A stretch of DNA of 64,000 nt from the NCBI GenBank assembly GCA_947488345.1, contig CANKZQ010000007.1, positions 1 to 64,000 of the forward strand. Reading direction: 5' to 3'. The notes beneath the pieces are model-generated. The model worked only from the letters and a program-made list of their open reading frames with translations, searched no databases and had not been told where the DNA came from. This document shows positions 1 through 64,000 of this stretch, piece after piece (the first letter of the stretch is position 1; the number at the start of each line of letters is the position of its first letter). Made by a program: the position numbers and the translations under genes. Origin of the DNA: an uncultured Flavobacteriaceae bacterium. Lineage in GTDB: Bacteria > Bacteroidota > Bacteroidia > Flavobacteriales > Flavobacteriaceae.

Positions 1-1296
1 AATACTGATGGTGATGCGAATCCTGATTATTTAGATGTAGACGATGATGGCGATGGTGTCGATACGGCCAATGAGAACCCAGATCCGAATAATGATGGCG
101 ATCCGGCGGATGCGCAGAATACTGATGGTGATGCGAATCCTGATTATTTAGATGTAGACGATGATGGCGATGGTGTCGATACGGCCAATGAGAATCCAGA
201 TCCGAATAACGATGGCGATCCAGCAGATGCACAAAATACAGATGGTGATGCGAATCCTGACTACTTAGATGTAGACGATGACGGTGATGGTATTGATACA
301 GCAAATGAGAATCCAGATCCAAACGGTGATGGTGATCCAGCAGATGCGCAGAATACTGATGGCGATGCGAATCCTGACTACTTAGATGTAGATGATGACG
401 GTGATGGTATTGATACAGCGAATGAAAATCCAGATCCAAACAACGATGGCGATCCAGCAGATGCGCAGAATACAGATGGTGATGCGAATCCTGATTACTT
501 AGATGTAGATGATGACGGAGATGGTGTAGATACAGCAAATGAGAATCCAGATCCGAATAACGATGGCGATCCAGCAGATGCACAAAATACAGATGGTGAT
601 GCGAATCCTGATTACTTAGACGTAGATGATGACGGAGATGGTGTTGATACAGCAAATGAGAACCCAGATCCAAACAACGATGGCGATCCGGCAGATGCAC
701 AAAATACAGATGGCGATGCGAATCCTGACTACTTAGACATAGATGACGATGGTGATGGCATAGATACAGCCAATGAGAATCCAGATCCGAACAACGATGG
801 CGATCCGGCAGATGCACAAAATACAGATGGCGATGCGAATCCTGATTACTTAGATGTAGATGATGACGGAGATGGTGTTGATACAGCAAATGAGAACCCA
901 GATCCAAACAACGATGGCGATCCTGCAGATGCGCAAAATACAGATGGTGATGCGAATCCAGACTACTTAGATGTAGACGATGACGGTGATGGAGTTAATA
1001 CTGAGTTTGAGAACGCTGATCCGAACAATGATGGCGATCCAGCGGATGCACAAAATACAGATGGCGATGCGAATCCTGACTACCTAGATGTAGATGATGA
1101 TGGTGATGGTGTTGATACTGAGTTTGAGAATCCAGACCCAAACAATGATGGTGATCCGGCAGACGCTCAGAACACCGATTCAGCAAGTGGAGATACGGTT
1201 CCAGATTATTTAGACGATGACGATGATGGTGATGGTGTAGATACTGCTGATGAAAATCCAGATCCAAACAACGATGGGGATCCTGCTGATGCACAA
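1..1296 (+). repeat. Tandem 117-bp (39-aa) Asp-rich coding repeats, about 11 copies
   Basis: Copies begin at 1, 118, 235, 352, 469, 586, 703, 820, 937 and 1054, each exactly 117 bp. An eleventh, 126-bp variant copy starts at 1171. The core protein unit begins NTDGDANPDYLD and ends NNDGDPADAQ. Copies 1 and 2 encode the same 39 residues and differ only at synonymous bases. Copies 9 and 10 have TEFEN in place of TANEN, and copy 11 carries a three-residue insertion. The array runs off the left edge, so the true copy number is unknown. Single degenerate units recur near 4975-5060 and 5745-5830. Confidence 0.95.
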
Positions 1297-4200
1297 AATT
1301 CAGATGGTGATTTGATTCCAGATTACCTGGATGGCGATGATGATAACGATGGAATTTTAACGGCAGATGAAGATTTTGACGGCGATGGAAATCCATTAAA
1401 TGATGATAATGATGGCGATGGTGTACCTAATTACTTAGATTTAGATAGTGATAATGATGGTATTCCAGATGCAATAGAGGGTAATGGCGATACTGATGGT
1501 GACGGAATTCCTGATTTCTTAGATTTAGATAGCGATAATGATGGCATTCCTGATATTATTGAAGCTGGAGGTACAGACATTGATGGAGATGGTCAAATAG
1601 ATTATCCAACACTAGGAGATCCAACGAGTATGAATGATAGTGATGGTGATGGTTTAGCAGATGAACTTGATCCAGATAATGGTAACACACCATTGGCTAG
1701 CCCAGATACTGACGGTGATGGTGTATTAGATAATTTAGACGTAGATAGTGATAACGATGGTATTACAGATGCTAGAGAAAATGGAGGAACAGATGCAGAT
1801 GGCGATGGAATTTCAGATACATTCGCTGATGCGAATGATAATGGTTTAGACGACGCCTTAGAAGGTGTTGCTTTAACGCTATTGAATACAGATGCGGCTA
1901 CCGGTGATACATTACCTAATTACTTAGATTTAGATTCAGATGGTGACGGTATTTCCGATGTTATCGAAGCAGGAGGCATAGATGCAGATGGCGATGGCCA
2001 TGTCGATTATGTGACTTCAGGCGATCCAACCTCAATGACTGATGTGAATGGTAATGGTTTAGCCGATGCTATTGATCCAGGCCAAGCGGGAACTGCTTTA
2101 CTTGTGGTGAATACTGACGGTACTGGAGGAGAAGATTATATTGATATCGACGCTGATGGTGATGGAATCATAGATAATATTGAAGGACAAACAACTGCCG
2201 GTTTTGTGCCGCCAGCAAATACAGATATTGATAACGATGGTTTAGATGACGCTTATGACGGAGATGATGGAAATACTGTGGGTATTGTTGATCCTCTAGG
2301 ACCACTTGGTGCCGTTGAACCTACAAATACGGATCTTATGGATAATCCAGATTATCAAGATACAGATTCCGATAATGATGGTGATTTAGATAGCTTAGAA
2401 GGTTGGGATACAGATAATGATGGAACAGCCGATATTGTTCCGGCTCCGGGTGATGCGGATAATGATGGACTAGACAACGCTTATGATATTGATGATAGTG
2501 CTTTAGATCCTACCAATGGAGGTACAGTCCCTGCTGATTTCCCAGACTTAGATACTCCTGGTGGAGATTTAGATTGGAGAGAAGCTCTAGATATTGATTC
2601 GGATAATGATGGTGTTGACGATCCTGCAGATTTAGATGATGATAATGATGGGATTCCAGATACTGATGAATCAGGAGGAAATGCTCCAAATGGAGATGCT
2701 GATGGTGATGGTATTCCAAATTATTTAGATACTACTGATGATGGCGGTGCTGGAGATGGCAGTCTGACAGACTACACAGACGCAGATGGCAACGGTATTC
2801 CAGATGTGTATGATGGCGATGGCGACGGTGTGCCAAATCATTTAGACCTAGATAGTGATAATGATGGTATTTATGATATCGTTGAGTCAGGACAATTGAA
2901 CGGAACAACAATTGTAGATGCAAATAATGATGGAATATTAGATGCAGCTACACCTGCAAGTGTAGGAGCTAACGGATTGTTAGATCTTATAGAAACAGAC
3001 GATACCGCTACTGCCACAGTTACAATAGCAACGGCAGATTCGGATACAGATGGTATTCCTGATTCTAATGAAATCAATGCTGATAACGATGGATGTAACG
3101 ATGTCTTAGAGGCTGGTTTTACAGATACAGATAGCAATGGTTTATTAGGAACAGGAGATGTTGGAACTGGACTAACCGTTGATGTTAACGGAGTCGTAAC
3201 CAGTGGAACAGATGGCTATACAACACCAACCGATGGTGATACAAATGGCGTTTTTGATTTCCAAGAAATGGGAGAAGCAGTTTCGGTGACAACGCAGCCC
3301 GTAAGTCAAACAATAATTATTAATGCCAATGCTAATTTTGACGTAACAAGTACGGCAACAACATATCAATGGCAAGAGAGTACTGATGATGGTGCTACTT
3401 GGAACGATATTTCCGATGGTGGTACGAATCCGACATACGCGGGTGCTACGACTGATGCTTTATCATTAACAACGGTACCAGCTTCTTTCGGAGGTAATCA
3501 GTATAGAGTTATCTTATCTTCACCAGCTTTTGCTTGTGATGGAAATATTACGTCTGATGAAGTAGTATTGAACTTATTTGGAGATAACGATGGTGATGGT
3601 ATTCCAGATTTTGCAGACCTTGATGATGATAATGATGGTATTCCAGATACCGATGAATCGGGTGGTCTAGATCCGAATGCAGATGGCGATGGTGACGGTA
3701 TTCCATTATACTTAGATGACGATGATACAGACGCTGGTATTGGTGATACCGACGGAATTGAACCAGGATTTGATGGAGATAACGATGGTGTGCCTAATCA
3801 TTTAGATTTAGATAGTGATAACGATGGTATTTATGATATCGTTGAATCAGGTCAACTAAATGGAAGCACAATCATAGACGCTGATAATAATGGTGTTTTA
3901 GATGGAGTTCCAGCTGATTTCGGAACGAACGGTTTATTAGATGCTCTAGAAGACGCTCCAGATAGTGATGTATTAGGTGTTGCTACTGCAGATTCTGACA
4001 CTGATGGTATCCCAGATTCTAACGAATTAAATGCTGATGATGATGGTTGTACTGATGTACTAGAAGCAGGATTTACAGATTCTGATAGCAGCGGAAGGTT
4101 AGGTGCAGATGCTGGCTTAACAGTAGACGCGAATGGTGTTGTGAATACACCAGGATTAACAGATGGCTATACAACACCGTTAGATGGTGATACGAATGGA

Positions 4201-7014
4201 GTGTTTGATTTTCAAGAGGCTGGAGCTGCGGTTACATTGACCGACCAACCAATGGATCAAACTATCACCATAAATACAAATGCTAATTTTGATGTGACAG
4301 GAGCCGCTCCTACATTTCAATGGCAAGAAAGTACAGATAATGGAGTTACTTGGAATAATATAACTAATGGAGGAACAGCACCAACATATGCAGGTGCAAC
4401 TACAGATGCCTTAACATTAACGTTTGTTCCAGCTTCATTTAGCGGTAATCAATATCGTGTAATTTTATCATCACCTGCGTTCGCTTGTGATGGTAATATA
4501 ACATCAAATCCAGCAACACTTACGGTACAAGCTGATTTTGATGGAGATGGTATCGGAGATCCAGTGGATTTAGATGATGATAATGACGGTATTCCAGATT
4601 CAGTAGAATTGAATGGCTTAGATCCATTAGCAGATGTAGACGGCGATGGTGTTCCAGCATATTTAGACGATAACGATAATAATATCTCTGTTGGAGATGC
4701 AGATGGCCAAGTGGAAGCGGCCTTTGACCTTGACGGAGATGGTGACCCGAATCATTTAGATTTAGATGCTGACGGTGATGGAATCTATGATGTAAATGAA
4801 AGTGGTTTAGCAGATTTAGATGCTGATAACGATGGAGATATTGATGGTGTTCCGGCTGATTTCGGAGCAAACGGATTGTTTGATGCTATAGAAGATAATG
4901 ACACGGCAGGAGCTGTAATTAATTACACACTTTTAGATTCTGATAATGACGGAATCATTAATGCATTAGACATTGATGATGACGGCGATGGCGTAAATAC
5001 TGCGTCTGAAAATCCAGATCCGAATAACGATGGAGACCCTTCTGATGCACAAGATACTGACGGAGATGGAGTAGCTGATTATTTAGATATTGATGATGAT
5101 AATGATGGTATTTTAACAGCGACTGAAGGTACAGCGAACGATGATGGAGATAGTTTACCTAACTACTTAGATCAAGATGCTGATGGTGACGGTATTGCAG
5201 ATAACGTAGAAGGGCAATCAACCGCAGGATATATTGCCCCTGACGGAGTAGATACAGATGGTGATGGTTTAGATGATGCTTATGACAATTTTGACAATCT
5301 TACAGTGAACGATCCTGATAATAATGGAGGTACAACTAACGGAATTCAACCAATAGATTCTGATGCCGGTACTTCTGGAGCAGATGGTATTGCAGATTAT
5401 TTAGATCTAGATACTGACGGTGATGGAGTGCAAGATGCTATTGAAGGACATGATTTAGACAATGATGGTATTGCAGATGTTTTTCCAACTACCGATTCTG
5501 ATAATGACGGTTTAAATGATGCTTATGATGGTTCAGTTGGAGATTTTGGAGATCCAAATGGATTAATTGTTACAGCTGACCCTGCAACTGATCTCCCTGA
5601 TACGGATAGTACAGAGGATGTAAACTATAGAGATATTGATGATGACGGAGATGGTATTCACACAAGATTTGAAGACCTGAATGGAGATGGAGATTTTTCT
5701 AATGATGACACAGATGGTGATGGTACACCTAATTACTTAGATAGTGATGATGATGGTGATGGTATTGCCACTGCTGATGAGAACCCTGATCCAAACGGTG
5801 ACGGTAATCCTGCCGATGCTCAAGATATTGATGCTGACGGTATTCCAGATTATTTAGATGATGATGACGATAATGACGGTATTGCAACCATAGATGAAGA
5901 TGTAGATGGCGATGGTGACCCATCCAATGATGATTCTGATGGTGATGGTATACCGAATTATTTAGATATCGATGATGACAATGATGGTATTATGACCATA
6001 GTTGAAGGTGATGCTGACGAAGATGGTGATTCCTTCCCTAATTATTTAGATCAAGATGCTGATGGTGATGGTATTCCAGATAATGTTGAAGGCCAAACTA
6101 CGGGAGGTTATACAAATCCTTTAGGTACGGATAGCGATAATGATGGTTTAGATGATGCTTATGATAATGATACTGATGGTACCAATGGTGCTGACAATTT
6201 CGGTATTGGTAACGGAATTCAGCCAGTAAATACAGATGGAGCTGATAATGATGATTATTTAGACAGTGATTCAGATAATGATAATGTACCTGATTCAGTC
6301 GAAGGTCATGATTATAGTGATCCTTCAAATGTAATTGGTTCGCCAGATGGTGAGGCTGATGTATTGCCTTCTAATCAAGATGTTGACCAGGATGGTTTAG
6401 ATGATGCTTATGATGGAGATATTTCTGGTTTTGGTGATCCGAACGGTTTAAATGTTGGTACAGATCCGGCATTAGATCTGCCAAATAGAGATCAAGCTTT
6501 ATTTGACTTTTTCGGAGGATCTAATAATAACTTCTCTCCAATTACACCAGATGCTGAAGTTGATTATCGAGATACTGATGATGATGGTGATGGTAGATTG
6601 ACATCTTCTCTTGATGAGGATAGAGATGGTGATGGTGATCCTAGAAATGATAATTGTAATGGACCACCAGATAACAATACGCCGAATTACCTAGATCCTA
6701 TCGACTGTGATAGAATACCTGGTGGATTCTCACCAAATGATGACGGTAATAATGATACATTTATTATACCTGCACTTGATCAATCTCCTAATTTCACAAT
6801 GGAAGTATACGATAGATGGGGTAATGCAGTTTATAAATATGATAATAAGGGTAGAACAGGCGCTGAAATTCAGTGGTGGGATGGTTTCTCAACGGGATCT
6901 AGAACTATTGGAAAAGGTAATAAAGTACCAGTGGGGACCTATTTCTATATAATTAATTTCAATAATACTGTAAGAACACCTGCTAAGTCTGGGTGGGTTT
7001 ATGTGAATTATTAA
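1..7014 (+). CDS. Giant Asp-rich repeat surface protein with type B T9SS sorting domain (5' end outside window)
   Basis: The reading frame is open from base 1 and ends at TAA 7012-7014, so about 2337 codons of a larger protein are visible; start and signal peptide lie outside. Almost all of it is built from Asp/Asn/Gly-rich motifs such as DSDNDGIPD and DDDGDG, like thrombospondin type 3 Ca-binding repeats. Two Ig-like segments (about 3280-3590 and 4230-4530) carry a YQWQEST core. The last ~100 residues (from about 6715) run from GGFSPNDDGNND through VYDRWGN and WWDG to GWVYVNY, matching the gliding-motility-associated C-terminal domain (TIGR04131), the type B sorting signal of type IX secretion. 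Secretion and cell-surface attachment are therefore expected, as for SprB-like adhesins. The PorP/SprF and OmpA genes follow directly. The ligand is unknown. Confidence 0.9.
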   Translation, partial: NTDGDANPDYLDVDDDGDGVDTANENPDPNNDGDPADAQNTDGDANPDYLDVDDDGDGVDTANENPDPNNDGDPADAQNTDGDANPDYLDVDDDGDGIDTANENPDPNGDGDPADAQNTDGDANPDYLDVDDDGDGIDTANENPDPNNDGDPADAQNTDGDANPDYLDVDDDGDGVDTANENPDPNNDGDPADAQNTDGDANPDYLDVDDDGDGVDTANENPDPNNDGDPADAQNTDGDANPDYLDIDDDGDGIDTANENPDPNNDGDPADAQNTDGDANPDYLDVDDDGDGVDTANENPDPNNDGDPADAQNTDGDANPDYLDVDDDGDGVNTEFENADPNNDGDPADAQNTDGDANPDYLDVDDDGDGVDTEFENPDPNNDGDPADAQNTDSASGDTVPDYLDDDDDGDGVDTADENPDPNNDGDPADAQNSDGDLIPDYLDGDDDNDGILTADEDFDGDGNPLNDDNDGDGVPNYLDLDSDNDGIPDAIEGNGDTDGDGIPDFLDLDSDNDGIPDIIEAGGTDIDGDGQIDYPTLGDPTSMNDSDGDGLADELDPDNGNTPLASPDTDGDGVLDNLDVDSDNDGITDARENGGTDADGDGISDTFADANDNGLDDALEGVALTLLNTDAATGDTLPNYLDLDSDGDGISDVIEAGGIDADGDGHVDYVTSGDPTSMTDVNGNGLADAIDPGQAGTALLVVNTDGTGGEDYIDIDADGDGIIDNIEGQTTAGFVPPANTDIDNDGLDDAYDGDDGNTVGIVDPLGPLGAVEPTNTDLMDNPDYQDTDSDNDGDLDSLEGWDTDNDGTADIVPAPGDADNDGLDNAYDIDDSALDPTNGGTVPADFPDLDTPGGDLDWREALDIDSDNDGVDDPADLDDDNDGIPDTDESGGNAPNGDADGDGIPNYLDTTDDGGAGDGSLTDYTDADGNGIPDVYDGDGDGVPNHLDLDSDNDGIYDIVESGQLNGTTIVDANNDGILDAATPASVGANGLLDLIETDDTATATVTIATADSDTDGIPDSNEINADNDGCNDVLEAGFTDTDSNGLLGTGDVGTGLTVDVNGVVTSGTDGYTTPTDGDTNGVFDFQEMGEAVSVTTQPVSQTIIINANANFDVTSTATTYQWQESTDDGATWNDISDGGTNPTYAGATTDALSLTTVPASFGGNQYRVILSSPAFACDGNITSDEVVLNLFGDNDGDGIPDFADLDDDNDGIPDTDESGGLDPNADGDGDGIPLYLDDDDTDAGIGDTDGIEPGFDGDNDGVPNHLDLDSDNDGIYDIVESGQLNGSTIIDADNNGVLDGVPADFGTNGLLDALEDAPDSDVLGVATADSDTDGIPDSNELNADDDGCTDVLEAGFTDSDSSGRLGADAGLTVDANGVVNTPGLTDGYTTPLDGDTNGVFDFQEAGAAVTLTDQPMDQTITINTNANFDVTGAAPTFQWQESTDNGVTWNNITNGGTAPTYAGATTDALTLTFVPASFSGNQYRVILSSPAFACDGNITSNPATLTVQADFDGDGIGDPVDLDDDNDGIPDSVELNGLDPLADVDGDGVPAYLDDNDNNISVGDADGQVEAAFDLDGDGDPNHLDLDADGDGIYDVNESGLADLDADNDGDIDGVPADFGANGLFDAIEDNDTAGAVINYTLLDSDNDGIINALDIDDDGDGVNTASENPDPNNDGDPSDAQDTDGDGVADYLDIDDDNDGILTATEGTANDDGDSLPNYLDQDADGDGIADNVEGQSTAGYIAPDGVDTDGDGLDDAYDNFDNLTVNDPDNNGGTTNGIQPIDSDAGTSGADGIADYLDLDTDGDGVQDAIEGHDLDNDGIADVFPTTDSDNDGLNDAYDGSVGDFGDPNGLIVTADPATDLPDTDSTEDVNYRDIDDDGDGIHTRFEDLNGDGDFSNDDTDGDGTPNYLDSDDDGDGIATADENPDPNGDGNPADAQDIDADGIPDYLDDDDDNDGIATIDEDVDGDGDPSNDDSDGDGIPNYLDIDDDNDGIMTIVEGDADEDGDSFPNYLDQDADGDGIPDNVEGQTTGGYTNPLGTDSDNDGLDDAYDNDTDGTNGADNFGIGNGIQPVNTDGADNDDYLDSDSDNDNVPDSVEGHDYSDPSNVIGSPDGEADVLPSNQDVDQDGLDDAYDGDISGFGDPNGLNVGTDPALDLPNRDQALFDFFGGSNNNFSPITPDAEVDYRDTDDDGDGRLTSSLDEDRDGDGDPRNDNCNGPPDNNTPNYLDPIDCDRIPGGFSPNDDGNNDTFIIPALDQSPNFTMEVYDRWGNAVYKYDNKGRTGAEIQWWDGFSTGSRTIGKGNKVPVGTYFYIINFNNTVRTPAKSGWVYVNY
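2630..4566 (+). repeat. Duplicated ~0.95-kb module (Asp-rich stretch plus Ig-like domain) inside the adhesin
   Basis: Two successive modules, about 2630-3617 and 3618-4566, share the same order: DDDNDGIPDTDESGG, VPNHLDLDSDNDGIYD, a Cys-containing DGC.DVLEAGFTD segment, GYTTP.DGDTNGVFDFQE, and then an Ig-like domain with YQWQEST or FQWQEST and SSPAFACDGNITS. A third module begins at 4567 but lacks the Ig-like part. Protein identity is high, while the DNA has diverged at many third positions. This looks like an old internal duplication. Confidence 0.85.
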
Positions 7015-7059
7015 TAAGAGATAAGAAGAAAATTCGTTTTAACAATATAAAGTACAATT

Positions 7060-7983
7060 ATGAGAATTACATCATTAGTTTTACTGTTGCTACTAAGCTT
7101 TATTTCGATTGAGGGGTATAGTCAACAAGATCCGCAGTATACGCAATATATGTACAATATGAATGTTGTGAATCCGGCGTATGCTGGATCCCGTGGCACC
7201 TTGAGTATTGGCGTTTTAGGACGTACCCAGTGGGTTGGTATCGATGGGGCACCCAATACGGCTACGTTGTCTATTCATGCTCCTGTAGGGCGTAATTTAG
7301 GGGCAGGATTTTCTGTCATAGCCGATGAGATAGGTCCTGTAAAGGAGCAGAATATCTATGCTGACATTTCATATACAATTTCGACTTCAGAGGAAGGAAG
7401 ATTAGCTTTTGGGTTAAAGGGAGGAGTTACGTTGTTTAATGCGAATTTAGTAGATATCGAGTTACCTCAGAATGATTTAGATGATTTGTTTGGTGAGAAT
7501 TTGAGTAGAACATTTCCTAATATAGGTGCAGGTGCTTATTATTATAATGAGCGCTTTTATGCGGGGTTATCGGTTCCTAATATCTTGCAGACCGTACATT
7601 TTGAGAAGGGTGGTAATTTTATCACACGAGCAGCTGAGGAGACACATTTCTTTTTTACCAGTGGTTATGTATTTGATTTATCAGATAATTTAAAGTTCAA
7701 GCCATCTACGATGGTTAAGGCCGTTTCAGGAGCTCCATTATCGGTAGATGTTTCGGCGAACTTTTTGATGAATGACAGGTTAGAGTTAGGTTTGAATTAC
7801 CGTTTAGATGATTCGATAGGGGCTTTGATTAACTTTGGGGTTACTCCAAGTTTACGCATCGGTTATGCATACGATTATACGACGACGAATTTAGGTAATT
7901 TCAACAGTGGCACACACGAGGCCTTTTTACTTTGGGATATAGATTTCTCAAAGAAGAACTTAAAATCACCTAGATTTTTCTAA
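7060..7983 (+). CDS. PorP/SprF family type IX secretion membrane protein
   Basis: The 307-residue protein has a signal peptide (residues 1-21, ending GYSQ) and then the family's hallmark start, QDPQYTQYMYNMNVVNPAYAGSRG in pieces around residues 22-45. The rest alternates as in an outer-membrane beta-barrel and ends in aromatic Phe, matching TIGR03519. Known members such as SprF are needed for secretion or surface attachment of a neighbouring SprB-like protein with a type B sorting domain. Here the gene starts 45 bp after such a protein and 17 bp before an OmpA gene, so it is probably the dedicated partner in one operon. Its codons look more G-rich (GAG, GGG, TTG) than those of both neighbours. 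Confidence 0.92.
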   Translation: MRITSLVLLLLLSFISIEGYSQQDPQYTQYMYNMNVVNPAYAGSRGTLSIGVLGRTQWVGIDGAPNTATLSIHAPVGRNLGAGFSVIADEIGPVKEQNIYADISYTISTSEEGRLAFGLKGGVTLFNANLVDIELPQNDLDDLFGENLSRTFPNIGAGAYYYNERFYAGLSVPNILQTVHFEKGGNFITRAAEETHFFFTSGYVFDLSDNLKFKPSTMVKAVSGAPLSVDVSANFLMNDRLELGLNYRLDDSIGALINFGVTPSLRIGYAYDYTTTNLGNFNSGTHEAFLLWDIDFSKKNLKSPRFF

Positions 7984-8000
7984 AATAAGAAAAGCAAATT

Positions 8001-9689
8001 ATGAAAAGAATTTTTTTAGCATTATGTATGTTTAGTATTGCATTTTTAAGTGCACAAACTGAAACATCAGGTAAATACGGAACCGTTAAGAATTTAGAGA
8101 TAAATACGAAGAATTCTGACTTTGGGCCTTCTTATTTAGGAGAGAACCAATTGATATTTGCATCTCCTAAAAGAGGTTTCAGAATTATAAAAGATGTTTG
8201 GGAACAAAACGGTCAACGCTTTTTAGAATTGTACGTAGGTACTATTAATAATGAAACAGGAGAAGTATCTGAACAAGAAAAGTTAAAAGGAGAAGTGAAT
8301 TCTCGCTACCATGATGCACAGGCTGTTTTTACCAAAGATGGAAAAACAGTATACTTTACAAGAGATAATTATTACAACAAAATTTTAGGTATCGATAATA
8401 AAGGTTGGACGAATCTAGCCATGTTTAAGGCTAGTGTCAATAATGAAGGTGAATGGATTAACATCATACCTATGCCTTTTAATAATGTAGAGTACTCAGT
8501 AGGTCACCCGGCACTGAGTGAGGATGAAAAGACACTTTATTTTGCGTCAGATATGCCAGGAACACTAGGAGAGACAGATATCTTTAAGGTAGATGTTAAC
8601 CAAAGTGGTTTTGGAAACCCTACAAATATGGGAGATAAAGTAAATTCAACCTCTAAAGATTGGTTTCCATTTGTAGATAAAGGCGTACTGTATTTCACTT
8701 CTGATAGAGGTGAAGGGATGGGAGGCTCTGATATTTACGCAGCAAAACTAGAAGGTTTTTCGCCAGATCCAGTATTGTTAAGTGAACCAATAAATTCTGC
8801 GGCAGATGATTTTGCATTTATTATTGACAATGAAACCCGAAAAGGATATTTTTCTTCGAATAGAGAAGGAGGTAAAGGAGATGATGATATCTATTCTTTT
8901 CTTGAAGAAGAAACAGTAGAATTTAAATGTAAGCAATTAGTAACAGGGGAAGTTCGAGATAAGAATACCACAGATTTATTGCCTGGTGCTGAGGTTGTAT
9001 TGAGCGATGAGGAAGGGAATGTACTTGAAACGATGGTTGTGGGCGAAGACGGTGTTTTTACTTTTGAAGTACTCTGTGAAACAGTGTATAAACTAGAAGG
9101 TAAAAAGGTGAACTATACACCACAATCTAAAGGATTTACAACAGATAATGAAGCCGATAAAGAATCTAAATTATTAATACTTTTAGGTACAGGAGATATC
9201 GATTTTATTAGCGATGGTAGCGGAGTTGATAAAACTACAGAGGAATTATTTAGAGATAATAAACCCGAAGGAGCTCCTGAAGATCCCGACGATCTACCTG
9301 AAGAAATCAAAATATCGACAATTGACGGTAAATACTTAGTAAATATCAATCCTATTTATTTTGACCTAAATTCATCGTATTTAAATAAACAAGCCAAAGG
9401 AGAATTACAAAAAGTAATTGACTTGATGAATCAATATCCTGAAATGATTATTGAATCAGCTTCTCATACAGATTCTAGAGGAGCAGATGGCTATAATATG
9501 TGGCTGTCTGATCGAAGAGCCAAGTCTACAGTAAGCTATATTATAGAAAGAGGTATTGATGCCAGTAGAATTACAGGAAGAGGATATGGTGCTTCACAGT
9601 TAATGAACGATTGTGAAAAGGGTGTAAAATGTACAGATGCCGAACATGCCGCCAATCGTAGAACAGAGTTCCAAGTTATAAAAATGTAA
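8001..9689 (+). CDS. OmpA family protein with beta-propeller and C-terminal peptidoglycan-binding domain
   Basis: The 562-residue protein starts with a signal peptide (about 1-18, FLSAQ). Residues ~45-300 contain WD40-like/PD40 propeller motifs (YFTRDN, LYFASDMPG, LYFTSDRGEG, YFSSNREGG). A carboxypeptidase-regulatory-like beta domain follows at ~310-395 (TGEVRDKNTTDLLPGAEV). The OmpA domain occupies ~445-560, with HTDSRG, LSDRRAKS and NRRTEF, the last being typical of diaminopimelate binding. It probably anchors the upstream secretion and adhesin unit to peptidoglycan. SprB-, PorP/SprF- and OmpA-type genes commonly sit together in flavobacteria. A strong terminator lies 25 bp downstream and closes the operon. 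Confidence 0.92.
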   Translation: MKRIFLALCMFSIAFLSAQTETSGKYGTVKNLEINTKNSDFGPSYLGENQLIFASPKRGFRIIKDVWEQNGQRFLELYVGTINNETGEVSEQEKLKGEVNSRYHDAQAVFTKDGKTVYFTRDNYYNKILGIDNKGWTNLAMFKASVNNEGEWINIIPMPFNNVEYSVGHPALSEDEKTLYFASDMPGTLGETDIFKVDVNQSGFGNPTNMGDKVNSTSKDWFPFVDKGVLYFTSDRGEGMGGSDIYAAKLEGFSPDPVLLSEPINSAADDFAFIIDNETRKGYFSSNREGGKGDDDIYSFLEEETVEFKCKQLVTGEVRDKNTTDLLPGAEVVLSDEEGNVLETMVVGEDGVFTFEVLCETVYKLEGKKVNYTPQSKGFTTDNEADKESKLLILLGTGDIDFISDGSGVDKTTEELFRDNKPEGAPEDPDDLPEEIKISTIDGKYLVNINPIYFDLNSSYLNKQAKGELQKVIDLMNQYPEMIIESASHTDSRGADGYNMWLSDRRAKSTVSYIIERGIDASRITGRGYGASQLMNDCEKGVKCTDAEHAANRRTEFQVIKM

Positions 9690-9713
9690 ATTAATCAAAA
9701 GCAATTAACCTTG

Positions 9714-9748
9714 AAAAAGCCTTGTACATATGACAAGGCTTTTTTTAT
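9714..9748 (+). terminator. Rho-independent terminator of the adhesin operon
   Basis: The arms AAAGCCTTGT and ACAAGGCTTT enclose a 7-base loop and are followed by a T run. It sits just after the OmpA stop codon. Confidence 0.9.
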
Positions 9749-9796
9749 GTTGATGTTTTGTGACCTATCAAACAGTTTCAGACAACTTTTCAAATC

Positions 9797-10279
9797 ATGC
9801 CAATCATAGAGCTACATACCAAAATGAGCGGGTCGAAGCAAATCGTATTTGATTTGGCCCGTAGTATTGATTTACATAAGATATCAACGCAGCAAACGAA
9901 TGAGCGGGCAATAGCAGGCGTTACGAGCGGCTTGATAGGGATGAACGAGTCGGTAACCTGGCGAGCTAAACATTTTGGGATATATCAAAACGTAACATCC
10001 AAAATAACCGAATTCGAGCGACCAGATTATTTTATAGATGAAATGACACAAGGTGCTTTTAAAAGCTTCAAACATCAACATCGCTTTATAGAAACGAAGG
10101 GAGTTACTGAAATGATTGATGTTTTTGAATATAAATCGCCCTTTGGATATATAGGAAGACTGGTCGACTATCTCTTTCTCAAAAAGTATATGACTAGTTT
10201 ACTGGTAAAACGCAATGAAACAATTGTAGCCTTTGCCGAATCGGATAGATGGAAAGAAATTATACCAATTACGCAGTAA
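9797..10279 (+). CDS. SRPBCC-fold (START/polyketide-cyclase-like) protein
   Basis: This 160-residue cytosolic protein has no signal peptide or membrane segment. Its opening beta strand, helix and central strands (VTWRAKHFGIYQNVTSKITEFERPDYF in parts, then FKHQHRFIE and MIDVFEYKSPFGYIGRLVD) match the SRPBCC ligand-binding fold of the 'cell division inhibitor/cyclase-like' bacterial subgroup. Such proteins bind hydrophobic ligands, but the ligand here is unknown. It stands alone between the adhesin terminator and convergent membrane-protein genes. The family assignment rests on motif pattern only. Confidence 0.75.
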   Translation: MPIIELHTKMSGSKQIVFDLARSIDLHKISTQQTNERAIAGVTSGLIGMNESVTWRAKHFGIYQNVTSKITEFERPDYFIDEMTQGAFKSFKHQHRFIETKGVTEMIDVFEYKSPFGYIGRLVDYLFLKKYMTSLLVKRNETIVAFAESDRWKEIIPITQ

Positions 10280-10379
10280 TCTGGGTTCTAAATAGTGCAA
10301 TTTCAGCTCGTTTTTCCTCTCTTTGAAGGTGAATTAATCAACGAAAAAGAAAATCCGTAGGGGTTAAAGAACATAAAAA

Positions 10380-10901
10380 TCATGCAACACTTTTATCTTT
10401 CTTTTTTGCAATTAAAGATGCGATCAAGGCATAAATACATCCTGGAAAAATAATACCTATAATCCAAGACACAAGCTGTGAGCCTAATGAAAATTGATGG
10501 CCGTTTTCATTGGCTTCTTCTATGGCAAGGGCAATTTCTCCTTGAGACTTGCCTAACATACTCATCGTACTTTCCATAGCTTTATTAGACATTTCTCTCA
10601 ATAAGTCTAATAATTCAGGATTAAATTTTACCATAAGAGTTGTGAATAGTACAACAATTAATGAACCTATGGCATATATGGCAATAGAAGCCATAAAAAC
10701 TTCACTAAAACCAAGATAACCGCCGAGGCTTTTTCGTCGTTTAAACCCAGCCCGAATAAGAAAAAAAACAGAGACTACAGTCGTGTAAACAATACCAATG
10801 GTAAAATCAAAATTGAGTCTAGGATTAATAAAATGTAATATTAAATAAATAACGATTAAAGTTACTCCTAGCATAAGTCCATTTGATAGAATTCTTTTCA
10901 T
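10380..10901 (-). CDS. DUF4199 family membrane protein
   Basis: The protein has 173 residues and four predicted membrane segments (about 8-24, 33-50, 71-92 and 139-163). Between the last two lies a hydrophilic stretch rich in Met, Glu and Ala. Size, a basic RAGFKRRKSLGGYLGF loop and the SEVFMASIAIYAIGS helix fit DUF4199, a Bacteroidota family of unknown function. It begins 19 bp after the preceding membrane-protein gene on the same strand and is probably co-transcribed with it. Confidence 0.7.
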   Translation of the reverse strand: MKRILSNGLMLGVTLIVIYLILHFINPRLNFDFTIGIVYTTVVSVFFLIRAGFKRRKSLGGYLGFSEVFMASIAIYAIGSLIVVLFTTLMVKFNPELLDLLREMSNKAMESTMSMLGKSQGEIALAIEEANENGHQFSLGSQLVSWIIGIIFPGCIYALIASLIAKKKDKSVA

Positions 10902-10920
10902 AGTAGGTAAGTTTATAGGG

Positions 10921-12531
10921 TTAAAATCTCCAAAATGGAATATGTATGGTTCTTGTTTTTATAGAATCCGCAGCGTCTTTATTGTAGCTTTTGCTAAGTA
11001 AGGTTAAGACGTGTTCTCCTTTGTCTATGCTATCTGTAGGGAAATAGCACAATAATCCTTTCTCATTCATATTAGGATGTATATAAAATTTGCATTTTAA
11101 GGAATCTTTATAGGACACCCCATCAATAAGAATCTGATTAGCTTCCAATAATGCCGTTTGTATGTCTATCACCTTTTGTTCTTGTGCTCTTTCGATCTTA
11201 TCATTCCAAACCTTTTTGGTACTATCTCTTTTAAACTTAAAATAGTCTTCTAAATTTAAGATACTTTTATTATAGCTGCCTGCATCTCGCCTTTTTATAA
11301 AGTTTCTTTTAAATTCAGAATTACTTAAAGAGTCTTTTTTAACTTTTCTACGTTCTTCAACCAATTTTAACAGCGCAGACGATTTTTCATTCTCAAGATG
11401 AAATATGGTTGAGTCGGTTATTTTTCCTTTAAATATGCTGTGCCTCAATCCAGATTTTCGATAAGGGGTAAGACCATATTTATTAGAAAGTAATTCTTCA
11501 TCTATTCCTGCTTGCCTTAGAAATACACTTGCATAAGAATTTGTTATTTCATAGTTCGAAAGGCTTATATAGCGAATCCTTTTACGGCTAGCATTTGATA
11601 TAGCCAAGTTCTTTTCTCTAAGATCATCATAATTATTACTCGTAACAATATGTTTTGAAATTAAATTGTTGCTTCCACTTGACCCTGTTATTTCAGGGAA
11701 ATGGGGGTTCGCTTCTAATAAAAAGTTGGGTAGTACTAGTGTTAATAGCAGCAAATATGGAATAGAAAACCAAAAAAGCCTGCGGGTATATTTGGTGTCT
11801 AAAAAATTGTAGAGTAATGGTCGGTAAATAAAAGATAGGGTAATAAATGAATAAAATCTATAGATATAACCATATACTTTTGAATAGGTTTTACCCTCTA
11901 TCTTTTTCAGTAAGCCTAATGTTATGAAATCAATAAAAACGAAAAATGCTAAAAACCCAAAAACAGTATTGACAATAATTGTAATGGTAAAATAAGAAGA
12001 ATCAGGTCCGAAGAAATAATTTAAAATAGATGATAATAAAATCGAAAAAATAAGAAAAAAAGCGAATGATAAAAAAATAAAAAAGAGTAAAAAAGTATAG
12101 GCAAATATGGAACTACAAATCTTTTCTAAACGTTCTATATAATCATCAAATCCGCCAACTTTTCTCTTGAAATAGTCAGTAAAAAAATCAGAGTATTTTA
12201 GTTTGTCATAATCAATTTCTCCAGACACATATCGCAATCCAATGGCGCCTATCCACAAACCTCTTAAAATTACATGGATTAATAAATTGGTAAAGAAAAC
12301 CAACCATGCAGCGCGAAGCATTTGCGTCACTATTTTAAGTACCACCGATGCGTCACTATTTACAGGATTGTTAACGCCTAAAAAATCAGTAAAAAAAGTT
12401 AAGGTATCTCTACTTTCCCAAATCCCAAACAACGCAAATCCGGAAATTAGCAATTCTAATTGCCAACTTTCTTGCTGTAATTTTTCAAGCCACTGTGAAA
12501 AAATGCTTTTATTATCTTTTTCGTTTAGCAT
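10921..12531 (-). CDS. Uncharacterised polytopic membrane protein
   Basis: The protein has 536 residues. The N-terminal half holds roughly six hydrophobic segments, among them RAAWLVFFTNLLIHVILRG, a very Phe-rich FAYTFLLFFIFLSFAFFLIF stretch, FGFLAFFVFIDFITLG and FSIPYLLLLTLVLPNFLL. The C-terminal ~260 residues are hydrophilic, Lys/Ser/Glu-rich and probably outside the membrane; they end in a beta-like stretch with IHIPFWRF. I do not recognise a named family. It is upstream of, and likely in an operon with, the DUF4199 gene. There are no catalytic motifs. Confidence 0.75.
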   Translation of the reverse strand: MLNEKDNKSIFSQWLEKLQQESWQLELLISGFALFGIWESRDTLTFFTDFLGVNNPVNSDASVVLKIVTQMLRAAWLVFFTNLLIHVILRGLWIGAIGLRYVSGEIDYDKLKYSDFFTDYFKRKVGGFDDYIERLEKICSSIFAYTFLLFFIFLSFAFFLIFSILLSSILNYFFGPDSSYFTITIIVNTVFGFLAFFVFIDFITLGLLKKIEGKTYSKVYGYIYRFYSFITLSFIYRPLLYNFLDTKYTRRLFWFSIPYLLLLTLVLPNFLLEANPHFPEITGSSGSNNLISKHIVTSNNYDDLREKNLAISNASRKRIRYISLSNYEITNSYASVFLRQAGIDEELLSNKYGLTPYRKSGLRHSIFKGKITDSTIFHLENEKSSALLKLVEERRKVKKDSLSNSEFKRNFIKRRDAGSYNKSILNLEDYFKFKRDSTKKVWNDKIERAQEQKVIDIQTALLEANQILIDGVSYKDSLKCKFYIHPNMNEKGLLCYFPTDSIDKGEHVLTLLSKSYNKDAADSIKTRTIHIPFWRF

Positions 12532-12696
12532 CAGAATTAAAATTTTTGTGATATAATCTTATATATCGCTGATAATTTTAATTAGGTTGAAATAAACCAT
12601 GTAATTATCTAGAATATCAATAAAATAAATTACATCGTTTATAGGATTATAACCTATGAACAATGTACGAATATATGTTAAAATGTTAAAACAAAA

Positions 12697-12720
12697 AAAC
12701 CTCGCTATTTAGCGAGGTTT
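12697..12720 (-). terminator. Terminator downstream of tsf
   Basis: A perfect inverted repeat (AAACCTCGCT / AGCGAGGTTT) with a 4-base loop. Read on the minus strand, a T run follows the stem. It lies about 48 bp beyond the tsf stop codon. Confidence 0.88.
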
Positions 12721-12767
12721 CTATAATTATAAAACTACCGAAATTAGTTTATAATAGTCATTTTTGT

Positions 12768-13733
12768 TTACCCTAAAGTAACACGTTTAAAATCACTAAC
12801 AGCAACATCACCATATGAAGAAACATATTTGGCAACATTGATTTTTTCGTCTTTAATGAAGTTTTGATCCAAAAGACACTGTTCTTGATCTAAGGTTGTA
12901 TTATCGGCAATAAAACGTTCCATTTTACCTGGTAATATTCTATCCCAAATTTGTTCAGGCTTACCTTCTGCCTTTAATTCAGCTTTCGCATCGGCTTCAG
13001 CCTTTGCTAATACTTCAGGCGTTAATTGCGCCATAGAAATATATTGAGGTACATTTTTAAGTGTTTTACCTAAACGTCCTAATTCGATATTGTCTTTTTC
13101 TATAACAGCAATTCTAGCTTCTGTTTCTGAAGCAATATAAGCAGCATCAAAATCTTTGTAAGACAATGTAGTTGCTCCCATAGAAGCTACTTGCATTGCT
13201 ACATCTTTTGACAATACATCAGCCTTATCAACAGTAGCAGATAAACCAACTAATGCAGCAATCTTATTAATATGTACATAAGTACTTACATAAGGAGCCT
13301 CTAATTTTTCAAAGCCATTGATGTCTAGTTTTTCACCAATAACACCAGTTTGCTCAACTAATTTTTCAGCTACTGTCATTCCATTAAAATCAGCTGCTAA
13401 AAATTCTTCTTTAGTAGCACAGTTTAAGGCAACTTCAGCCAATTCATTAGCCAATGCTAAAAACTTATCATTCTTACCAACGAAGTCAGTCTCACAACCC
13501 AAAACAATGGCAACACCAGCAGTGTTGTCAGCATTGATTTTAGATACGGCAGCACCTTCAGTAGATTCGCGATCAGCTCTCTTTGCAGCCACTTTTTGAC
13601 CTTTCTTACGTAATACATCGATTGCTTTGTCAAAATCGCCTTCAGCCTCAACTAAAGCTTTTTTGCAATCCATCATTCCAGCACCAGTTGCTTTTCTTAA
13701 TTTATTTACTTCCGCAGCGGTTACTTTAACCAT
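12768..13733 (-). CDS. tsf: Translation elongation factor Ts
   Basis: EF-Ts is the nucleotide-exchange factor that releases GDP from EF-Tu. The N-terminal UBA-like domain (TAAEVNKLRKATGAGMMDCKKAL) and the TDFVGKN motif of the first dimerisation domain are clear. The length, 321 residues, fits Bacteroidota. An in-frame ATG two codons upstream (13739) is possible, but the family's usual N-terminus, M-x-x-TAAEV, favours 13733. It follows rpsB by about 20 bp, the conserved bacterial order, and ends at a terminator. Confidence 0.97.
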   Translation of the reverse strand: MVKVTAAEVNKLRKATGAGMMDCKKALVEAEGDFDKAIDVLRKKGQKVAAKRADRESTEGAAVSKINADNTAGVAIVLGCETDFVGKNDKFLALANELAEVALNCATKEEFLAADFNGMTVAEKLVEQTGVIGEKLDINGFEKLEAPYVSTYVHINKIAALVGLSATVDKADVLSKDVAMQVASMGATTLSYKDFDAAYIASETEARIAVIEKDNIELGRLGKTLKNVPQYISMAQLTPEVLAKAEADAKAELKAEGKPEQIWDRILPGKMERFIADNTTLDQEQCLLDQNFIKDEKINVAKYVSSYGDVAVSDFKRVTLG

Positions 13734-13754
13734 TTCCATGTTATTTTTTATTAA

Positions 13755-14618
13755 TTATTTTTCTTCTTTAACCTCTTCAGCAGTGGTTTCAGCTTTTGCT
13801 TCTACTTTCTCCTCTTTTTTTGGAGCCTCTTCTTTCGGCGCCTCTTCTTTCTTAGGAGCTTCTGCTTCTACTTTTGGAGCCTCTTCTTTTTTAGGAGCTT
13901 CTTTCTGAGCAGTAGCTTGATCTTTATCAGCTTTTCTTTCTGCCAAACCTTCCGCAATGGCATCTGTTACAAATGATAAAATTTTATCTATTGATTTTGA
14001 TGCATCATCATTAGCAGGAATAGAGAAATCAACCAATCTCGGATCAGAGTTTGTATCTACCATTGCAAAAATTGGAATATTCAATTTTTGAGCTTCCGCA
14101 ATCGCGATGTGCTCACGCTTTGTATCAACTACAAATAACGCACCTGGTAAACGTGTCATGTCAACGATAGAACCTAAGTTCTTTTCTAGCTTTGCTCTTT
14201 GACGATCAATTTGTAATTTCTCTCTTTTTGATAAAGCATTGAAACTACCATCTTGCTTCATTCTATCAATCTGAGCCATTTTTTTTACGGCTTTACGGAT
14301 AGTTACAAAGTTCGTTAACATACCACCTGGCCATCTTTCTGTAATGAAAGGCATGTTGACTGATTTTGCTTTGTCTGCAACAATATCTTTCGCTTGCTTT
14401 TTTGTAGCTACAAACAAAATTTTTCTACCAGAAGCAGCAATTTTATGTAACGCTTTTGAAGATTCTCCAATCTTAGCAGCAGTTTTGTAAAGGTCTAAAA
14501 TATGAACACCATTACGCTCAGTATAAATATACGGAGCCATGTTTGGATTCCATTTTCTTGTCAGGTGACCAAAGTGTACACCTGCATCTAATAATTCTTT
14601 GATTTCAATATTTGCCAT
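13755..14618 (-). CDS. rpsB: 30S ribosomal protein S2 with Glu/Lys/Ala-rich C-terminal tail
   Basis: Residues 1-225 are standard S2: ELLDAGVHFGHLTRKWNPNMAPYIY at the start (in parts), FVATKKQAK, ERWPGGMLTNF, and DTNSDPRLVDFSIPANDDA near the end of the core. The remaining ~60 residues form a low-complexity tail with repeated KKEEAPK units, so the protein (287 aa) is longer than the ~240 aa of E. coli S2. Such tails occur in some Bacteroidota. S2 joins the 30S subunit late and is needed for mRNA binding. The gene is followed by tsf and preceded by a 117-bp leader with a hairpin. Confidence 0.97.
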   Translation of the reverse strand: MANIEIKELLDAGVHFGHLTRKWNPNMAPYIYTERNGVHILDLYKTAAKIGESSKALHKIAASGRKILFVATKKQAKDIVADKAKSVNMPFITERWPGGMLTNFVTIRKAVKKMAQIDRMKQDGSFNALSKREKLQIDRQRAKLEKNLGSIVDMTRLPGALFVVDTKREHIAIAEAQKLNIPIFAMVDTNSDPRLVDFSIPANDDASKSIDKILSFVTDAIAEGLAERKADKDQATAQKEAPKKEEAPKVEAEAPKKEEAPKEEAPKKEEKVEAKAETTAEEVKEEK

Positions 14619-14654
14619 CTTGTTTTTTAGTTTACGTTCCGTGGTTTTAGCAAT

Positions 14655-14684
14655 AATTAAGTAGCCACAAAGTGAGTCTTAATT
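14655..14684 (-). promoter_or_regulatory. Hairpin in the rpsB leader
   Basis: The 117-bp gap between rpsI and rpsB contains AATTAAG and CTTAATT arms separated by 16 bases, 37 bp ahead of the rpsB start. S2 represses its own operon through a leader RNA in E. coli. That this hairpin serves the same role is inference. A TAnnTTTG-like box (TAAGTTTA on the minus strand, near 14695) lies upstream, so rpsB may have its own transcript. Confidence 0.4.
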
Positions 14685-14735
14685 ATTTGGGTGCTAAACT
14701 TATACGATAACAGATTTGTATATAATAATATGTGA

Positions 14736-15122
14736 TTAACGTTTCGAGAATTGGAATTTCTTACGAGCTTTCTTCTGACCGAATTTCTTACGTTCAACCA
14801 TTCTTGGATCTCTAGTAAGTAATCCTTCTGGTTTTAAGACAGCTTTGTGCTCTTCGTTAATAGAAACCAGCGCTCTAGTTACTGCTAAACGAATGGCTTC
14901 AGCTTGACCAGTGACACCACCTCCAAAAACATTTACTTTAATATCATAAGCTTTTGCCGTATCGGTTAACACCAATGGTTGCATTACTTTATATTGTAAA
15001 GTTCCTGTTGTGAAATAATTTGTTAATTCTCTATCATTGATAGTAATGTTTCCTTTTCCTTTAGAAACATACGCACGGGCAACTGCCGTTTTTCTTCTAC
15101 CTATTTTGTGTACTATTTCCAT
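14736..15122 (-). CDS. rpsI: 30S ribosomal protein S9
   Basis: The 128-residue protein starts MEIVHKIGRRKTAVARAYV and ends in the highly basic KFGQKKARKKFQFSKR tail, whose last Lys-Arg reach the P-site tRNA in known ribosomes. FGGGVTGQAEAIRLAVTRAL is the conserved core. Its start codon overlaps the rplM stop by one base (TAATG), so the two are translationally coupled in the conserved rplM-rpsI unit. Confidence 0.98.
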   Translation of the reverse strand: MEIVHKIGRRKTAVARAYVSKGKGNITINDRELTNYFTTGTLQYKVMQPLVLTDTAKAYDIKVNVFGGGVTGQAEAIRLAVTRALVSINEEHKAVLKPEGLLTRDPRMVERKKFGQKKARKKFQFSKR

Positions 15123-15577
15123 TATTTAAGATCGTTTAGGTTTAATGCTTTTGGATTTTGAGCTTGATGTTGGTGCTCACCACCAGCATATACATATAAA
15201 TTTCTGTATAAAGCGCTACCTAATTTATTCTTTGGTAACATTCCTTTTACTGCTTTCTCGATTAATCTTGTTGGATTCTTTTCGAAAACTTCTGTTGCAG
15301 TAAGCGATCTCTGACCTCCAGGATATCCAGTGTGACGAATATATGATTTATCAGTCCACTTTTTACCTGTTAAATTAATTTTCTCTGCATTGATAATAAC
15401 AACATTATCTCCACAGTCTACATGAGGTGTGTAGTTAGGTTTGTATTTACCTCTTATAAGCATTGCTACTTTAGAAGCTAAACGACCCAATGTTTGTCCG
15501 TCCGCATCAACTAAAACCCACTCTTTATTTACTGTGGCTTTGTTCGCTGATACTGTTTTGTAACTTAATGTGTTCAC
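15122..15577 (-). CDS. rplM: 50S ribosomal protein L13
   Basis: The 151-residue protein shows L13 motifs: WVLVDADGQTLGRLAS, the IRGKYKPNYTPHVDCGD stretch, and AVKGMLPKNKLG. L13 is an early 50S assembly protein that binds 23S rRNA. It is the first gene of rplM-rpsI. A well-matched flavobacterial promoter lies 56-86 bp upstream. Confidence 0.98.
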   Translation of the reverse strand: MNTLSYKTVSANKATVNKEWVLVDADGQTLGRLASKVAMLIRGKYKPNYTPHVDCGDNVVIINAEKINLTGKKWTDKSYIRHTGYPGGQRSLTATEVFEKNPTRLIEKAVKGMLPKNKLGSALYRNLYVYAGGEHQHQAQNPKALNLNDLK

Positions 15578-15886
15578 ACGATTAGTTTTTGTCTATTAAT
15601 AATTTATTTTCTGTCCCTCTAAAATGGGAGTGCAAATGTACAAACTATTATTTATATAACAAACAGTGTTTTAGGTATATTTTTATCCTCTATTTTTTTG
15701 AGTTCTCGACCTCATTTTTTTTACATAAAATATTTTCAAATGGTCGTTTGGAGATAGAGCTAAACAGGTTTTGCGAATTAACAAAAGATTATGATTTCAT
15801 TATGATGTTTTTTGAGTTTGAAATATAACATTTGAACCTTCATCAGGTCTATAACACCGAAACCTTAAATCAACGATATTACTTGT
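15578..15886. other. 309-bp intergenic region between divergent rplM and DUF5916 genes
   Basis: It contains the rplM promoter near 15633-15663 and otherwise AT-rich sequence. I see no hairpin with a T run and no credible gene. A 79-codon ORF here (15589-15828) overlaps the promoter and lacks any protein-like features. The promoter for the plus-strand gene at 15887 is presumably in 15780-15880 but does not match the consensus clearly. Confidence 0.6.
15633..15663 (-). promoter_or_regulatory. Promoter of rplM-rpsI (TTTG-N19-TACATTTG)
   Basis: On the minus strand, TTTG (15663-15660) and TACATTTG (15640-15633) are separated by exactly 19 bases. This fits the Bacteroidota sigma factor consensus of a -33 TTG and a -7 TAnnTTTG. 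Transcription should start about 6 bases beyond the box. Confidence 0.8.
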
Positions 15887-18328
15887 ATGATGAGTAACCG
15901 AATTATTATACTGTTCTTCTTGTGCACTTTTTCCTTTTACGCTCAAGAAAGAAAGAATCTAAACATTGTCAAATCAACCGAAACCATAAAAATAGATGGC
16001 GTCTTAAATGATCCAAGTTGGCAACATGCCGAAGAAGCGAGTGATTTTATTCAGTTTCGTCCGAAGATGGGTGTTGGGCTAAAAGCACATCAAAAGACGA
16101 CAGTAAAAATGGCTTATGATGATCAAGCTATATACGTCGCTGCCTATTTAAAAGATAAGCCAGATGATATTCAACGTCAATTTACGAGTAGAGATAATTT
16201 CGGACAATCTGATTTTTTTGGAGTTATTTTAAACCCCAACAATGATGCGCAAAACGATATAGAATTTTTTGTGTTTAGCTCAGGAACACAGGCAGATGCC
16301 GTGGCTTCTCCGGGTAATGGAGAAGACTTTGGTTGGAATGCCGTGTGGGAGAGCGCTGTAAAAATCGTAGACGATGGATGGATTGTCGAAATGAAAATAC
16401 CGTATGCCGCATTGCGATTTTCAAATCAGGAAGTCCAAACTTGGGGAATTCAATTTCACAGACGCTTTAGATTAGATAATTCACAATATAGTTGGAATCC
16501 TATTGATAGAACGAAAGGAAATGTAGGTTTGTATCACGGAGAACTGAGAGGGATTAGAAATATTGAACCTCCAATTAGATTGAGTTTGTATCCTTTTGTC
16601 TCTGGTTTGGTAAAAACATTCGATGGTACTACCGACACCGACGTCACAGTTGGCTTAGATGTTAAATATGGATTGACCGAAAACTTTACACTCGACGCCA
16701 CTTTAATTCCTGATTTTAGTCAAGCCGCTTTTGATAACTTAACACTAAACTTAGGGCCTTTTGAGCAGACATTTGGTGAGCAGAGACAGTTTTTTAAAGA
16801 AGGGGTAGACCTCTTCGGAAAAGGCAATTTGTTCTTTTCTCGACGTATCGGTAACGCCCCCATCGGTGAAGTAATATTAGGAGCCGATGAGGAAATTTCA
16901 GACCTTCCTAACGAAGTGAAAACCTTAAATGCTATTAAAGTCTCGGGGAGAACAAAGAAAGGTTTAGGGATTGGTTTCTTCAATGCAATTACACAAAAAA
17001 CAGAGGCCACAATTAAAAATACAGTAACTCAAGAAACACGTAGAGAGGTAGTCGAGCCATTAGCAAATTATAATATTTTCGTAATTGATCAACAATTCAA
17101 CGGTAATTCATCAGTAAGCTTCATCAATACCAATGTAACACGTGATGGTCATTTTAGAGATGCGAATGTCACGGGGTTATTAGCGGATATCTCTAACAAA
17201 AGAAATACCTATAATATTAGAGGCGATATAAAGATGAGTAATGTCAATAGAGTAACGGGTAATGAAACCGGATTGAGTTCTTTCTTTTTGATACGGAAAT
17301 CACATGGTAAATGGAGGTATAGTTTTGATCATCGCTTTTCTAACGAGCAATATGATATCAATGATTTGGGACTAAATTTTAGAAATAATTTTAACAATTT
17401 TGGAATAGATGTCAACTATAGAATTTTTGAGCCTACTAAAAAATTGAATAATTTCTTTGTTAACACCTATGTTAACTATAGACGTTTGTATAAACCAGGT
17501 ACCTTCACAGGAACAAATTTCGGAGCGTTCGTGAGAGCTCAAACCAAAAAATTAATGTGGTTTGGAGGCAGAATTAATATAGAACCCGGGAAGCAATATG
17601 ATTATTTCGAGCCCAGAGATTTTGAGAATAAGCGCTTCTTTGTGTACAAGAATAATGTCAACGGAAATGTTTGGTTTGAAACCAATGAAAATAAAATGTT
17701 CTCTTTTGAAGGGAATCTAGGAGGTGTAACTCTGTTCGATAGTGAAAGAGATCTAAAAGGATTTTGGTTTGGACTAGAGCCTACGATTCGATTTAACGAT
17801 AAGTTTAGAGTAGGATATGAATTTTCATATCAAGATATTAGTGGTGGTCGTGGTTTTGTATCGAATATTGATGACGACATAATCTTCGGAGAAAGAGATG
17901 TGTTGAGAATTGAGAATAGTATTTCGGGGAACTATAATTTTAATCCGTTTCACGGACTCTCACTCACATTTAGAAATTTTTGGAGTACAGTTACGTATGA
18001 TGATGCGCTCTTTGCCTTACAGAATGATGGGAGTTTAAACACTGATGATGGGTATACAACTTCGAGTATAGAGGATCCAAATATTAATTTCAACACATGG
18101 AATTTGGATTTTCGATATACATGGCAATTTGCTCCTGGGAGTCAACTCACAGCCCTCTACAGAAATTCATTGTTTAATTTGAATAATGCTTCTAGAGATG
18201 ATTATTTCGAAAGTATAAATACCCTGTTCAAACAACCTATTGAAAATGTTTTCTCTCTTAGATTGGTATACTTTGTTGATTATAATAATCTTAAAAAAGC
18301 ACTTTCTAAAAAATCAACTAGCATATAA
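15887..18328 (+). CDS. DUF5916 / CBM9-like domain outer-membrane protein
   Basis: The 813-residue protein has a signal peptide (about 1-20, FSFYAQ). Residues ~25-215 form the carbohydrate-binding family 9-like beta-sandwich found at the N-terminus of DUF5916 proteins (KIDGVLNDPSWQHAEEASDF, then WGIQFHRRFRLDN). The rest is aromatic, alternating beta structure consistent with an outer-membrane barrel; it includes ATLIPDFSQAAFD and EQRQFFKEGVDLF. It is more distant from the two DUF5916 proteins downstream than they are from each other. Function is unknown. No partner genes or catalytic residues are evident. Confidence 0.82.
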   Translation: MMSNRIIILFFLCTFSFYAQERKNLNIVKSTETIKIDGVLNDPSWQHAEEASDFIQFRPKMGVGLKAHQKTTVKMAYDDQAIYVAAYLKDKPDDIQRQFTSRDNFGQSDFFGVILNPNNDAQNDIEFFVFSSGTQADAVASPGNGEDFGWNAVWESAVKIVDDGWIVEMKIPYAALRFSNQEVQTWGIQFHRRFRLDNSQYSWNPIDRTKGNVGLYHGELRGIRNIEPPIRLSLYPFVSGLVKTFDGTTDTDVTVGLDVKYGLTENFTLDATLIPDFSQAAFDNLTLNLGPFEQTFGEQRQFFKEGVDLFGKGNLFFSRRIGNAPIGEVILGADEEISDLPNEVKTLNAIKVSGRTKKGLGIGFFNAITQKTEATIKNTVTQETRREVVEPLANYNIFVIDQQFNGNSSVSFINTNVTRDGHFRDANVTGLLADISNKRNTYNIRGDIKMSNVNRVTGNETGLSSFFLIRKSHGKWRYSFDHRFSNEQYDINDLGLNFRNNFNNFGIDVNYRIFEPTKKLNNFFVNTYVNYRRLYKPGTFTGTNFGAFVRAQTKKLMWFGGRINIEPGKQYDYFEPRDFENKRFFVYKNNVNGNVWFETNENKMFSFEGNLGGVTLFDSERDLKGFWFGLEPTIRFNDKFRVGYEFSYQDISGGRGFVSNIDDDIIFGERDVLRIENSISGNYNFNPFHGLSLTFRNFWSTVTYDDALFALQNDGSLNTDDGYTTSSIEDPNINFNTWNLDFRYTWQFAPGSQLTALYRNSLFNLNNASRDDYFESINTLFKQPIENVFSLRLVYFVDYNNLKKALSKKSTSI

Positions 18329-18393
18329 TCTACTGTTAATCATTGATTTAAAGCAAATTGTTTCTGGTGTGTTGGTAGGTAAAATGGAGAAAA

Positions 18394-18421
18394 TTAACAA
18401 AAGTTTAAGATTAATTTAAGA
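18394..18421 (+). promoter_or_regulatory. Three TTAA(C/G)A repeats at 11-bp spacing upstream of the second DUF5916 gene
   Basis: TTAACA at 18394, TTAAGA at 18405 and TTAAGA at 18416 are spaced exactly 11 bp apart, one helical turn. They lie 92-114 bp ahead of the likely ATG at 18508. OmpR/PhoB-family response regulators bind direct repeats with this period. A two-copy version occurs before the paralogue (21201 and 21212). Confidence 0.5.
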
Positions 18422-18507
18422 CTTTCGGGATCTTTTCTCTGTAACAATTGTAGAAAAGGATGGTCTCTATTAGCGAAACCAAATTAATTCACCTACATCC
18501 CCATTTT

Positions 18508-21156
18508 ATGAAAAATCTATTTTCTTTATTCGTAGTTATTTTTCTTTTCACTTTCACAATATCCGCTCAAAAAGAAGAGAAAAAACAAGAAAAAGTTGCT
18601 AAAAGAATATATACTACTAAATATCTTGGAGATGAGAAAGCGCCAGTCATAGATGGTCTCTTAAATGACTCTAGTTGGAATATTGTAGAATGGACCACTG
18701 ACTATATTGAAAACCAACCTGATGAAAATACACCTCCAAGTGAGCAAACAAAATTTAAAATAGTATACGATAAGAAGAATCTATATATCGGTGTAAGATG
18801 TTTAGATAGCCATCCAGATAGTATAGTGAAACGCTTATCTAGACGTGATGGGTTTGCCGGAGATTGGGTGGAGTTTAACATAGATAGCTATCATGACTTA
18901 CGAACTGCTTTTTCTTTTACGGTAACCGCGGCAGGAGTGAAGGGTGATGAATTCATCTCCAATAATGGAAATAATTGGGATGGTAGTTGGAACCCGATTT
19001 GGTATACAAAAAGCAATATTGATGAGAAAGGCTGGACTGCCGAAATTAAAATTCCGTTAAGTCAATTGCGTTTCGGTAAAAGTAAAGAACAGATTTGGGG
19101 ATTACAATCTACGCGACGCTTTTTTAGACAAGAAGAACGTTCGTTATGGCAACGTGTGCCACAAGATGCTCCTGGGTGGGTGAGTGAGTTTGGTGAATTA
19201 CATGGATTGATTGACCTAGAACCTCAAAAGCAACTCGAAATACAACCTTTTGCAGTGACGAAACTTGATACGTATCCAAAAGAAGCGGGAAACCCTTTTA
19301 GAGACGGTAGTGATTTTGAACTGAATGGTGGATTAGATGCAAAAATTGGAATTACAAATGACCTCACCTTAGACTTGACCGTAAACCCAGACTTTGGGCA
19401 AGTAGAAGCCGATCCATCGGCAATCGCTTTAGACGGATTTGAAATATTTTTTAGAGAACAACGTCCGTTTTTCGTTGAAAACAATAACATTTTTAATTAC
19501 CAAATCTCACAATCACAAGCCGGTGATAGCTTCGGATCAGATAATTTATTCTTTTCAAGAAGAATAGGTAGAAGTCCACAAGGCTTCCCTGATACAGATG
19601 GTTTTGTCGATCAACCGGTAAATACAACCATTTTAGGTGCCGCAAAGTTTAGTGGGAAAACGAAAAATGGTTGGTCTATTGGAGTGTTGGAGAGTGTCAC
19701 TGATAGGGAGTTCGCCATCATTGACAACAATGGGGTTCGAAGTGAGGAAGAAGTAGAACCGCTCACCAATTATTTCGTGGGTAGATTACAAAAAGATTTT
19801 AATGACCGAAATACCTTTGTGGGAGGTATATTCACCGCAACAAATCGCAATTTACCCGAACATTTAGAATTTCTACATGAATCGGCGTATAGTGGAGGTT
19901 TAGATTTTAAACACCATTGGAAAAACAGAGCTTGGTACTTGGGCGGAAATGTGGTGGTAAGTCACGTACAAGGTACGAAGGAAGCGATTCAAAATACTCA
20001 AGAGTCTTTTCGTCATCGATTCAATCGAGTAGGAGCAGACTATTTATCTGTAGATCCAAATCGTACTTCTTTAACGGGAACTGGAGGTAATATTCAAATA
20101 GGAAAACAGGCTGAAGGACATTGGCGATTTGAAAGCGGTTTTACCTGGAGATCTCCAGAGTTAGAATTGAACGATCTTGGGTTTCAGCGTCAAGCGGATG
20201 ATTTGAGACATTATACTTGGGTCGGTTATAGAACATTAAAACCTTTTTCTATTTTTAGGCAAGTAGGTATGAACTATAATCATTGGACGGCTTGGGATTT
20301 TGGAGGTAATCATAACCTCTTACAATTCAATGTGAATAGCTGGGCAAACTTTAAAAACAATTGGTTTGGTAATTTTGGGGTTACCTACGTAGGGGTTAAC
20401 CAGTCTAATTTTGCTTTACGTGGTGGACCAAGACTTAAATTTTCACCTAGTGTATTTTTCTGGAATAATATTGGCACTGATAATCGAAAGAAAGTGCGTT
20501 TTAACGCAGGGCACAACGGAAGTAGATCTTTTGACAATTCTCGAAACCGATACCGAATGTATTTCGGGATATCATACCAACCATTAAATTCTTTGAGAAT
20601 TTCGTTGAACCCATCATATAATCATAATAGCGATAAAATACAGTTTGTTGAAAATATTGACGTGGGTAATAATGTAAAATACATAAACGCCACTATAGAC
20701 CAACGTACATTAAGTGCTTCTTTGCGTATTAATTATACGATAAATCCAAATCTAACGGTGCAATATTGGGGGCAACCATTTGTATCTCGCGGCCGATATT
20801 CAAATTTCAAAGCTATTACCGACGCTCAAGCCAGTAAGTTCGACGATCGTTTTCTAGAATATAATAATACACAGGTAACGCTTACTGACGGCACCTATGC
20901 TATTGACGAAAACCTTGACGGAACAGCAGATTTTTCCTTTGGTAACCCAGACTTTTCTTTTGTTCAATTCAGGTCAAACCTCGTTGTAAGATGGGAGTAT
21001 ATTCCTGGATCAGAAGTGTTCTTAGTGTGGTCGCAAGGAGTAACCGGTTCTGGTGATCCTGCGAATGGCCTTTTCGATAATTTAGATAATCAAATTCTAG
21101 GTCAAGAAAAAGACAATACTTTTTTAATCAAAGCGACCTACAGATTTAGATTGTAG
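18508..21156 (+). CDS. DUF5916 / CBM9-like domain outer-membrane protein (paralogue 1)
   Basis: I start at ATG 18508 because the signal peptide (MKNLFSLFVVIFLFTFTISAQ in two pieces) begins there; a longer frame from 18460 would put 16 charged residues before it. The product is 882 residues: a CBM9-like domain (APVIDGLLNDSSWNIVEW, then WGLQSTRRFFRQEE) followed by a DUF5916 beta-rich region with LTVNPDFGQVEADPSAI and FFREQRPFFVENNNIF. It closes in barrel-like strands ending TYRFRL. It is very similar along its whole length to the next gene, including the EYIPGSEVFLVWSQGVTGSG block. Likely outer-membrane; substrate unknown. Confidence 0.83.
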   Translation: MKNLFSLFVVIFLFTFTISAQKEEKKQEKVAKRIYTTKYLGDEKAPVIDGLLNDSSWNIVEWTTDYIENQPDENTPPSEQTKFKIVYDKKNLYIGVRCLDSHPDSIVKRLSRRDGFAGDWVEFNIDSYHDLRTAFSFTVTAAGVKGDEFISNNGNNWDGSWNPIWYTKSNIDEKGWTAEIKIPLSQLRFGKSKEQIWGLQSTRRFFRQEERSLWQRVPQDAPGWVSEFGELHGLIDLEPQKQLEIQPFAVTKLDTYPKEAGNPFRDGSDFELNGGLDAKIGITNDLTLDLTVNPDFGQVEADPSAIALDGFEIFFREQRPFFVENNNIFNYQISQSQAGDSFGSDNLFFSRRIGRSPQGFPDTDGFVDQPVNTTILGAAKFSGKTKNGWSIGVLESVTDREFAIIDNNGVRSEEEVEPLTNYFVGRLQKDFNDRNTFVGGIFTATNRNLPEHLEFLHESAYSGGLDFKHHWKNRAWYLGGNVVVSHVQGTKEAIQNTQESFRHRFNRVGADYLSVDPNRTSLTGTGGNIQIGKQAEGHWRFESGFTWRSPELELNDLGFQRQADDLRHYTWVGYRTLKPFSIFRQVGMNYNHWTAWDFGGNHNLLQFNVNSWANFKNNWFGNFGVTYVGVNQSNFALRGGPRLKFSPSVFFWNNIGTDNRKKVRFNAGHNGSRSFDNSRNRYRMYFGISYQPLNSLRISLNPSYNHNSDKIQFVENIDVGNNVKYINATIDQRTLSASLRINYTINPNLTVQYWGQPFVSRGRYSNFKAITDAQASKFDDRFLEYNNTQVTLTDGTYAIDENLDGTADFSFGNPDFSFVQFRSNLVVRWEYIPGSEVFLVWSQGVTGSGDPANGLFDNLDNQILGQEKDNTFLIKATYRFRL

Positions 21157-21200
21157 TCACAACAATTTAATGCGTAAATTTTAACAAGAGATTTGCATTA

Positions 21201-21217
21201 TTAACATATAATTAAGA
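21201..21217 (+). promoter_or_regulatory. TTAACA/TTAAGA repeats at 11-bp spacing upstream of the third DUF5916 gene
   Basis: TTAACA at 21201 and TTAAGA at 21212 are 11 bp apart, 73-84 bp before the ATG. This is the same pair and spacing as at 18394 and 18405 ahead of the paralogue. A further TTAACA at 21181 is 20 bp away. Confidence 0.42.
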
Positions 21218-21284
21218 ATATAACATTGGATATCATTGTTCATTTGTGGTGACTTTATTTAACCCTAGTCAGTAGCCAGCCTCA

Positions 21285-23903
21285 ATGAAAAATATAATAC
21301 TATGTTGTGTTTGTTTAGTGTTTGTCATGCAAACAGTTGTCTCGCAAAACACAAGAGTTCCTAAAAAAGTTTACACTACACAAGATATAAAACAACAAAA
21401 GCCACCCTTAATTGATGGTGTTTTAGATGATGTTAGTTGGGAAACCGTAGACTGGGGTGTTGATTTTATAGAGAATGAACCAGATGAGAATACTCCGCCA
21501 ACGTTTCAAACGAAATTTAAAATAGTCTATGACGCTAAGAATCTGTATGTCGCTATAAAAGCGTTAGATAGTGCGCCCGACAGTATTGTGAATAGATTGT
21601 CTAGACGTGATGGCTTTGCTGGTGACCGTGTGAATGTTATGATTGATAGTTATCACGATCAACGCACAGCTTTTATTTTTACCGTAACATCGGCTGGTGT
21701 AAAGGGCGATGAAATTGCTACAGAAAACGGTGATGATATTGATGATAGCTGGAATCCTGTTTGGTATACGAAAACAGTAATCGATAAAGAGGGTTGGACT
21801 GCCGAAATGAAAATTCCATTGAGTCAATTACGATTTGGAAAATCGAAAGAGCAAATATGGGGTTTGAATGTCGTTCGCCGAATTTTTAGAAAAAATGAAA
21901 GCTCGATATGGCAGCGTATTCCAGTTGATGCTCCAGGTTTTATTAGTGAGGCCGGTGAACTACATGGTTTGATTGACTTGATTCCGCAGAAACAATTAGA
22001 AATTCAACCTTTTACAGTATTACAATATGATACCTATCCTAAAGAAGGAAATAATCCTTTTCGTGACGGGCGTGATTTTAAGTTGAACGGTGGGCTAGAT
22101 GCAAAAATAGGTATTACAAATGATCTCACTTTAGATCTTACAGTGAACCCTGATTTCGGACAAGTAGAAGCCGATCCAGCAGCGATAACCTTAGATGGGT
22201 TTGAAATATTTTTTCGAGAGCAACGTCCATTTTTTGTCGAGAATAAAAATATTTTTGACTTTCGCCTTGGCGGAAATCAAGACAACTTATTCTTTTCAAG
22301 AAGGATAGGGAGAACACCACAAGGATCCGCCACATCAATAGACGGTGAATTTGTCGATCAGCCAGCGAATACAACCATACTCGGTGCCGCGAAGTTTAGC
22401 GGTAAAACAAAAGATGGATGGTCGATTGGGGTTTTAGAGAGTGTCACCTCAAAGGAGTTTGCCAAAATTGATGCAAATGGTGACAGAAGAGAGGAAATTG
22501 TAGAACCATTGACAAATTATTTTGTAGGAAGATTACAAAAGGATTTGAACAATCGAAACTCATACGTAGGAGGAATTTTTACAGCCACCAATCGAAAACT
22601 AGAAGGTGATCTCGATTTTTTAAGAAAAGCTGCGTATACCGGCGGTCTAGATTTTAAACACCAATGGAAAGACCGAAAGTATTATCTCGAAGGTAACGTG
22701 ATTATGAGTCATGTAGAGGGTAGTCAAGAAGCGATACAAAATACCCAAGAGTCATTAACACATTTATTCAATCGTGTTGATGCTAGTCATGTTGAGGTTG
22801 ATCCTACAAGAACCTCTTTAACAGGAACCAGCGGTAGAATAGAATACGGGAAAGCCGGAAGTGGACATTGGAGATACAGCATCGGTGGCAATTGGCGTTC
22901 GCCAGAATTAGAATTAAATGATATCGGTTTTTTGCGTCAAGCGGATGAAATTCGCCAGTACGCATCGATTCGATATAGATCATTAAAACCCTTTGGAAAA
23001 TTTAGAACCATCAATGCTAGAGCGAATATGTTTACAACCTTTGATTTCGAAGGTAATTATAATCGTATTCAATATAGATTGACAAGTTTCGCGGAGTTTA
23101 AAAATAACTGGGCAATGGAAGTCGGCTATATCCATAAACCAAGAATATTTACTAATACTATTTTACGTGGAGGACCTCGTTTTCGTTTCTCGGAAGAGAA
23201 TATTAATTTCTTTTTTATGAATACTGATAATCGTAAAAAGCTGCGTTTTTTCGGAGGCTATGTGTACTCACAAGCAAGAGAAAATAACTTTAGTTTTCTA
23301 AGATTTGAAGGAGGAGTTACCTACCAGCCAACTAATGCATTGACAATTTCATTCAACCCCGAATACACCAAGAACCCCAATAAGACACAGTATGTAACTG
23401 AGACTGATTTTAATGGTACACCGAGATATATTTTAGGAACCATCGATCAACAAACATTGAGTGGTTCGATACGATTAAACTATACAATCAATCCAAACTT
23501 GACGATTCAGTATTACGGACAACCCTTTGTGTCGAGAGGTAAGTATAGACAGTTTAAGTTTGTAACAAATTCTATTGCCGATAATTTGAGCGATCGTTTT
23601 GAAGCATTCAATAATACGCAAGTAACTTTTATTGATGATACTTATTTCATTGATGAAGATTTAGATGGTTCTGCCGATTATGAAATCGGAAATCCAGACT
23701 TTTCTTTTGTGCAATTTCGTTCTAACCTTGTAGTGCGTTGGGAATATATTCCAGGATCTGAAGTGTTTTTAGTCTGGTCGCAAGGTGTGACAGGTTCAGG
23801 TGATCCAACCGAACACCTATTTACAAATCTAGACAATCAGATTTTAGGACAGAAGAAAGAAAACTCCTTTTTGATTAAAGCAACGTATAGGTTTAGATTG
23901 TAA
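21285..23903 (+). CDS. DUF5916 / CBM9-like domain outer-membrane protein (paralogue 2)
   Basis: The 872-residue protein has a signal peptide (about 1-20, VVSQ). The same domain order as in its upstream neighbour is evident: CBM9-like domain (PPLIDGVLDDVSWETVDW), LTVNPDFGQVEADPAAI, FFREQRPFFVENKNIF, then the conserved SFVQFRSNLVVRWEYIPG region and a TYRFRL terminus. The pair is clearly a tandem duplication, with the greatest divergence in the central barrel-like part. It may be transcribed separately, because the 128-bp gap carries the repeat element also seen before the paralogue. Function is unknown. Confidence 0.83.
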   Translation: MKNIILCCVCLVFVMQTVVSQNTRVPKKVYTTQDIKQQKPPLIDGVLDDVSWETVDWGVDFIENEPDENTPPTFQTKFKIVYDAKNLYVAIKALDSAPDSIVNRLSRRDGFAGDRVNVMIDSYHDQRTAFIFTVTSAGVKGDEIATENGDDIDDSWNPVWYTKTVIDKEGWTAEMKIPLSQLRFGKSKEQIWGLNVVRRIFRKNESSIWQRIPVDAPGFISEAGELHGLIDLIPQKQLEIQPFTVLQYDTYPKEGNNPFRDGRDFKLNGGLDAKIGITNDLTLDLTVNPDFGQVEADPAAITLDGFEIFFREQRPFFVENKNIFDFRLGGNQDNLFFSRRIGRTPQGSATSIDGEFVDQPANTTILGAAKFSGKTKDGWSIGVLESVTSKEFAKIDANGDRREEIVEPLTNYFVGRLQKDLNNRNSYVGGIFTATNRKLEGDLDFLRKAAYTGGLDFKHQWKDRKYYLEGNVIMSHVEGSQEAIQNTQESLTHLFNRVDASHVEVDPTRTSLTGTSGRIEYGKAGSGHWRYSIGGNWRSPELELNDIGFLRQADEIRQYASIRYRSLKPFGKFRTINARANMFTTFDFEGNYNRIQYRLTSFAEFKNNWAMEVGYIHKPRIFTNTILRGGPRFRFSEENINFFFMNTDNRKKLRFFGGYVYSQARENNFSFLRFEGGVTYQPTNALTISFNPEYTKNPNKTQYVTETDFNGTPRYILGTIDQQTLSGSIRLNYTINPNLTIQYYGQPFVSRGKYRQFKFVTNSIADNLSDRFEAFNNTQVTFIDDTYFIDEDLDGSADYEIGNPDFSFVQFRSNLVVRWEYIPGSEVFLVWSQGVTGSGDPTEHLFTNLDNQILGQKKENSFLIKATYRFRL

Positions 23904-23922
23904 AAGAGTTGATCATGATCAT

Positions 23923-23955
23923 AAAAAAAGGGAAGTTATTAACTTCCCTTTTTTA
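23923..23955. terminator. Bidirectional terminator between convergent genes
   Basis: The arms AAAAAAGGGAAGTTA and TTAACTTCCCTTTTTT have A and T runs on both sides. The hairpin sits between the DUF5916 stop (23903) and the stop of the minus-strand lipoprotein gene (23976). Confidence 0.92.
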
Positions 23956-23975
23956 TACATGTTATTAAATGTCTT

Positions 23976-24833
23976 TTAGTCCATTTTCATAATGTTTTCA
24001 GGTGTAAAACCATTGTTAAACTTGATGTTTGTTAATGTTTGAGTCAAGTTAGGATTTTCGCCATATTCACCTTTTTCATTGGGCATATAGTAGGTGCGTT
24101 TTGTGGCAATTTTTTGTCCGTCAACATCTTCATATTCATAATTGGCAATAATTGCCGGTACATTGACGCCCATAGCCGGTAGCGAAAAATAAAAACGATC
24201 AATCATTTTGGTGGTTGGGTTGATATATAAAATGTAAATATCGTTTTGTTCTTTGCCGGTAATCGCAGGGTCATAAGTAACTTCTAATTTGTCATATGAG
24301 GTTCCGTTGTATTCTTCTTGTCCTAAATATTTTAGGATGGTTCCTTTGTCTGTCAATTTATAAGGCATTAGAAACCAAAAATAGTTTGCACGTCTTAAAA
24401 ATTCACTTGTTCCAACGGCTTGTGGATCTTCTATTCCTTTTCCTGCCAAGGTTGCCATGGTAGTCTTTCCGTCAAAATATTGCATGATATCACCTTCTGC
24501 TCCTGGCATGGCATTAATGTCATGTTGCGTATAATAACCAAAAGAGGTTTCCGTGTCGAAAACATAACGTTCTGTAGAAACATCAGCTTTGCCGTCTGCA
24601 CTTCTATAATCATAGGTATATTGTACATCTTTTTTATTCCAAATGTCATCCCATCCGCCATGAGCGTAAGCAATAGAAGCCAGCATAGAACTAGGATTTT
24701 CAGTAGTATATGTAGGTGCTTCGATGGTCGTTTCTGTTACAGGATTATCTTTTGTCTCACTTTTTTTGTTGCAGGCGGTAAATACCAATACTAAGCTTAG
24801 TGTTAACAGATTGAAGTACGATTTTGTAGTCAT
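23976..24833 (-). CDS. DUF6503-like lipoprotein
   Basis: The 285-residue protein carries a lipoprotein signal peptide with lipobox FTAC (Cys21). The mature part begins with a charged linker and then has an AYAHGGWDDIWNKKDVQYTYDYR stretch (in parts), alternating beta strands and a YWFLMPYKL motif. This resembles flavobacterial DUF6503 proteins, which have an LolA/outer-membrane-lipoprotein-sorting-like look. Function is unknown. It is a single gene, convergent with the DUF5916 genes. Confidence 0.65.
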   Translation of the reverse strand: MTTKSYFNLLTLSLVLVFTACNKKSETKDNPVTETTIEAPTYTTENPSSMLASIAYAHGGWDDIWNKKDVQYTYDYRSADGKADVSTERYVFDTETSFGYYTQHDINAMPGAEGDIMQYFDGKTTMATLAGKGIEDPQAVGTSEFLRRANYFWFLMPYKLTDKGTILKYLGQEEYNGTSYDKLEVTYDPAITGKEQNDIYILYINPTTKMIDRFYFSLPAMGVNVPAIIANYEYEDVDGQKIATKRTYYMPNEKGEYGENPNLTQTLTNIKFNNGFTPENIMKMD

Positions 24834-24955
24834 TATTGTCTTTTTAGTTAGCTTAATTAGACGTATATTTTAGGAAACCTTACATGTTTTTAAATCTTGT
24901 TTGAGGCCATTTTAAAGAATGGATATTATAACTTTACCAATCAAAATTATCGCAT

Positions 24956-25609
24956 ATGGATTTTAAAAATATGATTGTATTTCTCAAGAAACTGCAGGCC
25001 AACAATTCAAAAGACTGGATGGATGCCAATCGAAAATGGTATAAAGAAGTACGTGAGGATTATATTGGTTGGCTAGATGAGATGAACGCCAAATTATTTG
25101 ATGTTGACGACAACTATTATGACACGCCCGGTAGGAGAGGAATCAATCGTATAAACAATAATTTACTGTTTCATCCTAACAAACCCATTTATAAAGATCA
25201 TTTTGGAGCAGGATTAGACAAGCGCCCGCACACAGGTGATTTTTATGTTGAAATTGGAATTGATCGATGTATGTTTGCAGGTGGTCTGTGGCGGCCCGAC
25301 CCCAAAGTACTTAGAAGTATACGAGATGCTATAGATTACGACGGTGAAGAATTAAAAAAGATACTCAACAAGTCATCTTTTAAATCAATTTTTGGAGAAT
25401 TGTATAAGGATGAACGTTTAAAAACGGCCCCGAAAGGATTCTCGAAAGATCATCCACAAATCGATTTATTACGCAATAAAACCTTCGCAGTGGTTCATGA
25501 ATTTTCTACAAAGGAGGCGCTAAAATCAGATTTTAATGAGAAGCTCATTGATGTTTATAAAGAGATGCTTCCTTTTAGAAAGTATTTGAACCTTGCTGTG
25601 ACGGTTTAA
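24956..25609 (+). CDS. DUF2461 (TIGR02453) family protein
   Basis: The 217-residue cytosolic protein has the family features: FLKKLQANNSKDWMDANRKWY near the start (in parts), FHPNKPIYKDHFGAGL in the middle and GDFYVEIG with MFAGGLWRPDPKVLRSIRDAI. The family is widespread and of unknown function. It is a single gene starting at ATG 24956, with no operon partners. Confidence 0.88.
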   Translation: MDFKNMIVFLKKLQANNSKDWMDANRKWYKEVREDYIGWLDEMNAKLFDVDDNYYDTPGRRGINRINNNLLFHPNKPIYKDHFGAGLDKRPHTGDFYVEIGIDRCMFAGGLWRPDPKVLRSIRDAIDYDGEELKKILNKSSFKSIFGELYKDERLKTAPKGFSKDHPQIDLLRNKTFAVVHEFSTKEALKSDFNEKLIDVYKEMLPFRKYLNLAVTV

Positions 25610-25635
25610 TTTTTTGAAATGCTCTAACTTATGTA

Positions 25636-26601
25636 TTAAATGGCTTCATCGAACGCTACAAATGTACCAGTTACTCCTTTTTCGAAATTGGCAGCATCAG
25701 TAGGAAGAAAGAAATCAAATGAAATCCAGCAATAGCCTTGATCGCCCCAAGCGGTTCCCCAAGAGTTGACAAATTTAAAAGCATTCAAGGTATTGTCATA
25801 TCCTACAATTAGAACAGCATGCCCGCAACTAGCAGGATCAGAACTTTCGTTAAATGTAGTCGCCATACATTGCGGTGAATTTTCAAAGTTGATTCTTTTA
25901 ATGTCGAATGACATCACAATCGGATTGCCTTGAGAAAGTAATGTTTTCATTAAATTAATTTGTGTAATTGTCGGATCTGTATTTGTTGGTGACACTCCAA
26001 CAATGAAGTAATCATTTATTTTATTTTGGGCTGCTTCTACTAATAACTCTTCGGGAGGCTGCTCAGAACATTCTTGATCAGAATAGGGAAAATTTTGCCA
26101 AGTACTTACACCTTGCGTTTTTAGTAATTCAAGTGCATCTATAATTGAAGAACCAGAAAGGCAATTGGGGTTTGCTTTGGTTTGATTATACACAAAAGCA
26201 GGACTCATAACATCTTCAAAAGAATTGTAGTCATAACCAAATTGAACTTTTTCTTGATAACTCTTCAAATAGTACGTGGTTGCCCAGGAAACACAACTTC
26301 CTTGTTGACCTTGACTTTTAACAGGGGGCATAAATGTTGACAAGTCAGACTTTTCTGGTAAATCATCCGGAATTTCGATGTCGTTGATAAGCTCGACATC
26401 AATGGCATTTTTAGAGAAATGGGCGCAAGCGGCACCAGTTTCTTCAGGATCATCAATTGATTCTTCAGGTTCCAATACTTCCGGAACATTAATGGGATTG
26501 TCTGAAGCTGCAGGATCATTCCAAACAAATGAGCTTTCACAACTATTGAAGACAAAAAGAATCGGAAAAAATAAAAGGATTAGGGCTTTCTTAAATTTCA
26601 T
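25636..26601 (-). CDS. Papain-like (C1 family) cysteine peptidase lipoprotein
   Basis: The 321-residue protein begins with a lipoprotein signal peptide (FNSC, Cys21) and an acidic linker to about residue 85. The peptidase core has SQGQQGSCVSWA, with Gln97 as oxyanion-hole and Cys103 as nucleophile candidates. It also has SCGHAVLIVGYD (His261) and FVNSWGTAWGDQGY (Asn279), so the catalytic set is complete. There is no obvious long inhibitory propeptide, only the acidic linker. It probably acts in the periplasm or at the cell surface. Monocistronic, convergent with the DUF2461 gene. Confidence 0.88.
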   Translation of the reverse strand: MKFKKALILLFFPILFVFNSCESSFVWNDPAASDNPINVPEVLEPEESIDDPEETGAACAHFSKNAIDVELINDIEIPDDLPEKSDLSTFMPPVKSQGQQGSCVSWATTYYLKSYQEKVQFGYDYNSFEDVMSPAFVYNQTKANPNCLSGSSIIDALELLKTQGVSTWQNFPYSDQECSEQPPEELLVEAAQNKINDYFIVGVSPTNTDPTITQINLMKTLLSQGNPIVMSFDIKRINFENSPQCMATTFNESSDPASCGHAVLIVGYDNTLNAFKFVNSWGTAWGDQGYCWISFDFFLPTDAANFEKGVTGTFVAFDEAI

Positions 26602-26778
26602 TTTATAACACTTATTCGTAAAAAAATCTGATAAAGGTTAGTCGTTAATAAATGATTTTAGCAAAATGCTAAATAAAGAACAGTTAAATATAGGGATTCT
26701 TTGTGAAATTATAATAGGAAACAATAAACTCCCCTGTAAGAAAAGTAAAGATTTATTTTTTTGTTAAATCATACAACG

Positions 26779-28284
26779 CTATTTCTTAACTTTTAAAACC
26801 ATCAATCTTCTATTGAGTTTAGATCGATTAAACATAATGAATGTATCGTTTCGATAGTTACCTAAATAAGGAATATAGAGTGTTTTTCCTTTATTTTCCT
26901 GAATTTTTTCGCGGGTGACATCTCCTTTTTCATCATAGATAAAATCATATAAAGAACTTGATTGTAACCAGCCCTGAGAGACTCGTGTTCTTCCGTCTTC
27001 TTTTACTTTGAGGTTTTTTCCAGAATTTAGAAGTACATGTAATTTATTGTTATGTACTACCGCATTATATGATGGTTCAGTGGCTTTTTTGAAAATACTT
27101 CTTCCCCAATCTAACTCACCTTCAGCGTTTAATTTTAAAATTAAAATGTCATTATAATGGTAAACAGTCTGTGTGTATCCACCCCCATTCATACCATTAG
27201 AAACATAGACACTGGTGATAAAGAATTCTTCGGCAAGAAGGTAGGTATTTCCGAGTTCATCTTCAATAACATGATCCAGATAGAAGCTTCTTAACTCCTT
27301 GTTTTTCTTCTTTTTTACCTTTCTACTTCCATAAATATCTTGATATACCTGTTCGGGCAATTTCGTCCTTTTTTTGTCTAAAATTTCAAGATTTTCAGGG
27401 TTCAATTTTATCTGTGATACACTATTTATTCTACCGGCTACTTTTTCTGATGAAAAACCAAATAAATCAAATACATCATCTTTATCAATCATTACTAAAG
27501 ACTCAATGAGTTCGTTTTCTTCTAATGCGATTTCCTTCGATGAAATGTCATTTTCATTGATTTTGGTAATGACAAAAGAGTAATTAGCCCTATCGTCTAT
27601 CTTCTCTTTTTTTCCTTCGAAAAATTCTTTTCCGAGCGTAAAGACATTACCATTATTATCTACAATCATATCCGAAGAGGTATAATATTTCTCGGTATTT
27701 GAATAGTAACTTTTTGTGTAGAGTAGCGTTAGAGATTTGGCGTCAAAAACATGAATTAAATACGAGTTAGAGTTTTTCCTAATATCATCAGTTGCAATAG
27801 CAAGAAAATCTTCATTTGGAGAAATAGAAAAGTTTGTTTGTCTCTTATTTCGACCCCGAAATAATACCTGTTTTTTCTCTACCGTAGTTTTAAAAAGTTC
27901 AACAGTTCTATGTTGCTTGGTTTCTAGATTTAGAATATGGCAGTTAATAACTCTTTCAGATTTTGAAGGACTATATAGGGTGAAAATTTTTAACTCATTA
28001 TTAAAAAAAAGTTGCGATTGAACCTTTTCTTTTTTTGAAATACTTACAGCGTAATTAAAAGTGTTTTTTACATTTTCATCATAAATTTCAAAAATCAATT
28101 TTTTTCTAGATGACCTTGCAATGATCGTTTCATTTTTATCAGTTGTGTGAACCGTAAGTACATTAGTTCCTCGATGTTTGTCAACAAATTTTTCACTTTC
28201 TTTTACATCGAAGTAAGTACTTTGGCTATTCATTACTTGCATTGAGAGCATAACGAAAAATGAGAACAGGAATGTTTTTTTCAT
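26779..28284 (-). CDS. Uncharacterised secreted protein
   Basis: I start at ATG 28284, where a signal peptide begins (MKKTFLFSFFVMLSMQVMNSQ in parts). The frame extends to 28335, but those 17 residues are polar. The mature ~480 residues read as repeated beta strands with YxIHVFDAKSLTLLYTKSYY-like segments, reminiscent of a beta-propeller, ending LMVLKVKK. No named family is recognised and no catalytic motifs are visible. It follows polA by 56 bp on the same strand and may share its transcript. Confidence 0.7.
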   Translation of the reverse strand: MKKTFLFSFFVMLSMQVMNSQSTYFDVKESEKFVDKHRGTNVLTVHTTDKNETIIARSSRKKLIFEIYDENVKNTFNYAVSISKKEKVQSQLFFNNELKIFTLYSPSKSERVINCHILNLETKQHRTVELFKTTVEKKQVLFRGRNKRQTNFSISPNEDFLAIATDDIRKNSNSYLIHVFDAKSLTLLYTKSYYSNTEKYYTSSDMIVDNNGNVFTLGKEFFEGKKEKIDDRANYSFVITKINENDISSKEIALEENELIESLVMIDKDDVFDLFGFSSEKVAGRINSVSQIKLNPENLEILDKKRTKLPEQVYQDIYGSRKVKKKKNKELRSFYLDHVIEDELGNTYLLAEEFFITSVYVSNGMNGGGYTQTVYHYNDILILKLNAEGELDWGRSIFKKATEPSYNAVVHNNKLHVLLNSGKNLKVKEDGRTRVSQGWLQSSSLYDFIYDEKGDVTREKIQENKGKTLYIPYLGNYRNDTFIMFNRSKLNRRLMVLKVKK

Positions 28285-28340
28285 AGGTTGAGTAGGTGTT
28301 GATTTTTGATTTGTAATAAAATATTGATAGTTCACAAGGT

Positions 28341-31190
28341 TTAATGCGCTTGCAACCAGTTTTGACCAATGTCCATTTCAACATCTAGGGGCACAGCGAG
28401 CGAATAAGCACTTTCCATTTCTTCTTTTATGATAGGCTTTATGATCTCTAACTCATCTCTATGCGCGTCAAACACCAATTCATCATGCACCTGTAAGAGC
28501 ATTTTTGATCTAAAATTTTCTTTTTGAAATCTGTTATATATGTTGATCATAGCGAGTTTTATAATATCTGCGGCGCTACCTTGAATGGGAGCATTTACAG
28601 CATTTCGCTCGGCAGCACCTCTAACAACCGCATTTCTTGAATTGATATCTTTTAGATAGCGACGACGACCCAACACGGTTTCTACATAGCCATGATCTCT
28701 TGCGAAATCTACTTGCTCAGCCATATATTTTCTCAATTTTGGATAGGTTTCATAATAAGTATCAATAAGTTCTTTTGCCTCGCTCCTGGAAAGTGTCGTT
28801 TGATTACTCAAGCCAAAAGCTGATACGCCATAGATAATTCCGAAATTCACCGTTTTTGCGTTGCCGCGTTGTTCACGGGAAACATCACTTAATGGAACAT
28901 TAAAAACTTTAGCCGCAGTGGATGCATGAATATCTTCATTGTTTTTAAAAGCTTCAATCATCGTCGTCTCTTCGCTTAAAGCAGCAATAATCCTTAGTTC
29001 TATTTGCGAGTAATCGGCCGCTAATAAAACATGATTTTCATCTCTAGGGATAAAGGCTTTACGTACTTGTTTCCCACGTTCTGTACGAATAGGAATGTTC
29101 TGTAAATTTGGATTATTAGAACTTAGGCGTCCTGTAGCAGCAACGGCTTGTGCATATACCGTATGAATTCTACCTGTTTTAGCATTCACTTCGTTTGGCA
29201 GCGCATCGACATAGGTACTTTTTAGTTTTTTATATTGACGATATTCTTGTATATCACGAATAATTTGATGGTCTTTTGCTAAATAAGACAATACATCTTC
29301 GGCTGTTGAATATTGACCTGTTTTTGTTTTTTTTGGTTTGTCTACAAGTTTCAATTTATCAAAGAGAATAGGCCCTAATTGCTTAGGTGAAGCTAGATTA
29401 AATTCTTCACCAGCTTGTTCATAAATTCCTTTCTCTAGGCGCTCTATATCTTTTGTCAATTCAATCGACAACTCTTGCAAGAATTCAGTATCTATATTAA
29501 TACCTTCAATTTCCATGGCAGTGAGCACTTTGACCAGCGGTAATTCTACATCATTGAATAAGCCTGTTACATTGCCACTTTCTAATTCTTTTTCAAAATG
29601 TTCTTTTAATTGCAATGTGATATCTGCATCTTCAACGGCATATTCACTTTGTTTAGACGCTTCAACACTTCGCATCGATAATTGATTCTTTCCTTTTTTA
29701 CCAATGAGTTCTGTAATCGACACGGGCTGATAACCTAAATAAGTTTCTGCTAATACATCCATATTGTGACGCATATCTGGATTGATTAAATAATGGGCAA
29801 TCATAGTGTCAAACAAAGGCCCTTTTACAGGGATGTTGTAATTGGATAAAACCTTTATGTCATATTTTAAATTGTGTCCTATTTTCTCAATCGTGTCACT
29901 TTCAAAAAAAGGTAAAAACTCTTCAACAATATTTTGTGTTTCTTCTTGATCTTCGGGAAATGTCACGTAATATCCTTTTTCTTTTTCCCACGAAAAAGCT
30001 ATTCCAATCAATTCAACTTCTAGAGCTTTTAACCCCGTAGTTTCAGTATCAAAACATACAGATTTTTGCTGCAATAATTTTTTGAGCAGTAGTTTGCGAG
30101 ATAGAGGCGTCTGTACATATTGATAAAAATGATCAGTATTGGCAATTGTTTTAAATCCAGAGACCTCGACCGTAGTATCATTATTTTGAACTACACCAGC
30201 ACCAGGTGTTGCGAATAGGTCGAATTGCCCATCATTTGGCGGTGTAGGTTTCTTTTTAACAGGTGTTCCCGTCTCTTTTATAACAGGTTCTGAAGTGGTA
30301 GTAGTTTCAGTTGAGAATGTTTTAACAAAATTATCAATAAGTCTTCTAAACTCAAGTTCTTCAAAAATGGTCTTTACTTTATCAATATCTGGTTGGTCAA
30401 GTTCAAAATCCTTTTCATGAAAGTCAACGGGAACATCCAGCATAATCGTTGCTAATTCTTTCGAAAGTAACCCTAATTCTTTGGCGCCTTCAACTTTCTC
30501 TTTCATTTTACCTTTCAGCTCATGTGTATTGGCTAAAAGACCTTCCATGCTCCCATAGGCCGCAAGAAATTTCTTGGCCGTTTTTTCACCCACCCCTGGA
30601 AGTCCTGGTATGTTGTCGGCAGAATCGCCCATCATACCTAAAAAATCGATGACTTGTTCAGGTCGTTCTACTTCAAACTTTTGCTGAACTTCGGGTATTC
30701 CCCAAGTTTCGTAACCACCACCAAATACAGGCTTATACATAAAAATATTATCAGAAACTAACTGGGCAAAATCCTTATCAGGGGTCACCATAAAGGTTTT
30801 ATAACCTTGCTTCTCTGCTTTTTTTGCCAAGGTTCCGATAACATCATCCGCTTCATATCCAGCTTTCACCATGATTGGGATATGCATAGCTTTTAAGATT
30901 TCTTCAATATAGGGCACCGCAATTTTTATGGCTTCTGGTGTTTCATCTCTATTGGCCTTATATTCGGCGAACATTTCAACACGATCGACACTTCCGCCTT
31001 TATCAAAACAAACAGCTAAATGATCAGGGCGTTCACGTTTGATAACGTCTAATAGTGAATTCATAAAGCCCATAATGGCTGAGGTATCAAGACCTTTAGA
31101 ATTGATTCTTGGGTTTTTTATAAAGGCATAATAACCTCTAAAAATTAGTGCATACGCGTCGACAAGAAAAAGTCGTTTTTGTTCAGCCAT
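28341..31190 (-). CDS. polA: DNA polymerase I
   Basis: The product is 949 residues from ATG 31190; the frame reaches 31214, but MAEQKRLFLVDAYALIFRGYYAF is the family N-terminus. Domains are 5'-3' exonuclease (1-~290; GYEADDVIGTLA, GDSADNIPGLPGVGEKTA), 3'-5' exonuclease (~340-540; intact CFDTETTGL, so proofreading residues are present) and polymerase (~560-949; LAADYSQIELRI motif A, NAKTVNFGIIYG O-helix, LLQVHDELVFDA motif C). It fills gaps during Okazaki maturation and repair. It diverges from an AraC-type regulator gene. Confidence 0.98.
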   Translation of the reverse strand: MAEQKRLFLVDAYALIFRGYYAFIKNPRINSKGLDTSAIMGFMNSLLDVIKRERPDHLAVCFDKGGSVDRVEMFAEYKANRDETPEAIKIAVPYIEEILKAMHIPIMVKAGYEADDVIGTLAKKAEKQGYKTFMVTPDKDFAQLVSDNIFMYKPVFGGGYETWGIPEVQQKFEVERPEQVIDFLGMMGDSADNIPGLPGVGEKTAKKFLAAYGSMEGLLANTHELKGKMKEKVEGAKELGLLSKELATIMLDVPVDFHEKDFELDQPDIDKVKTIFEELEFRRLIDNFVKTFSTETTTTSEPVIKETGTPVKKKPTPPNDGQFDLFATPGAGVVQNNDTTVEVSGFKTIANTDHFYQYVQTPLSRKLLLKKLLQQKSVCFDTETTGLKALEVELIGIAFSWEKEKGYYVTFPEDQEETQNIVEEFLPFFESDTIEKIGHNLKYDIKVLSNYNIPVKGPLFDTMIAHYLINPDMRHNMDVLAETYLGYQPVSITELIGKKGKNQLSMRSVEASKQSEYAVEDADITLQLKEHFEKELESGNVTGLFNDVELPLVKVLTAMEIEGINIDTEFLQELSIELTKDIERLEKGIYEQAGEEFNLASPKQLGPILFDKLKLVDKPKKTKTGQYSTAEDVLSYLAKDHQIIRDIQEYRQYKKLKSTYVDALPNEVNAKTGRIHTVYAQAVAATGRLSSNNPNLQNIPIRTERGKQVRKAFIPRDENHVLLAADYSQIELRIIAALSEETTMIEAFKNNEDIHASTAAKVFNVPLSDVSREQRGNAKTVNFGIIYGVSAFGLSNQTTLSRSEAKELIDTYYETYPKLRKYMAEQVDFARDHGYVETVLGRRRYLKDINSRNAVVRGAAERNAVNAPIQGSAADIIKLAMINIYNRFQKENFRSKMLLQVHDELVFDAHRDELEIIKPIIKEEMESAYSLAVPLDVEMDIGQNWLQAH

Positions 31191-31287
31191 TTGTTTTGTT
31201 TTGTTGAAGACCATAAAACTACAAAACTTATCTGTTGAATTGAAATTAATTGAAATTCAATTTGTAATTTTCAACTTTACAAATTAC

Positions 31288-32415
31288 ATGGATTTAGTCA
31301 TAGATTTCTTTTTAATCACAGGCATCGTAATAAGTGTCATTATATTGTTGTTACTCATGAAATCAACAAAAAAGGAACTTCCACAAAAACTCTTAATTAT
31401 TTTCTTTACGATACTTTTGTGCTACATAGTCCATGCTTATTCTGATGTTCACGATATTGAACTTCTTTGGATCGTAACTTTTGTTTTCAACGATGCACTA
31501 GAATTGGTCGTAGGGCCAATATTGCTGCTCTATGTAAAATCCTTATTTTTAGATACTAAAGAACTGGTCAAAAGAAATTGGATCCATTTTATCCCTTTGG
31601 TAGGATATTTTTTTTTGATCTCGCTACCAATGCTTATATCAATAGTTCAGAAATCATTTGTATTTAATTATTTAAAATTATTAAACGACAATAGTTTGTT
31701 GATGTTTACTTTTTTCATCGCCTTACTAATTGTTTATATGTTGTGGGCACTTAAACTTTTTCTTACTTATAGAAATATTGTCCCGCTAAACTTCTCCACA
31801 ATTACAAAGTCTGATTTAAGTTGGGTAAGAAATATGTTAGTTGGGTCGATCATAGTCGCTTCTGTAAGCTTACTAATGAATGTAAGGGATATAATTACGG
31901 GCAATCAGGTAGATACCGATTGGATAATTTTGATTTTAGTTATCATATTTATTGCATATCTGGGATATTATGGGGTAGAGCAAACAAAAATGTTACTTCC
32001 AGATTTTCTAATCTTAGAATCAAATACTAAAAAAAATAAACTAAATAGTACACCGGGATATTCATATGATGAAAATGAACTCAAACAATTAAAAAAAATG
32101 CTTTTGTCTATTATAAATAAGCAAAAAGTGTATTTAGATGAAGATCTTACTTTGAATAAATTGGCACAGCAAATACCTACTACAGATAAAAAATTGTCGA
32201 CGCTTCTTAATCAATATATGAAAACAACCTTTTACGATTTTGTAAATAAGCACAGGGTCGAATCCGTAAAAGAAAAACTGAAGAGTAACGATTTTGCTCA
32301 TTTAACCATATTAGGAATCGCCTACGAGAGTGGCTTCAATTCTAAAACCAGTTTCAATCGAATTTTCAAGAAAGAGACAGGATTATCCCCATCTGAATAT
32401 AAAAAATCGCTTTAA
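31288..32415 (+). CDS. Membrane-bound AraC-family transcriptional regulator
   Basis: I start at ATG 31288 because the first membrane helix (DLVIDFFLITGIVISVIILL) begins there; the frame itself opens at 31201 inside the divergent promoter region. The 375-residue product has about seven hydrophobic segments over residues 1-240. A C-terminal AraC double helix-turn-helix follows (~270-375), with LTLNKLAQQIPTTDKKLSTLLNQ and ILGIAYESGFNSKTSFNRIFKKETGLSPSEYKKSL (in parts). Flavobacteria have many such 7TM-AraC proteins; their signals and targets are mostly unknown. The downstream S41 peptidase gene may be a target. Confidence 0.88.
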   Translation: MDLVIDFFLITGIVISVIILLLLMKSTKKELPQKLLIIFFTILLCYIVHAYSDVHDIELLWIVTFVFNDALELVVGPILLLYVKSLFLDTKELVKRNWIHFIPLVGYFFLISLPMLISIVQKSFVFNYLKLLNDNSLLMFTFFIALLIVYMLWALKLFLTYRNIVPLNFSTITKSDLSWVRNMLVGSIIVASVSLLMNVRDIITGNQVDTDWIILILVIIFIAYLGYYGVEQTKMLLPDFLILESNTKKNKLNSTPGYSYDENELKQLKKMLLSIINKQKVYLDEDLTLNKLAQQIPTTDKKLSTLLNQYMKTTFYDFVNKHRVESVKEKLKSNDFAHLTILGIAYESGFNSKTSFNRIFKKETGLSPSEYKKSL

Positions 32416-32523
32416 TTCTTATAAAATTAGTGCCATCGGAAGCAATGGTACGATTGGCACTCATGTTAGTAGTTGATTTGTATGTATTTAAATTTTTACA
32501 ATCACTATTTAACATATGATAGC

Positions 32524-33963
32524 ATGAAACAAATAAGCGCGGTATTTTTATTCATCAGTATTTCAATAACAGCACAAACGAATAATCTCAAACCTTTTGA
32601 AGGTGTTTGGCTTAGTGAAGGGTACGGCAGAGTCGTTGAAATAAAAAAGAACAAAGCACAACTGTATGATATATGTAAAGTAAATTGTACGAAAGCACAA
32701 ATCTTACCTAAAGATATACTCCTAGATCAATTTAAACTTACCAAAGTAAATGATTCACTGTTGGAAGTAAGTGGTGGAATTACCAAACTTTATTTTAATA
32801 AGATTGATGACCTTCCCGAATTGTGTTCTCGGAAAATAAAAGATAAGAATGATCCAATATATAATTTTGAGACCTTATGGCAGACCTTCAACGAAAACTA
32901 CTGCTATTTTGAAGAACGTAAGATCAATTGGACGGCCTTAAAAACAAAGTATAAATCTCAAGTAAGACCAAATACAAAACCATTTGAGCTATTTCTTATA
33001 ATGGATGCTATGGTCGAAGAATTAAACGATGGGCACTCTAATATGTATGTTCCAAAAGAATTAGAGAAAGAGTATCGAAAAGATCAAGCAGCAAAACGAG
33101 AGATTCGAAAAACTAAGATATTAGATTCACTCGGACAAGATTATAAATTACCGCCTATTCATGTAGATAGTATTCGACTAAAAGTGATTAGCAATTATGT
33201 AAAAGATGTAAAAACATACAATTTTGGGGTGTTGAATTATGGACTTTTAAATGATGAGATTGCCGTTTTACAAATTAATGGTATGGATCAATTTGCAAAT
33301 TATAATATTCCAAACAACATTGCTAGATCGAAAGCTGAGCAACTCTATGAGAAGCATTCGGAAAAAAGTAACAATTATACGAGAGATAATACAGATGGAA
33401 CTTCCTATATCATGAATAAGGTACTATCAGAGATTAAAAATACCAAAGCTTGTATCATAGACGTTCGATTTAACGGTGGCGGTTTTGATGAAGTGCAACT
33501 GGAAATATTAAAAAAATTTGCAACAAAAGATACACTAGTCGTAGTTAAAAAAGCAAGAGATGGCAGTGGTTTTACTAAAAAGTCAAATGTCTATTTAAGG
33601 CCTTCGAGTAATGTCTATAAAGGAGATGTGTACTTTTTGACGAGCCACCAAACCGCAAGTGCAGCTGAAGATTTTATCTTATGCGCAATGTCTGCTGTTC
33701 CTAATGCAATTAGGATAGGTTCAAACACTAACGGAATTTTCTCAGATATTCTTGATAAAAAACTACCAAATGGTTGGGCATTTGGGTTATCTAATGAAAT
33801 TTATGAAAGTCCAAATGGTTTAAGTTATGAAGCTACAGGGATACCCCCGCATTATCGCGTAGCATATGACAAAAAAGGCTATTGGTTTTATAAGAAATTT
33901 TATGATGATCAAACGAGCAAAGATGAAGCGATAGAACTAGTCTTAAGTTTAATTCAAAAGTAG
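32524..33963 (+). CDS. S41 family (tail-specific/C-terminal processing) peptidase
   Basis: The start at ATG 32524 gives a clean signal peptide (MKQISAVFLFISISITAQ); the frame opens 51 bp earlier. The product has 479 residues. An N-terminal tri-helical S41 domain includes FNENYCYFEERKINW. The catalytic domain contains CIIDVRFNGGGFDE and TSHQTASAAEDF, where Ser379 is the nucleophile candidate, then RIGSNTNGIFSD. Such proteins are periplasmic Ser-Lys peptidases. It follows the AraC-type regulator by about 108 bp and ends at a strong hairpin terminator. Confidence 0.87.
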   Translation: MKQISAVFLFISISITAQTNNLKPFEGVWLSEGYGRVVEIKKNKAQLYDICKVNCTKAQILPKDILLDQFKLTKVNDSLLEVSGGITKLYFNKIDDLPELCSRKIKDKNDPIYNFETLWQTFNENYCYFEERKINWTALKTKYKSQVRPNTKPFELFLIMDAMVEELNDGHSNMYVPKELEKEYRKDQAAKREIRKTKILDSLGQDYKLPPIHVDSIRLKVISNYVKDVKTYNFGVLNYGLLNDEIAVLQINGMDQFANYNIPNNIARSKAEQLYEKHSEKSNNYTRDNTDGTSYIMNKVLSEIKNTKACIIDVRFNGGGFDEVQLEILKKFATKDTLVVVKKARDGSGFTKKSNVYLRPSSNVYKGDVYFLTSHQTASAAEDFILCAMSAVPNAIRIGSNTNGIFSDILDKKLPNGWAFGLSNEIYESPNGLSYEATGIPPHYRVAYDKKGYWFYKKFYDDQTSKDEAIELVLSLIQK

Positions 33964-33972
33964 ACTAATTAA

Positions 33973-34014
33973 AAACGAATGGATGTCGACATTATCCATT
34001 CGTTTCTTTTTGTT
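33973..34014 (+). terminator. Terminator of the S41 peptidase gene, overlapping the convergent gene's 3' end
   Basis: The arms AAACGAATGGAT (33973-33984) and ATCCATTCGTTT (33994-34005) have a 9-base loop and a T-rich tail. The right arm includes the last codons of the minus-strand asparaginase gene, whose stop is at 33992-33994. Confidence 0.85.
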
Positions 34015-35008
34015 TTAAATAATAGTCAGATTGTACATTTTCATTCTTCCCATTTTGGTATTTGATCATGCTAAAGCCTTCGTGTATTGAATAGGAACCC
34101 GTTTCCCCATTTTTATTAACAGCAATATAGGCCACTTGGAAATTTTCGTGATTACTGTTCGGTTTATCCACAATTCTTTTGATAGCTTCTTCACAGGCTT
34201 CTTGAGGAGATTTGCCTTGACGCATAAGCTCAACAACTAAAAAACTTCCAACAGTTTTAACCACTTCTTCTCCCATTCCTGTAGCTACGGCAGCACCAAT
34301 TTGGTTATCCACAAATAAGCCAGAACCAATAATAGGTGAGTCACCAACGCGCCCGCTCATTTTATACGCCAATCCACTGGTTGTACAGGCGCCAGAAATA
34401 TCACCATTTTCATCGATGGCTAACATTCCAATGGTATCATGATTTTCTATATTGATAATAGGTTTGTAGGCGGCTTCTACCAGCCATTCTTCCCATTCTT
34501 TTTTTGAGGCTTCTGTAAGCAGGTTTTCACGTTTCATGCCTTTTGAGATAGCGAAATCTTGAGCGCCTTTTCCGGCAAGCATGACATGTGGTGTTTCTTC
34601 CATTACTTTACGTGCAACCGAAATGGCATGTGTAATATTTTGCATGGCTACTACGGCGCCGCAGTCTCCTTTAGTATTCATAATACAAGCGTCTAAGGTA
34701 ACGTTGCCATCTCGATCTGGGCGACCACCCTTACCGACAGATTGATTTTTAATGTCGGCTTCCTCAACCATACATCCTTGCTCCAAGGCATCAAGCAAGC
34801 TACCATTTGCATTTAAAACTTCCCAGGCCTTGGCAGTGGCGTTGGGTACGTTCCATGTGGCAATGACCAATGGAAGAGAGGCTTTTGGACTAACAATAAC
34901 TTCCTGTTTTTTTTCAGTTTCTTTTTCTGCACAATTTGTTAAAGAGGAGGTAACGGCAAGTCCGATTCCTGTCAAAGAAGCGTTTTTAATAAAGTTTCTG
35001 CGTTTCAT
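33992..35008 (-). CDS. N4-(beta-N-acetylglucosaminyl)-L-asparaginase (glycosylasparaginase, Ntn hydrolase)
   Basis: The 338-residue protein starts with a Tat-like lipoprotein signal (MKRRNFIKNASLTGIG; lipobox LTNC, Cys26). WNVPNATAKAW near residue 52, then NHDTIGMLAID with Thr192 as the autoproteolytic nucleophile, and SGRVGDSPIIGSGLF are hallmarks of glycosylasparaginase. The enzyme cleaves the GlcNAc-Asn bond of glycoasparagine and matures by self-cleavage before the Thr. It is known from flavobacteria such as Elizabethkingia. A role in scavenging N-glycans is inference; there are no other glycan genes nearby. Confidence 0.93.
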   Translation of the reverse strand: MKRRNFIKNASLTGIGLAVTSSLTNCAEKETEKKQEVIVSPKASLPLVIATWNVPNATAKAWEVLNANGSLLDALEQGCMVEEADIKNQSVGKGGRPDRDGNVTLDACIMNTKGDCGAVVAMQNITHAISVARKVMEETPHVMLAGKGAQDFAISKGMKRENLLTEASKKEWEEWLVEAAYKPIINIENHDTIGMLAIDENGDISGACTTSGLAYKMSGRVGDSPIIGSGLFVDNQIGAAVATGMGEEVVKTVGSFLVVELMRQGKSPQEACEEAIKRIVDKPNSNHENFQVAYIAVNKNGETGSYSIHEGFSMIKYQNGKNENVQSDYYLKQKETNG

Positions 35009-35168
35009 CTATTTTATATTTTTATTGCTAAATATCAGGAAATAAAAAATTTCTTCATATTCAGGAATTCGCATAAGGGGTTTAATTGAAAATAATGACA
35101 TCATTGTTCAGACGCATTTCATCTTTTACGTAATTTATCTACATTAGCAAGATACAAAAACAATAGAA

Positions 35169-35891
35169 ATGATAGTTGAGATATGTGCCAATTCTTATGA
35201 GTCAGCATCGAATGCGTTGAAGGCAGGGGCCGATAGGATAGAGTTATGTTCAGAGTTAGGGGTTGGAGGAGTAACACCATCATACGGATTGATACAAAAA
35301 GTGGTGGAAGAGCTTGCTATAGACGTGAATGTATTGATTCGCCCAAGGAGTGGCGATTTTACCTTTTCGGAAGATGAGTTTGATGTAATGAAACGAGATA
35401 TTGCCTTCTCAAAAAGTATTGGGTGTAAAGGAATCGTCTCGGGTGTATTGATAAGGGATTCTAAAATTGATGTTGCTAGGACAAAAGAGCTAGTCGATCT
35501 AGCGAGGCCTCTATCGTTTACATTTCATAGAGCGTTCGATTGGGTAGAAAATCCATTAGAGGCTATTAAGGATTTGATAGCGATAGGAGTAGACCGAATA
35601 TTAACTTCTGGTCAAGAATCAACTGCTTCTGATGGGATAGCATTACTCACACAGCTTAGAAAAGTGGCGAATGAGAAACTAATACTGATGCCTGGAGGAG
35701 GTATCAATGAAAAAAATATAGTTCAATTCAAGAACGAAGGGTTTAAGGAAATACATTTTTCGGCGACTACATTACACAAGACGATCGATGTGCCTAAATT
35801 GGCCATGAATAGTAGCCGTTTTTTTGATGAAACGCAACGAGCAATTTCTGATACTTCGAAAATTGAAAAGCTTATAGCTCTAGTTAAATAA
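35169..35891 (+). CDS. cutC: CutC family protein (copper homeostasis protein)
   Basis: The 240-residue TIM-barrel protein matches CutC throughout: MIVEICANSYESASNALKAGADRIELCSELGVGG (in parts), VLIRPRSGDFTFS, FHRAFDWVENP, RILTSGQESTASDG and MPGGGINEKNI. Its historical link to copper tolerance is weak, and the enzymatic role is unsettled. Monocistronic, with ATG 35169. Confidence 0.95.
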   Translation: MIVEICANSYESASNALKAGADRIELCSELGVGGVTPSYGLIQKVVEELAIDVNVLIRPRSGDFTFSEDEFDVMKRDIAFSKSIGCKGIVSGVLIRDSKIDVARTKELVDLARPLSFTFHRAFDWVENPLEAIKDLIAIGVDRILTSGQESTASDGIALLTQLRKVANEKLILMPGGGINEKNIVQFKNEGFKEIHFSATTLHKTIDVPKLAMNSSRFFDETQRAISDTSKIEKLIALVK

Positions 35892-35925
35892 GTATTAAAA
35901 TTTACTGGAACCCGTTTCGATAATG

Positions 35926-35933
35926 TATTTTTG
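35926..35933 (+). promoter_or_regulatory. -7 box of the metallophosphoesterase gene (TATTTTTG)
   Basis: An exact TAnnTTTG match 19 bp before ATG 35952. Transcription would start near 35939, downstream of the alternative start at 35931, so the box favours 35952 as the real start. No clear -33 TTG is present. Confidence 0.55.
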
Positions 35934-35951
35934 CAAAAAGAGTTTTATACA

Positions 35952-37184
35952 ATGCGTTGGATAATTTTTACAATATTTTATGTCGTAATCGGTTTTTATG
36001 CGTTTCAGGCGGTGAAAACAATTACAAAAAACAAATGGATACGTTTCATATTTATTGCCGCTTCGTTGCTCATAGTTGGTAATTTTATATATCAATTTGT
36101 ACAAGCTAGTGAGGGTCGAGTGCTCACACCTGCAAAGAGTTATGCTTTCGGATTTTTATTGACTTTTTTAGCGTTGAAACTGGTTATTGTTCCTGTTTTA
36201 GTTGGTGAAGATGTTTTTAGATTTTTGTCTGGACTCTATACCAAATTCTCAACTTCTAAAAATTCATTTTACCTGCCGTCTAGAAGAAAATTTGTGAGCC
36301 AAATAGCGATGGGTTTAGCAGCAATTCCCTTTACTTCATTATTGTACGGAATGTATAAAGGTAAATACAATTATAAAGTGTTACAATATGCACTTGAGTT
36401 TGATGATTTACCAGATGCATTTGATGGGTATCAAATTACACAGATATCAGATATACATAGTGGAAGTTTCGATGATGCCGAAAAAATAAAATATGGCATT
36501 GATTTGATAAATCAGCAACGGTCTGATGTAATTTTATTTACTGGAGATTTGGTAAATAATAAGGCCAATGAAATGGATCCTTGGATTGACGCTTTTAGTA
36601 AACTGGAAGCAAAAGATGGTAAATTTTCGGTACTCGGAAATCACGATTATGGTGATTATGTAGATTGGGAATCTGATGAGGCCAAAGTTCAAAATATGGA
36701 AAAGTTGAAAACTGTTCATCAACAAATAGGTTTTGACTTATTATTGAACAATCATAGAAAACTGACAAGAAATGGCGAGGAAATAGCGTTAATTGGCGTA
36801 GAAAATTGGGGTGTTGGAGGTTTTAAAAAAGCGGGTGATTTGAAGATGGCTTCCGCCGGAGTTGATAAGCAAGGATTCAAGATTTTATTAAGTCACGATC
36901 CTAGTCATTGGGAAACAGAAGTCAAAGGGCATGAAGATCATTATCATTTAACCTTGAGCGGGCATACGCATGGTATGCAATTTGGTATTGAAATACCAGG
37001 ATGGATAAAATGGAGTCCAGTAAAATGGAGGTATAAGTATTGGGCTGGTATTTATGAAGAAGCTGGAAGATTTATAAATGTAAACCGTGGCTTTGGCTTT
37101 TTAGCTTATCCGGGAAGGGTTGGAATTTGGCCTGAGATATCTGTTATAACCTTGAAAAAGAGAGGGCAGGAGCGTCATAGTTAA
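35952..37184 (+). CDS. Membrane-anchored metallophosphoesterase
   Basis: From ATG 35952 the protein has 410 residues. Three or four N-terminal membrane helices (residues ~1-100, then a fourth near 120) precede a calcineurin-like phosphoesterase domain. All five metal-binding blocks are visible: QISDIHSGS, LFTGDLVNN, VLGNHDYGDY, LLSHDPSHW and LSGHTHGMQFG. This architecture resembles the YkuE/YaeI group, in which members hydrolyse UDP-sugar lipids such as UDP-diacylglucosamine; the substrate here is not determinable. The next gene, a thioredoxin-fold protein, has its own promoter box. Confidence 0.9.
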   Translation: MRWIIFTIFYVVIGFYAFQAVKTITKNKWIRFIFIAASLLIVGNFIYQFVQASEGRVLTPAKSYAFGFLLTFLALKLVIVPVLVGEDVFRFLSGLYTKFSTSKNSFYLPSRRKFVSQIAMGLAAIPFTSLLYGMYKGKYNYKVLQYALEFDDLPDAFDGYQITQISDIHSGSFDDAEKIKYGIDLINQQRSDVILFTGDLVNNKANEMDPWIDAFSKLEAKDGKFSVLGNHDYGDYVDWESDEAKVQNMEKLKTVHQQIGFDLLLNNHRKLTRNGEEIALIGVENWGVGGFKKAGDLKMASAGVDKQGFKILLSHDPSHWETEVKGHEDHYHLTLSGHTHGMQFGIEIPGWIKWSPVKWRYKYWAGIYEEAGRFINVNRGFGFLAYPGRVGIWPEISVITLKKRGQERHS

Positions 37185-37194
37185 ACAAAAACAC

Positions 37195-37202
37195 TATATT
37201 TG
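37195..37202 (+). promoter_or_regulatory. -7 box upstream of the thioredoxin-fold gene (TATATTTG)
   Basis: An exact TAnnTTTG match between the phosphoesterase stop (37184) and the ATG at 37256. No good -33 TTG is present at the expected distance. Confidence 0.5.
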
Positions 37203-37255
37203 TAGGAGTATCATTAATTTTGATTACTAAACTACCAACACGTAAATTCATGCTT

Positions 37256-37552
37256 ATGGCGAAGTTTGGCGAATTAATTAGTTCTAGTATTCCGACGCTG
37301 ATCGATTTTTATGCCGATTGGAATGAGAACAATACCAGTTTACACTCTGTACTCAGAGATGTAGCGGCTGCTTTAGGTGACAAGGCTAAAGTGATAAAGA
37401 TAGATATTGATAAAAACGAAACTTTGGCAAGTGCTCTGCGTATTAAAGGAAACCCAACGTTTATCATCTACAAAAATGGTGAAATGAAATGGCGTCAATC
37501 AGGTGAGCAAGATGCCAATACCTTAATTAGTCTGGTACAACAGTACGTTTAG
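37256..37552 (+). CDS. Thioredoxin-fold protein lacking the CxxC active site
   Basis: I start at ATG 37256 (MAKFGELI); ATG 37250 and an upstream TTG are also in frame. The 98-residue protein has a thioredoxin pattern: PTLIDFYADW, then KAVIKIDIDKN-like KVIKIDIDKNETLASAL, and the cis-Pro loop GNPTFIIYKNGEMKWRQSG. Where thioredoxin has WCGPCK, it has WNENNTS, so both redox cysteines are missing and the protein has no Cys at all. Dithiol chemistry is therefore excluded, and a binding or chaperone role is possible. Its stop overlaps the convergent deacetylase gene by 4 bp. Confidence 0.85.
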   Translation: MAKFGELISSSIPTLIDFYADWNENNTSLHSVLRDVAAALGDKAKVIKIDIDKNETLASALRIKGNPTFIIYKNGEMKWRQSGEQDANTLISLVQQYV

Positions 37553-38205
37553 AATTTTATCTTTTCAAAACGATATCCTTTTTTTGAAAAATAAGTTAGT
37601 GCCTTCGGTAAGGCATATAACATATTGTCCCCGGCTTTTTTGCTGTCATGTAAGACTACAATGCTACCACTTTCTGCATTTGAAATAATATTTTGCAATA
37701 CTTGTTCTTTCGAAACTGACGCGTCCCAATCAATAGCAAGTACATCCCACATTACAATTTTATAGCCTAGCTTTTGGAGAGATTTACCCTGAGAAGGTTT
37801 TAATTTTCCATAAGGGGGTCTGAATAGTTTTAAACTGTTTTTTGGACGCGCCGGATCCAACAGTTCTTCCGTTTTCTGAATATCGCTGAGGTAGGTCGAA
37901 GTCTTAAATTTCCAGCCTTTTAAATGGTTGTAGGTATGATTACCAATGGCATGCCCCTCATCTAAAAGTTGTCGATAAAGTCTCGGGTTTTCAGCTATAT
38001 TTTTGCCAATACAAAAAAAGGTAGCTTTCGCCTGATATGCTGCCAGAATCTCTACTACCTTATTGGTAATATCTGGTGTTGGACCGTCATCAAAAGTGAG
38101 GTAGATGACCTTTTCTTGATTCGGAATATCCCAAACATATGATGGAAAGGTTTTTTTTGCTAACCATGGTGTTTTAGGGCTCAGTAATTTCACCTTTATT
38201 GACAA
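37549..38205 (-). CDS. Polysaccharide deacetylase (NodB homology domain)
   Basis: The 218-residue protein contains the NodB catalytic blocks: TFDDGP (37-42; catalytic base Asp39 and metal Asp40), HTYNH (90-94; metal His), RPPYG (129-133), WDVLAIDWD and VVLHD (183-187). It therefore probably removes acetyl groups from GlcNAc in peptidoglycan or another polysaccharide. There is no clear signal peptide, so it may be cytoplasmic or membrane-associated. It starts 6 bp after the GT117 gene and is almost certainly in the same operon. Confidence 0.92.
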   Translation of the reverse strand: MSIKVKLLSPKTPWLAKKTFPSYVWDIPNQEKVIYLTFDDGPTPDITNKVVEILAAYQAKATFFCIGKNIAENPRLYRQLLDEGHAIGNHTYNHLKGWKFKTSTYLSDIQKTEELLDPARPKNSLKLFRPPYGKLKPSQGKSLQKLGYKIVMWDVLAIDWDASVSKEQVLQNIISNAESGSIVVLHDSKKAGDNMLYALPKALTYFSKKGYRFEKIKF

Positions 38206-38210
38206 ATAAG

Positions 38211-41200
38211 TTAATTCTTGTTTAAGTGTTCTTCAAATGCCTTGAGGAACTTTAAGTATTCAAAAAATTGAGGTTTTAATAGTTCATAAAACTCTTTGTC
38301 ATATTCATCAGCCGCAGCTAAGATGTTGTTATACATCAAATAAGTGGTTTGTATATCATCATAGTGTCGCGCACTATCTTCGAAACTCAAGTCAAGATAA
38401 TAATCAAAACGGTCATTAAATATTTCAAGTAAAGTATTGGCGACATTTTGAGCCTTCTCTTTTTTACCAATTTTGTAGTAATTCTCTACATAACCTAAGA
38501 CCATTCCGTAATGACCATATCTAGCAATTGGCATTTTTTCAATCGAAAGATCTAATACTTCCTCGGCCTTGTCATTTTTACCCTCTTTGATAAAAGCTTC
38601 TGCTAAACGCACTAAATTATTTCTAAATGAAATTCCATTTTTTCGTGTTTCAACATCTACATAAATATCATCACTATTAGAATTTTTCCAATCCCATTTC
38701 TTTACATTGGTATACATGACATTGGTATTGATTCTTCCTATATCTAAAACACTTCTTGATCGTCCATCGGGATATTTGCTCGATGTTTTTATGGGCACAA
38801 ATTTATAGGCCAACCCTTCGAGTTGTAAATAATCTTTGAGCCAAATATATTCTTCAGCAGCATGTGCACCTCCCGTAAAATAAATTGGGCGTTCCCAATT
38901 AGCATTGGCCAAGACATCGAGCATCAAGATTCTATTTTTAGTCAAGCCGTTCGGGTCAATATCAAAATCTATATATGGCAATATTAAATCGGCATCTTCT
39001 TGCGCTACGATGCCATTTTTAAGTACTTTTTCTTTATCAACGTACAGACGTAGTTTATTGGTAGGATATAACTTTTCAGGCACTCCATCATCATTTAAAT
39101 CATAACTTGTTCTACCACCGTCACTTGCCATCCATGTCATAAAGAAATTTAAATCTATTCTGTTTTCAACAGGCTGTTGCGGTTCAGATTCATCGATTGA
39201 AAATAAGTTTGCGGTATCTTTAACAGCTATATTTTTTAGATCAATAAGATTCGGAATGTGATATGCTACATCCAAAGTACCTGTGCGATATTGCTCATGT
39301 GTAAGTTGAGATGGTATTGGATCTGCCTCATAAGTTTTACGTTTTTGTTGATCAATATACCAATCAGTAGCAAATAAGCTAGTGTTGACCAATTTGATAT
39401 CTGTTCTATAGTCCTCAACTTCCTGCATATACCAGAGTGGGAAGGTATCATTGTCACCAATCGTGAAAACAATGGCATTTTCTTGACACGAATCGAGATA
39501 TGCTTTGGCATTATTATGCGTAGCATATCGGCCAGAACGATCATGATCGTCCCAGTTTTGATAACCCATTAAAAATGGAACGGCAAGTAGACAAAGTCCA
39601 CTAATTCCAATTGACGCCATTTTCGGATTCAATTTATCTTTAAACTGCTCGTATAAGGCCAAAACTCCAAAACCGATCCAGATAGCAAAAATATAAAAAG
39701 AGCCTACTACAGCATAGTCACGTTCACGAGGTTCAAATGGTTTGGGATTCGTATAAAAAATAATGGCTAATCCTGTAAAGGCAAAAAACAAGAGCAACAC
39801 ATAGAAATTCCGTTTGTCAAATTTTATATGAAACAAAAGACCTATCAGCCCTAAGATAAGAGGTAAGAAAAAATAAGTATTTCTACCTTTGTTATGTTGC
39901 ATTTCATCGGGTAAATTACTTTGCGAACCTAGTCGTATATCATCGATAAAGTTAATACCACTTAGCCAATTACCATTATTATCTAGGTTTCCTTGTACAT
40001 CATTTTGACGTCCTACAAAGTTCCACATAAAATAGCGTCCATACATATACCCAAACTGGTACTGAAACATAAATTTTAGGTTTTCACCGAAGGTAGGTCG
40101 ACGGTTACTTCTTTGAGGAATGCCTGCAATCGCTTTATATTGCGCAATGACACTCGGCGATGGATCTACCATTCTCGGAATAAAACCTTTGTGTTTATCA
40201 GTGTAATTGGGTATGGCATTTTTGTAATTGTTTACAATCACATATTTACCGGCTTTTTTATCTTTCTCGTACTTTGGTTTGTCATCTCTATAAGGGTCAG
40301 TTCTATCTTGTATTCTTTCTTCAGAATAATAGGAATCATAGAAAATACTTGCATCCCCGTACTGCTCACGATTGTAATATGCCAATAGCTCTCTAGCACT
40401 TGATGGATTATTTTCGTTAATCGTTGTATTGGCGTTTGCACGGATAGGTAGCATCAACCAAGATGAAAATCCGATCATAATAAAGAGCAATCCTAAAATG
40501 ACAAGATTCGTTCCGTATAATTTCTTTTTTCGCGTGTAACGAATACCAAAGTAAAAAGCTGCGATCAAAATAATACCCGCTATGATACTTCCTGAATTAA
40601 ATGGCATGCCAATAGAGTTCACAAAAAACAGTTCTGAGGCACTAAAGAAAGCTAGGGTATAAGGAAATAAAAACTTAAAGACAAAGGCTAAAACAAGTAC
40701 AGAAATAACATTGGCAATGATGAATTTTTTGGAGGTAATATTATCATATTTTTTGTAGAAATATAGAAATACAATTGACGGAATTACCAATAAAGACAGA
40801 ATGTGCACTCCGAAAGATAAACCTACCACAAAGCAAATCAATAATAACCATTTATGGCCTCGAGGATCATCCATTTCGGCTTCCCATCGCAATCCTAACC
40901 AAAAAAGTAAGGCCATTAGAAATGACGACATTGCATACACTTCTCCCTCGACTGCGCTATACCAAAAACTATCTGAAAAGGTATAAGCTAAAGCTCCAAC
41001 CATACCACTTCCTAGAATAGCAATGGTGTTTCCATCACTGAGTTCCTTCGCTTTACCTACCATTTTTTTTGCAAGCGCTGTAATGGTCCAAAACAAAAAT
41101 AGAATCGTGAAGGCACTGGCTAAGGCCGACATAAAGTTTACCATTTTTGCGATTTGCGTCACGTCATTAGTGAACATGGCAAAAAATGCACCTAACATTT

Positions 41201-41378
41201 GGAACAACGGCGCTCCCGGAGGATGTCCGATCTCTAATTTAACCGCGGTAGAAATATACTCCCCACAATCCCAATAGCTAACAGTGGGTTCTAATGTGAG
41301 CGTATATGTTAGTAATGCAATTGCAAAAGCCACCCATCCTAAAATGACATTTAACTTTTTATAATTGAATGAATTCAT
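38211..41378 (-). CDS. DUF2723 / GT117-type polytopic membrane protein
   Basis: The 1055-residue protein has 11-13 hydrophobic segments over residues ~10-620 and a soluble C-terminal part with TPR-like helices (~940-1055). The N-terminal YTLTLEPTVSYWDCGEYISTA and GHPPGAPLFQMLG (in parts) are diagnostic for DUF2723 proteins (CAZy GT117), related to protein O-mannosyltransferases; the Asp/Glu in WDCGE is the presumed catalytic region. A periplasm-facing glycosyl transfer from a lipid-linked sugar is the family-based expectation. Flavobacteria O-glycosylate secreted proteins, which is a plausible role. Co-transcribed with the deacetylase gene. Confidence 0.9.
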   Translation of the reverse strand: MNSFNYKKLNVILGWVAFAIALLTYTLTLEPTVSYWDCGEYISTAVKLEIGHPPGAPLFQMLGAFFAMFTNDVTQIAKMVNFMSALASAFTILFLFWTITALAKKMVGKAKELSDGNTIAILGSGMVGALAYTFSDSFWYSAVEGEVYAMSSFLMALLFWLGLRWEAEMDDPRGHKWLLLICFVVGLSFGVHILSLLVIPSIVFLYFYKKYDNITSKKFIIANVISVLVLAFVFKFLFPYTLAFFSASELFFVNSIGMPFNSGSIIAGIILIAAFYFGIRYTRKKKLYGTNLVILGLLFIMIGFSSWLMLPIRANANTTINENNPSSARELLAYYNREQYGDASIFYDSYYSEERIQDRTDPYRDDKPKYEKDKKAGKYVIVNNYKNAIPNYTDKHKGFIPRMVDPSPSVIAQYKAIAGIPQRSNRRPTFGENLKFMFQYQFGYMYGRYFMWNFVGRQNDVQGNLDNNGNWLSGINFIDDIRLGSQSNLPDEMQHNKGRNTYFFLPLILGLIGLLFHIKFDKRNFYVLLLFFAFTGLAIIFYTNPKPFEPRERDYAVVGSFYIFAIWIGFGVLALYEQFKDKLNPKMASIGISGLCLLAVPFLMGYQNWDDHDRSGRYATHNNAKAYLDSCQENAIVFTIGDNDTFPLWYMQEVEDYRTDIKLVNTSLFATDWYIDQQKRKTYEADPIPSQLTHEQYRTGTLDVAYHIPNLIDLKNIAVKDTANLFSIDESEPQQPVENRIDLNFFMTWMASDGGRTSYDLNDDGVPEKLYPTNKLRLYVDKEKVLKNGIVAQEDADLILPYIDFDIDPNGLTKNRILMLDVLANANWERPIYFTGGAHAAEEYIWLKDYLQLEGLAYKFVPIKTSSKYPDGRSRSVLDIGRINTNVMYTNVKKWDWKNSNSDDIYVDVETRKNGISFRNNLVRLAEAFIKEGKNDKAEEVLDLSIEKMPIARYGHYGMVLGYVENYYKIGKKEKAQNVANTLLEIFNDRFDYYLDLSFEDSARHYDDIQTTYLMYNNILAAADEYDKEFYELLKPQFFEYLKFLKAFEEHLNKN

Positions 41379-41508
41379 GATCTTGGTTTATGTCGTGGGC
41401 GAATTTACTAAATAATTATCTATATATGAGCGAATTTTGTGATGATACACTAAAGAATTGGTATTAAAAATCTGTTAAAGTTGTCATTTGAAATTTTTAT
41501 TAAAAATG

Positions 41509-41539
41509 TTTGTTGAATTAAAACTTTACTTTAAATTTG
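41509..41539 (+). promoter_or_regulatory. Promoter of tRNA-Gln (TTTG-N19-TAAATTTG)
   Basis: TTTG at 41509-41512 and TAAATTTG at 41532-41539 are exactly 19 bases apart. Transcription should start a few bases before the tRNA at 41549. Confidence 0.82.
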
Positions 41540-41548
41540 CACCCGCAT

Positions 41549-41620
41549 TGGCCCATGGTGTAATTGGCAACACTCCGGTTTTTGGTACCGTCATTCAAGG
41601 TTCGAGTCCTTGTGGGCCAA
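41549..41620 (+). tRNA. tRNA-Gln (anticodon TTG)
   Basis: A 72-nt cloverleaf can be folded by hand. The acceptor pairs TGGCCCA with TGGGCCA, the D stem pairs GTGT with ACAC, and the anticodon arm has the loop TTTTGGT with anticodon TTG. The T arm is CAAGG-TTCGAGT-CCTTG. The outermost anticodon-stem pair is a mismatch (C-T). The CCA end is not encoded; ACA follows the acceptor. A promoter lies directly upstream and a terminator 13 bp downstream. Confidence 0.95.
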
Positions 41621-41633
41621 CAAAGTTGACAAA

Positions 41634-41662
41634 AAAACCTCTCATTTTTGAGAGGTTTTTTG
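41634..41662 (+). terminator. Terminator after tRNA-Gln
   Basis: The arms AAAACCTCTC and GAGAGGTTTT with a short loop and a T run end the tRNA transcript. Confidence 0.88.
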
Positions 41663-41836
41663 CTTTTAGAAAAACAACGAGAATAAGAAGTTTAGGCTTA
41701 GCATAGTCGAAGGGAGTTCTTGTGTGTAGTATTAATGAAGCTTTAATTATTGATTTAAAATAGATTAAAGACTTTTTTGCACTTTACTTTCTGTATGAGT
41801 TGGGATGTATTGAAAACAAAAGCAGACAAATTGGAC

Positions 41837-41866
41837 TTGTTGATACTATTTATAAAAGTATATTTG
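41837..41866 (+). promoter_or_regulatory. Promoter of the xylulokinase gene (TTG-N19-TATATTTG)
   Basis: TTG at 41837-41839 and the exact -7 match TATATTTG at 41859-41866 are 19 bases apart. The predicted start of transcription, near 41872, leaves a leader of about 38 nt to ATG 41910. Confidence 0.82.
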
Positions 41867-41909
41867 AATCACTTTAAAATAGAAAGTGTTTCAAATAAAA
41901 CTAACGATC

Positions 41910-43394
41910 ATGTATACGATAGGTTTTGACATAGGAAGTTCTTCGGTAAAAGTGGCAATCACAGAAGTTGCCTCTGGTAAAAAAGTAATCAGTTTACAGG
42001 AACCCCTCGATGAAATGAACATTACGGCCCTGCAAAATGATTGGGCAGAACAAGATCCGAAGAGTTGGTGGCACTATGTATGTATGGCTTCTAAAAGAGC
42101 GATTGCTGAATCTAATATTGAGGCTTCAAAAATTGTAGCGATAGGCATTTCTTATCAAATGCATGGCTTGGTGGTTGTCGATAAAGAAGGAAACTCTCTA
42201 AGAGATGCCATTATTTGGTGTGATAGTCGCGCCATAACGATTGGAAATAAAGCCTATAAAGAATTGGGTCGGGAGAGGTGTGCTTCATATTTATTGAATT
42301 CTCCAGGAAATTTTACCGCGTCGAAATTAAAGTGGGTGTTAGATAATGAACCCGAAGTGTACGAGCGCATTCATAAATATATGTTGCCTGGAGATTATAT
42401 AGCCTATCGACTCACTGGAGAAATGACCACTACAAAAAGTGGTTTGTCAGAAGGTATTCTCTGGGATTTTAAAAATAACAGTATCGCTTCGCAATTATTA
42501 GATTATTATGGTATCGACTCAAAGTTAACTCCTGCTGTTGTTGAAAATTTCTCAAATCAAGGTGTTGTTCATAATATTGCTTCTGAGGAAACGGGACTGC
42601 CAAAAGGAATACCGGTAACCTATCGTGCGGGTGATCAACCAAACAATGCATTGTCTTTGAATGTTTTGAATGCTGGAGAAGTTGCCGTAACCGGAGGTAC
42701 CTCTGGAGTTGTGTATGCGGTTACTGACAATTTTCAACCGAAAGAAATAGAACGTGTAAATCATTTTGCACATGTCAATCATACAAATGAGCACCCTTCA
42801 ATTGGTAAGCTCTTGTGTATTAATGGAGCTGGTATTCAATATAGATGGTTGCGAACGTTGTGTGGTGAGCGTAGTTATGAAGAGATGAATACAAAAGTAT
42901 CTGAAGTAACTGTGGGTTCTGATGGTGTTGTAATACTTCCTTTTGGAAATGGAGCAGAGCGTATGCTGAATAATTCACATGTAGGAATGCATCTTTCGAA
43001 TGTAAATTTAAACGTGCATGGTCAAGGGCACTTATATAGAGCGGCCTTGGAAGGAATTGCTTTTGCATTTGTATATGGAGCAGAGATTATGAAAAATGAT
43101 AACACTGACATTAAAGTTATGAGAACTGGTAATGATAATTTATTTCGCTCTGAGATTTTTGCCAATACAATTGCCTCGCTTTTGGGTTGTGAAATTGAAA
43201 TTTACAATGCCACAGGTGCTATCGGTGCTGCGAGGGCAGCAAGTTTAGTAGATGGCGATTTTTCAAAGTTTGCTGCATACAGTTCGAAAAATGACTTTAT
43301 AAAAACACATAGCCCTCAAAATACTATTGAGCCTTATGTAGAGGCCTACCAAAAATGGTGTTATGAGTTAGAGCGAGTTTTAAAAAACAAGTAG
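41910..43394 (+). CDS. xylB: Xylulokinase-like FGGY carbohydrate kinase
   Basis: I use ATG 41910; the frame extends to a GTG at 41886, but MYTIGFDIGSSSVKVAI is the normal N-terminus. The 494-residue protein has both FGGY halves: GFDIGSSS (phosphate 1), YQMHGLVVVD with the xylulokinase-type MHG motif, IIWCDSRA, YRAGDQPNNALSLN with the catalytic Asp, and VTGGTSGVVYA in the ATP site. It should phosphorylate D-xylulose, or a close ketose, to the 5-phosphate. There is no xylose isomerase or sugar transporter next to it, so the substrate is family-based. Confidence 0.85.
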   Translation: MYTIGFDIGSSSVKVAITEVASGKKVISLQEPLDEMNITALQNDWAEQDPKSWWHYVCMASKRAIAESNIEASKIVAIGISYQMHGLVVVDKEGNSLRDAIIWCDSRAITIGNKAYKELGRERCASYLLNSPGNFTASKLKWVLDNEPEVYERIHKYMLPGDYIAYRLTGEMTTTKSGLSEGILWDFKNNSIASQLLDYYGIDSKLTPAVVENFSNQGVVHNIASEETGLPKGIPVTYRAGDQPNNALSLNVLNAGEVAVTGGTSGVVYAVTDNFQPKEIERVNHFAHVNHTNEHPSIGKLLCINGAGIQYRWLRTLCGERSYEEMNTKVSEVTVGSDGVVILPFGNGAERMLNNSHVGMHLSNVNLNVHGQGHLYRAALEGIAFAFVYGAEIMKNDNTDIKVMRTGNDNLFRSEIFANTIASLLGCEIEIYNATGAIGAARAASLVDGDFSKFAAYSSKNDFIKTHSPQNTIEPYVEAYQKWCYELERVLKNK

Positions 43395-43565
43395 TTTTCG
43401 TTTCGAACGTGCTCCTCAGACGGATATCGCGATAGTTTTTTCGGACTAAATTCTTGCAAGGTGAAGCAGCTGAATCTGTTTGACTGAAAATAATTGGTTG
43501 AATAAAAGCGAATACAAATACTATTAGCATAGTATTTTGATCTTGAACTCCTCAGAATACTGTAT

Positions 43566-43597
43566 AAAAAAAGCTCTCATTTTCGAGAGCTTTTTTG
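43566..43597. terminator. Bidirectional terminator between xylB and marR-type gene
   Basis: AAAAAAGCTCTC and GAGAGCTTTTTT form a stem with a 6-base loop, with A and T runs on the two sides. It lies 4 bp from the regulator's stop codon. Confidence 0.9.
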
Positions 43598-43600
43598 TCA

Positions 43601-44119
43601 TTAATCTTCTACATCGACTAACAGTTTGTGAAAAGATTTTAGCTTTTCATCTTCGTTTATTAGTTTACTCATACAAGCTTCTAAAAAGAGTAGAAAGGTT
43701 TTTTTCTCATCTTCATTAAAGCCTTCTGTAAGGTATTTTATCACACCTAAACGAGATGGTTGTGTTCTGTTAACCAATGCAATACCCTCTTTGGTAAGTA
43801 TCAATCGCTTTTTCCTTCTATCCAGTTCATCTTCATATTGTTTGATCAAACCCTTATCTAATAATACGCTTATCAAATTGGTAATGTTGGCTCTAGTTAC
43901 ATTTAAAGACTCCGCTAGCTCACTCGCCATAAGTGCCTTGTTATGTTTCTCTCTTTTGAAAAATGGCAAATTCGGGTTGTTGGCCAAATGCAATAATATA
44001 AGCCATTGTTGTGTAGTCAACCCCACTTTTTGATATACATCATCTCCAATTTTCTTTAGCTGATTCGCCAGATCAAAAATGCTCATCACTATAGATTCTT
44101 CAATACTTTTTTCTATCAT
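43601..44119 (-). CDS. MarR-family transcriptional regulator of the adjoining cluster
   Basis: The 172-residue protein has the MarR winged-helix layout. An N-terminal dimerisation helix is followed by LTTQQWLILLHLANNP, the recognition region MASELAESLNVTRANITNLISVLLDKGLIKQ, and the wing DRRKKRLILTKEG. MarR proteins usually repress nearby genes and release DNA when they bind a small aromatic or related ligand. It sits at the edge of the catabolic-type cluster, 50 bp after the nitrilase-like gene, with its own TATATTTG box. The palindromes at 45216, 47481 and 50120 are the obvious candidate operators; that link is inference. Confidence 0.93.
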   Translation of the reverse strand: MIEKSIEESIVMSIFDLANQLKKIGDDVYQKVGLTTQQWLILLHLANNPNLPFFKREKHNKALMASELAESLNVTRANITNLISVLLDKGLIKQYEDELDRRKKRLILTKEGIALVNRTQPSRLGVIKYLTEGFNEDEKKTFLLFLEACMSKLINEDEKLKSFHKLLVDVED

Positions 44120-44149
44120 GTTCTCTTATTTAAATATTTTTAGAGGCTG

Positions 44150-44157
44150 CAAATATA
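44150..44157 (-). promoter_or_regulatory. -7 box of the MarR gene (TATATTTG)
   Basis: An exact TAnnTTTG match on the minus strand, 31 bp before the regulator's start codon. No -33 TTG is present at 19-20 bases, so it may be weak. It allows marR to be expressed independently of the upstream nitrilase-like gene. Confidence 0.5.
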
Positions 44158-44169
44158 CAAGGGGAAACC

Positions 44170-45183
44170 CTAGTTTTGCAGCTTTTTTATAACTTTTAAT
44201 TGTGTTTTTATAAATAAATCTTTGTTAGGGGTTTCATTTTTAAAAGAATTTGCAGGGTAGTGACTAAATGATTGGTATGAAGGAGCGTATAATTCAAAAC
44301 GTTGTCTCGCAATATAGTTTTGCATAGAAACTTTCGATCGATAGTCACGCAAAGCCATAATATCAACATAGCTATTGGCAACCATGCTTTCGCCTGCACT
44401 CGCCTCGGCAAGTACATGTCCTTCAAAATGAACGATCTTTGACCCACCGTTCGTACTTGAATGAGGGATATCAATACCAGCTATTCCACCAGAATTGGCA
44501 GACACGACATAGGCCATATTTTCTATAGCCCTAGCTCTCTTGGCAATTTCTTTATGTGTTAATTGTGGACTACTTGTTTCAGACGACGAATGTAGAAATA
44601 CTTCTGCTCCTCTCATAATCAAACAACGCGCTATTTCTGGATATAAAATTTCTTCTGAAGCTATACAAGCTAAATTGCCCAATTTTGTTTCGGCAACTGG
44701 GAAGAAAGAATCGTCACCGTATATCTTTGTATATTCATCCATTACATCATGTGGAGTCGGAGCGAACATCGAGTTGAGACGACGATATCTAAGTATCAAT
44801 TTTCCTTCATCGTCAATGATGAAGCTACTTTGAAAATACAAATCTGGAAAATGAGCATCGAGTTCATAAAAATTACCCGATAGAAATACCTGTTCCTTCA
44901 CACAAAATTTTTGCATTTGCGTAAACAAGTCATCGTCAATAGCAATGCATGCCTTTTCTTTCCATTCTTGCATATTCTCCCCGAAAGGAAAACTAGTTAA
45001 AAAATACTCTGGCAAAACGATTAGTCTCAAATCAGGACCTAAAAACTTCTTCGCAGCACTAATTTGCGAAAATACCTTTTGTAAGGTTTGTTGCATCACG
45101 GCATAACTAGAATCTCTGTCATTACATGTGTTAATTGCTTGACATTCAGTTTGTAATGCTAAAGATTTATATCGATTTATCAC
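44170..45183 (-). CDS. Nitrilase-superfamily (carbon-nitrogen hydrolase) protein with Ser at the catalytic Cys position
   Basis: The start is GTG at 45183-45181, and no ATG lies close by. The 337-residue protein has no signal peptide. The Glu of the triad is clear in IVLPEYFLTS (Glu59). The Lys position reads LRYRRLN (Arg135 where YRK is usual). Upstream of YPEIARCLIMRGAEVFLHSSSE, six residues before the Pro where the catalytic Cys sits in relatives, there is Ser176 (ACIASEE); Cys173 is three residues earlier. KRARAIENMAYVVSANSGG is the conserved tail. Either a divergent amidase with altered chemistry or a non-hydrolytic member. An operator-like palindrome overlaps its promoter. Confidence 0.85.
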   Translation of the reverse strand: MINRYKSLALQTECQAINTCNDRDSSYAVMQQTLQKVFSQISAAKKFLGPDLRLIVLPEYFLTSFPFGENMQEWKEKACIAIDDDLFTQMQKFCVKEQVFLSGNFYELDAHFPDLYFQSSFIIDDEGKLILRYRRLNSMFAPTPHDVMDEYTKIYGDDSFFPVAETKLGNLACIASEEILYPEIARCLIMRGAEVFLHSSSETSSPQLTHKEIAKRARAIENMAYVVSANSGGIAGIDIPHSSTNGGSKIVHFEGHVLAEASAGESMVANSYVDIMALRDYRSKVSMQNYIARQRFELYAPSYQSFSHYPANSFKNETPNKDLFIKTQLKVIKKLQN

Positions 45184-45211
45184 AAATTATCCGTTTATTT
45201 TATTAAATATA

Positions 45212-45238
45212 CAAAAATAGTTAATATTATTAACTATT
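45212..45238 (-). promoter_or_regulatory. Promoter with 23-bp perfect palindrome (candidate MarR operator 1)
   Basis: AATAGTTAATA at 45216-45226, one centre base, and TATTAACTATT at 45228-45238 form a perfect inverted repeat. On the minus strand it runs into the -7 box TATTTTTG (45219-45212). A bound repressor would block this promoter, which serves the nitrilase-like gene starting at 45183. Confidence 0.7.
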
Positions 45239-45309
45239 AATATAATATATCTTTAATTAATTAACATATTAAATTGCTTACGAGTTAAGCGGTTCTTTGT
45301 TGCCCTTAG

Positions 45310-46380
45310 TTATTCAGAAGTTTCGAAATTTAATTCAGTGATAGGCACATTCTTAGGAGCTTGTTTTCTCTCTATGATTTGCCAACTTACGCCAGCCGTA
45401 TCAGTAAAAACGAAAGACTGTTCTTTAAATTCATTTTCTTGTATTCTTGATGGTTTCAGCTCATGATTACTAACAAGTTCATGAACCATGCTCAGTTTAG
45501 GAGTATAAAAAGAATGGAGCGTAATGCCTTTTTCTCCAATACGTTGATGTGCAGATTTGTTGGTTTTGATACCGCGTGGAATAAAGAATTTCAATTTTCC
45601 GCAAATATTATTGGGAGAAACGAAACCTTGATACCAATGACTAAATCCGGGTTCCATTTGAAAAACTCTTTTAGGCCCTTTTAACCAATCTCCATCAATT
45701 GTAGGTTCCTCTTCCGCAGTTAGCCCTAATGCTGTCGACAAATAGGACATCTGATCCATCGAGGTCGCATTTATTACAAAGTCATGATGCGTGAATTCGC
45801 TTGTTTTTAATTTGGTACCTGACTCAATCGTTCCATAACCCGGGATAACATAACCGTATCGCTGAAAAAAAATATGATTGAAAAATTCACCATAAACGGC
45901 ATTTTCCCTTACCAATATGGGGCGATTAAAAAAATCTCGTTCGCCAGTATTAAGCCCGAAAAGATCATCAGCTATGGGTTCAGTCGGTAGCCAAGGTTTT
46001 TTACCAACATCTCTCGCGGTTTGGTAGATGTCATACAATCTAAAAATATCATTGGTGCGCATAACAGCGATGCGTGATCCAATAGTCTCAACGGGAGCAT
46101 AGCCTATCCCTTCTCCAAGCGGTTTGTCCCATTCTAATATTCTCAATAATCCATGACAATCAATGTCACCATTTTGAAGACGATAAGAGGTTAATTTAGA
46201 TGGCACATCATATATCTTTTGTGCTTGAACTGCAGAAATGGTTTCCTTATTTATTAAGTTAAATCCGAAATCTGCAAAGTACTTTATGGCAAAATTTGCA
46301 TTATCGGTACCGAGCATTACTTCATATACACCACTGATACCAGTATCTGGTAACTTTTGCGTTATTGTTGTTGATGCCAT
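45310..46380 (-). CDS. VOC (glyoxalase/extradiol-dioxygenase fold) family protein
   Basis: The 356-residue cytosolic protein appears to hold two VOC modules, ~16-130 (ISGVYEVMLGTDNANFAIKYFADFGFNLI) and ~195-340 (HHDFVINATSMDQMSYLSTALGL, ending GVSWQIIERK). Members include isomerases, glyoxalases and ring-cleaving dioxygenases; the reaction here cannot be assigned. It is on the same strand as, and 52 bp after, the MDR reductase gene, so probably in its transcript. It is the most divergent of the six VOC proteins in the cluster. Confidence 0.8.
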   Translation of the reverse strand: MASTTITQKLPDTGISGVYEVMLGTDNANFAIKYFADFGFNLINKETISAVQAQKIYDVPSKLTSYRLQNGDIDCHGLLRILEWDKPLGEGIGYAPVETIGSRIAVMRTNDIFRLYDIYQTARDVGKKPWLPTEPIADDLFGLNTGERDFFNRPILVRENAVYGEFFNHIFFQRYGYVIPGYGTIESGTKLKTSEFTHHDFVINATSMDQMSYLSTALGLTAEEEPTIDGDWLKGPKRVFQMEPGFSHWYQGFVSPNNICGKLKFFIPRGIKTNKSAHQRIGEKGITLHSFYTPKLSMVHELVSNHELKPSRIQENEFKEQSFVFTDTAGVSWQIIERKQAPKNVPITELNFETSE

Positions 46381-46432
46381 AAGAAACTAAATAAGAATGT
46401 TGAGCTTAATGTTAAAGTAGACGGTTTTCTCT

Positions 46433-47428
46433 TTATACTGTCAGTACTAATTTACCAAAATTTTCACCAGTATATAACATCTGCAGGGCACTCGGAAAAT
46501 TTTCTAGTCCATGAATAATATGTTCTTTTGGATGTATTTTTCCTTCAGCGATCCAGTCTGCAATTTCTTTTGCTGCCGCTGGCCATTGCGCTAAATAGTC
46601 AAATACGATGATTCCATTGAGATGCCCTCTTGCTGTCACAATTTTCATATAGTTTTTTGGGCCATAGATATTTCCCATATCGTTATATTGTGAGATGGCT
46701 CCGCATATAGTAACACGCGCTCCTTGCGCTAAATTTGCCAGCGCTATATCTAAGATAGGACCACCAACATTATCGTAAAAAATATGAACGCCTTCGGGGG
46801 CATATTCTTTTAATTTAGCGTTGATATCATCAGTTTTGTAATTGATGGCATAATCAAAGCCGCATTCGTTGGTTAAGTAATCACATTTTGCATCAGAACC
46901 TGCTGATCCAATCACAGTACATCCTTTGATTTTAGCAATTTGTCCAACAGTAGAACCTACTATTCCGGCAGCCCCAGAGATGAAAACGGTTTCCCCTTGT
47001 TGTGGTTTTCCTTTTTCTAAAAGACCAAAATAGGCAGTCATACCTGGCATTCCTAAAATACCTAGATGGTAAGAAAGCTTGCCATTTGAAATGTCTAATT
47101 TACTCAAACCGGTTCCGTCAGAAATACAATAGTTTTGAGCTCCTAATAAACCAGAAACATACTGTCCTTCTTGAAAATTTGGGTTCTTTGAGGCGACTAT
47201 TTTACCTGCTGAAAATGAACGCATCACGGCACCAATCTCTACTCCTTTAATATATGTAGTTCCTTCATTCATCCATCCTCTCATTGCTGGGTCTAAAGAG
47301 ATCACATCTATTTTGATGAGTAGCTCGCCGTCTTTTAGTTCTCTTATGTCTTCCGTAAGTAGGTCGAAATTATTTTTTGATGCTGCACCCGTTGGTCGAT
47401 TTGCGAGTATTACTTTTGTATTCGTCAT
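46433..47428 (-). CDS. NADP-dependent oxidoreductase (zinc-independent MDR, leukotriene-B4-dehydrogenase-like), copy 1
   Basis: The 331-residue protein starts with an N-terminal GroES-like domain (LANRPTGAASKNNFDL, DPAMRGWMNEGTTYIKGVEIG). The nucleotide-binding motif FISGAAGIVGSTVGQIAK is at about residues 149-166, followed by NVGGPILD and GRLVLTV-like GKLVLTV at the C-terminus. The structural and catalytic zinc Cys/His of alcohol dehydrogenases are absent. Relatives (CurA, PTGR1) reduce alpha,beta-unsaturated ketones with NADPH. It diverges from the alpha/beta-hydrolase gene across the 107-bp region holding operator 2. Confidence 0.92.
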   Translation of the reverse strand: MTNTKVILANRPTGAASKNNFDLLTEDIRELKDGELLIKIDVISLDPAMRGWMNEGTTYIKGVEIGAVMRSFSAGKIVASKNPNFQEGQYVSGLLGAQNYCISDGTGLSKLDISNGKLSYHLGILGMPGMTAYFGLLEKGKPQQGETVFISGAAGIVGSTVGQIAKIKGCTVIGSAGSDAKCDYLTNECGFDYAINYKTDDINAKLKEYAPEGVHIFYDNVGGPILDIALANLAQGARVTICGAISQYNDMGNIYGPKNYMKIVTARGHLNGIIVFDYLAQWPAAAKEIADWIAEGKIHPKEHIIHGLENFPSALQMLYTGENFGKLVLTV

Positions 47429-47470
47429 AGTTGATCTCTTGTGAATTCGATAATAATTATCGTATAAAAT

Positions 47471-47506
47471 TAAAAAAAAATAGTTAACATTGTAAATAAT
47501 TAACTA
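47471..47506. promoter_or_regulatory. Divergent promoter region with TAGTTAA/TTAACTA inverted repeat (candidate MarR operator 2)
   Basis: TAGTTAA (47481-47487) and TTAACTA (47500-47506) face each other across 12 bases; inside lies GTAAATAATTAAC, one mismatch from the 13-bp core at 50139. On the minus strand the block ends TGTTAACTATTTTTTTTT, nearly the same as the block before the VOC gene at 50184. It therefore points at the MDR gene (start 47428) and may also control the plus-strand gene at 47536, which has a TATATTTA box at 47519-47526. Confidence 0.65.
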
Positions 47507-47535
47507 ATTTAACTAAATTATATTTAACAACGAGC

Positions 47536-48567
47536 GTGAGTACAAGTAAATATATTATAGTCAATGAGAAACGATTGCATATGCATCTTATGGGCAAAGG
47601 GCCCGCCTTGGTGTTGATGCATCCGTCACCGCATACTTCCGAATTATTAGTGCCTCTTGCAGAGGAATTGTCAGCACATTTTACTACTATATGTATTGAT
47701 ACTCCTGGTTATGGTAAGTCTGATGACTTAGGCTTCAAGCCAAATTCTTTAGAAGACTATACCGAATTTTTGCATGAAGCTTTTGTTCAACTGAATTTAG
47801 TTCAACCATTTTTATATGGTTCAGCGACTGGTGCTCAACTCGCTGTAAGATATGCGTTAAACTATCCTGATCATGTTTCTCATGTTTTTTTAGATAATTC
47901 AGCACATTTTGGTGATGACTTAAGAGCAAAAATACTTGAGAGTTACTTTCCCGATCTTACCCCTCAACTAGATGGAAGTCACTTAACTACAGTTTGGCAG
48001 ATTGTAAGTCAAATTGGGTTATATTTTCCTTGGTGTTTTACTACACCGGAGTATGCATTGAATCGACCACAAATGCCGAAAGAATTACGTCATTATATTG
48101 CAAAAGACTTTTTAATCGCAGGTGCGAAATACGATCACGCCTATAGAGCCGCTTTTTTGCATGAAAAAGGCGAATTCGTGCAAGCTCTAAAGGTGCCCAC
48201 AACGATTTATAATTGGAAGGGGAGTATTATTACGAAATACATTGATGACTTGCTAAAGTTTAACATGCCCACCAATGTCGAATCGATACAATTACCTGTA
48301 AGCAAAGAAGAACGCAATGAGAAGATGGTACAAAACATGATTGCCAAATCTACGGGTGCATTTTCTGACATAAAAAACGTTGAAGATTCCGAAAGATATG
48401 ACTTGCAGCAAAAAATGGAATATGAATTTCCCGATGTACCGAGGCCATCAATATCTGAAGATGGGATGTATCTAAGAGACGCATGGAATATTTTGGCGAA
48501 GAGCAATCCGAAATTAAACCCTGAAGAGATTCAGAGATGTCTCTTAGATTGGTATCAAAGATCATAA
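47536..48567 (+). CDS. Alpha/beta-hydrolase-fold protein without a recognisable catalytic triad
   Basis: The start is GTG 47536; the first ATG (residue 16) would cut the opening strand KYIIVNEKRLHMHLMGKG. The 343-residue protein has the fold's core: ALVLMHPSPHTS, CIDTPGYGKSD, and PFLYGSATGAQLAVRYALNYPDHV (in parts) at the nucleophile elbow. In G-x-Nu-x-G the residue is Ala97 (GSATG), not Ser, and no His occurs after about residue 207, so both the nucleophile and the catalytic His seem absent. Probably a lyase, isomerase, binding or otherwise non-classical member. First gene of the plus-strand run; 10 bp to the next gene. Confidence 0.85.
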   Translation: MSTSKYIIVNEKRLHMHLMGKGPALVLMHPSPHTSELLVPLAEELSAHFTTICIDTPGYGKSDDLGFKPNSLEDYTEFLHEAFVQLNLVQPFLYGSATGAQLAVRYALNYPDHVSHVFLDNSAHFGDDLRAKILESYFPDLTPQLDGSHLTTVWQIVSQIGLYFPWCFTTPEYALNRPQMPKELRHYIAKDFLIAGAKYDHAYRAAFLHEKGEFVQALKVPTTIYNWKGSIITKYIDDLLKFNMPTNVESIQLPVSKEERNEKMVQNMIAKSTGAFSDIKNVEDSERYDLQQKMEYEFPDVPRPSISEDGMYLRDAWNILAKSNPKLNPEEIQRCLLDWYQRS

Positions 48568-48577
48568 AACAATAAGC

Positions 48578-49327
48578 ATGAGAAAACAAGTTTTAGTTCT
48601 ATGTGTTATACTTGCATGTACAAGCTGTAAGGAGGTTGCACAAGAAGAAACAGCTACCTTAACCGACCAAGCTGAAGTGACTGGGCAATGGGATAATTTT
48701 TTGCAGTATTGGCAAGAAAATACAGGAGATGATATTCATCGAGTGGAAGTTAATGAGAAGCATAGCCATTACCATTTAAATATTTCTGAGCAGGGTAAAG
48801 ATAGTATTGAAGTAACTATTAGTAAAGGTCGAAACGGTAAAGATTTTGTTGAAAAGATGAAGTTTTCAAAAGAGGATTCGAAGGAAGCTATTCGTGTCGA
48901 TGCTGACACCTTATTCGTCTTAGGATTAGAACATTTTGAAAATATGACGCCTTATAGATTTATGAGAGCCAGAACTTTTTCGGGTTGGCTAGAATACCCA
49001 ATGCAACAGTATCAAGATAGTGTATATCGTCTAGGGAATTTAGAGATACATGATCAAGGCGGGATGGCCGAAATTGACATTGAGGGAGTTCAATATACTG
49101 CTGAGTTGACCCAGTTGGTTTATGGTAAACGATTGGCGATTATGAAGCTCGCGATTTATGATATGCCGCTAGACAGCGTAAAAATCAATAGTAAATCGAT
49201 AAGTTACACATGGGTGAATCCTGAAGCAAAGCGAATTGGAATTAATCTTCGAAAAATAATTACCGGATGGACATTAATTGAACCTGGTTTTCAAAATCAA
49301 AATACCTGGAGAAAAAAGAAAGAATAG
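48578..49327 (+). CDS. Uncharacterised lipoprotein
   Basis: The 249-residue protein has a lipoprotein signal peptide (CTSC, Cys17, then KEVAQEE). The mature part starts with DNFLQYWQENTGDD and continues as alternating strands; central EHFENMTPYRFMRARTFSGWLEYPMQ and DIEGVQYTAELTQLVYGKRL segments resemble DUF1684-type proteins, but the match is too weak to name. It lies 10 bp after the alpha/beta-hydrolase gene and so is presumably part of the same pathway, acting in the periplasm or at the outer membrane. Confidence 0.75.
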   Translation: MRKQVLVLCVILACTSCKEVAQEETATLTDQAEVTGQWDNFLQYWQENTGDDIHRVEVNEKHSHYHLNISEQGKDSIEVTISKGRNGKDFVEKMKFSKEDSKEAIRVDADTLFVLGLEHFENMTPYRFMRARTFSGWLEYPMQQYQDSVYRLGNLEIHDQGGMAEIDIEGVQYTAELTQLVYGKRLAIMKLAIYDMPLDSVKINSKSISYTWVNPEAKRIGINLRKIITGWTLIEPGFQNQNTWRKKKE

Positions 49328-49366
49328 TATTAATTTTCCAGTATCTATTTCCTTATTTTTAGCAAT

Positions 49367-50113
49367 ATGATACATATAGATTACAGGGCCAATGAAATGT
49401 ATGTGGTCGTCGTGGGAGCAAATAGCGGTATAGGGCAGTCACTTTGTAAGCAATTGCTCGAGGCCAATGCCTCAGTCTTTGGCTTAGATATTCAGGAAGA
49501 ATCAACCACTTTAAAGTCCGAAAATTATACTTATTTCCAAGTGAATCCTTTGATCGAAAAAGAGATGAAAAATGTTGTAGAGGAAATTAAGAATGTTACA
49601 CCATGTATTTGTGGATTGGTAAATTTATCGGGCACAATTGATCGTTTTAAATCAATTGAGGAAACAACATTAAAAGAATGGAATACGACTTATGATATTA
49701 GTTTTAAAAGTTGTTTTAATGCAGTGAAGTTATTTCTACCCTTGTTAAAAAAATCAAGTTGTGCCTCCATTGTAAATATGTCTTCTGGTTTAGCATTTGC
49801 AGGACAAAAGAATTATGGGGCTTATGCCACGGCGAAGAATGCTATTATTAGCTTGAGTCGAACTTTAGCCACTGAACTTGCACCGACGATACGTGTGAAT
49901 ACGGTTGCTCCGGGCGCAGTAGACACAAAGTTTATCTATAAAGAAGATGGTACTACACGTTTTGACAAAAAATCTTATGAGCATCTGGTACCTTTAGGTG
50001 CTATTGCAAAACCACAGGAAATAAGTCATGTGATTTTGTTTTTACTAAGCCAAGGAGCAAGTCATATTACAGGACACTGTATTCATGTGAATGGTGGTGC
50101 TTTAATGAGTTAA
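49367..50113 (+). CDS. Short-chain dehydrogenase/reductase (SDR)
   Basis: The 248-residue protein has the SDR set: VVVVGANSGIG (residues 13-23; the usual Thr of TGxxxGIG is Gly or Val here), VNLSG in place of NNAG, NMSSG and YATAK with Tyr153 and Lys157, and RVNTVAPGAVDT. It is an NAD(P)-dependent oxidoreductase of a hydroxy or keto substrate. The start at 49367 keeps a normal-length first strand; ATG 49397 is an alternative, because a TATTTTTA box at 49354-49361 would put the RNA start at about 49367. 39 bp after the lipoprotein gene. Confidence 0.92.
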   Translation: MIHIDYRANEMYVVVVGANSGIGQSLCKQLLEANASVFGLDIQEESTTLKSENYTYFQVNPLIEKEMKNVVEEIKNVTPCICGLVNLSGTIDRFKSIEETTLKEWNTTYDISFKSCFNAVKLFLPLLKKSSCASIVNMSSGLAFAGQKNYGAYATAKNAIISLSRTLATELAPTIRVNTVAPGAVDTKFIYKEDGTTRFDKKSYEHLVPLGAIAKPQEISHVILFLLSQGASHITGHCIHVNGGALMS

Positions 50114-50119
50114 TTTTTG

Positions 50120-50170
50120 AATGTTAATTATTAACAATGTTAATAATTAACATTGTTAACTATTTTTTTG
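50120..50170 (+). promoter_or_regulatory. Promoter region with 35-bp perfect inverted repeat (candidate MarR operator 3)
   Basis: A 16-bp arm (50120-50135, beginning AATGTTAATTATTAAC) is followed by 3 bases and its exact reverse complement (50139-50154). Each arm holds its own 13-bp palindrome, GTTAATTATTAAC and GTTAATAATTAAC, so two dimers could bind. The run continues as GTTAACTATTTTTTTG (50155-50170), the element shared with the other two sites. Transcription of the VOC gene at 50184 probably starts just beyond. Confidence 0.72.
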
Positions 50171-50183
50171 TATCTTCGGGCTT

Positions 50184-51140
50184 ATGTTCGAGCTAAAGAC
50201 AATTTTAGAAGTTATTTATAGCGTAGGAGACCTTGAAAAGGTGAAACACTTTTTCTCTGACTATGGAGGTTTATCTGTCGTAGGTAACTATAAAACAGAT
50301 CGTTCAGTACTTGATTTTTGGAATTTAGACGCTTCCGCGGAAGCAAAAGAAACACTTATTCAGTTTGGTTCGCACCCCAATGGATCGATACGCTTAGTGA
50401 AATACGAGAATGTAGCACAGAAATACATACGCTCTTCTCAAAATCCATGGGACACAGGAGGTATTATGGATATTAATTTACGGGTGCCCGAAGTTGCTCA
50501 AACCTTTAATGAATTGCGCGAATTGGGTTGGCACGGTTTAAGTGATCCTCTGTTACAAAAAATGGGTCCATTCGAACTGTATGATATCCTAATGAAAGGG
50601 TATGATGATATCATTATTGCTTTTACACATCGCGTAGAGCCACCGTTAAAGTTGGCAGAAGGATATAAAATCCCCTCACATGTATATAACTCATCGTTAA
50701 CTGTGAAAAACCTAAAAGCAACCAAGGATTTCTACGTAGATATGCTAGGGTTTTCAGTACTCAATGAATATGAAGTTAAGAAAGATGAGCCGATAGAGAA
50801 TATGTTTGGGATTCCTATGAATATGATAGAAGATGTGACTTGTAAAGCCAGTATATTTTCGTTAGACGGAACAAGAGATGTGATGTTTCAAGCCTGTGAG
50901 TTTGAAGGAGTCGACGGAAGAGATTTTTCGCATTTGGCAATTCCGCCAAATAGAGGGTTACTATTATATCGTTGTGAAGTTGAGCAATTGCAAAACTACT
51001 ATGATTCGCTTTTAACAAAAGGGGTGAAGATACATAAACCTTTACAAGAAATACGAATAGAACCATACGGCCGAGTGCAGTGCTTTGCTATACTAAGTCC
51101 CGACGGGGTTTGGTGGGAATTTTTAGAAACTAATACTTAA
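50184..51140 (+). CDS. Two-domain VOC family protein
   Basis: The 318-residue protein has VOC modules at ~5-150 (LEVIYSVGDLEKVKHFFSDYGGL; WDTGGIMDINLRVPEV) and ~170-315 (VYNSSLTVKNLKATKDFYVDMLGF; IRIEPYGRVQCFAILSPDGVWWEFLE). It is a clear paralogue of the minus-strand VOC protein at 60593-61588, sharing WDTGGI, the LMKG..D.I.AF segment and SPDGVWxEF. The usual first-strand metal-binding His of VOC enzymes is not seen, so the metal site is uncertain. An operator-like repeat precedes it, suggesting ligand-controlled expression. Confidence 0.85.
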   Translation: MFELKTILEVIYSVGDLEKVKHFFSDYGGLSVVGNYKTDRSVLDFWNLDASAEAKETLIQFGSHPNGSIRLVKYENVAQKYIRSSQNPWDTGGIMDINLRVPEVAQTFNELRELGWHGLSDPLLQKMGPFELYDILMKGYDDIIIAFTHRVEPPLKLAEGYKIPSHVYNSSLTVKNLKATKDFYVDMLGFSVLNEYEVKKDEPIENMFGIPMNMIEDVTCKASIFSLDGTRDVMFQACEFEGVDGRDFSHLAIPPNRGLLLYRCEVEQLQNYYDSLLTKGVKIHKPLQEIRIEPYGRVQCFAILSPDGVWWEFLETNT

Positions 51141-51151
51141 ACTTTATACAA

Positions 51152-52051
51152 ATGAAAACTAAAATTACACTACTATTTAGCTTGTTGTTTGCATTGAATT
51201 TGCAAGCGCAAAAAATGGAATTCGAAGGCGCAAAAGCCTTGGAGATTAGACAGAAAACAACTTGTAACACGCTTGAAGAAGGTAAGCCTGTTTACGGAAT
51301 GTGGGAAGGAAGAATTTACAGTAGAGTTCAAGGTGAGAAAGATCGTCATTTATTTAATGTTGTGGGTATTAATGTACGTCAATGTGATTGTGTAGACGAT
51401 CCAGTTAGGGGCAAAGGATTTAGAAGTGTAGGACGCGAAATTATGATGTATCTCGATCCGAAAACGAATGAAATAATAGATACATGGAAAAATCCATGGA
51501 CAGGTAAAACTGTAGATGTCGTGCACGTGGCAAACGACCCTGTGAGTATGAGAGGTTATGTTTATGAAAAAGATAAAGAAGGTAAAGTTTCGGCGAAAAC
51601 GAGTTTCAGAAAATATGGTGATGTGGCTGTAACATCGTATGAAATACCATTGTTTTATAACAATCCATTGTCTGGAGATTATCAGAAATACGTAGGTGGT
51701 ACATATCACGCAATGGAGATTTTTAATACCTATTACAAAGCTGAAGAATTGACCAATTCAAAGATTAAAGATTTAAGTCAATCGAATATCTCGTGGTCAC
51801 GTATTTCTCAGTGGTTACCATGGATGGAAATGGGTAGTCGCCCAGGCTGGATTATTGCCAACGCTACGGGAGAGAGTATTTTAGAGAAAGGTCAAGTTTG
51901 GCCGCGTCTTGAGAAAATACTGAAGGAGCGTTATCCGGTATATGCAAACCCACCCGCAAGAGATGATAAAAGACCTAATGAAACGTCATGGACAGTTTTC
52001 AAAAAGTTCTTAGCAGATAAAGGAGTAAAAAAAGAAGCGTCAAAACATTAA
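51152..52051 (+). CDS. Secreted DUF1838 family protein, copy 1
   Basis: The 299-residue protein has a signal peptide (1-19, NLQAQ) without a lipobox. The mature protein matches DUF1838: an opening YGMWEGRIYSRVQGE, FNVVGINVRQC, a middle MMYLDPKTNEIIDTWKNPWTGK, and the closing WLPWMEMGSRPGWI and PNETSWTVFKKF. The family is found with catabolic genes in proteobacteria and Bacteroidota, and its function is unknown. It is predicted to be periplasmic. 11 bp after the VOC gene and 10 bp before the peroxiredoxin gene. A second DUF1838 protein lies at 61599-62453. Confidence 0.75.
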   Translation: MKTKITLLFSLLFALNLQAQKMEFEGAKALEIRQKTTCNTLEEGKPVYGMWEGRIYSRVQGEKDRHLFNVVGINVRQCDCVDDPVRGKGFRSVGREIMMYLDPKTNEIIDTWKNPWTGKTVDVVHVANDPVSMRGYVYEKDKEGKVSAKTSFRKYGDVAVTSYEIPLFYNNPLSGDYQKYVGGTYHAMEIFNTYYKAEELTNSKIKDLSQSNISWSRISQWLPWMEMGSRPGWIIANATGESILEKGQVWPRLEKILKERYPVYANPPARDDKRPNETSWTVFKKFLADKGVKKEASKH

Positions 52052-52061
52052 CAAATAGATT

Positions 52062-52529
52062 ATGGCAGAACTAACTATTGGACAAAAAGCACCCGATTTT
52101 AAGTTGGTTGGTACAGATTTAGAACCAATTTCTTTGAGCGATTATAAAGGTAAAAATCTCATTTTACATTTTTTTCCGTTGGCATTTACGAGTGTTTGTA
52201 CAGAGCAATTGTGCACGGCAAATGGCGAAGAAAGTGACTATGCTTCTTTAAATGCTGAGGTTGTAGGGGTGTCGGTAGATTCTCCGTTTGTCTTAGATAA
52301 ATTTGCTAAAGAAAATGATCTCAACTTTCCGTTAGGCTCAGATTTCAATCGTGAGGTGAGTGCAGCATACAGCGTTCTGTTCGATGGTGATTTTGCCGGT
52401 ATGACCGGATTTTCAATGCGATCGGCATTTGTAATTGATGCGGAAGGTATTGTTCAATATGCCGAGACGACAGATGGAAAAACACTTCCTAGTTTTGAAA
52501 ATATCAAAAAGACTTTAGAGCGTATTTAA
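52062..52529 (+). CDS. Peroxiredoxin (AhpC/TSA, AhpE/Bcp-like)
   Basis: The 155-residue cytosolic protein has the thioredoxin-fold core APDFKLVGTDLEPISLSDYKGK and the active site FFPLAFTSVCTEQLC. Cys46 is the peroxidatic residue in PxxxTxxC, and Cys51 sits where Bcp-type enzymes have the resolving Cys. GVSVDSPFVLDKFAKEN and a C-terminal SFENIKKTLERI helix fit the family. It reduces H2O2 or organic peroxides. Its place within the operon suggests protection from peroxide made by an oxidase step, for example the flavin oxidase at 62472; that link is inference. Confidence 0.93.
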   Translation: MAELTIGQKAPDFKLVGTDLEPISLSDYKGKNLILHFFPLAFTSVCTEQLCTANGEESDYASLNAEVVGVSVDSPFVLDKFAKENDLNFPLGSDFNREVSAAYSVLFDGDFAGMTGFSMRSAFVIDAEGIVQYAETTDGKTLPSFENIKKTLERI

Positions 52530-52553
52530 ATTTAAAAATAATTAAACAGAATT

Positions 52554-53504
52554 ATGAGAAAAGCAATGCTAAGCATATTGATTTTAGGCTTACCCATAAT
52601 GTTGAGTAATACAGAATCTATAAAACAAAAAGATCAGAAAAATTTTACTGATTGCAAAGGTTGTCCAGAAATGGTAATTATTCCTTCTGGTACTGTTTTT
52701 ATAGGATCTTATGAAGAAGAAATTGGTCGGAGAAAAGGAGAGCGAAATCGAATTAAAGCAACTATCAACAAGCCTTTTGCCATGGCGAAGAATGAAGTGA
52801 CTTTGGGGCAGTATCGCATGTTTATGGAAGAGACCAAATACAAATCTAAAGAAGCTTTTTACAAAGGAGAGCCCTTAGTTGGATGTAATTATTATGACGG
52901 AAAAAGTTATGGCTATGTAGCTGAACACAATTGGAAGAATCCTGGATATCCACAACGAGAAACCGACCCAGTTGTTTGTGTAAGCTGGAGCGATGCCGAT
53001 GCCTATGCGAAATGGTTGAGCAAAAAAACAGGTAGAAAATATCGAGTGCCATCAACTGTTGAGTTTGAGTATGCGTCTCGTGCTGGTAGCTCATCACCTT
53101 GGTATTGGGGCACAGACCCATCGGTTGCTTGTGAATATGCAAATATTGGCGATAAAGCATTTGCGAATAAGTTTCCATCACGTGCTTCTTTTCCTTGCAA
53201 TGATGGTTATGTTTATACTACGAAAGTTGGAAGATTTAAACCTAATAAATTTGGGTTGTACGATATGGTTGGAAATGCTTGGGAATGGACAAATGATTGT
53301 TTTCAAAATGACCTGACCAATGCACCAATAGATGGTTCTTCATGGACAGATAATACCGATGATGCTTGCACTTGGAGAACGCCAAAAGGAGGTAGTTGGA
53401 TCAGTGGTATTTCATGGAGCAGGTCGGCTGTTCGCTCTCGAGATGGAGCAAATTACCGAAGTTTTATGCTAGGATTTAGAGTAGCCGCAGAAATAAAAAA
53501 GTAA
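52554..53504 (+). CDS. SUMF1/FGE-fold exported protein
   Basis: The 316-residue protein has a signal peptide (about 1-19). It then shows the formylglycine-generating-enzyme-like fold: MVIIPSGTVFIGSYEEE, FAMAKNEVTLGQYRMFMEETKY, PVVCVSWSDADAYAKWLSKKTGRKYRVPSTVEFEYASRAG (in parts), GLYDMVGNAWEWTNDCF and KGGSWISG. In true aerobic FGE two Cys near the C-terminus bind copper; here the region after KGGSW (ISGISWSRSAVRSRDGANYR) has none, so sulfatase activation is unlikely. Family relatives (PvdO, EgtB-type domains) modify small molecules. There is no sulfatase in the window. Confidence 0.85.
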   Translation: MRKAMLSILILGLPIMLSNTESIKQKDQKNFTDCKGCPEMVIIPSGTVFIGSYEEEIGRRKGERNRIKATINKPFAMAKNEVTLGQYRMFMEETKYKSKEAFYKGEPLVGCNYYDGKSYGYVAEHNWKNPGYPQRETDPVVCVSWSDADAYAKWLSKKTGRKYRVPSTVEFEYASRAGSSSPWYWGTDPSVACEYANIGDKAFANKFPSRASFPCNDGYVYTTKVGRFKPNKFGLYDMVGNAWEWTNDCFQNDLTNAPIDGSSWTDNTDDACTWRTPKGGSWISGISWSRSAVRSRDGANYRSFMLGFRVAAEIKK

Positions 53505-53523
53505 CAAATTAAAACGTATAGTA

Positions 53524-54246
53524 ATGAGAGTTTTTAGTAAAATAATGGTAGGAGCCTTAGGAATATGCATTCTTGTACTGAGTTGTAAAGAAGAAAAAAA
53601 AACAGATACAACAGAAGCCAGTAATGCTGCAGAAAAAATGGCGGTAACTTCGCAAGAACAACTTGCTGAAATTATGAATTTTTGGCCAGGGACTTATAAT
53701 AATGACAAACAAATTGCTGAGGCGAAAAAGGCAGGTCAAGATGTTTGGCTATTAGACGATACCGGTAAAGACGGTTGGTTGCAAATAGAATCACACTATG
53801 TAAAAATTAACAATCCGGCTATCGGTGAGCATGTATTGTATGTAGAAGAGTATAGAGATCATCAGCCCGATAGCACCTATCGTCAGCGCATTTATACGCT
53901 TGACATTGATTCGACTAGCACCATTCGCGTAAAGATGTGGCCGTTTAAGGATAAGAAAAAATATATTGGTGCTTGGAAGGATCCGTCAATTTTAGATTCA
54001 TTGAAGTTAGAAGAAATAAGCGCCTATCCAGACAAATGTGATTTAATTGTTCAAAAAGAAGACGATGCGTATAATATGAATATGAATGGAAAAGATTGTG
54101 CTTTTGGAAATAGCGTCTTTAATTATCAAGTGAGACTTACAAAAGATGTATTCGCATATCGAGATAAAATTACCAAGCTTGATTCTGGAGAAATTGTTTC
54201 TACAGCGGCAGATTATGCATATCACAACTTGGATAGAATTAAATAA
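53524..54246 (+). CDS. CpcT/CpeT-like (DUF1001) lipoprotein, copy 1
   Basis: The 240-residue lipoprotein (VLSC, Cys21, followed by KEEKK) continues with an MNFWPGTYNNDKQIAEAKK opening, HVLYVEEYRDHQPDSTYRQRIYTLD in parts, YPDKCDLIVQKED and NMNGKDCAFGNSVFNYQVRLTKD. This order (W.G.Y.N..Q, LYVE..., YRQRIY, paired Cys segments) matches the CpcT/CpeT chromophore-lyase beta-barrel, which binds bilins in cyanobacteria. A bilin role here is not implied; the barrel may bind another hydrophobic ligand. The K-(D/E)2 after the Cys resembles the Bacteroidota lipoprotein surface-export signal. Confidence 0.7.
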   Translation: MRVFSKIMVGALGICILVLSCKEEKKTDTTEASNAAEKMAVTSQEQLAEIMNFWPGTYNNDKQIAEAKKAGQDVWLLDDTGKDGWLQIESHYVKINNPAIGEHVLYVEEYRDHQPDSTYRQRIYTLDIDSTSTIRVKMWPFKDKKKYIGAWKDPSILDSLKLEEISAYPDKCDLIVQKEDDAYNMNMNGKDCAFGNSVFNYQVRLTKDVFAYRDKITKLDSGEIVSTAADYAYHNLDRIK

Positions 54247-54260
54247 GTGAACTAAGAATT

Positions 54261-55262
54261 ATGCAAAAAACAACATTAAATATTCCTCGAGGAATTGGAA
54301 GAGACGCGTTAACAGGTTATATTCATACGGCTACTTTATGTACAGTTGATATAGAAACCTATAGGCATTTTTATGGAGAAGTCATGAAGATGAATCTTGA
54401 TTTTGTTGAATTAACGGATGCTGAAAAAAATCGACAACGAAAATTTTGGAATATACCTGTTGATATCGATTATGATCTATACCATTGTTATCGACCAACC
54501 GTACCTAGTCTGATTCAGTTGCGGATTCTACATTTAAAAACACCAACACCTCAAATCCATAAAAGTTATAGTTCATATGAATTGGGGTCGTTCTCATTAG
54601 GGTTTCCAACTTCAGATGCAAAAGGCATGGATAAAAGAATGCAAGAGTTTGGAGTAAAAGCAATGGCACCGATGCAGCTCGGCGATATCGTAAGAGCCAA
54701 TGGAGATAAAGGACATTATTTAGAAACTATTTATCAGGGGCCTGACTTTTTACACTGTGTTGGAATTGAACGCGTAAATTATCCGCAATTAGCCCCATGC
54801 GATCCAGCTGATGGCTTTGGAGGTCCTGGATATTCAGCTTTTGTTGCAAAAGATTCTGATGCAGAAGTGACGTTTTATACTGATGTTTTAGAGCATTATA
54901 TATTGTTCGATTCTGTTTGGGAAGCAGCAGATGAAGGGGCTCTAGGTGTCAACACAGGAACACCCTTTCGTTTTTGTGGTATTTATGCAAAAGAAGCTCA
55001 GCAAAACCATTACTTACTGTTAGATTTTAAAGATGGAAATATGATTGACACCGGCGTGCAGAGTTGTTTACCAAATCAAGGTTTGGGTATGTATACCTTT
55101 CAAACAAGAGATATTGAAAAAGTGATGTCTAATGCCAAAAACAAAGGCATCAAAGTGATATCTGAAATACAAGAAATATCAGATTATATTCTTGGTGATG
55201 GGAAAGGATGTATTTTAGAGACTCCTAACGGATTATATGTAGAAATTTTTGAACAGAATTAG
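54261..55262 (+). CDS. Two-domain VOC family protein
   Basis: The 333-residue cytosolic protein has modules at ~18-150 (GYIHTATLCTVDIETYRHFYGEVMKMNLDFV) and ~190-330 (GYSAFVAKDSDAEVTFYTDVLEHYILF; ending CILETPNGLYVEIFEQN). The GYIHTATL His and the ...YVEIFE Glu are in places where VOC enzymes hold metal ligands, so this member could be metal-dependent. It is only distantly related to the VOC proteins at 50184 and 60593. The next gene starts immediately after its stop codon (TAGATG), so the two are translationally coupled. Confidence 0.8.
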   Translation: MQKTTLNIPRGIGRDALTGYIHTATLCTVDIETYRHFYGEVMKMNLDFVELTDAEKNRQRKFWNIPVDIDYDLYHCYRPTVPSLIQLRILHLKTPTPQIHKSYSSYELGSFSLGFPTSDAKGMDKRMQEFGVKAMAPMQLGDIVRANGDKGHYLETIYQGPDFLHCVGIERVNYPQLAPCDPADGFGGPGYSAFVAKDSDAEVTFYTDVLEHYILFDSVWEAADEGALGVNTGTPFRFCGIYAKEAQQNHYLLLDFKDGNMIDTGVQSCLPNQGLGMYTFQTRDIEKVMSNAKNKGIKVISEIQEISDYILGDGKGCILETPNGLYVEIFEQN

Positions 55263-55835
55263 ATGGAACCAGTTTTAAGAAAAATGGCAGATATTCTCTG
55301 CGGAACCTTGGATAACCAAGGGCAAATAAATGCCGAAATAGCGGCAGGAAAGCAAATTCATCCGTATGCCAAACATGTCACAGATATATGTGATCATATG
55401 ATTATCAATAGGCCAGAGAACCATCCAGGAATTTATATTTTAGAAGAAAGCTACTACATTCAGCCAGGAAAAACCGAATCGGAGACTGAATTAAAACCGT
55501 TGTTTTTTTACTTCACAGCAAAAGATGCAAATACAGCCTTATTGCATTCTATGCAAATCCCTGAACATATCAAGCCAGAAGAAGCTATCAATGCTAATGA
55601 TGACTTGGTCTTTGATTTTAACGAGATTGAAATGCGCCCCTGGGGCCCCGCCGAATATATCTGGCACGAAGACCAACAATGCTTTACGGTAGACCATGAA
55701 GATCCTATCAACGGCATTACCTTTAGGTTGATAGAAACCTTAAAACAAGGTGAATTATTTGTGATGGAATTGGTGCATAAAGATGGTATCAAACTCACAC
55801 CGTACGACACCCCTATCCACTATGTAAAAATATAA
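55263..55835 (+). CDS. CpcT/CpeT-like cytosolic protein, copy 2
   Basis: The 190-residue protein has no signal peptide. Its opening LCGTLDNQGQINAEIAAGK lines up with the GTYNNDKQIAEAKKAG of the lipoprotein at 53524, and IYILEESYYIQPG with LYVEEYRDHQP, so I read it as a second, shorter CpcT/CpeT-type barrel. Further motifs are FNEIEMRPWGPAEYIWHED and FRLIETLKQGELFVMEL. The match is by eye and weaker than for copy 1. It sits between a VOC gene (0 bp) and the MFS transporter gene (2 bp), firmly in the operon. Confidence 0.6.
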   Translation: MEPVLRKMADILCGTLDNQGQINAEIAAGKQIHPYAKHVTDICDHMIINRPENHPGIYILEESYYIQPGKTESETELKPLFFYFTAKDANTALLHSMQIPEHIKPEEAINANDDLVFDFNEIEMRPWGPAEYIWHEDQQCFTVDHEDPINGITFRLIETLKQGELFVMELVHKDGIKLTPYDTPIHYVKI

Positions 55836-55837
55836 TT

Positions 55838-57076
55838 ATGAGCGAAAACAAGTCATTTGTAGGTATTTTAAGTATTGCCATTATCGGTACCATATTACTC
55901 ATTGTAACTAATGGAATGACCTTTTCAGGGATTACTATTTTTGATGAAGCTATCCTCAATGAATTTGGTTGGACAAAATCAGAATTGAAGTTTAGAGATT
56001 TAGTGAACCTAGTTGCGTCTTCTTTAATCATGCCTTTTGTAGGTGTTCTTATTGATAAATATGGAGTAAAGAAGATGATGATTATTGGTCTCACCCTAAT
56101 TGCCGTGCTGTATTATATGTACTCAATGATACAGACTACGTATCATATGTATGCGATTCATTTAGTCTTTGCGTTTGCTGTTTCGGGGGCAGGTACGTTA
56201 GCAACAGTAATTATGGTGTCGCAACGCGTTACAAACAAAAGAGGTACTGCGATAGGTATTGCACTTGCTGGAACATCGGCAGGTGGAATCATTATTCCTC
56301 AAATAGGAAAGCCACTTTTAGAGAATTTTGGATGGAGAACAGCTTTTCAATATGAGGCTATCATTCCTATAGTAGTATTATTAATTATCGTTGCTTTTGT
56401 AAAACCAATAAAATTTAAAAAGGCAAAAGAAACAGATCTATCCAAAAAAGATGAAGAGACTGGATTGACAGAAATCACATTTAACAAAGCAATTAAACAA
56501 CCAGTTTTTTGGGCAATCTGTTTTGCTGGTGTATTTTGTTTTTACAGTATTATGGGTGTCATAAGTAATCTATTTTTATATTTAAGAGAACTTGACTTCT
56601 CCGCATCAAGCGCTGCCAATATGTTTAGCATATTTTTTGCCATTATTTTAGTAGCAAAATTGACTTCCGGAATGGTTACTGAATATATCGATGAATACAA
56701 ACTCTTTAGAATTCAATTGGCATTAATGATGTTGGGTACCGTAGGAATTGCAATGAACAGTGCGGCGTTAGTATGGCCATCTTTAATTGCTGTTGGAATT
56801 GGTTGGGGTGGACTATACACTCTACTCAATTATATTATCATAACCACTTTCGGCGTAAAGTCGGCTGGAAAAATAGGAGGAGTTATTTCAACCTTTGAAG
56901 GCATCGGCTCAGGGTTAGGTGCTTGGGTAACAGGATTAGTTTCAGACAAAACAGGAAGCTATAGCGCCAGTTTTTGGATCGTAGTTGCCCTGTTAGGGAT
57001 TGCCTTGATAGTCAGCTTTTTCATTCGAAAAATCGCTCCAGATGATCAAGCGATAGAACCCTCCACGACGGTATAA
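55838..57076 (+). CDS. MFS transporter (oxalate/formate-antiporter or monocarboxylate-like)
   Basis: The 412-residue protein has about 12 membrane helices. The signature loop between helices 2 and 3 reads GVLIDKYGVKKMM, and SQRVTNKRGTAIGIALAGTSAGG matches the helix 4-5 region of the OFA/monocarboxylate group. The central loop is ~195-220. As the only transporter in the cluster and the last gene of the plus-strand run, it is the likely importer of the substrate or exporter of a product, most plausibly an organic acid. Its stop lies 3 bp from that of the convergent DoxX gene. Confidence 0.88.
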   Translation: MSENKSFVGILSIAIIGTILLIVTNGMTFSGITIFDEAILNEFGWTKSELKFRDLVNLVASSLIMPFVGVLIDKYGVKKMMIIGLTLIAVLYYMYSMIQTTYHMYAIHLVFAFAVSGAGTLATVIMVSQRVTNKRGTAIGIALAGTSAGGIIIPQIGKPLLENFGWRTAFQYEAIIPIVVLLIIVAFVKPIKFKKAKETDLSKKDEETGLTEITFNKAIKQPVFWAICFAGVFCFYSIMGVISNLFLYLRELDFSASSAANMFSIFFAIILVAKLTSGMVTEYIDEYKLFRIQLALMMLGTVGIAMNSAALVWPSLIAVGIGWGGLYTLLNYIIITTFGVKSAGKIGGVISTFEGIGSGLGAWVTGLVSDKTGSYSASFWIVVALLGIALIVSFFIRKIAPDDQAIEPSTTV

Positions 57077-57079
57077 GAA

Positions 57080-57493
57080 TTAAACTCCCTTATCAATCGA
57101 AGGTTTGCCTGCTCCATGAATTAAAAAGAAAACACTTAATAATAAGAGCACAATGGCAGAGAAACTCTCTTTCACACCGTGACCTTCAGGGATATGGTAG
57201 CTTAATAATGCGACCATAAAATAAATGATTAACGGAATAGCTGCTAATCTCGACATATAGCCAAGAACTAGTAGTACGTACCCTATGACAACACTCCATA
57301 TACCTAAATAGGCGAAGAACAATGGTACAGGAAATCCTAATCCGGTAAGATTTTCAGCAAATTTATGAGCATAACTTGGTTTGTAAATGCCACTTGAGAG
57401 CGAGGTGACTAGATAGTATAAAAATACTAATCGAAGCACTACTGGTGCGTAGGCTTTAAATTTGTCAAGTTTATCTAGTAGTTTCATAATCAA
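57080..57493 (-). CDS. DoxX family membrane protein
   Basis: The 137-residue protein has four hydrophobic helices and the DoxX pattern APVVLRLVFLYYLVTSLSSGIYK, FAENLTGLGFPVPLFFAYLGIWSVVIGYVLLVLG (in parts) and a final SAIVLLLLSVFFLIHGAGK. DoxX-like proteins are membrane oxidoreductase accessories of poorly known function; some act in thiosulfate or quinone-linked oxidation. It is the last gene of the minus-strand run, 18 bp after the second MDR gene. Confidence 0.85.
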   Translation of the reverse strand: MIMKLLDKLDKFKAYAPVVLRLVFLYYLVTSLSSGIYKPSYAHKFAENLTGLGFPVPLFFAYLGIWSVVIGYVLLVLGYMSRLAAIPLIIYFMVALLSYHIPEGHGVKESFSAIVLLLLSVFFLIHGAGKPSIDKGV

Positions 57494-57511
57494 GATTGTT
57501 TTGGTACTTAC

Positions 57512-58531
57512 TTAGTCAATTTTTACCATACGGGTACCACCATTTGTACCCTTATATAAGCTAATCAGAGCATTTGGCATTTCTTCTAATCCAATACCGA
57601 TATCTTCCAACGGTTGGATTTTATCTTCACGAATCCACTGCGCCAATTGAGCTTCATATTCACGATAATTCTCTTGAAAGTCATAGATAAAAAAACCTTC
57701 CATCTTTGCATCTTTCAGACCTATTTTATACATGTTCTTAGGACGATGGTACTCCTCTGGCGAAATTAAATACTCCGAAATTCTGCCACAAATAGCAATA
57801 CGGGCTCGTCTATTAATACGGCCTAAAACTTCATCGAGTAATTGACCTCCTACATTGTCAAAAAAGACATCAATTCCATTCGGAAAATGCCTATCTATTT
57901 TTTGATATAAATCAGGTTCTTTATAATCTATCGCTATATCGTAACCGAGTTTTTCGGTCAGCAATTTGCACTTTTTTGCACCACCAGCAATACCTACTAA
58001 TGTTGATGATCCTAATGCTTTGGCAATAAAACCTGCCATGCTCCCCACACTTCCCGCAGCGCCTGAAACGAGCACATGATCTCCTTTTTTCACTTTACAG
58101 ATGTCGCGCATGCCAATTAATGACGTAAAGCCATTCATACCCAAAGCACCAACGCCATATGACGGACTTAAATCATGAGTATCCATTTTATAAGTCATAT
58201 AATAAGGATCGTCTTTAATGACACCATATTCACGCCATCCCAATTTTGTTTGAAGTAAATCGCCAATTTTAAAAGTGGCACATTTACTCTCAATTACGCG
58301 TCCAACTCCACGACCAATCATGACATCACCAACCTCCATAGGGCGTTCAAAAGAAGTTTCATTGGTCATATAACGAAGCATTACTGGTGCCACGCCGAGA
58401 TACAGGGTCTTAACTAATACTTCACCTTCAGAAATCTGAGGAATTTGTACTTCTTCTAACTTAAAATCAGATAATTGAACCAATCCCTGTGGGCGTTTAG
58501 CCATTGTCCATTGCTTCATATTTTTTGCCAT
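57512..58531 (-). CDS. NADP-dependent oxidoreductase (zinc-independent MDR), copy 2
   Basis: The 339-residue protein has the same family layout as 46433-47428: AKRPQGLVQLSDFKLEEV, APVMLRYMTNET, nucleotide motif VLVSGAAGSVGSMAGFIAK (~153-171), FFDNVGGQLLDEVLGRINRRARIAICG and GTNGGTRMVKID at the end. It is not a recent duplicate, because identity is scattered over the length. Having two such alkenal/enone reductases in one cluster suggests two different double-bond or ketone reductions. 6 bp after the VOC gene. Confidence 0.92.
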   Translation of the reverse strand: MAKNMKQWTMAKRPQGLVQLSDFKLEEVQIPQISEGEVLVKTLYLGVAPVMLRYMTNETSFERPMEVGDVMIGRGVGRVIESKCATFKIGDLLQTKLGWREYGVIKDDPYYMTYKMDTHDLSPSYGVGALGMNGFTSLIGMRDICKVKKGDHVLVSGAAGSVGSMAGFIAKALGSSTLVGIAGGAKKCKLLTEKLGYDIAIDYKEPDLYQKIDRHFPNGIDVFFDNVGGQLLDEVLGRINRRARIAICGRISEYLISPEEYHRPKNMYKIGLKDAKMEGFFIYDFQENYREYEAQLAQWIREDKIQPLEDIGIGLEEMPNALISLYKGTNGGTRMVKID

Positions 58532-58537
58532 ATATAT

Positions 58538-58969
58538 CTAATTCGTTATTTCGAAAAGTAATATTAAATGGCCGTCATAATCTATGAATGCCTGTTCGAT
58601 ATAGGTAACTCCATCTGTACTATCTTCAATCATATCTAAGGTTTCTAAACCCAACGCTTGTATTTGGGATATGGTATAATGTAAATCTTCGACTTTTATT
58701 ACAGAAACGGATGTTCGAATTCCAAGTTGTTTAGGGAGTTGAGCTCCCTTTATTTCGGTCAAGGCAAAAGTTCGTTCTTGTGTCGGACTATCTAAAGCCA
58801 CAAAGGTTGTCGTCGCCTCTGATGGGATATTAAAAACGGGATAGGAGTATGAATCAGAATCTGATTGCTTTATATAGTTCACCGAAAACCCGAGAATATC
58901 ACGATAAATAGTAAGTGATTTTTTGTAATCAGCTACAGCTAACGTATTTCGTTTGTACTCAAGTGACAT
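58538..58969 (-). CDS. Single-domain VOC protein, copy B of a tandem pair
   Basis: A 143-residue single VOC module: RNTLAVADYKKSLTIYRDILGFSV, then DSPTQERTFALTEIKGAQLPKQLGI and YIEQAFIDYDGHLILLFEI. It is very similar to the gene immediately upstream on the same strand (58982-59416), sharing DSPTQERTFALTEI and LPKQ.GI. The first-strand metal His of VOC enzymes reads Asn, while the C-terminal Glu (LLFE) is kept. Substrate unknown. 12 bp separates the two. Confidence 0.85.
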   Translation of the reverse strand: MSLEYKRNTLAVADYKKSLTIYRDILGFSVNYIKQSDSDSYSYPVFNIPSEATTTFVALDSPTQERTFALTEIKGAQLPKQLGIRTSVSVIKVEDLHYTISQIQALGLETLDMIEDSTDGVTYIEQAFIDYDGHLILLFEITN

Positions 58970-58981
58970 ATTGATTTGAAT

Positions 58982-59416
58982 TTATTTTTCCATCAACTGA
59001 TATAAAACTATTAAATGTCCGTCAAAGTCGACAAAAGCTTGTTCTATAAAGGTAGCATATTCATTTTCATCGGTTTTTGTATCTGTGGTTTTTAGTCCTA
59101 ACGCTTTTATCTGATTGATTACATTGGCCAAATCATCTACTTTAATTACTGAGGCCGACATATGAATACCTTCTTGTTTGGGGAGTTCAACACCTCTTAT
59201 CTCGGTCAATGCAAAAGTTCGTTCTTGTGTTGGGCTATCTAATGTGGCAAAATTTAAATCAGCTTCATTCGGAACATTAAATACCGGATAAGAAAATGAA
59301 TCTTTTTCTGATGGTTGAATATAATTAATGGTGAATCCCAAAATATCCCTATATATCTTTAGAGAACGCTCTAAATCTGAAACACATAGGGTAATTCTTT
59401 TGTATAATAATGACAT
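58982..59416 (-). CDS. Single-domain VOC protein, copy A of a tandem pair
   Basis: This 144-residue protein has the same pattern as its downstream copy: KRITLCVSDLERSLKIYRDILGF, DSPTQERTFALTEIRG, FIEQAFVDFDGHLIVLYQL. In the last strand the Glu metal ligand of the other copy (LLFE) is replaced by Gln (VLYQ). VOC enzymes of this size act as dimers of two modules, so the pair could form a heterodimer, which is inference. 15 bp after the nitrilase-like lipoprotein gene. Confidence 0.85.
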   Translation of the reverse strand: MSLLYKRITLCVSDLERSLKIYRDILGFTINYIQPSEKDSFSYPVFNVPNEADLNFATLDSPTQERTFALTEIRGVELPKQEGIHMSASVIKVDDLANVINQIKALGLKTTDTKTDENEYATFIEQAFVDFDGHLIVLYQLMEK

Positions 59417-59431
59417 ATTTTTGAGGTGTTA

Positions 59432-60580
59432 TTAGTTTGCTTTTTTAGGAGGATTATACCGACTAATGCTATCCATTAATGCTTTCATTTCTTCTCCAGT
59501 TTTTGGAAGTTTATCTTTTTTCATATCTAAATGATTGATCGGAACTTCTTGAAAATATTGATCAAAAACTGGTTTTGTCATTTCTAAGGCATAGTTCGGA
59601 ATTGTTCTATCTTTTCTAAATGCAGCGATCGGAATCTTTGCTTCGACGATGCCGTCATCTTCCTTGCTCGGATGTTTCGCCATAATTTTTCCATCCGGAC
59701 TCACAATGACTGATTCTCCCGCGTTATAGCCGGTGCTAACAGGTAACGTGAAGTTGGCCATTGCTGAATAAAAGTCATTGCTCCATGCAGTGAAAACTAC
59801 ATCTTCTTCGGCAAATAAGGTAGCGGTTCGTAACATGATTTCTGTACCACGCATGGCGAAGGCAGCATAAATAAATGGATCAAATTGTACGGTGCTTACC
59901 GCAATGTTTCCAAACTCTGTTTGGAGTACAGGAAATTCTTCTTCAATACCATATTTTTCGCGATAGGCGTCACGCACGGCTTCAATAGTTGTGGTCGTAA
60001 TTTCTCGAGTCTTATAGAGTCTTTTGATATTTCTTGACTTCCAAAACGTTTTTGCGATTTTTCCATCTCTACCTAAAACAGTATTGATGCTAAGAATATG
60101 ATCTGGCCATTCATTATCTCTAACATAACTTCCAAAAATGACATAGCAATCGCAGGCTTTTGCAATTTTTCCTAAGCGTTCAGTTTCTGCGCCTGGTACT
60201 TCAATGGTAAAAGGTAGTTTTTCTTGGCGGGTTCCTCCTGAGTATCCTGTTAAAGGGAATTCATGAAATAATATGATGTCTGGTTTATCGCCTTCGTTCA
60301 TGGCTTGTTGAGCCATTTTCTCCATATATTTCATGTTTTCATCAAGGCCTTCATTAATAGAAGAAAAACTCGACAATGATTTGACACGTGTTTGCATGAC
60401 TTTTAAAACAATGGTGTCTTTTTCTAGCGCTACCTTATCATAAGTACCATCTGATTTAACCAATTCTGTTGTCGATACTGATGACGTTGGATTAATTATT
60501 TTTTCAGAACTCGTTTCTTTACATCCGCAAAGAACTAATAGATATACGCCTAATAAATATGAAAATAGTTTTGTGTTCAT
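59432..60580 (-). CDS. Exported nitrilase-superfamily lipoprotein with Ser at the catalytic Cys position
   Basis: The 382-residue protein has a lipoprotein signal (LCGC, Cys20, then KETSSEK), unusual for a nitrilase. The domain begins near residue 56 (IVLKVMQTRV). Glu107 is in ILFHEFPLTG and Lys181 in KTFWKSRNI, but the third site reads IAVSTVQFDPF, with Ser229 six residues before the Pro where the catalytic Cys stands in canonical members. AMRGTEIMLRTAT follows as usual. So E-K are kept and C is S. Its cytosolic relative at 44170 shows the same Ser. Likely periplasmic or outer-membrane. Confidence 0.83.
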   Translation of the reverse strand: MNTKLFSYLLGVYLLVLCGCKETSSEKIINPTSSVSTTELVKSDGTYDKVALEKDTIVLKVMQTRVKSLSSFSSINEGLDENMKYMEKMAQQAMNEGDKPDIILFHEFPLTGYSGGTRQEKLPFTIEVPGAETERLGKIAKACDCYVIFGSYVRDNEWPDHILSINTVLGRDGKIAKTFWKSRNIKRLYKTREITTTTIEAVRDAYREKYGIEEEFPVLQTEFGNIAVSTVQFDPFIYAAFAMRGTEIMLRTATLFAEEDVVFTAWSNDFYSAMANFTLPVSTGYNAGESVIVSPDGKIMAKHPSKEDDGIVEAKIPIAAFRKDRTIPNYALEMTKPVFDQYFQEVPINHLDMKKDKLPKTGEEMKALMDSISRYNPPKKAN

Positions 60581-60592
60581 TGTTGTTTTAGT

Positions 60593-61588
60593 TTAGTCTA
60601 TTAGTTCTATAAACTCTATCCAAACGCCATCCGGCGAACGCACAGAAAATGTCTTCAAATTCCCATAGGGCTCAATAGTTATAGTTTGTACATCTGAGTT
60701 TAATTGTAATCCTTTTTCCTTGAGGTTTAATGCATATGCATCTGCATCTCTCACGGGAAAACGATACATTAAAATTCCTAGGTTTGGAGGTTTGGCGAAT
60801 TCAGAACAGTCCTTTCCTTTTAGCTCATTAGTATGTAGATATTCAATAGATCCAAAGTTGTTTTCATCTGGTCTTACAATATCAATTGGGACAGTAATAT
60901 CTTGATTTACATTAGGAGGAATGCCAATAACATTATGTCCAGTATCTCTATCCAGACCTGGTGTTTGAAAAAACAGATGAAACCCTAATTTGTTAACATA
61001 AAAATCATACGAAGCTTCCATATCACCTACGATGACCGATGAATTGAAAATACGGCTTGTTTTCTTCATGTGATCAAAACCTACAAGGGGAGGAGCAAAA
61101 CGTTGCATAAAGGCTATGACAATGCCATCGGGACCTTTCATCAAGACTTCTGAAACATCATAGATGCTAAAGATATAGCGCTTAGGATCTGAAACTCCAT
61201 TCCAACCATCGTCTTGCAATTCTCGATACCAAGAATCCATATCCGGAGTCCGCATGTTTACATCAAAAATGCCACCAGTATCCCAAACATTAGTGGCCGA
61301 ACGAATTTGTTTTTGTTCTACATTTTTAAATTTGACTAAGCGTACAAAACCTTCGTGATCCCCTGCATTTTGAAGTACTGCTTCTTCTATGTCAATAGTA
61401 TCATCAAGATGCCATGCCTTTTTTAAAGAATCCGAACTTGCCTTACGACTTATGAGTTTCCAATCGCAGGTATTTTGAAAAAAATCAATCCACCTTTTTA
61501 AATTGGAGACACTAAAAATGACCTCTTGAAACCCCTTAACGGATGGGTCATCTTTAGAGAAATTTAGATTATGCTTAAAATTATCCAT
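60593..61588 (-). CDS. Two-domain VOC family protein
   Basis: I start at ATG 61588 (MDNFKHN), because the longer frame to 61627 would overlap the upstream DUF1838 gene by 29 bp. The 331-residue protein has two VOC modules (FQEVIFSVSNLKRWIDFFQNTCDW; RIFNSSVIVGDMEASYDFYVNKLGF) and a closing SPDGVWIEFIEL. It is a paralogue of the plus-strand protein at 50184, with the same WDTGGI, IEPYG and SPDGVW motifs, linking the two runs. 12 bp before the nitrilase-like gene. Confidence 0.85.
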   Translation of the reverse strand: MDNFKHNLNFSKDDPSVKGFQEVIFSVSNLKRWIDFFQNTCDWKLISRKASSDSLKKAWHLDDTIDIEEAVLQNAGDHEGFVRLVKFKNVEQKQIRSATNVWDTGGIFDVNMRTPDMDSWYRELQDDGWNGVSDPKRYIFSIYDVSEVLMKGPDGIVIAFMQRFAPPLVGFDHMKKTSRIFNSSVIVGDMEASYDFYVNKLGFHLFFQTPGLDRDTGHNVIGIPPNVNQDITVPIDIVRPDENNFGSIEYLHTNELKGKDCSEFAKPPNLGILMYRFPVRDADAYALNLKEKGLQLNSDVQTITIEPYGNLKTFSVRSPDGVWIEFIELID

Positions 61589-61598
61589 GTATTTATGT

Positions 61599-62453
61599 TT
61601 ATCGACCCCAACCGGCTCCAGCTTCACCTTTTTGCAAGGCTCTAACTTCTGCTACATCTTTCGGAGGATTTAACCATTTTGGTTTGTCCTTTTTTGCCCA
61701 AGCCAACAATTTTTCTGGAAACTCATCGTGACTTTCGACACGCCATGAGTGCAAACGAATAATAGCTTGACCTTCTCCTGCCCAGCTGGGTAGTTTACCA
61801 TAACGCTGCCAGGTCATTTGATAAGGCTCTTCTACCGTGCCTTCTGGATGCATAAAAAAATCATAATTCTCCCACGCCTGATATTGTGCGCCTGATGGAA
61901 GCGGAAAGTCTAAAAATACCTGTGCATTATACACGTAGGTATCTCCCAATTTACGAAATGGGATGCCATCTTTTGCCTTAATTTGTTGCACGCGATCACC
62001 AACTCCTTGTTCGACATCGCCATAAATTTTATTGTCCTCTAGGCGGTAGGTAATCATTTGATAGGGGTAGGCAATTGCTTTCACTTCATTGCCATTATAT
62101 GCTGTTAAAACTTCACCAGTTTCCAGATCTGTGTAAGCAAAGGTCTTTCGAGTAAGATGAATAATTTTGCCATCGGCTTCTTCAGGCCAGATAACTGTTG
62201 AGCTATCGAATCCAATCATACCAAATAACTTTTTACCAGATGGATATTCATGTACATAACCATCGGCAATCCAATGCACCGCTTCACCAGTTCCTGCTCT
62301 TGAATTTACCCAAATCTTTAAAGCTTCTGGAGCTGCTTCATAGGATGCCGTTGTATTAGTTTCTGTAATCTTTTCTGCTATCACAGTCGTGCTTACTTCT
62401 TTTTTACAAGCAATAAGTGCAAATGGGATAAGGAAATAGAATTTTAATTTCAT
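61599..62453 (-). CDS. DUF1838 family lipoprotein, copy 2
   Basis: The 284-residue protein has a lipoprotein signal peptide (LIAC, Cys16, KKEVSTT). The mature part shows ALKIWVNSRAGTGEAVHWIADGYVHEY (in parts), LTRKTFAYTDLETGEVLTAYNG, YPYQMITYRLED and WQRYGKLPSWAGEGQAI, resembling DUF1838 but more distant from copy 1 at 51152. Both are exported, so they likely act on the same periplasmic compound or its product. 18 bp after the flavin oxidase gene. Confidence 0.65.
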   Translation of the reverse strand: MKLKFYFLIPFALIACKKEVSTTVIAEKITETNTTASYEAAPEALKIWVNSRAGTGEAVHWIADGYVHEYPSGKKLFGMIGFDSSTVIWPEEADGKIIHLTRKTFAYTDLETGEVLTAYNGNEVKAIAYPYQMITYRLEDNKIYGDVEQGVGDRVQQIKAKDGIPFRKLGDTYVYNAQVFLDFPLPSGAQYQAWENYDFFMHPEGTVEEPYQMTWQRYGKLPSWAGEGQAIIRLHSWRVESHDEFPEKLLAWAKKDKPKWLNPPKDVAEVRALQKGEAGAGWGR

Positions 62454-62471
62454 GGTGTTTTGGTTTTTATA

Positions 62472-63965
62472 TTATCCGAGCAAATTCATGATTTCAAGGG
62501 CAGCCCGTTCTCCTGATTCCATCGCACCTTCCATCCCACGATTCATCACAGCTGTATGTTCGCCCGCAAAATGTATTCTTTCGATAGGATCTGCGAGGTT
62601 ATTGGCAAATTCGGTGATCTGTCCTGGCTTCCAATAAGCATAGGCACCACCAGCATATGGATTGTTAATCCAATTCCAATAGTACACAAATTTTAAATTT
62701 CCTTTTAAACTAGGTCGCATCTCTTCGAGTGTTTTGGTTACGACTGCAATCGCATCTTGACGTTTCATTTTATTCACTTCGAGTGCTACATTACTATTCA
62801 AAAAGGCGACGCAACTTGTTACCTTATCTGGATTTTGAAGATCATTTTTCAAGGCCATAAAACGGCCTGCTAGATTATCACACCACATACTAGGAGGTAA
62901 TCCATCTTCTTCCCAATACTTTTTTGTAGGCACATAATGAATTTGCACAACAGGGGTATAATCTAAATTTTGAAAACCAGTTTTTTGATTATTGTTGGCA
63001 TCTGGTGAAATTTTGATGTTGCGCAAAGCAGAAGTAGGTAATGTAACCAATGCATATTTAGCCCTCAACTTTTTGTCACTTTCAAGTGTCAGAGTCACAC
63101 CATCTTTTTCAGATGCGATACTTTTGACAGGTGTAGATAATAAGATGTCCTGCTTAAATGCAGCGCCCATCGCCTCAGGAAGCCGCTGATTACCGCCAAC
63201 GATGGCTCCACCTTTACCAGTAGAGGCATTTTGTTGTTCTATCCATGTCATTATTTGAAAGAACATCATGACCGAAATATTCTTCGCGTCAACGCCATAA
63301 CTTGAGTTTGTGTTCATCGCTAACTTTATCGCATCTTCAGAAAATCCTTCCTGTTTGAGGACTGCGTGTACTGATTTGTCCCAATCTTTATATGTCGGAT
63401 TTCGCCAGGCCATTAAGTCTTTTTTTGGAAGTGGATTGAGTTTAGCAAATAGAGGCCAGGCGGTATAGGCGGGTAATGATTTTCTAAATCCCTCCGGTAA
63501 GGTATTGAATTCATGTGTTGGCCAATCGCTAGGTAAAATAAAGTCATTCTTAATTCTATAGATCAATTCACCCTTTCTAGCTTCTGTACGCGGACGCATA
63601 GGGCCCATTTCTACATTGTATTTTTGTGCAGCGTCCAATATTCGTGCATAACCACCTCCGATGCCGTTGGCTCCTAATTCGGGGTGACCTGGTACATTTT
63701 TGTCTTTGACGGTGTGAACACGTCCGCCTAGGCGATCAGTGGCTTCCACAATTTTTACTGTGAATCCAAATTGTTCTAATTGTAAAGCAGCATTCAAACC
63801 AGACAAACCAGCTCCAACGATGAGCACATCTGCATCAAAAGATTCTTTACCCGTATTTAAGCAGGAAGTCAATCCTAAAAAAGGAGTTGCCGCTACAAAA
63901 AGTCCTGTTTTTTTGAGCATCTCCCTGCGCCCAGTATCGTGTCGTTTGTGATTTTCTTTTTTCAT
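62472..63965 (-). CDS. Exported flavin-containing amine oxidase family protein
   Basis: The 497-residue protein carries a Tat-type signal (TGRREMLKKTGLFVAA) with a lipobox-like LTSC (Cys35), so it is probably folded and loaded with FAD before export. The Rossmann motif VLIVGAGLSGLNAAL (48-62), Glu74, RLGGR (78-82) and the C-terminal FAD site HFAGEHTAVMNRGMEGAMESGERAA (in parts) identify the monoamine-oxidase/FAD-dependent family. It oxidises an amine or a CH-CH/CH-OH bond with O2 and releases H2O2, which may explain the peroxiredoxin in the cluster. It is the first visible gene of the minus-strand run; the upstream promoter lies outside the window. Confidence 0.9.
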   Translation of the reverse strand: MKKENHKRHDTGRREMLKKTGLFVAATPFLGLTSCLNTGKESFDADVLIVGAGLSGLNAALQLEQFGFTVKIVEATDRLGGRVHTVKDKNVPGHPELGANGIGGGYARILDAAQKYNVEMGPMRPRTEARKGELIYRIKNDFILPSDWPTHEFNTLPEGFRKSLPAYTAWPLFAKLNPLPKKDLMAWRNPTYKDWDKSVHAVLKQEGFSEDAIKLAMNTNSSYGVDAKNISVMMFFQIMTWIEQQNASTGKGGAIVGGNQRLPEAMGAAFKQDILLSTPVKSIASEKDGVTLTLESDKKLRAKYALVTLPTSALRNIKISPDANNNQKTGFQNLDYTPVVQIHYVPTKKYWEEDGLPPSMWCDNLAGRFMALKNDLQNPDKVTSCVAFLNSNVALEVNKMKRQDAIAVVTKTLEEMRPSLKGNLKFVYYWNWINNPYAGGAYAYWKPGQITEFANNLADPIERIHFAGEHTAVMNRGMEGAMESGERAALEIMNLLG

Positions 63966-64000
63966 TTCTCATCCCATATTAATGGTTCAGCAAAAACATC

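Follow-up and report, generated by a model that had tools for sequence, protein, structure and literature searches.

The T-type bilin lyases CpcT and CpeT (PDB 4o4o, 4o4s, 5hi8) and the Arabidopsis protein CRL (6lix) share a Pfam family with four proteins, and a fold with a fifth, of the gene island described here. The island proteins differ from these lyases in forming a set of paralogues, four of the five predicted to be exported and two of them longer (334 and 363 aa), and in being encoded among catabolic genes of a flavobacterium; lyase activity is not expected of them.

Two described routes resemble another part of the island. The anaerobic nicotinate pathway of Eubacterium barkeri includes dimethylmaleate hydratase (DmdAB) and 2,3-dimethylmalate lyase, and a LeuC/LeuD-type hydratase with a PrpB/ICL-type lyase is likewise found in Rhodospirillaceae and Acidimicrobiales clusters; the Bacteroidota and gammaproteobacterial versions, in contrast, use a CaiB and an HMG-CoA-lyase-type enzyme, no nicotinate-ring enzymes were noticed, and the proposed input is imide hydrolysis. 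The methylcitrate cycle uses AcnD/PrpB; the haematinic-acid branch proposed below would run the same chemistry on a molecule one carbon longer, from methyl-homoaconitate via methyl-homoisocitrate to pyruvate and a C5 acid, although the island aconitase belongs to another subfamily (homoaconitase/IPMI type). Finally, to judge from the accessible parts of one report, the Aspergillus cyclic imidase of the PuuE superfamily opens a cyclic imide, and in A. nidulans HxnM and the P. putida YZ-26 imidase a PuuE/polysaccharide-deacetylase-type ring opening is followed by an amide hydrolase, as is predicted for the island (PMC9304392); the island differs in having two adjoining PuuE paralogues, followed by hydratase and lyase genes.

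The DNA analysed (the window) is the first 64,000 nt of a contig from an uncultured marine Flavobacteriaceae bacterium. An earlier note on it had described a compact cluster of about 21 genes over some 20 kb. The cluster is real and tightly packed, with 17 of 22 intergenic gaps at 40 bp or less (the five longer ones, of 50, 126, 52, 107, and 70 bp, all lie at the island's MarR end, among its first seven genes), but it comprises 23 ORFs (43601-63965), and its length was set by the window. An end at 64000 was rejected, since the genes continue until roughly 116.7 kb on the contig: what the window holds is the left-hand portion of an island of ~72 kb and 72 ORFs (contig positions 43601-116749), more than three times as long, with 49 ORFs beyond position 64000.

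Directly beyond the window are genes for a pair of PuuE/imidase-type hydrolases, a maleamate-amidase-type hydrolase, LeuCD of the aconitase family, a CoA-transferase, and an HMG-CoA-lyase-type enzyme. The island also encodes a TonB receptor (by family match), its own pyruvate dehydrogenase (PDH) E1/E2, a methyltransferase, SDR/MDR and SnoaL-like proteins, MFS transporters, a lipoprotein cytochrome c, and three amine-oxidase-type proteins, read by eye as lipoproteins; its flavin oxidases are predicted to be Tat-exported. Export signals were called throughout by a simple script heuristic, and one clearly false Tat motif (in an MDR reductase) was flagged. Among the island proteins scanned (part of the 72), there were no SusD or glycoside-hydrolase families to accompany the TonB receptor, whereas a polysaccharide utilisation locus would have a SusC/SusD pair and carbohydrate-active enzymes.

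Transporters of the MFS type, methyltransferases, SDR/MDR, and SnoaL-like proteins are common in biosynthetic clusters, and their presence here might suggest that the island's product is an exported metabolite, either bilin-like or containing a maleimide. This seems very improbable: no carrier-protein, synthase, or condensing enzyme was found among the island proteins scanned (part of the 72); the TonB receptor, hydrolases, CoA-transferase, lyase, and PDH are catabolic; and a propionyl-CoA-carboxylase-type and methylmalonyl-CoA-mutase block adjoins the island in three genera (the stretches examined from G002, G004, and the genome of the window do not contain it). The earlier note had allowed for either degradation or synthesis; degradation is favoured because hydrolysis of an imide and an amide, hydration, and lyase cleavage are the steps predicted downstream, and because of the pyruvate dehydrogenase.

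Within the window, a short reverse-strand arm begins at one island end with a MarR-family regulator (43601-44119; PF12802/PF01047), a position in which a MarR gene is also found in five related genomes. It continues with a nitrilase-superfamily amidase/nitrilase (44170-45183; PF00795) in which no export signal was seen, and whose relatives (450-462 bits) are found in all but one of the four gammaproteobacterial regions described below; a 356-aa protein (45310-46380); and an MDR-type reductase (46433-47428; PF16884/PF00107). The two main runs meet tail to tail at 57076/57080, as the earlier note had it. The forward-strand run encodes an alpha/beta hydrolase (47536-48567; PF00561), a lipoprotein (48578-49327; lipobox), an SDR (49367-50113; PF13561), a VOC protein of two-domain length (50184-51140; PF00903 on the C-terminal half), a predicted exported DUF1838 protein (51152-52051; PF08894, E 1.3e-67), a peroxiredoxin (52062-52529; PF00578), a SUMF1-fold protein predicted to be exported from its N-terminal hydrophobic stretch (52554-53504; PF03781), a CpcT/CpeT-family lipoprotein (53524-54246; PF06206, 69.9 bits against a cut-off of 21; lipobox), a second VOC protein of two-domain length (54261-55262; PF00903 weakly, 24.4 bits against 20.6), a protein with the T-type bilin-lyase fold and no export signal (55263-55835), and an MFS transporter (55838-57076; PF07690). 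On the reverse strand follow a DoxX membrane protein (57080-57493; PF07681), whose gene is absent from the islands of G002, G277, and G395; a second MDR-type reductase (57512-58531; PF16884/PF00107); two single-domain VOC proteins (58538-58969 and 58982-59416; PF00903); a nitrilase-superfamily lipoprotein, probably periplasmic (59432-60580; PF00795; lipobox); a further VOC protein of two-domain length (60593-61627; PF00903, 60.4 bits in two stretches); a DUF1838 lipoprotein (61599-62453; PF08894); and a flavin amine-oxidase-type protein (62472-63965; PF01593), with a Tat RR motif by the heuristic and a lipoprotein by eye, whose closest PDB match is monoamine oxidase B (1.5e-31).

Most families named in the earlier note were recovered above their Pfam cut-offs: the two CN_hydrolases, two MDR reductases, SDR, alpha/beta hydrolase, MarR, peroxiredoxin, SUMF1-type, MFS, DoxX, and amine oxidase proteins, and both DUF1838 proteins, 61599-62453 barely so (25.5 against 25.0 bits). 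Five of its six VOC proteins also stood; the sixth, 45310-46380, did not. That protein has no Pfam match and no PDB match up to E 10, and when it was compared by profile with the other VOC families the probability reached just 7% at best, so that VOC was rejected for it as unsupported; its counterparts in three other genera are 74-80% identical.

Both CpcT/CpeT-like proteins of the earlier note were upheld, 53524-54246 by Pfam and 55263-55835 by predicted fold. For the whole island there are five such relatives, four of them above the PF06206 cut-off and the fifth assigned by the modelled fold; one matches cyanobacterial CpcT 4o4o by sequence (E 0.0073), and by the heuristic all but one are exported. 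The protein at 48578-49327, overlooked earlier, is a distant CpcT relative (hhalign 95.8% against two island CpcT families). The fold match comes from a single modelled CpcT-type protein, 55263-55835, which is below the PF06206 cut-off and gave nothing meaningful in profile searches of PDB sequences and of the island CpcT profiles. Its AlphaFold2 model (pLDDT 89.2) matches CpcT 4o4o/4o4s with Z 16.1 (rmsd 2.8 over 171 aligned residues), CRL 6lix with Z 15.4, and phage CpeT 5hi8 with Z 14.5; the same search also returned FABP and nitrobindin rows. The calycin barrel is a generic ligand-binding fold, and these proteins could bind ligands other than bilins. A ~190-aa extra protein of the gammaproteobacterial regions, considered as CpcT-like, was rejected and is a VOC protein instead.

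The DUF1838 protein at 51152-52051 is modelled as a beta barrel (pLDDT 74; the other four models reached 62 or less), and 61599-62453 aligns with another island DUF1838 protein (hhalign 97.8%). No fold match was above noise, all having Z <8 with CpeS 4tq2 at 7.2 among porins; a bilin-lyase-like barrel, to which these scores lend no support, is a candidate fold at most. VOC extradiol dioxygenases have 2-His-1-Glu metal ligands. In 50184-51140, the one VOC protein aligned to a structure, the canonical first His position is not conserved, and Tyr and Asn stand at the positions of two His residues of 2p25 that we take to be its metal ligands, in the single residue-level match available; the VOC proteins are at most candidate ring-cleaving dioxygenases.

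The imide module includes PuuE1 and PuuE2, two different paralogues encoded side by side. Their nearest characterised relatives, with those of the isochorismatase-family hydrolase (IsoCh), include PuuE allantoinase and N-carbamoylsarcosine amidohydrolase, which would fit the scavenging of imides or ureides (hydantoin-, allantoin-, or creatinine-like) by PuuE, IsoCh, and HyuAB, the remaining genes being a separate, adjoining pathway. However, both PuuE proteins are far below the allantoinase equivalog cut-off (TIGR03212; 105.2 and 104.7 bits against 424.6), and allantoinase was rejected; LeuCD and a retro-aldol/Claisen-type lyase would presumably have no ureide role; and six genomes of the family, like one of Saprospiraceae, keep the two halves of the island linked. 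Ureide scavenging is accordingly an improbable reading, and by family the PuuE proteins are predicted to be of the cyclic amide/imide hydrolase type.

IsoCh (221 aa) has among its best PDB matches 4l07 (presumably maleamate amidase), 1nba, and 3uao (which we take to be NicF), of the maleamate amidase/N-carbamoylsarcosine amidohydrolase family, but forms a separate subfamily (best E ~6e-26). Asp-Lys-Cys is the family triad of isochorismatase-type amidases, and D36, K130, and C163 of IsoCh are at least 97% conserved over the 40 rows of its alignment (all residue conservation given here refers to 40-row family alignments). Its predicted substrate is a dialkyl- or carboxyethyl-maleamate. LeuCD exceed the cut-offs of the subfamily models TIGR02086, TIGR01343, and TIGR02087 (homoaconitase/IPMI types; "LeuD/DmdB"), and cysteines C290, C350, and C353 are conserved. 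Leucine biosynthesis was rejected as their role, since LeuC scores below the LEU2 and leuC equivalog cut-offs and LeuD below leud/leuD, and the genome has further matches, in frames of 465 aa (contig C3) and 756 aa (C1). The lyase exceeds the cut-off of HMG-CoA-lyase subfamily NF004283 (298.1 against 246 bits). CaiB can be assigned to CoA-transferase family III only, scoring 233.2 bits against a cut-off of 750 for the succinate-glutarate CoA-transferase model NF052585; the PuuE, PrpB-type, and HyuA matches are likewise under their equivalog cut-offs. A second set comprises LeuC2/D2, an HpcH aldolase, and HyuA/HyuB of the lactamase/oxoprolinase family (PF01968/PF05378/PF19278 and PF02538), HyuA being closest to a caprolactamase model. 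The imide end of the pathway is well supported by inference from these families, and an imide route in the island is highly likely.

The earlier note had named independent scattering of these genes in relatives as evidence that would tell against a single pathway; the opposite was found, as four genera of the family have the set in one place. In the three genera other than that of the window, 64, 63, and 64 of the 72 genes are reciprocal best matches (21, 20, and 21 of the window's 23), together in ~68-71 kb; if two island genes may share a target, the counts are 66, 64, and 65 of 72, and 23, 21, and 22 of 23. None of 25 flanking control genes was found in these genera; same-genus genomes keep 7 and 4 of the 25, and only the other genera serve as a control. 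The contig scan covered the best 80 of 110 relatives. Outside the family, the set is also together in a Saprospiraceae genome (41 island families in one region) and, in reduced form, in four gammaproteobacteria (17-19 families, one region each), against 0-1 families in each of nine control stretches; HyuA/HyuB were not found in the gammaproteobacterial regions or the Saprospiraceae stretch examined. This conserved co-location supports and sharpens the earlier suggestion of a single, partly periplasmic pathway acting on a particular complex molecule.

That molecule is probably a linear tetrapyrrole (a bilin, or a ring-opened chlorophyll or haem product), catabolised via maleimides. Such a substrate is suggested by the five CpcT relatives and because the downstream enzymes fit the needs of alkyl-maleimides such as haematinic acid; that the imides derive from tetrapyrroles is likely, if less firmly so than the imide route itself. 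The TonB receptor would bring in the pigment, to be bound by the exported CpcT-type and DUF1838 proteins. Tat-exported flavin oxidases and the lipoprotein cytochrome c, with VOC, MDR, SDR, and nitrilase proteins, might then oxidise, cut, and trim it, in an order and by a chemistry that are conjectural, and would deliver the ring carbons as lactams or as alkyl-maleimides, for instance haematinic acid. The two PuuE/imidase-type hydrolases would open the imide ring, the maleamate-amidase-type hydrolase would release ammonia, and LeuC1/LeuD1 would hydrate the disubstituted maleate (from haematinic acid, methyl-cis-homoaconitate). CaiB and the HMG-CoA-lyase-type enzyme could convert its CoA ester to pyruvate and an acyl-CoA, e.g., glutaryl-CoA, with the pyruvate passing to the island's own PDH; the second set may serve other rings. 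Of the 12 island or cassette genomes searched, 11 lack canonical haem oxygenase and 10 the PaO domain; both were rejected as the ring opener, being missing from most carriers, and a closed macrocycle would need another one for the same reason.

Chlorophyll- and haem-type pigments are a major natural pool of carbon and nitrogen. In the accessible text of one study (PMC7318184), chlorophyll is made and degraded at ~10^12 kg a year, and the oxidation of chlorophyll a is reported to yield haematinic acid, which was found in leaves, where maleimides were not detectable. The sources available do describe bacterial enzymes that open haem, namely haem oxygenases and relatives of these that degrade haem; titles and abstracts in the open-access literature (few subscription journals, no bioRxiv preprints) yielded no bacterial mineralisation of chlorophyll pyrrole rings. 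As far as we have found, a bacterial route for breaking down open-chain pigments of these types is undescribed. The fullest version of the proposal is evenly poised: a complete, horizontally spread pathway mineralising linear tetrapyrroles, in which repurposed phycobilin-lyase proteins capture the bilin, cleavage yields haematinic acid and alkyl-maleimides, and a "methyl-homoaconitate" branch (imide, half-amide, hydratase, lyase) leads to pyruvate and glutaryl- or propionyl-CoA, built twice and with interchangeable lyases. If the tetrapyrrole reading as such is right, the island supplies enzymes for maleimides and lactams; DUF1838, CpcT-like, and several unnamed families would gain a function; PuuE1/PuuE2/IsoCh with exported CpcT would be marker genes for the turnover of pigments in sediments and sea water; and the long-standing question of who breaks tetrapyrrole ring systems, and how, would become directly testable in a culture-collection strain.

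A different hydrophobic ring compound (aromatic, terpenoid, or alkaloid), degraded to a cyclic imide or lactam and bound by the CpcT-type and DUF1838 barrels in place of bilins, is an unlikely but credible substrate. Besides the generic barrel fold and the caprolactamase-like HyuA, it is favoured by the finding that CpcT is missing from 22 of the 42 cassette-bearing genomes searched outside the family (42 of 55 loci, L080-L134, were searched, 12 on contigs <48 kb and L094 being left out), because of which the cassette can be taken to serve other imides as well. Against it are the conjunction of five T-type proteins with dialkylmaleate-type downstream steps in one island, and five alphaproteobacterial cassette records with 2-12 CpcT matches each. 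Counting against the tetrapyrrole reading, PuuE2 is absent from every one of another 28 Bacteroidota genomes in which CpcT was matched. In the order of gammaproteobacterium NOR5-3, on the other hand, it is present in all four CpcT-positive genomes (NOR5-3 itself left out) and in none of 20 CpcT-negative ones (the first 20 listed of 140), a distribution with odds of 1 in 10,626, and a tetrapyrrole substrate is the reading that this co-occurrence favours. Alphaproteobacterial and actinobacterial versions of the cassette have a PrpB-type lyase in place of CaiB and the HMG-CoA-lyase-type enzyme, and one Rhodospirillaceae and one Acidimicrobiales record share the gene order LeuC-LeuD-PrpB-type-IsoCh-PuuE-PuuE.

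The cluster of mostly uncharacterised enzymes that the earlier note placed at 43601-64000 is present there as 23 ORFs, lying between 43601 and 63965, with nearly all of the families it named. Most of its family list stands; one of the "VOC" proteins is unproven, the second CpcT-type protein can be recognized only by its fold, and a distant CpcT relative, the third CpcT-type protein in 43601-64000, had been overlooked. The window edge cuts through the cluster. The window covers just the opening 64 kb of a contig of 220 kb in a 3.8-Mb genome, and the contig continues equally dense as far as a LacI gene at 115697-116749, followed by a universal-stress-type gene and then the rimP-nusA-infB region (all three read by eye). 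This island, 43601-116749, holds 72 ORFs and is 97% coding; 56 of its 71 gaps are 40 bp or less. Among the relatives, a LacI gene was found beside the island only in G002 and G004, which belong to the window's genus, so that 115683 is the probable end of the shared part. About 2 kb outside its other, MarR end lies a tRNA-Gln gene (window 41549-41621), a possible integration site for the island, with a carbohydrate kinase gene (41886-43394) between the two.

The island's genes keep together in relatives. Counting reciprocal best matches, G002 and G004 have 70 and 68 of the 72 side by side, and G042, G277, and G395, which represent three other Flavobacteriaceae genera, have 64, 63, and 64. In these relatives the island spans 68-71 kb, with blocks rearranged but the MarR end and the MDR3/AmdH end retained; 59 genes are common to the three other genera, which have 21, 20, and 21 of the window's 23. 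As a control, 25 genes of window 1-43500 were looked for in the fetched stretches: none was found in those of the three other genera, and 7 and 4 in the two same-genus ones. PuuE2, one of two PuuE/imidase-type hydrolases of the island and used here as its marker, is found at E 1e-50 or better in only 4 of 397 sampled family genomes (the window's own included), and this sporadic occurrence suggests transfer of the island. A block with biotin-carboxylase/carboxyltransferase and methylmalonyl-CoA mutase genes (L135:4413-11638) abuts the island in the three other genera, at one end in G395 and at the opposite end in the other two; the stretches fetched for G002, G004, and the genome of the window itself do not contain it.

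For the genes beyond the window (contig coordinates throughout), assignment was partly by scan; some of the 72 were named on inspection or from their resemblance to genes of related genomes. The stretch 63962-69109 encodes a DUF1838 protein, a CpcT, a second Tat-exported flavin amine-oxidase-type protein, a lipoprotein cytochrome c, and an MDR reductase, and 69106-72230 an amidohydrolase, an SDR, and an SBF-type transporter. Within 72270-79668 are two PuuE-like hydrolases, an isochorismatase-type hydrolase, DUF4440, CoA-transferase III, a peroxidase-related (AhpD-like) protein that scores below cut-off, LeuD, LeuC, and an HMG-CoA-lyase-type protein. Within 79778-101384 are an aldehyde dehydrogenase (from a scan of the G002 counterpart), a lipoprotein with a DUF3108-like and a VOC-like part (the latter by HMM), DUF1838, a TonB receptor, a flavodoxin-type reductase, alpha/beta hydrolases, pyruvate dehydrogenase E1 and E2, further VOC and MDR proteins, a CpcT, and an MFS transporter. 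Finally, 101648-115683 includes DUF3598-like, LeuC2, a third amine-oxidase-type protein, LeuD2, an HpcH/HpaI aldolase, an SDR, HyuA, an FAD_binding_2 protein, HyuB, a methyltransferase, a SnoaL-like protein, and a CpcT.

Several neighboring genes suggest that the pathway runs through cyclic imides. The PuuE pair (PuuE1 and PuuE2) scores far under the allantoinase cut-off, and in the PDB PuuE2 comes nearest to PuuE allantoinase and to further proteins of the deacetylase type, 3qbu among them. PMC9304392 describes the Aspergillus cyclic imidase HxnM as a relative of PuuE, 3qbu, and an imidase from P. putida, with an amide hydrolase acting after it. The 221-aa neighbor of the pair, IsoCh, is an isochorismatase-family amidase with D36, K130, and C163 conserved; we call the three genes the imide cassette. 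Beyond it come LeuD (LeuD/DmdB model), LeuC (homoaconitase/IPMI models), CoA-transferase III, and the HMG-CoA-lyase-type protein. Loci from a Rhodospirillaceae (L128) and an Acidimicrobiales (L126) genome have the order LeuC, LeuD, PrpB-family lyase (297 and 304 bits, under the cut-off of 354), IsoCh, PuuE2, PuuE1, interrupted in L126 by one small ORF. That a different lyase occupies the same place points to the same chemical step in both cluster types, cleavage of a substituted malate. The alphaproteobacterial clusters of L128 and its relatives (L127, L129-L131, L133) have a methyltransferase, LeuCD, a gene of about 300 aa (PrpB-type where scanned, in L128), the imide cassette, and five VOC7-like genes; L128 also has a RidA-family protein and an enoyl-CoA hydratase, and these genomes have up to 12 CpcT matches.

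HyuA would suit a lactam ring as substrate, its nearest model being caprolactamase alpha (549 bits, under the cut-off of 1000). Profiles found neither HyuA nor HyuB in the gammaproteobacterial regions or the Saprospiraceae stretch discussed below.

The case for a tetrapyrrole substrate starts from the CpcT/CpeT proteins, a family familiar as phycobilin lyases. Four island proteins exceed the family cut-off, and a PDB sequence search with one of them matches the cyanobacterial CpcT entry 4o4o (E 0.0073). A CpcT fold is predicted for the 190-aa ORF at 55263, with Z 16.1 against both 4o4o and 4o4s, the latter with bound phycocyanobilin; Arabidopsis CRL (15.4) and phage CpeT (14.5) follow, after which scores fall to 10.7. 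Putative export signals were found in four of these five CpcT-type proteins by a simple heuristic.

In the order of the gammaproteobacterium NOR5-3, CpcT is found in 5 of 145 genomes; all four CpcT-positive genomes other than NOR5-3 have PuuE2, vs. none of 20 (of 140) CpcT-negative ones. Five alphaproteobacterial MAGs with the cassette, four labeled Rhodospirillaceae, have 12, 9, 10, 2, and 7 CpcT matches, some of these being two matches in one frame. Among 42 cassette carriers searched outside Flavobacteriaceae, CpcT was found in 20 and not in the other 22. A further 28 genomes of Bacteroidota have a match to CpcT, and all of them lack PuuE2; both absences count against a tetrapyrrole substrate. 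Loci L097 and L104-L112 (Billgrantia, Halomonas, Alloalcanivorax) carry imide cassette genes, and no CpcT was found for the nine searched (all except L109); these genomes perhaps have a simpler imide pathway or scavenge free maleimides.

If the substrate is a tetrapyrrole, an already open bilin would be the simplest candidate, because 11 of 12 carriers searched lack a canonical haem oxygenase and 10 of 12 lack PaO. The amine-oxidase-type proteins and cytochrome c are candidates for periplasmic oxidation. NOR5-3 has a haem-oxygenase-family gene (G467:C6:1940175-1940723) about 12 kb from its imide cassette.

A scan of named genomes gave 110 PuuE2 relatives. The best 80 of the 110, whose loci were studied, belong to Flavobacteriaceae, Saprospiraceae, gammaproteobacteria (Paraglaciecola, Pseudocolwellia, NOR5-3, HTCC2148, Halioglobus, Billgrantia, Alloalcanivorax), alphaproteobacteria, and Acidimicrobiales. 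By ORF calling, IsoCh, PuuE2, and PuuE1 occur together in 61 of these 80 loci; in the others one or more of the three is uncalled, truncated, or missing. With profiles of the 72 island families (match, 80 bits or more), 41 families were found within 60 kb of one Saprospiraceae contig, and 17, 17, 17, and 19 in 40-60 kb regions of NOR5-3, G787, G825 (the latter two taken from the NOR5-3 order), and Paraglaciecola arctica. Two stretches of G495, a Rhodospirillaceae genome, and two of genome G759 had only 2-7, and nine control stretches of 15-43 kb had 0 or 1. CpcT, DUF1838, VOC, CoA-transferase III, and HMG-CoA-lyase-type genes are in all four gammaproteobacterial regions, Nit1, methyltransferase, and the unnamed families P94599 and Mem220 in three each, and MFS1 in two.

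A good core-enzyme candidate is a 240-aa protein (L004:13599-14321) of no clear family and with no export signal. It adjoins the imide cassette, and its versions in several gammaproteobacteria are 65-78% identical to that of the window's genome. The G825 region also encodes an arylmalonate-decarboxylase-family protein (L161:3280-4584), as does, by similarity, that of G787; it would fit maleate chemistry, since this family is related to maleate isomerase.

A route from pigment to central metabolism can be proposed. PMC7318184 gives haematinic acid among the products of chlorophyll a oxidation in vitro; it also cites sediments and senescent leaves as sources of maleimides, but could detect none in the leaves that it studied. 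Reasoning from structural formulae, the diacid of haematinic acid would be cis-homoaconitate with one methyl group. Hydration and cleavage of this methyl-cis-homoaconitate, as in the methylcitrate cycle, would yield pyruvate and glutarate, and a CoA route from the diacid pyruvate and glutaryl-CoA; the pyruvate dehydrogenase genes are in the island itself.

No description of such a pathway was found in titles and abstracts of the open-access literature (partial coverage). Put together from known families, the pathway as a whole appears new, with a substrate that we infer. The only DUF1838 paper found reportedly concerns a Streptomyces antibiotic cluster.

Elsewhere in the window, three large DUF5916 proteins are encoded in tandem at 15887-23903, two of them carrying a CBM9-like domain at the N terminus. 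The 1900-aa product of a gene in 1312-9689 has a CHU_C end of the type IX secretion kind, and an OmpA/PD40 protein is encoded downstream; the GC of this stretch (0.36-0.435) starts above that of most of the window.
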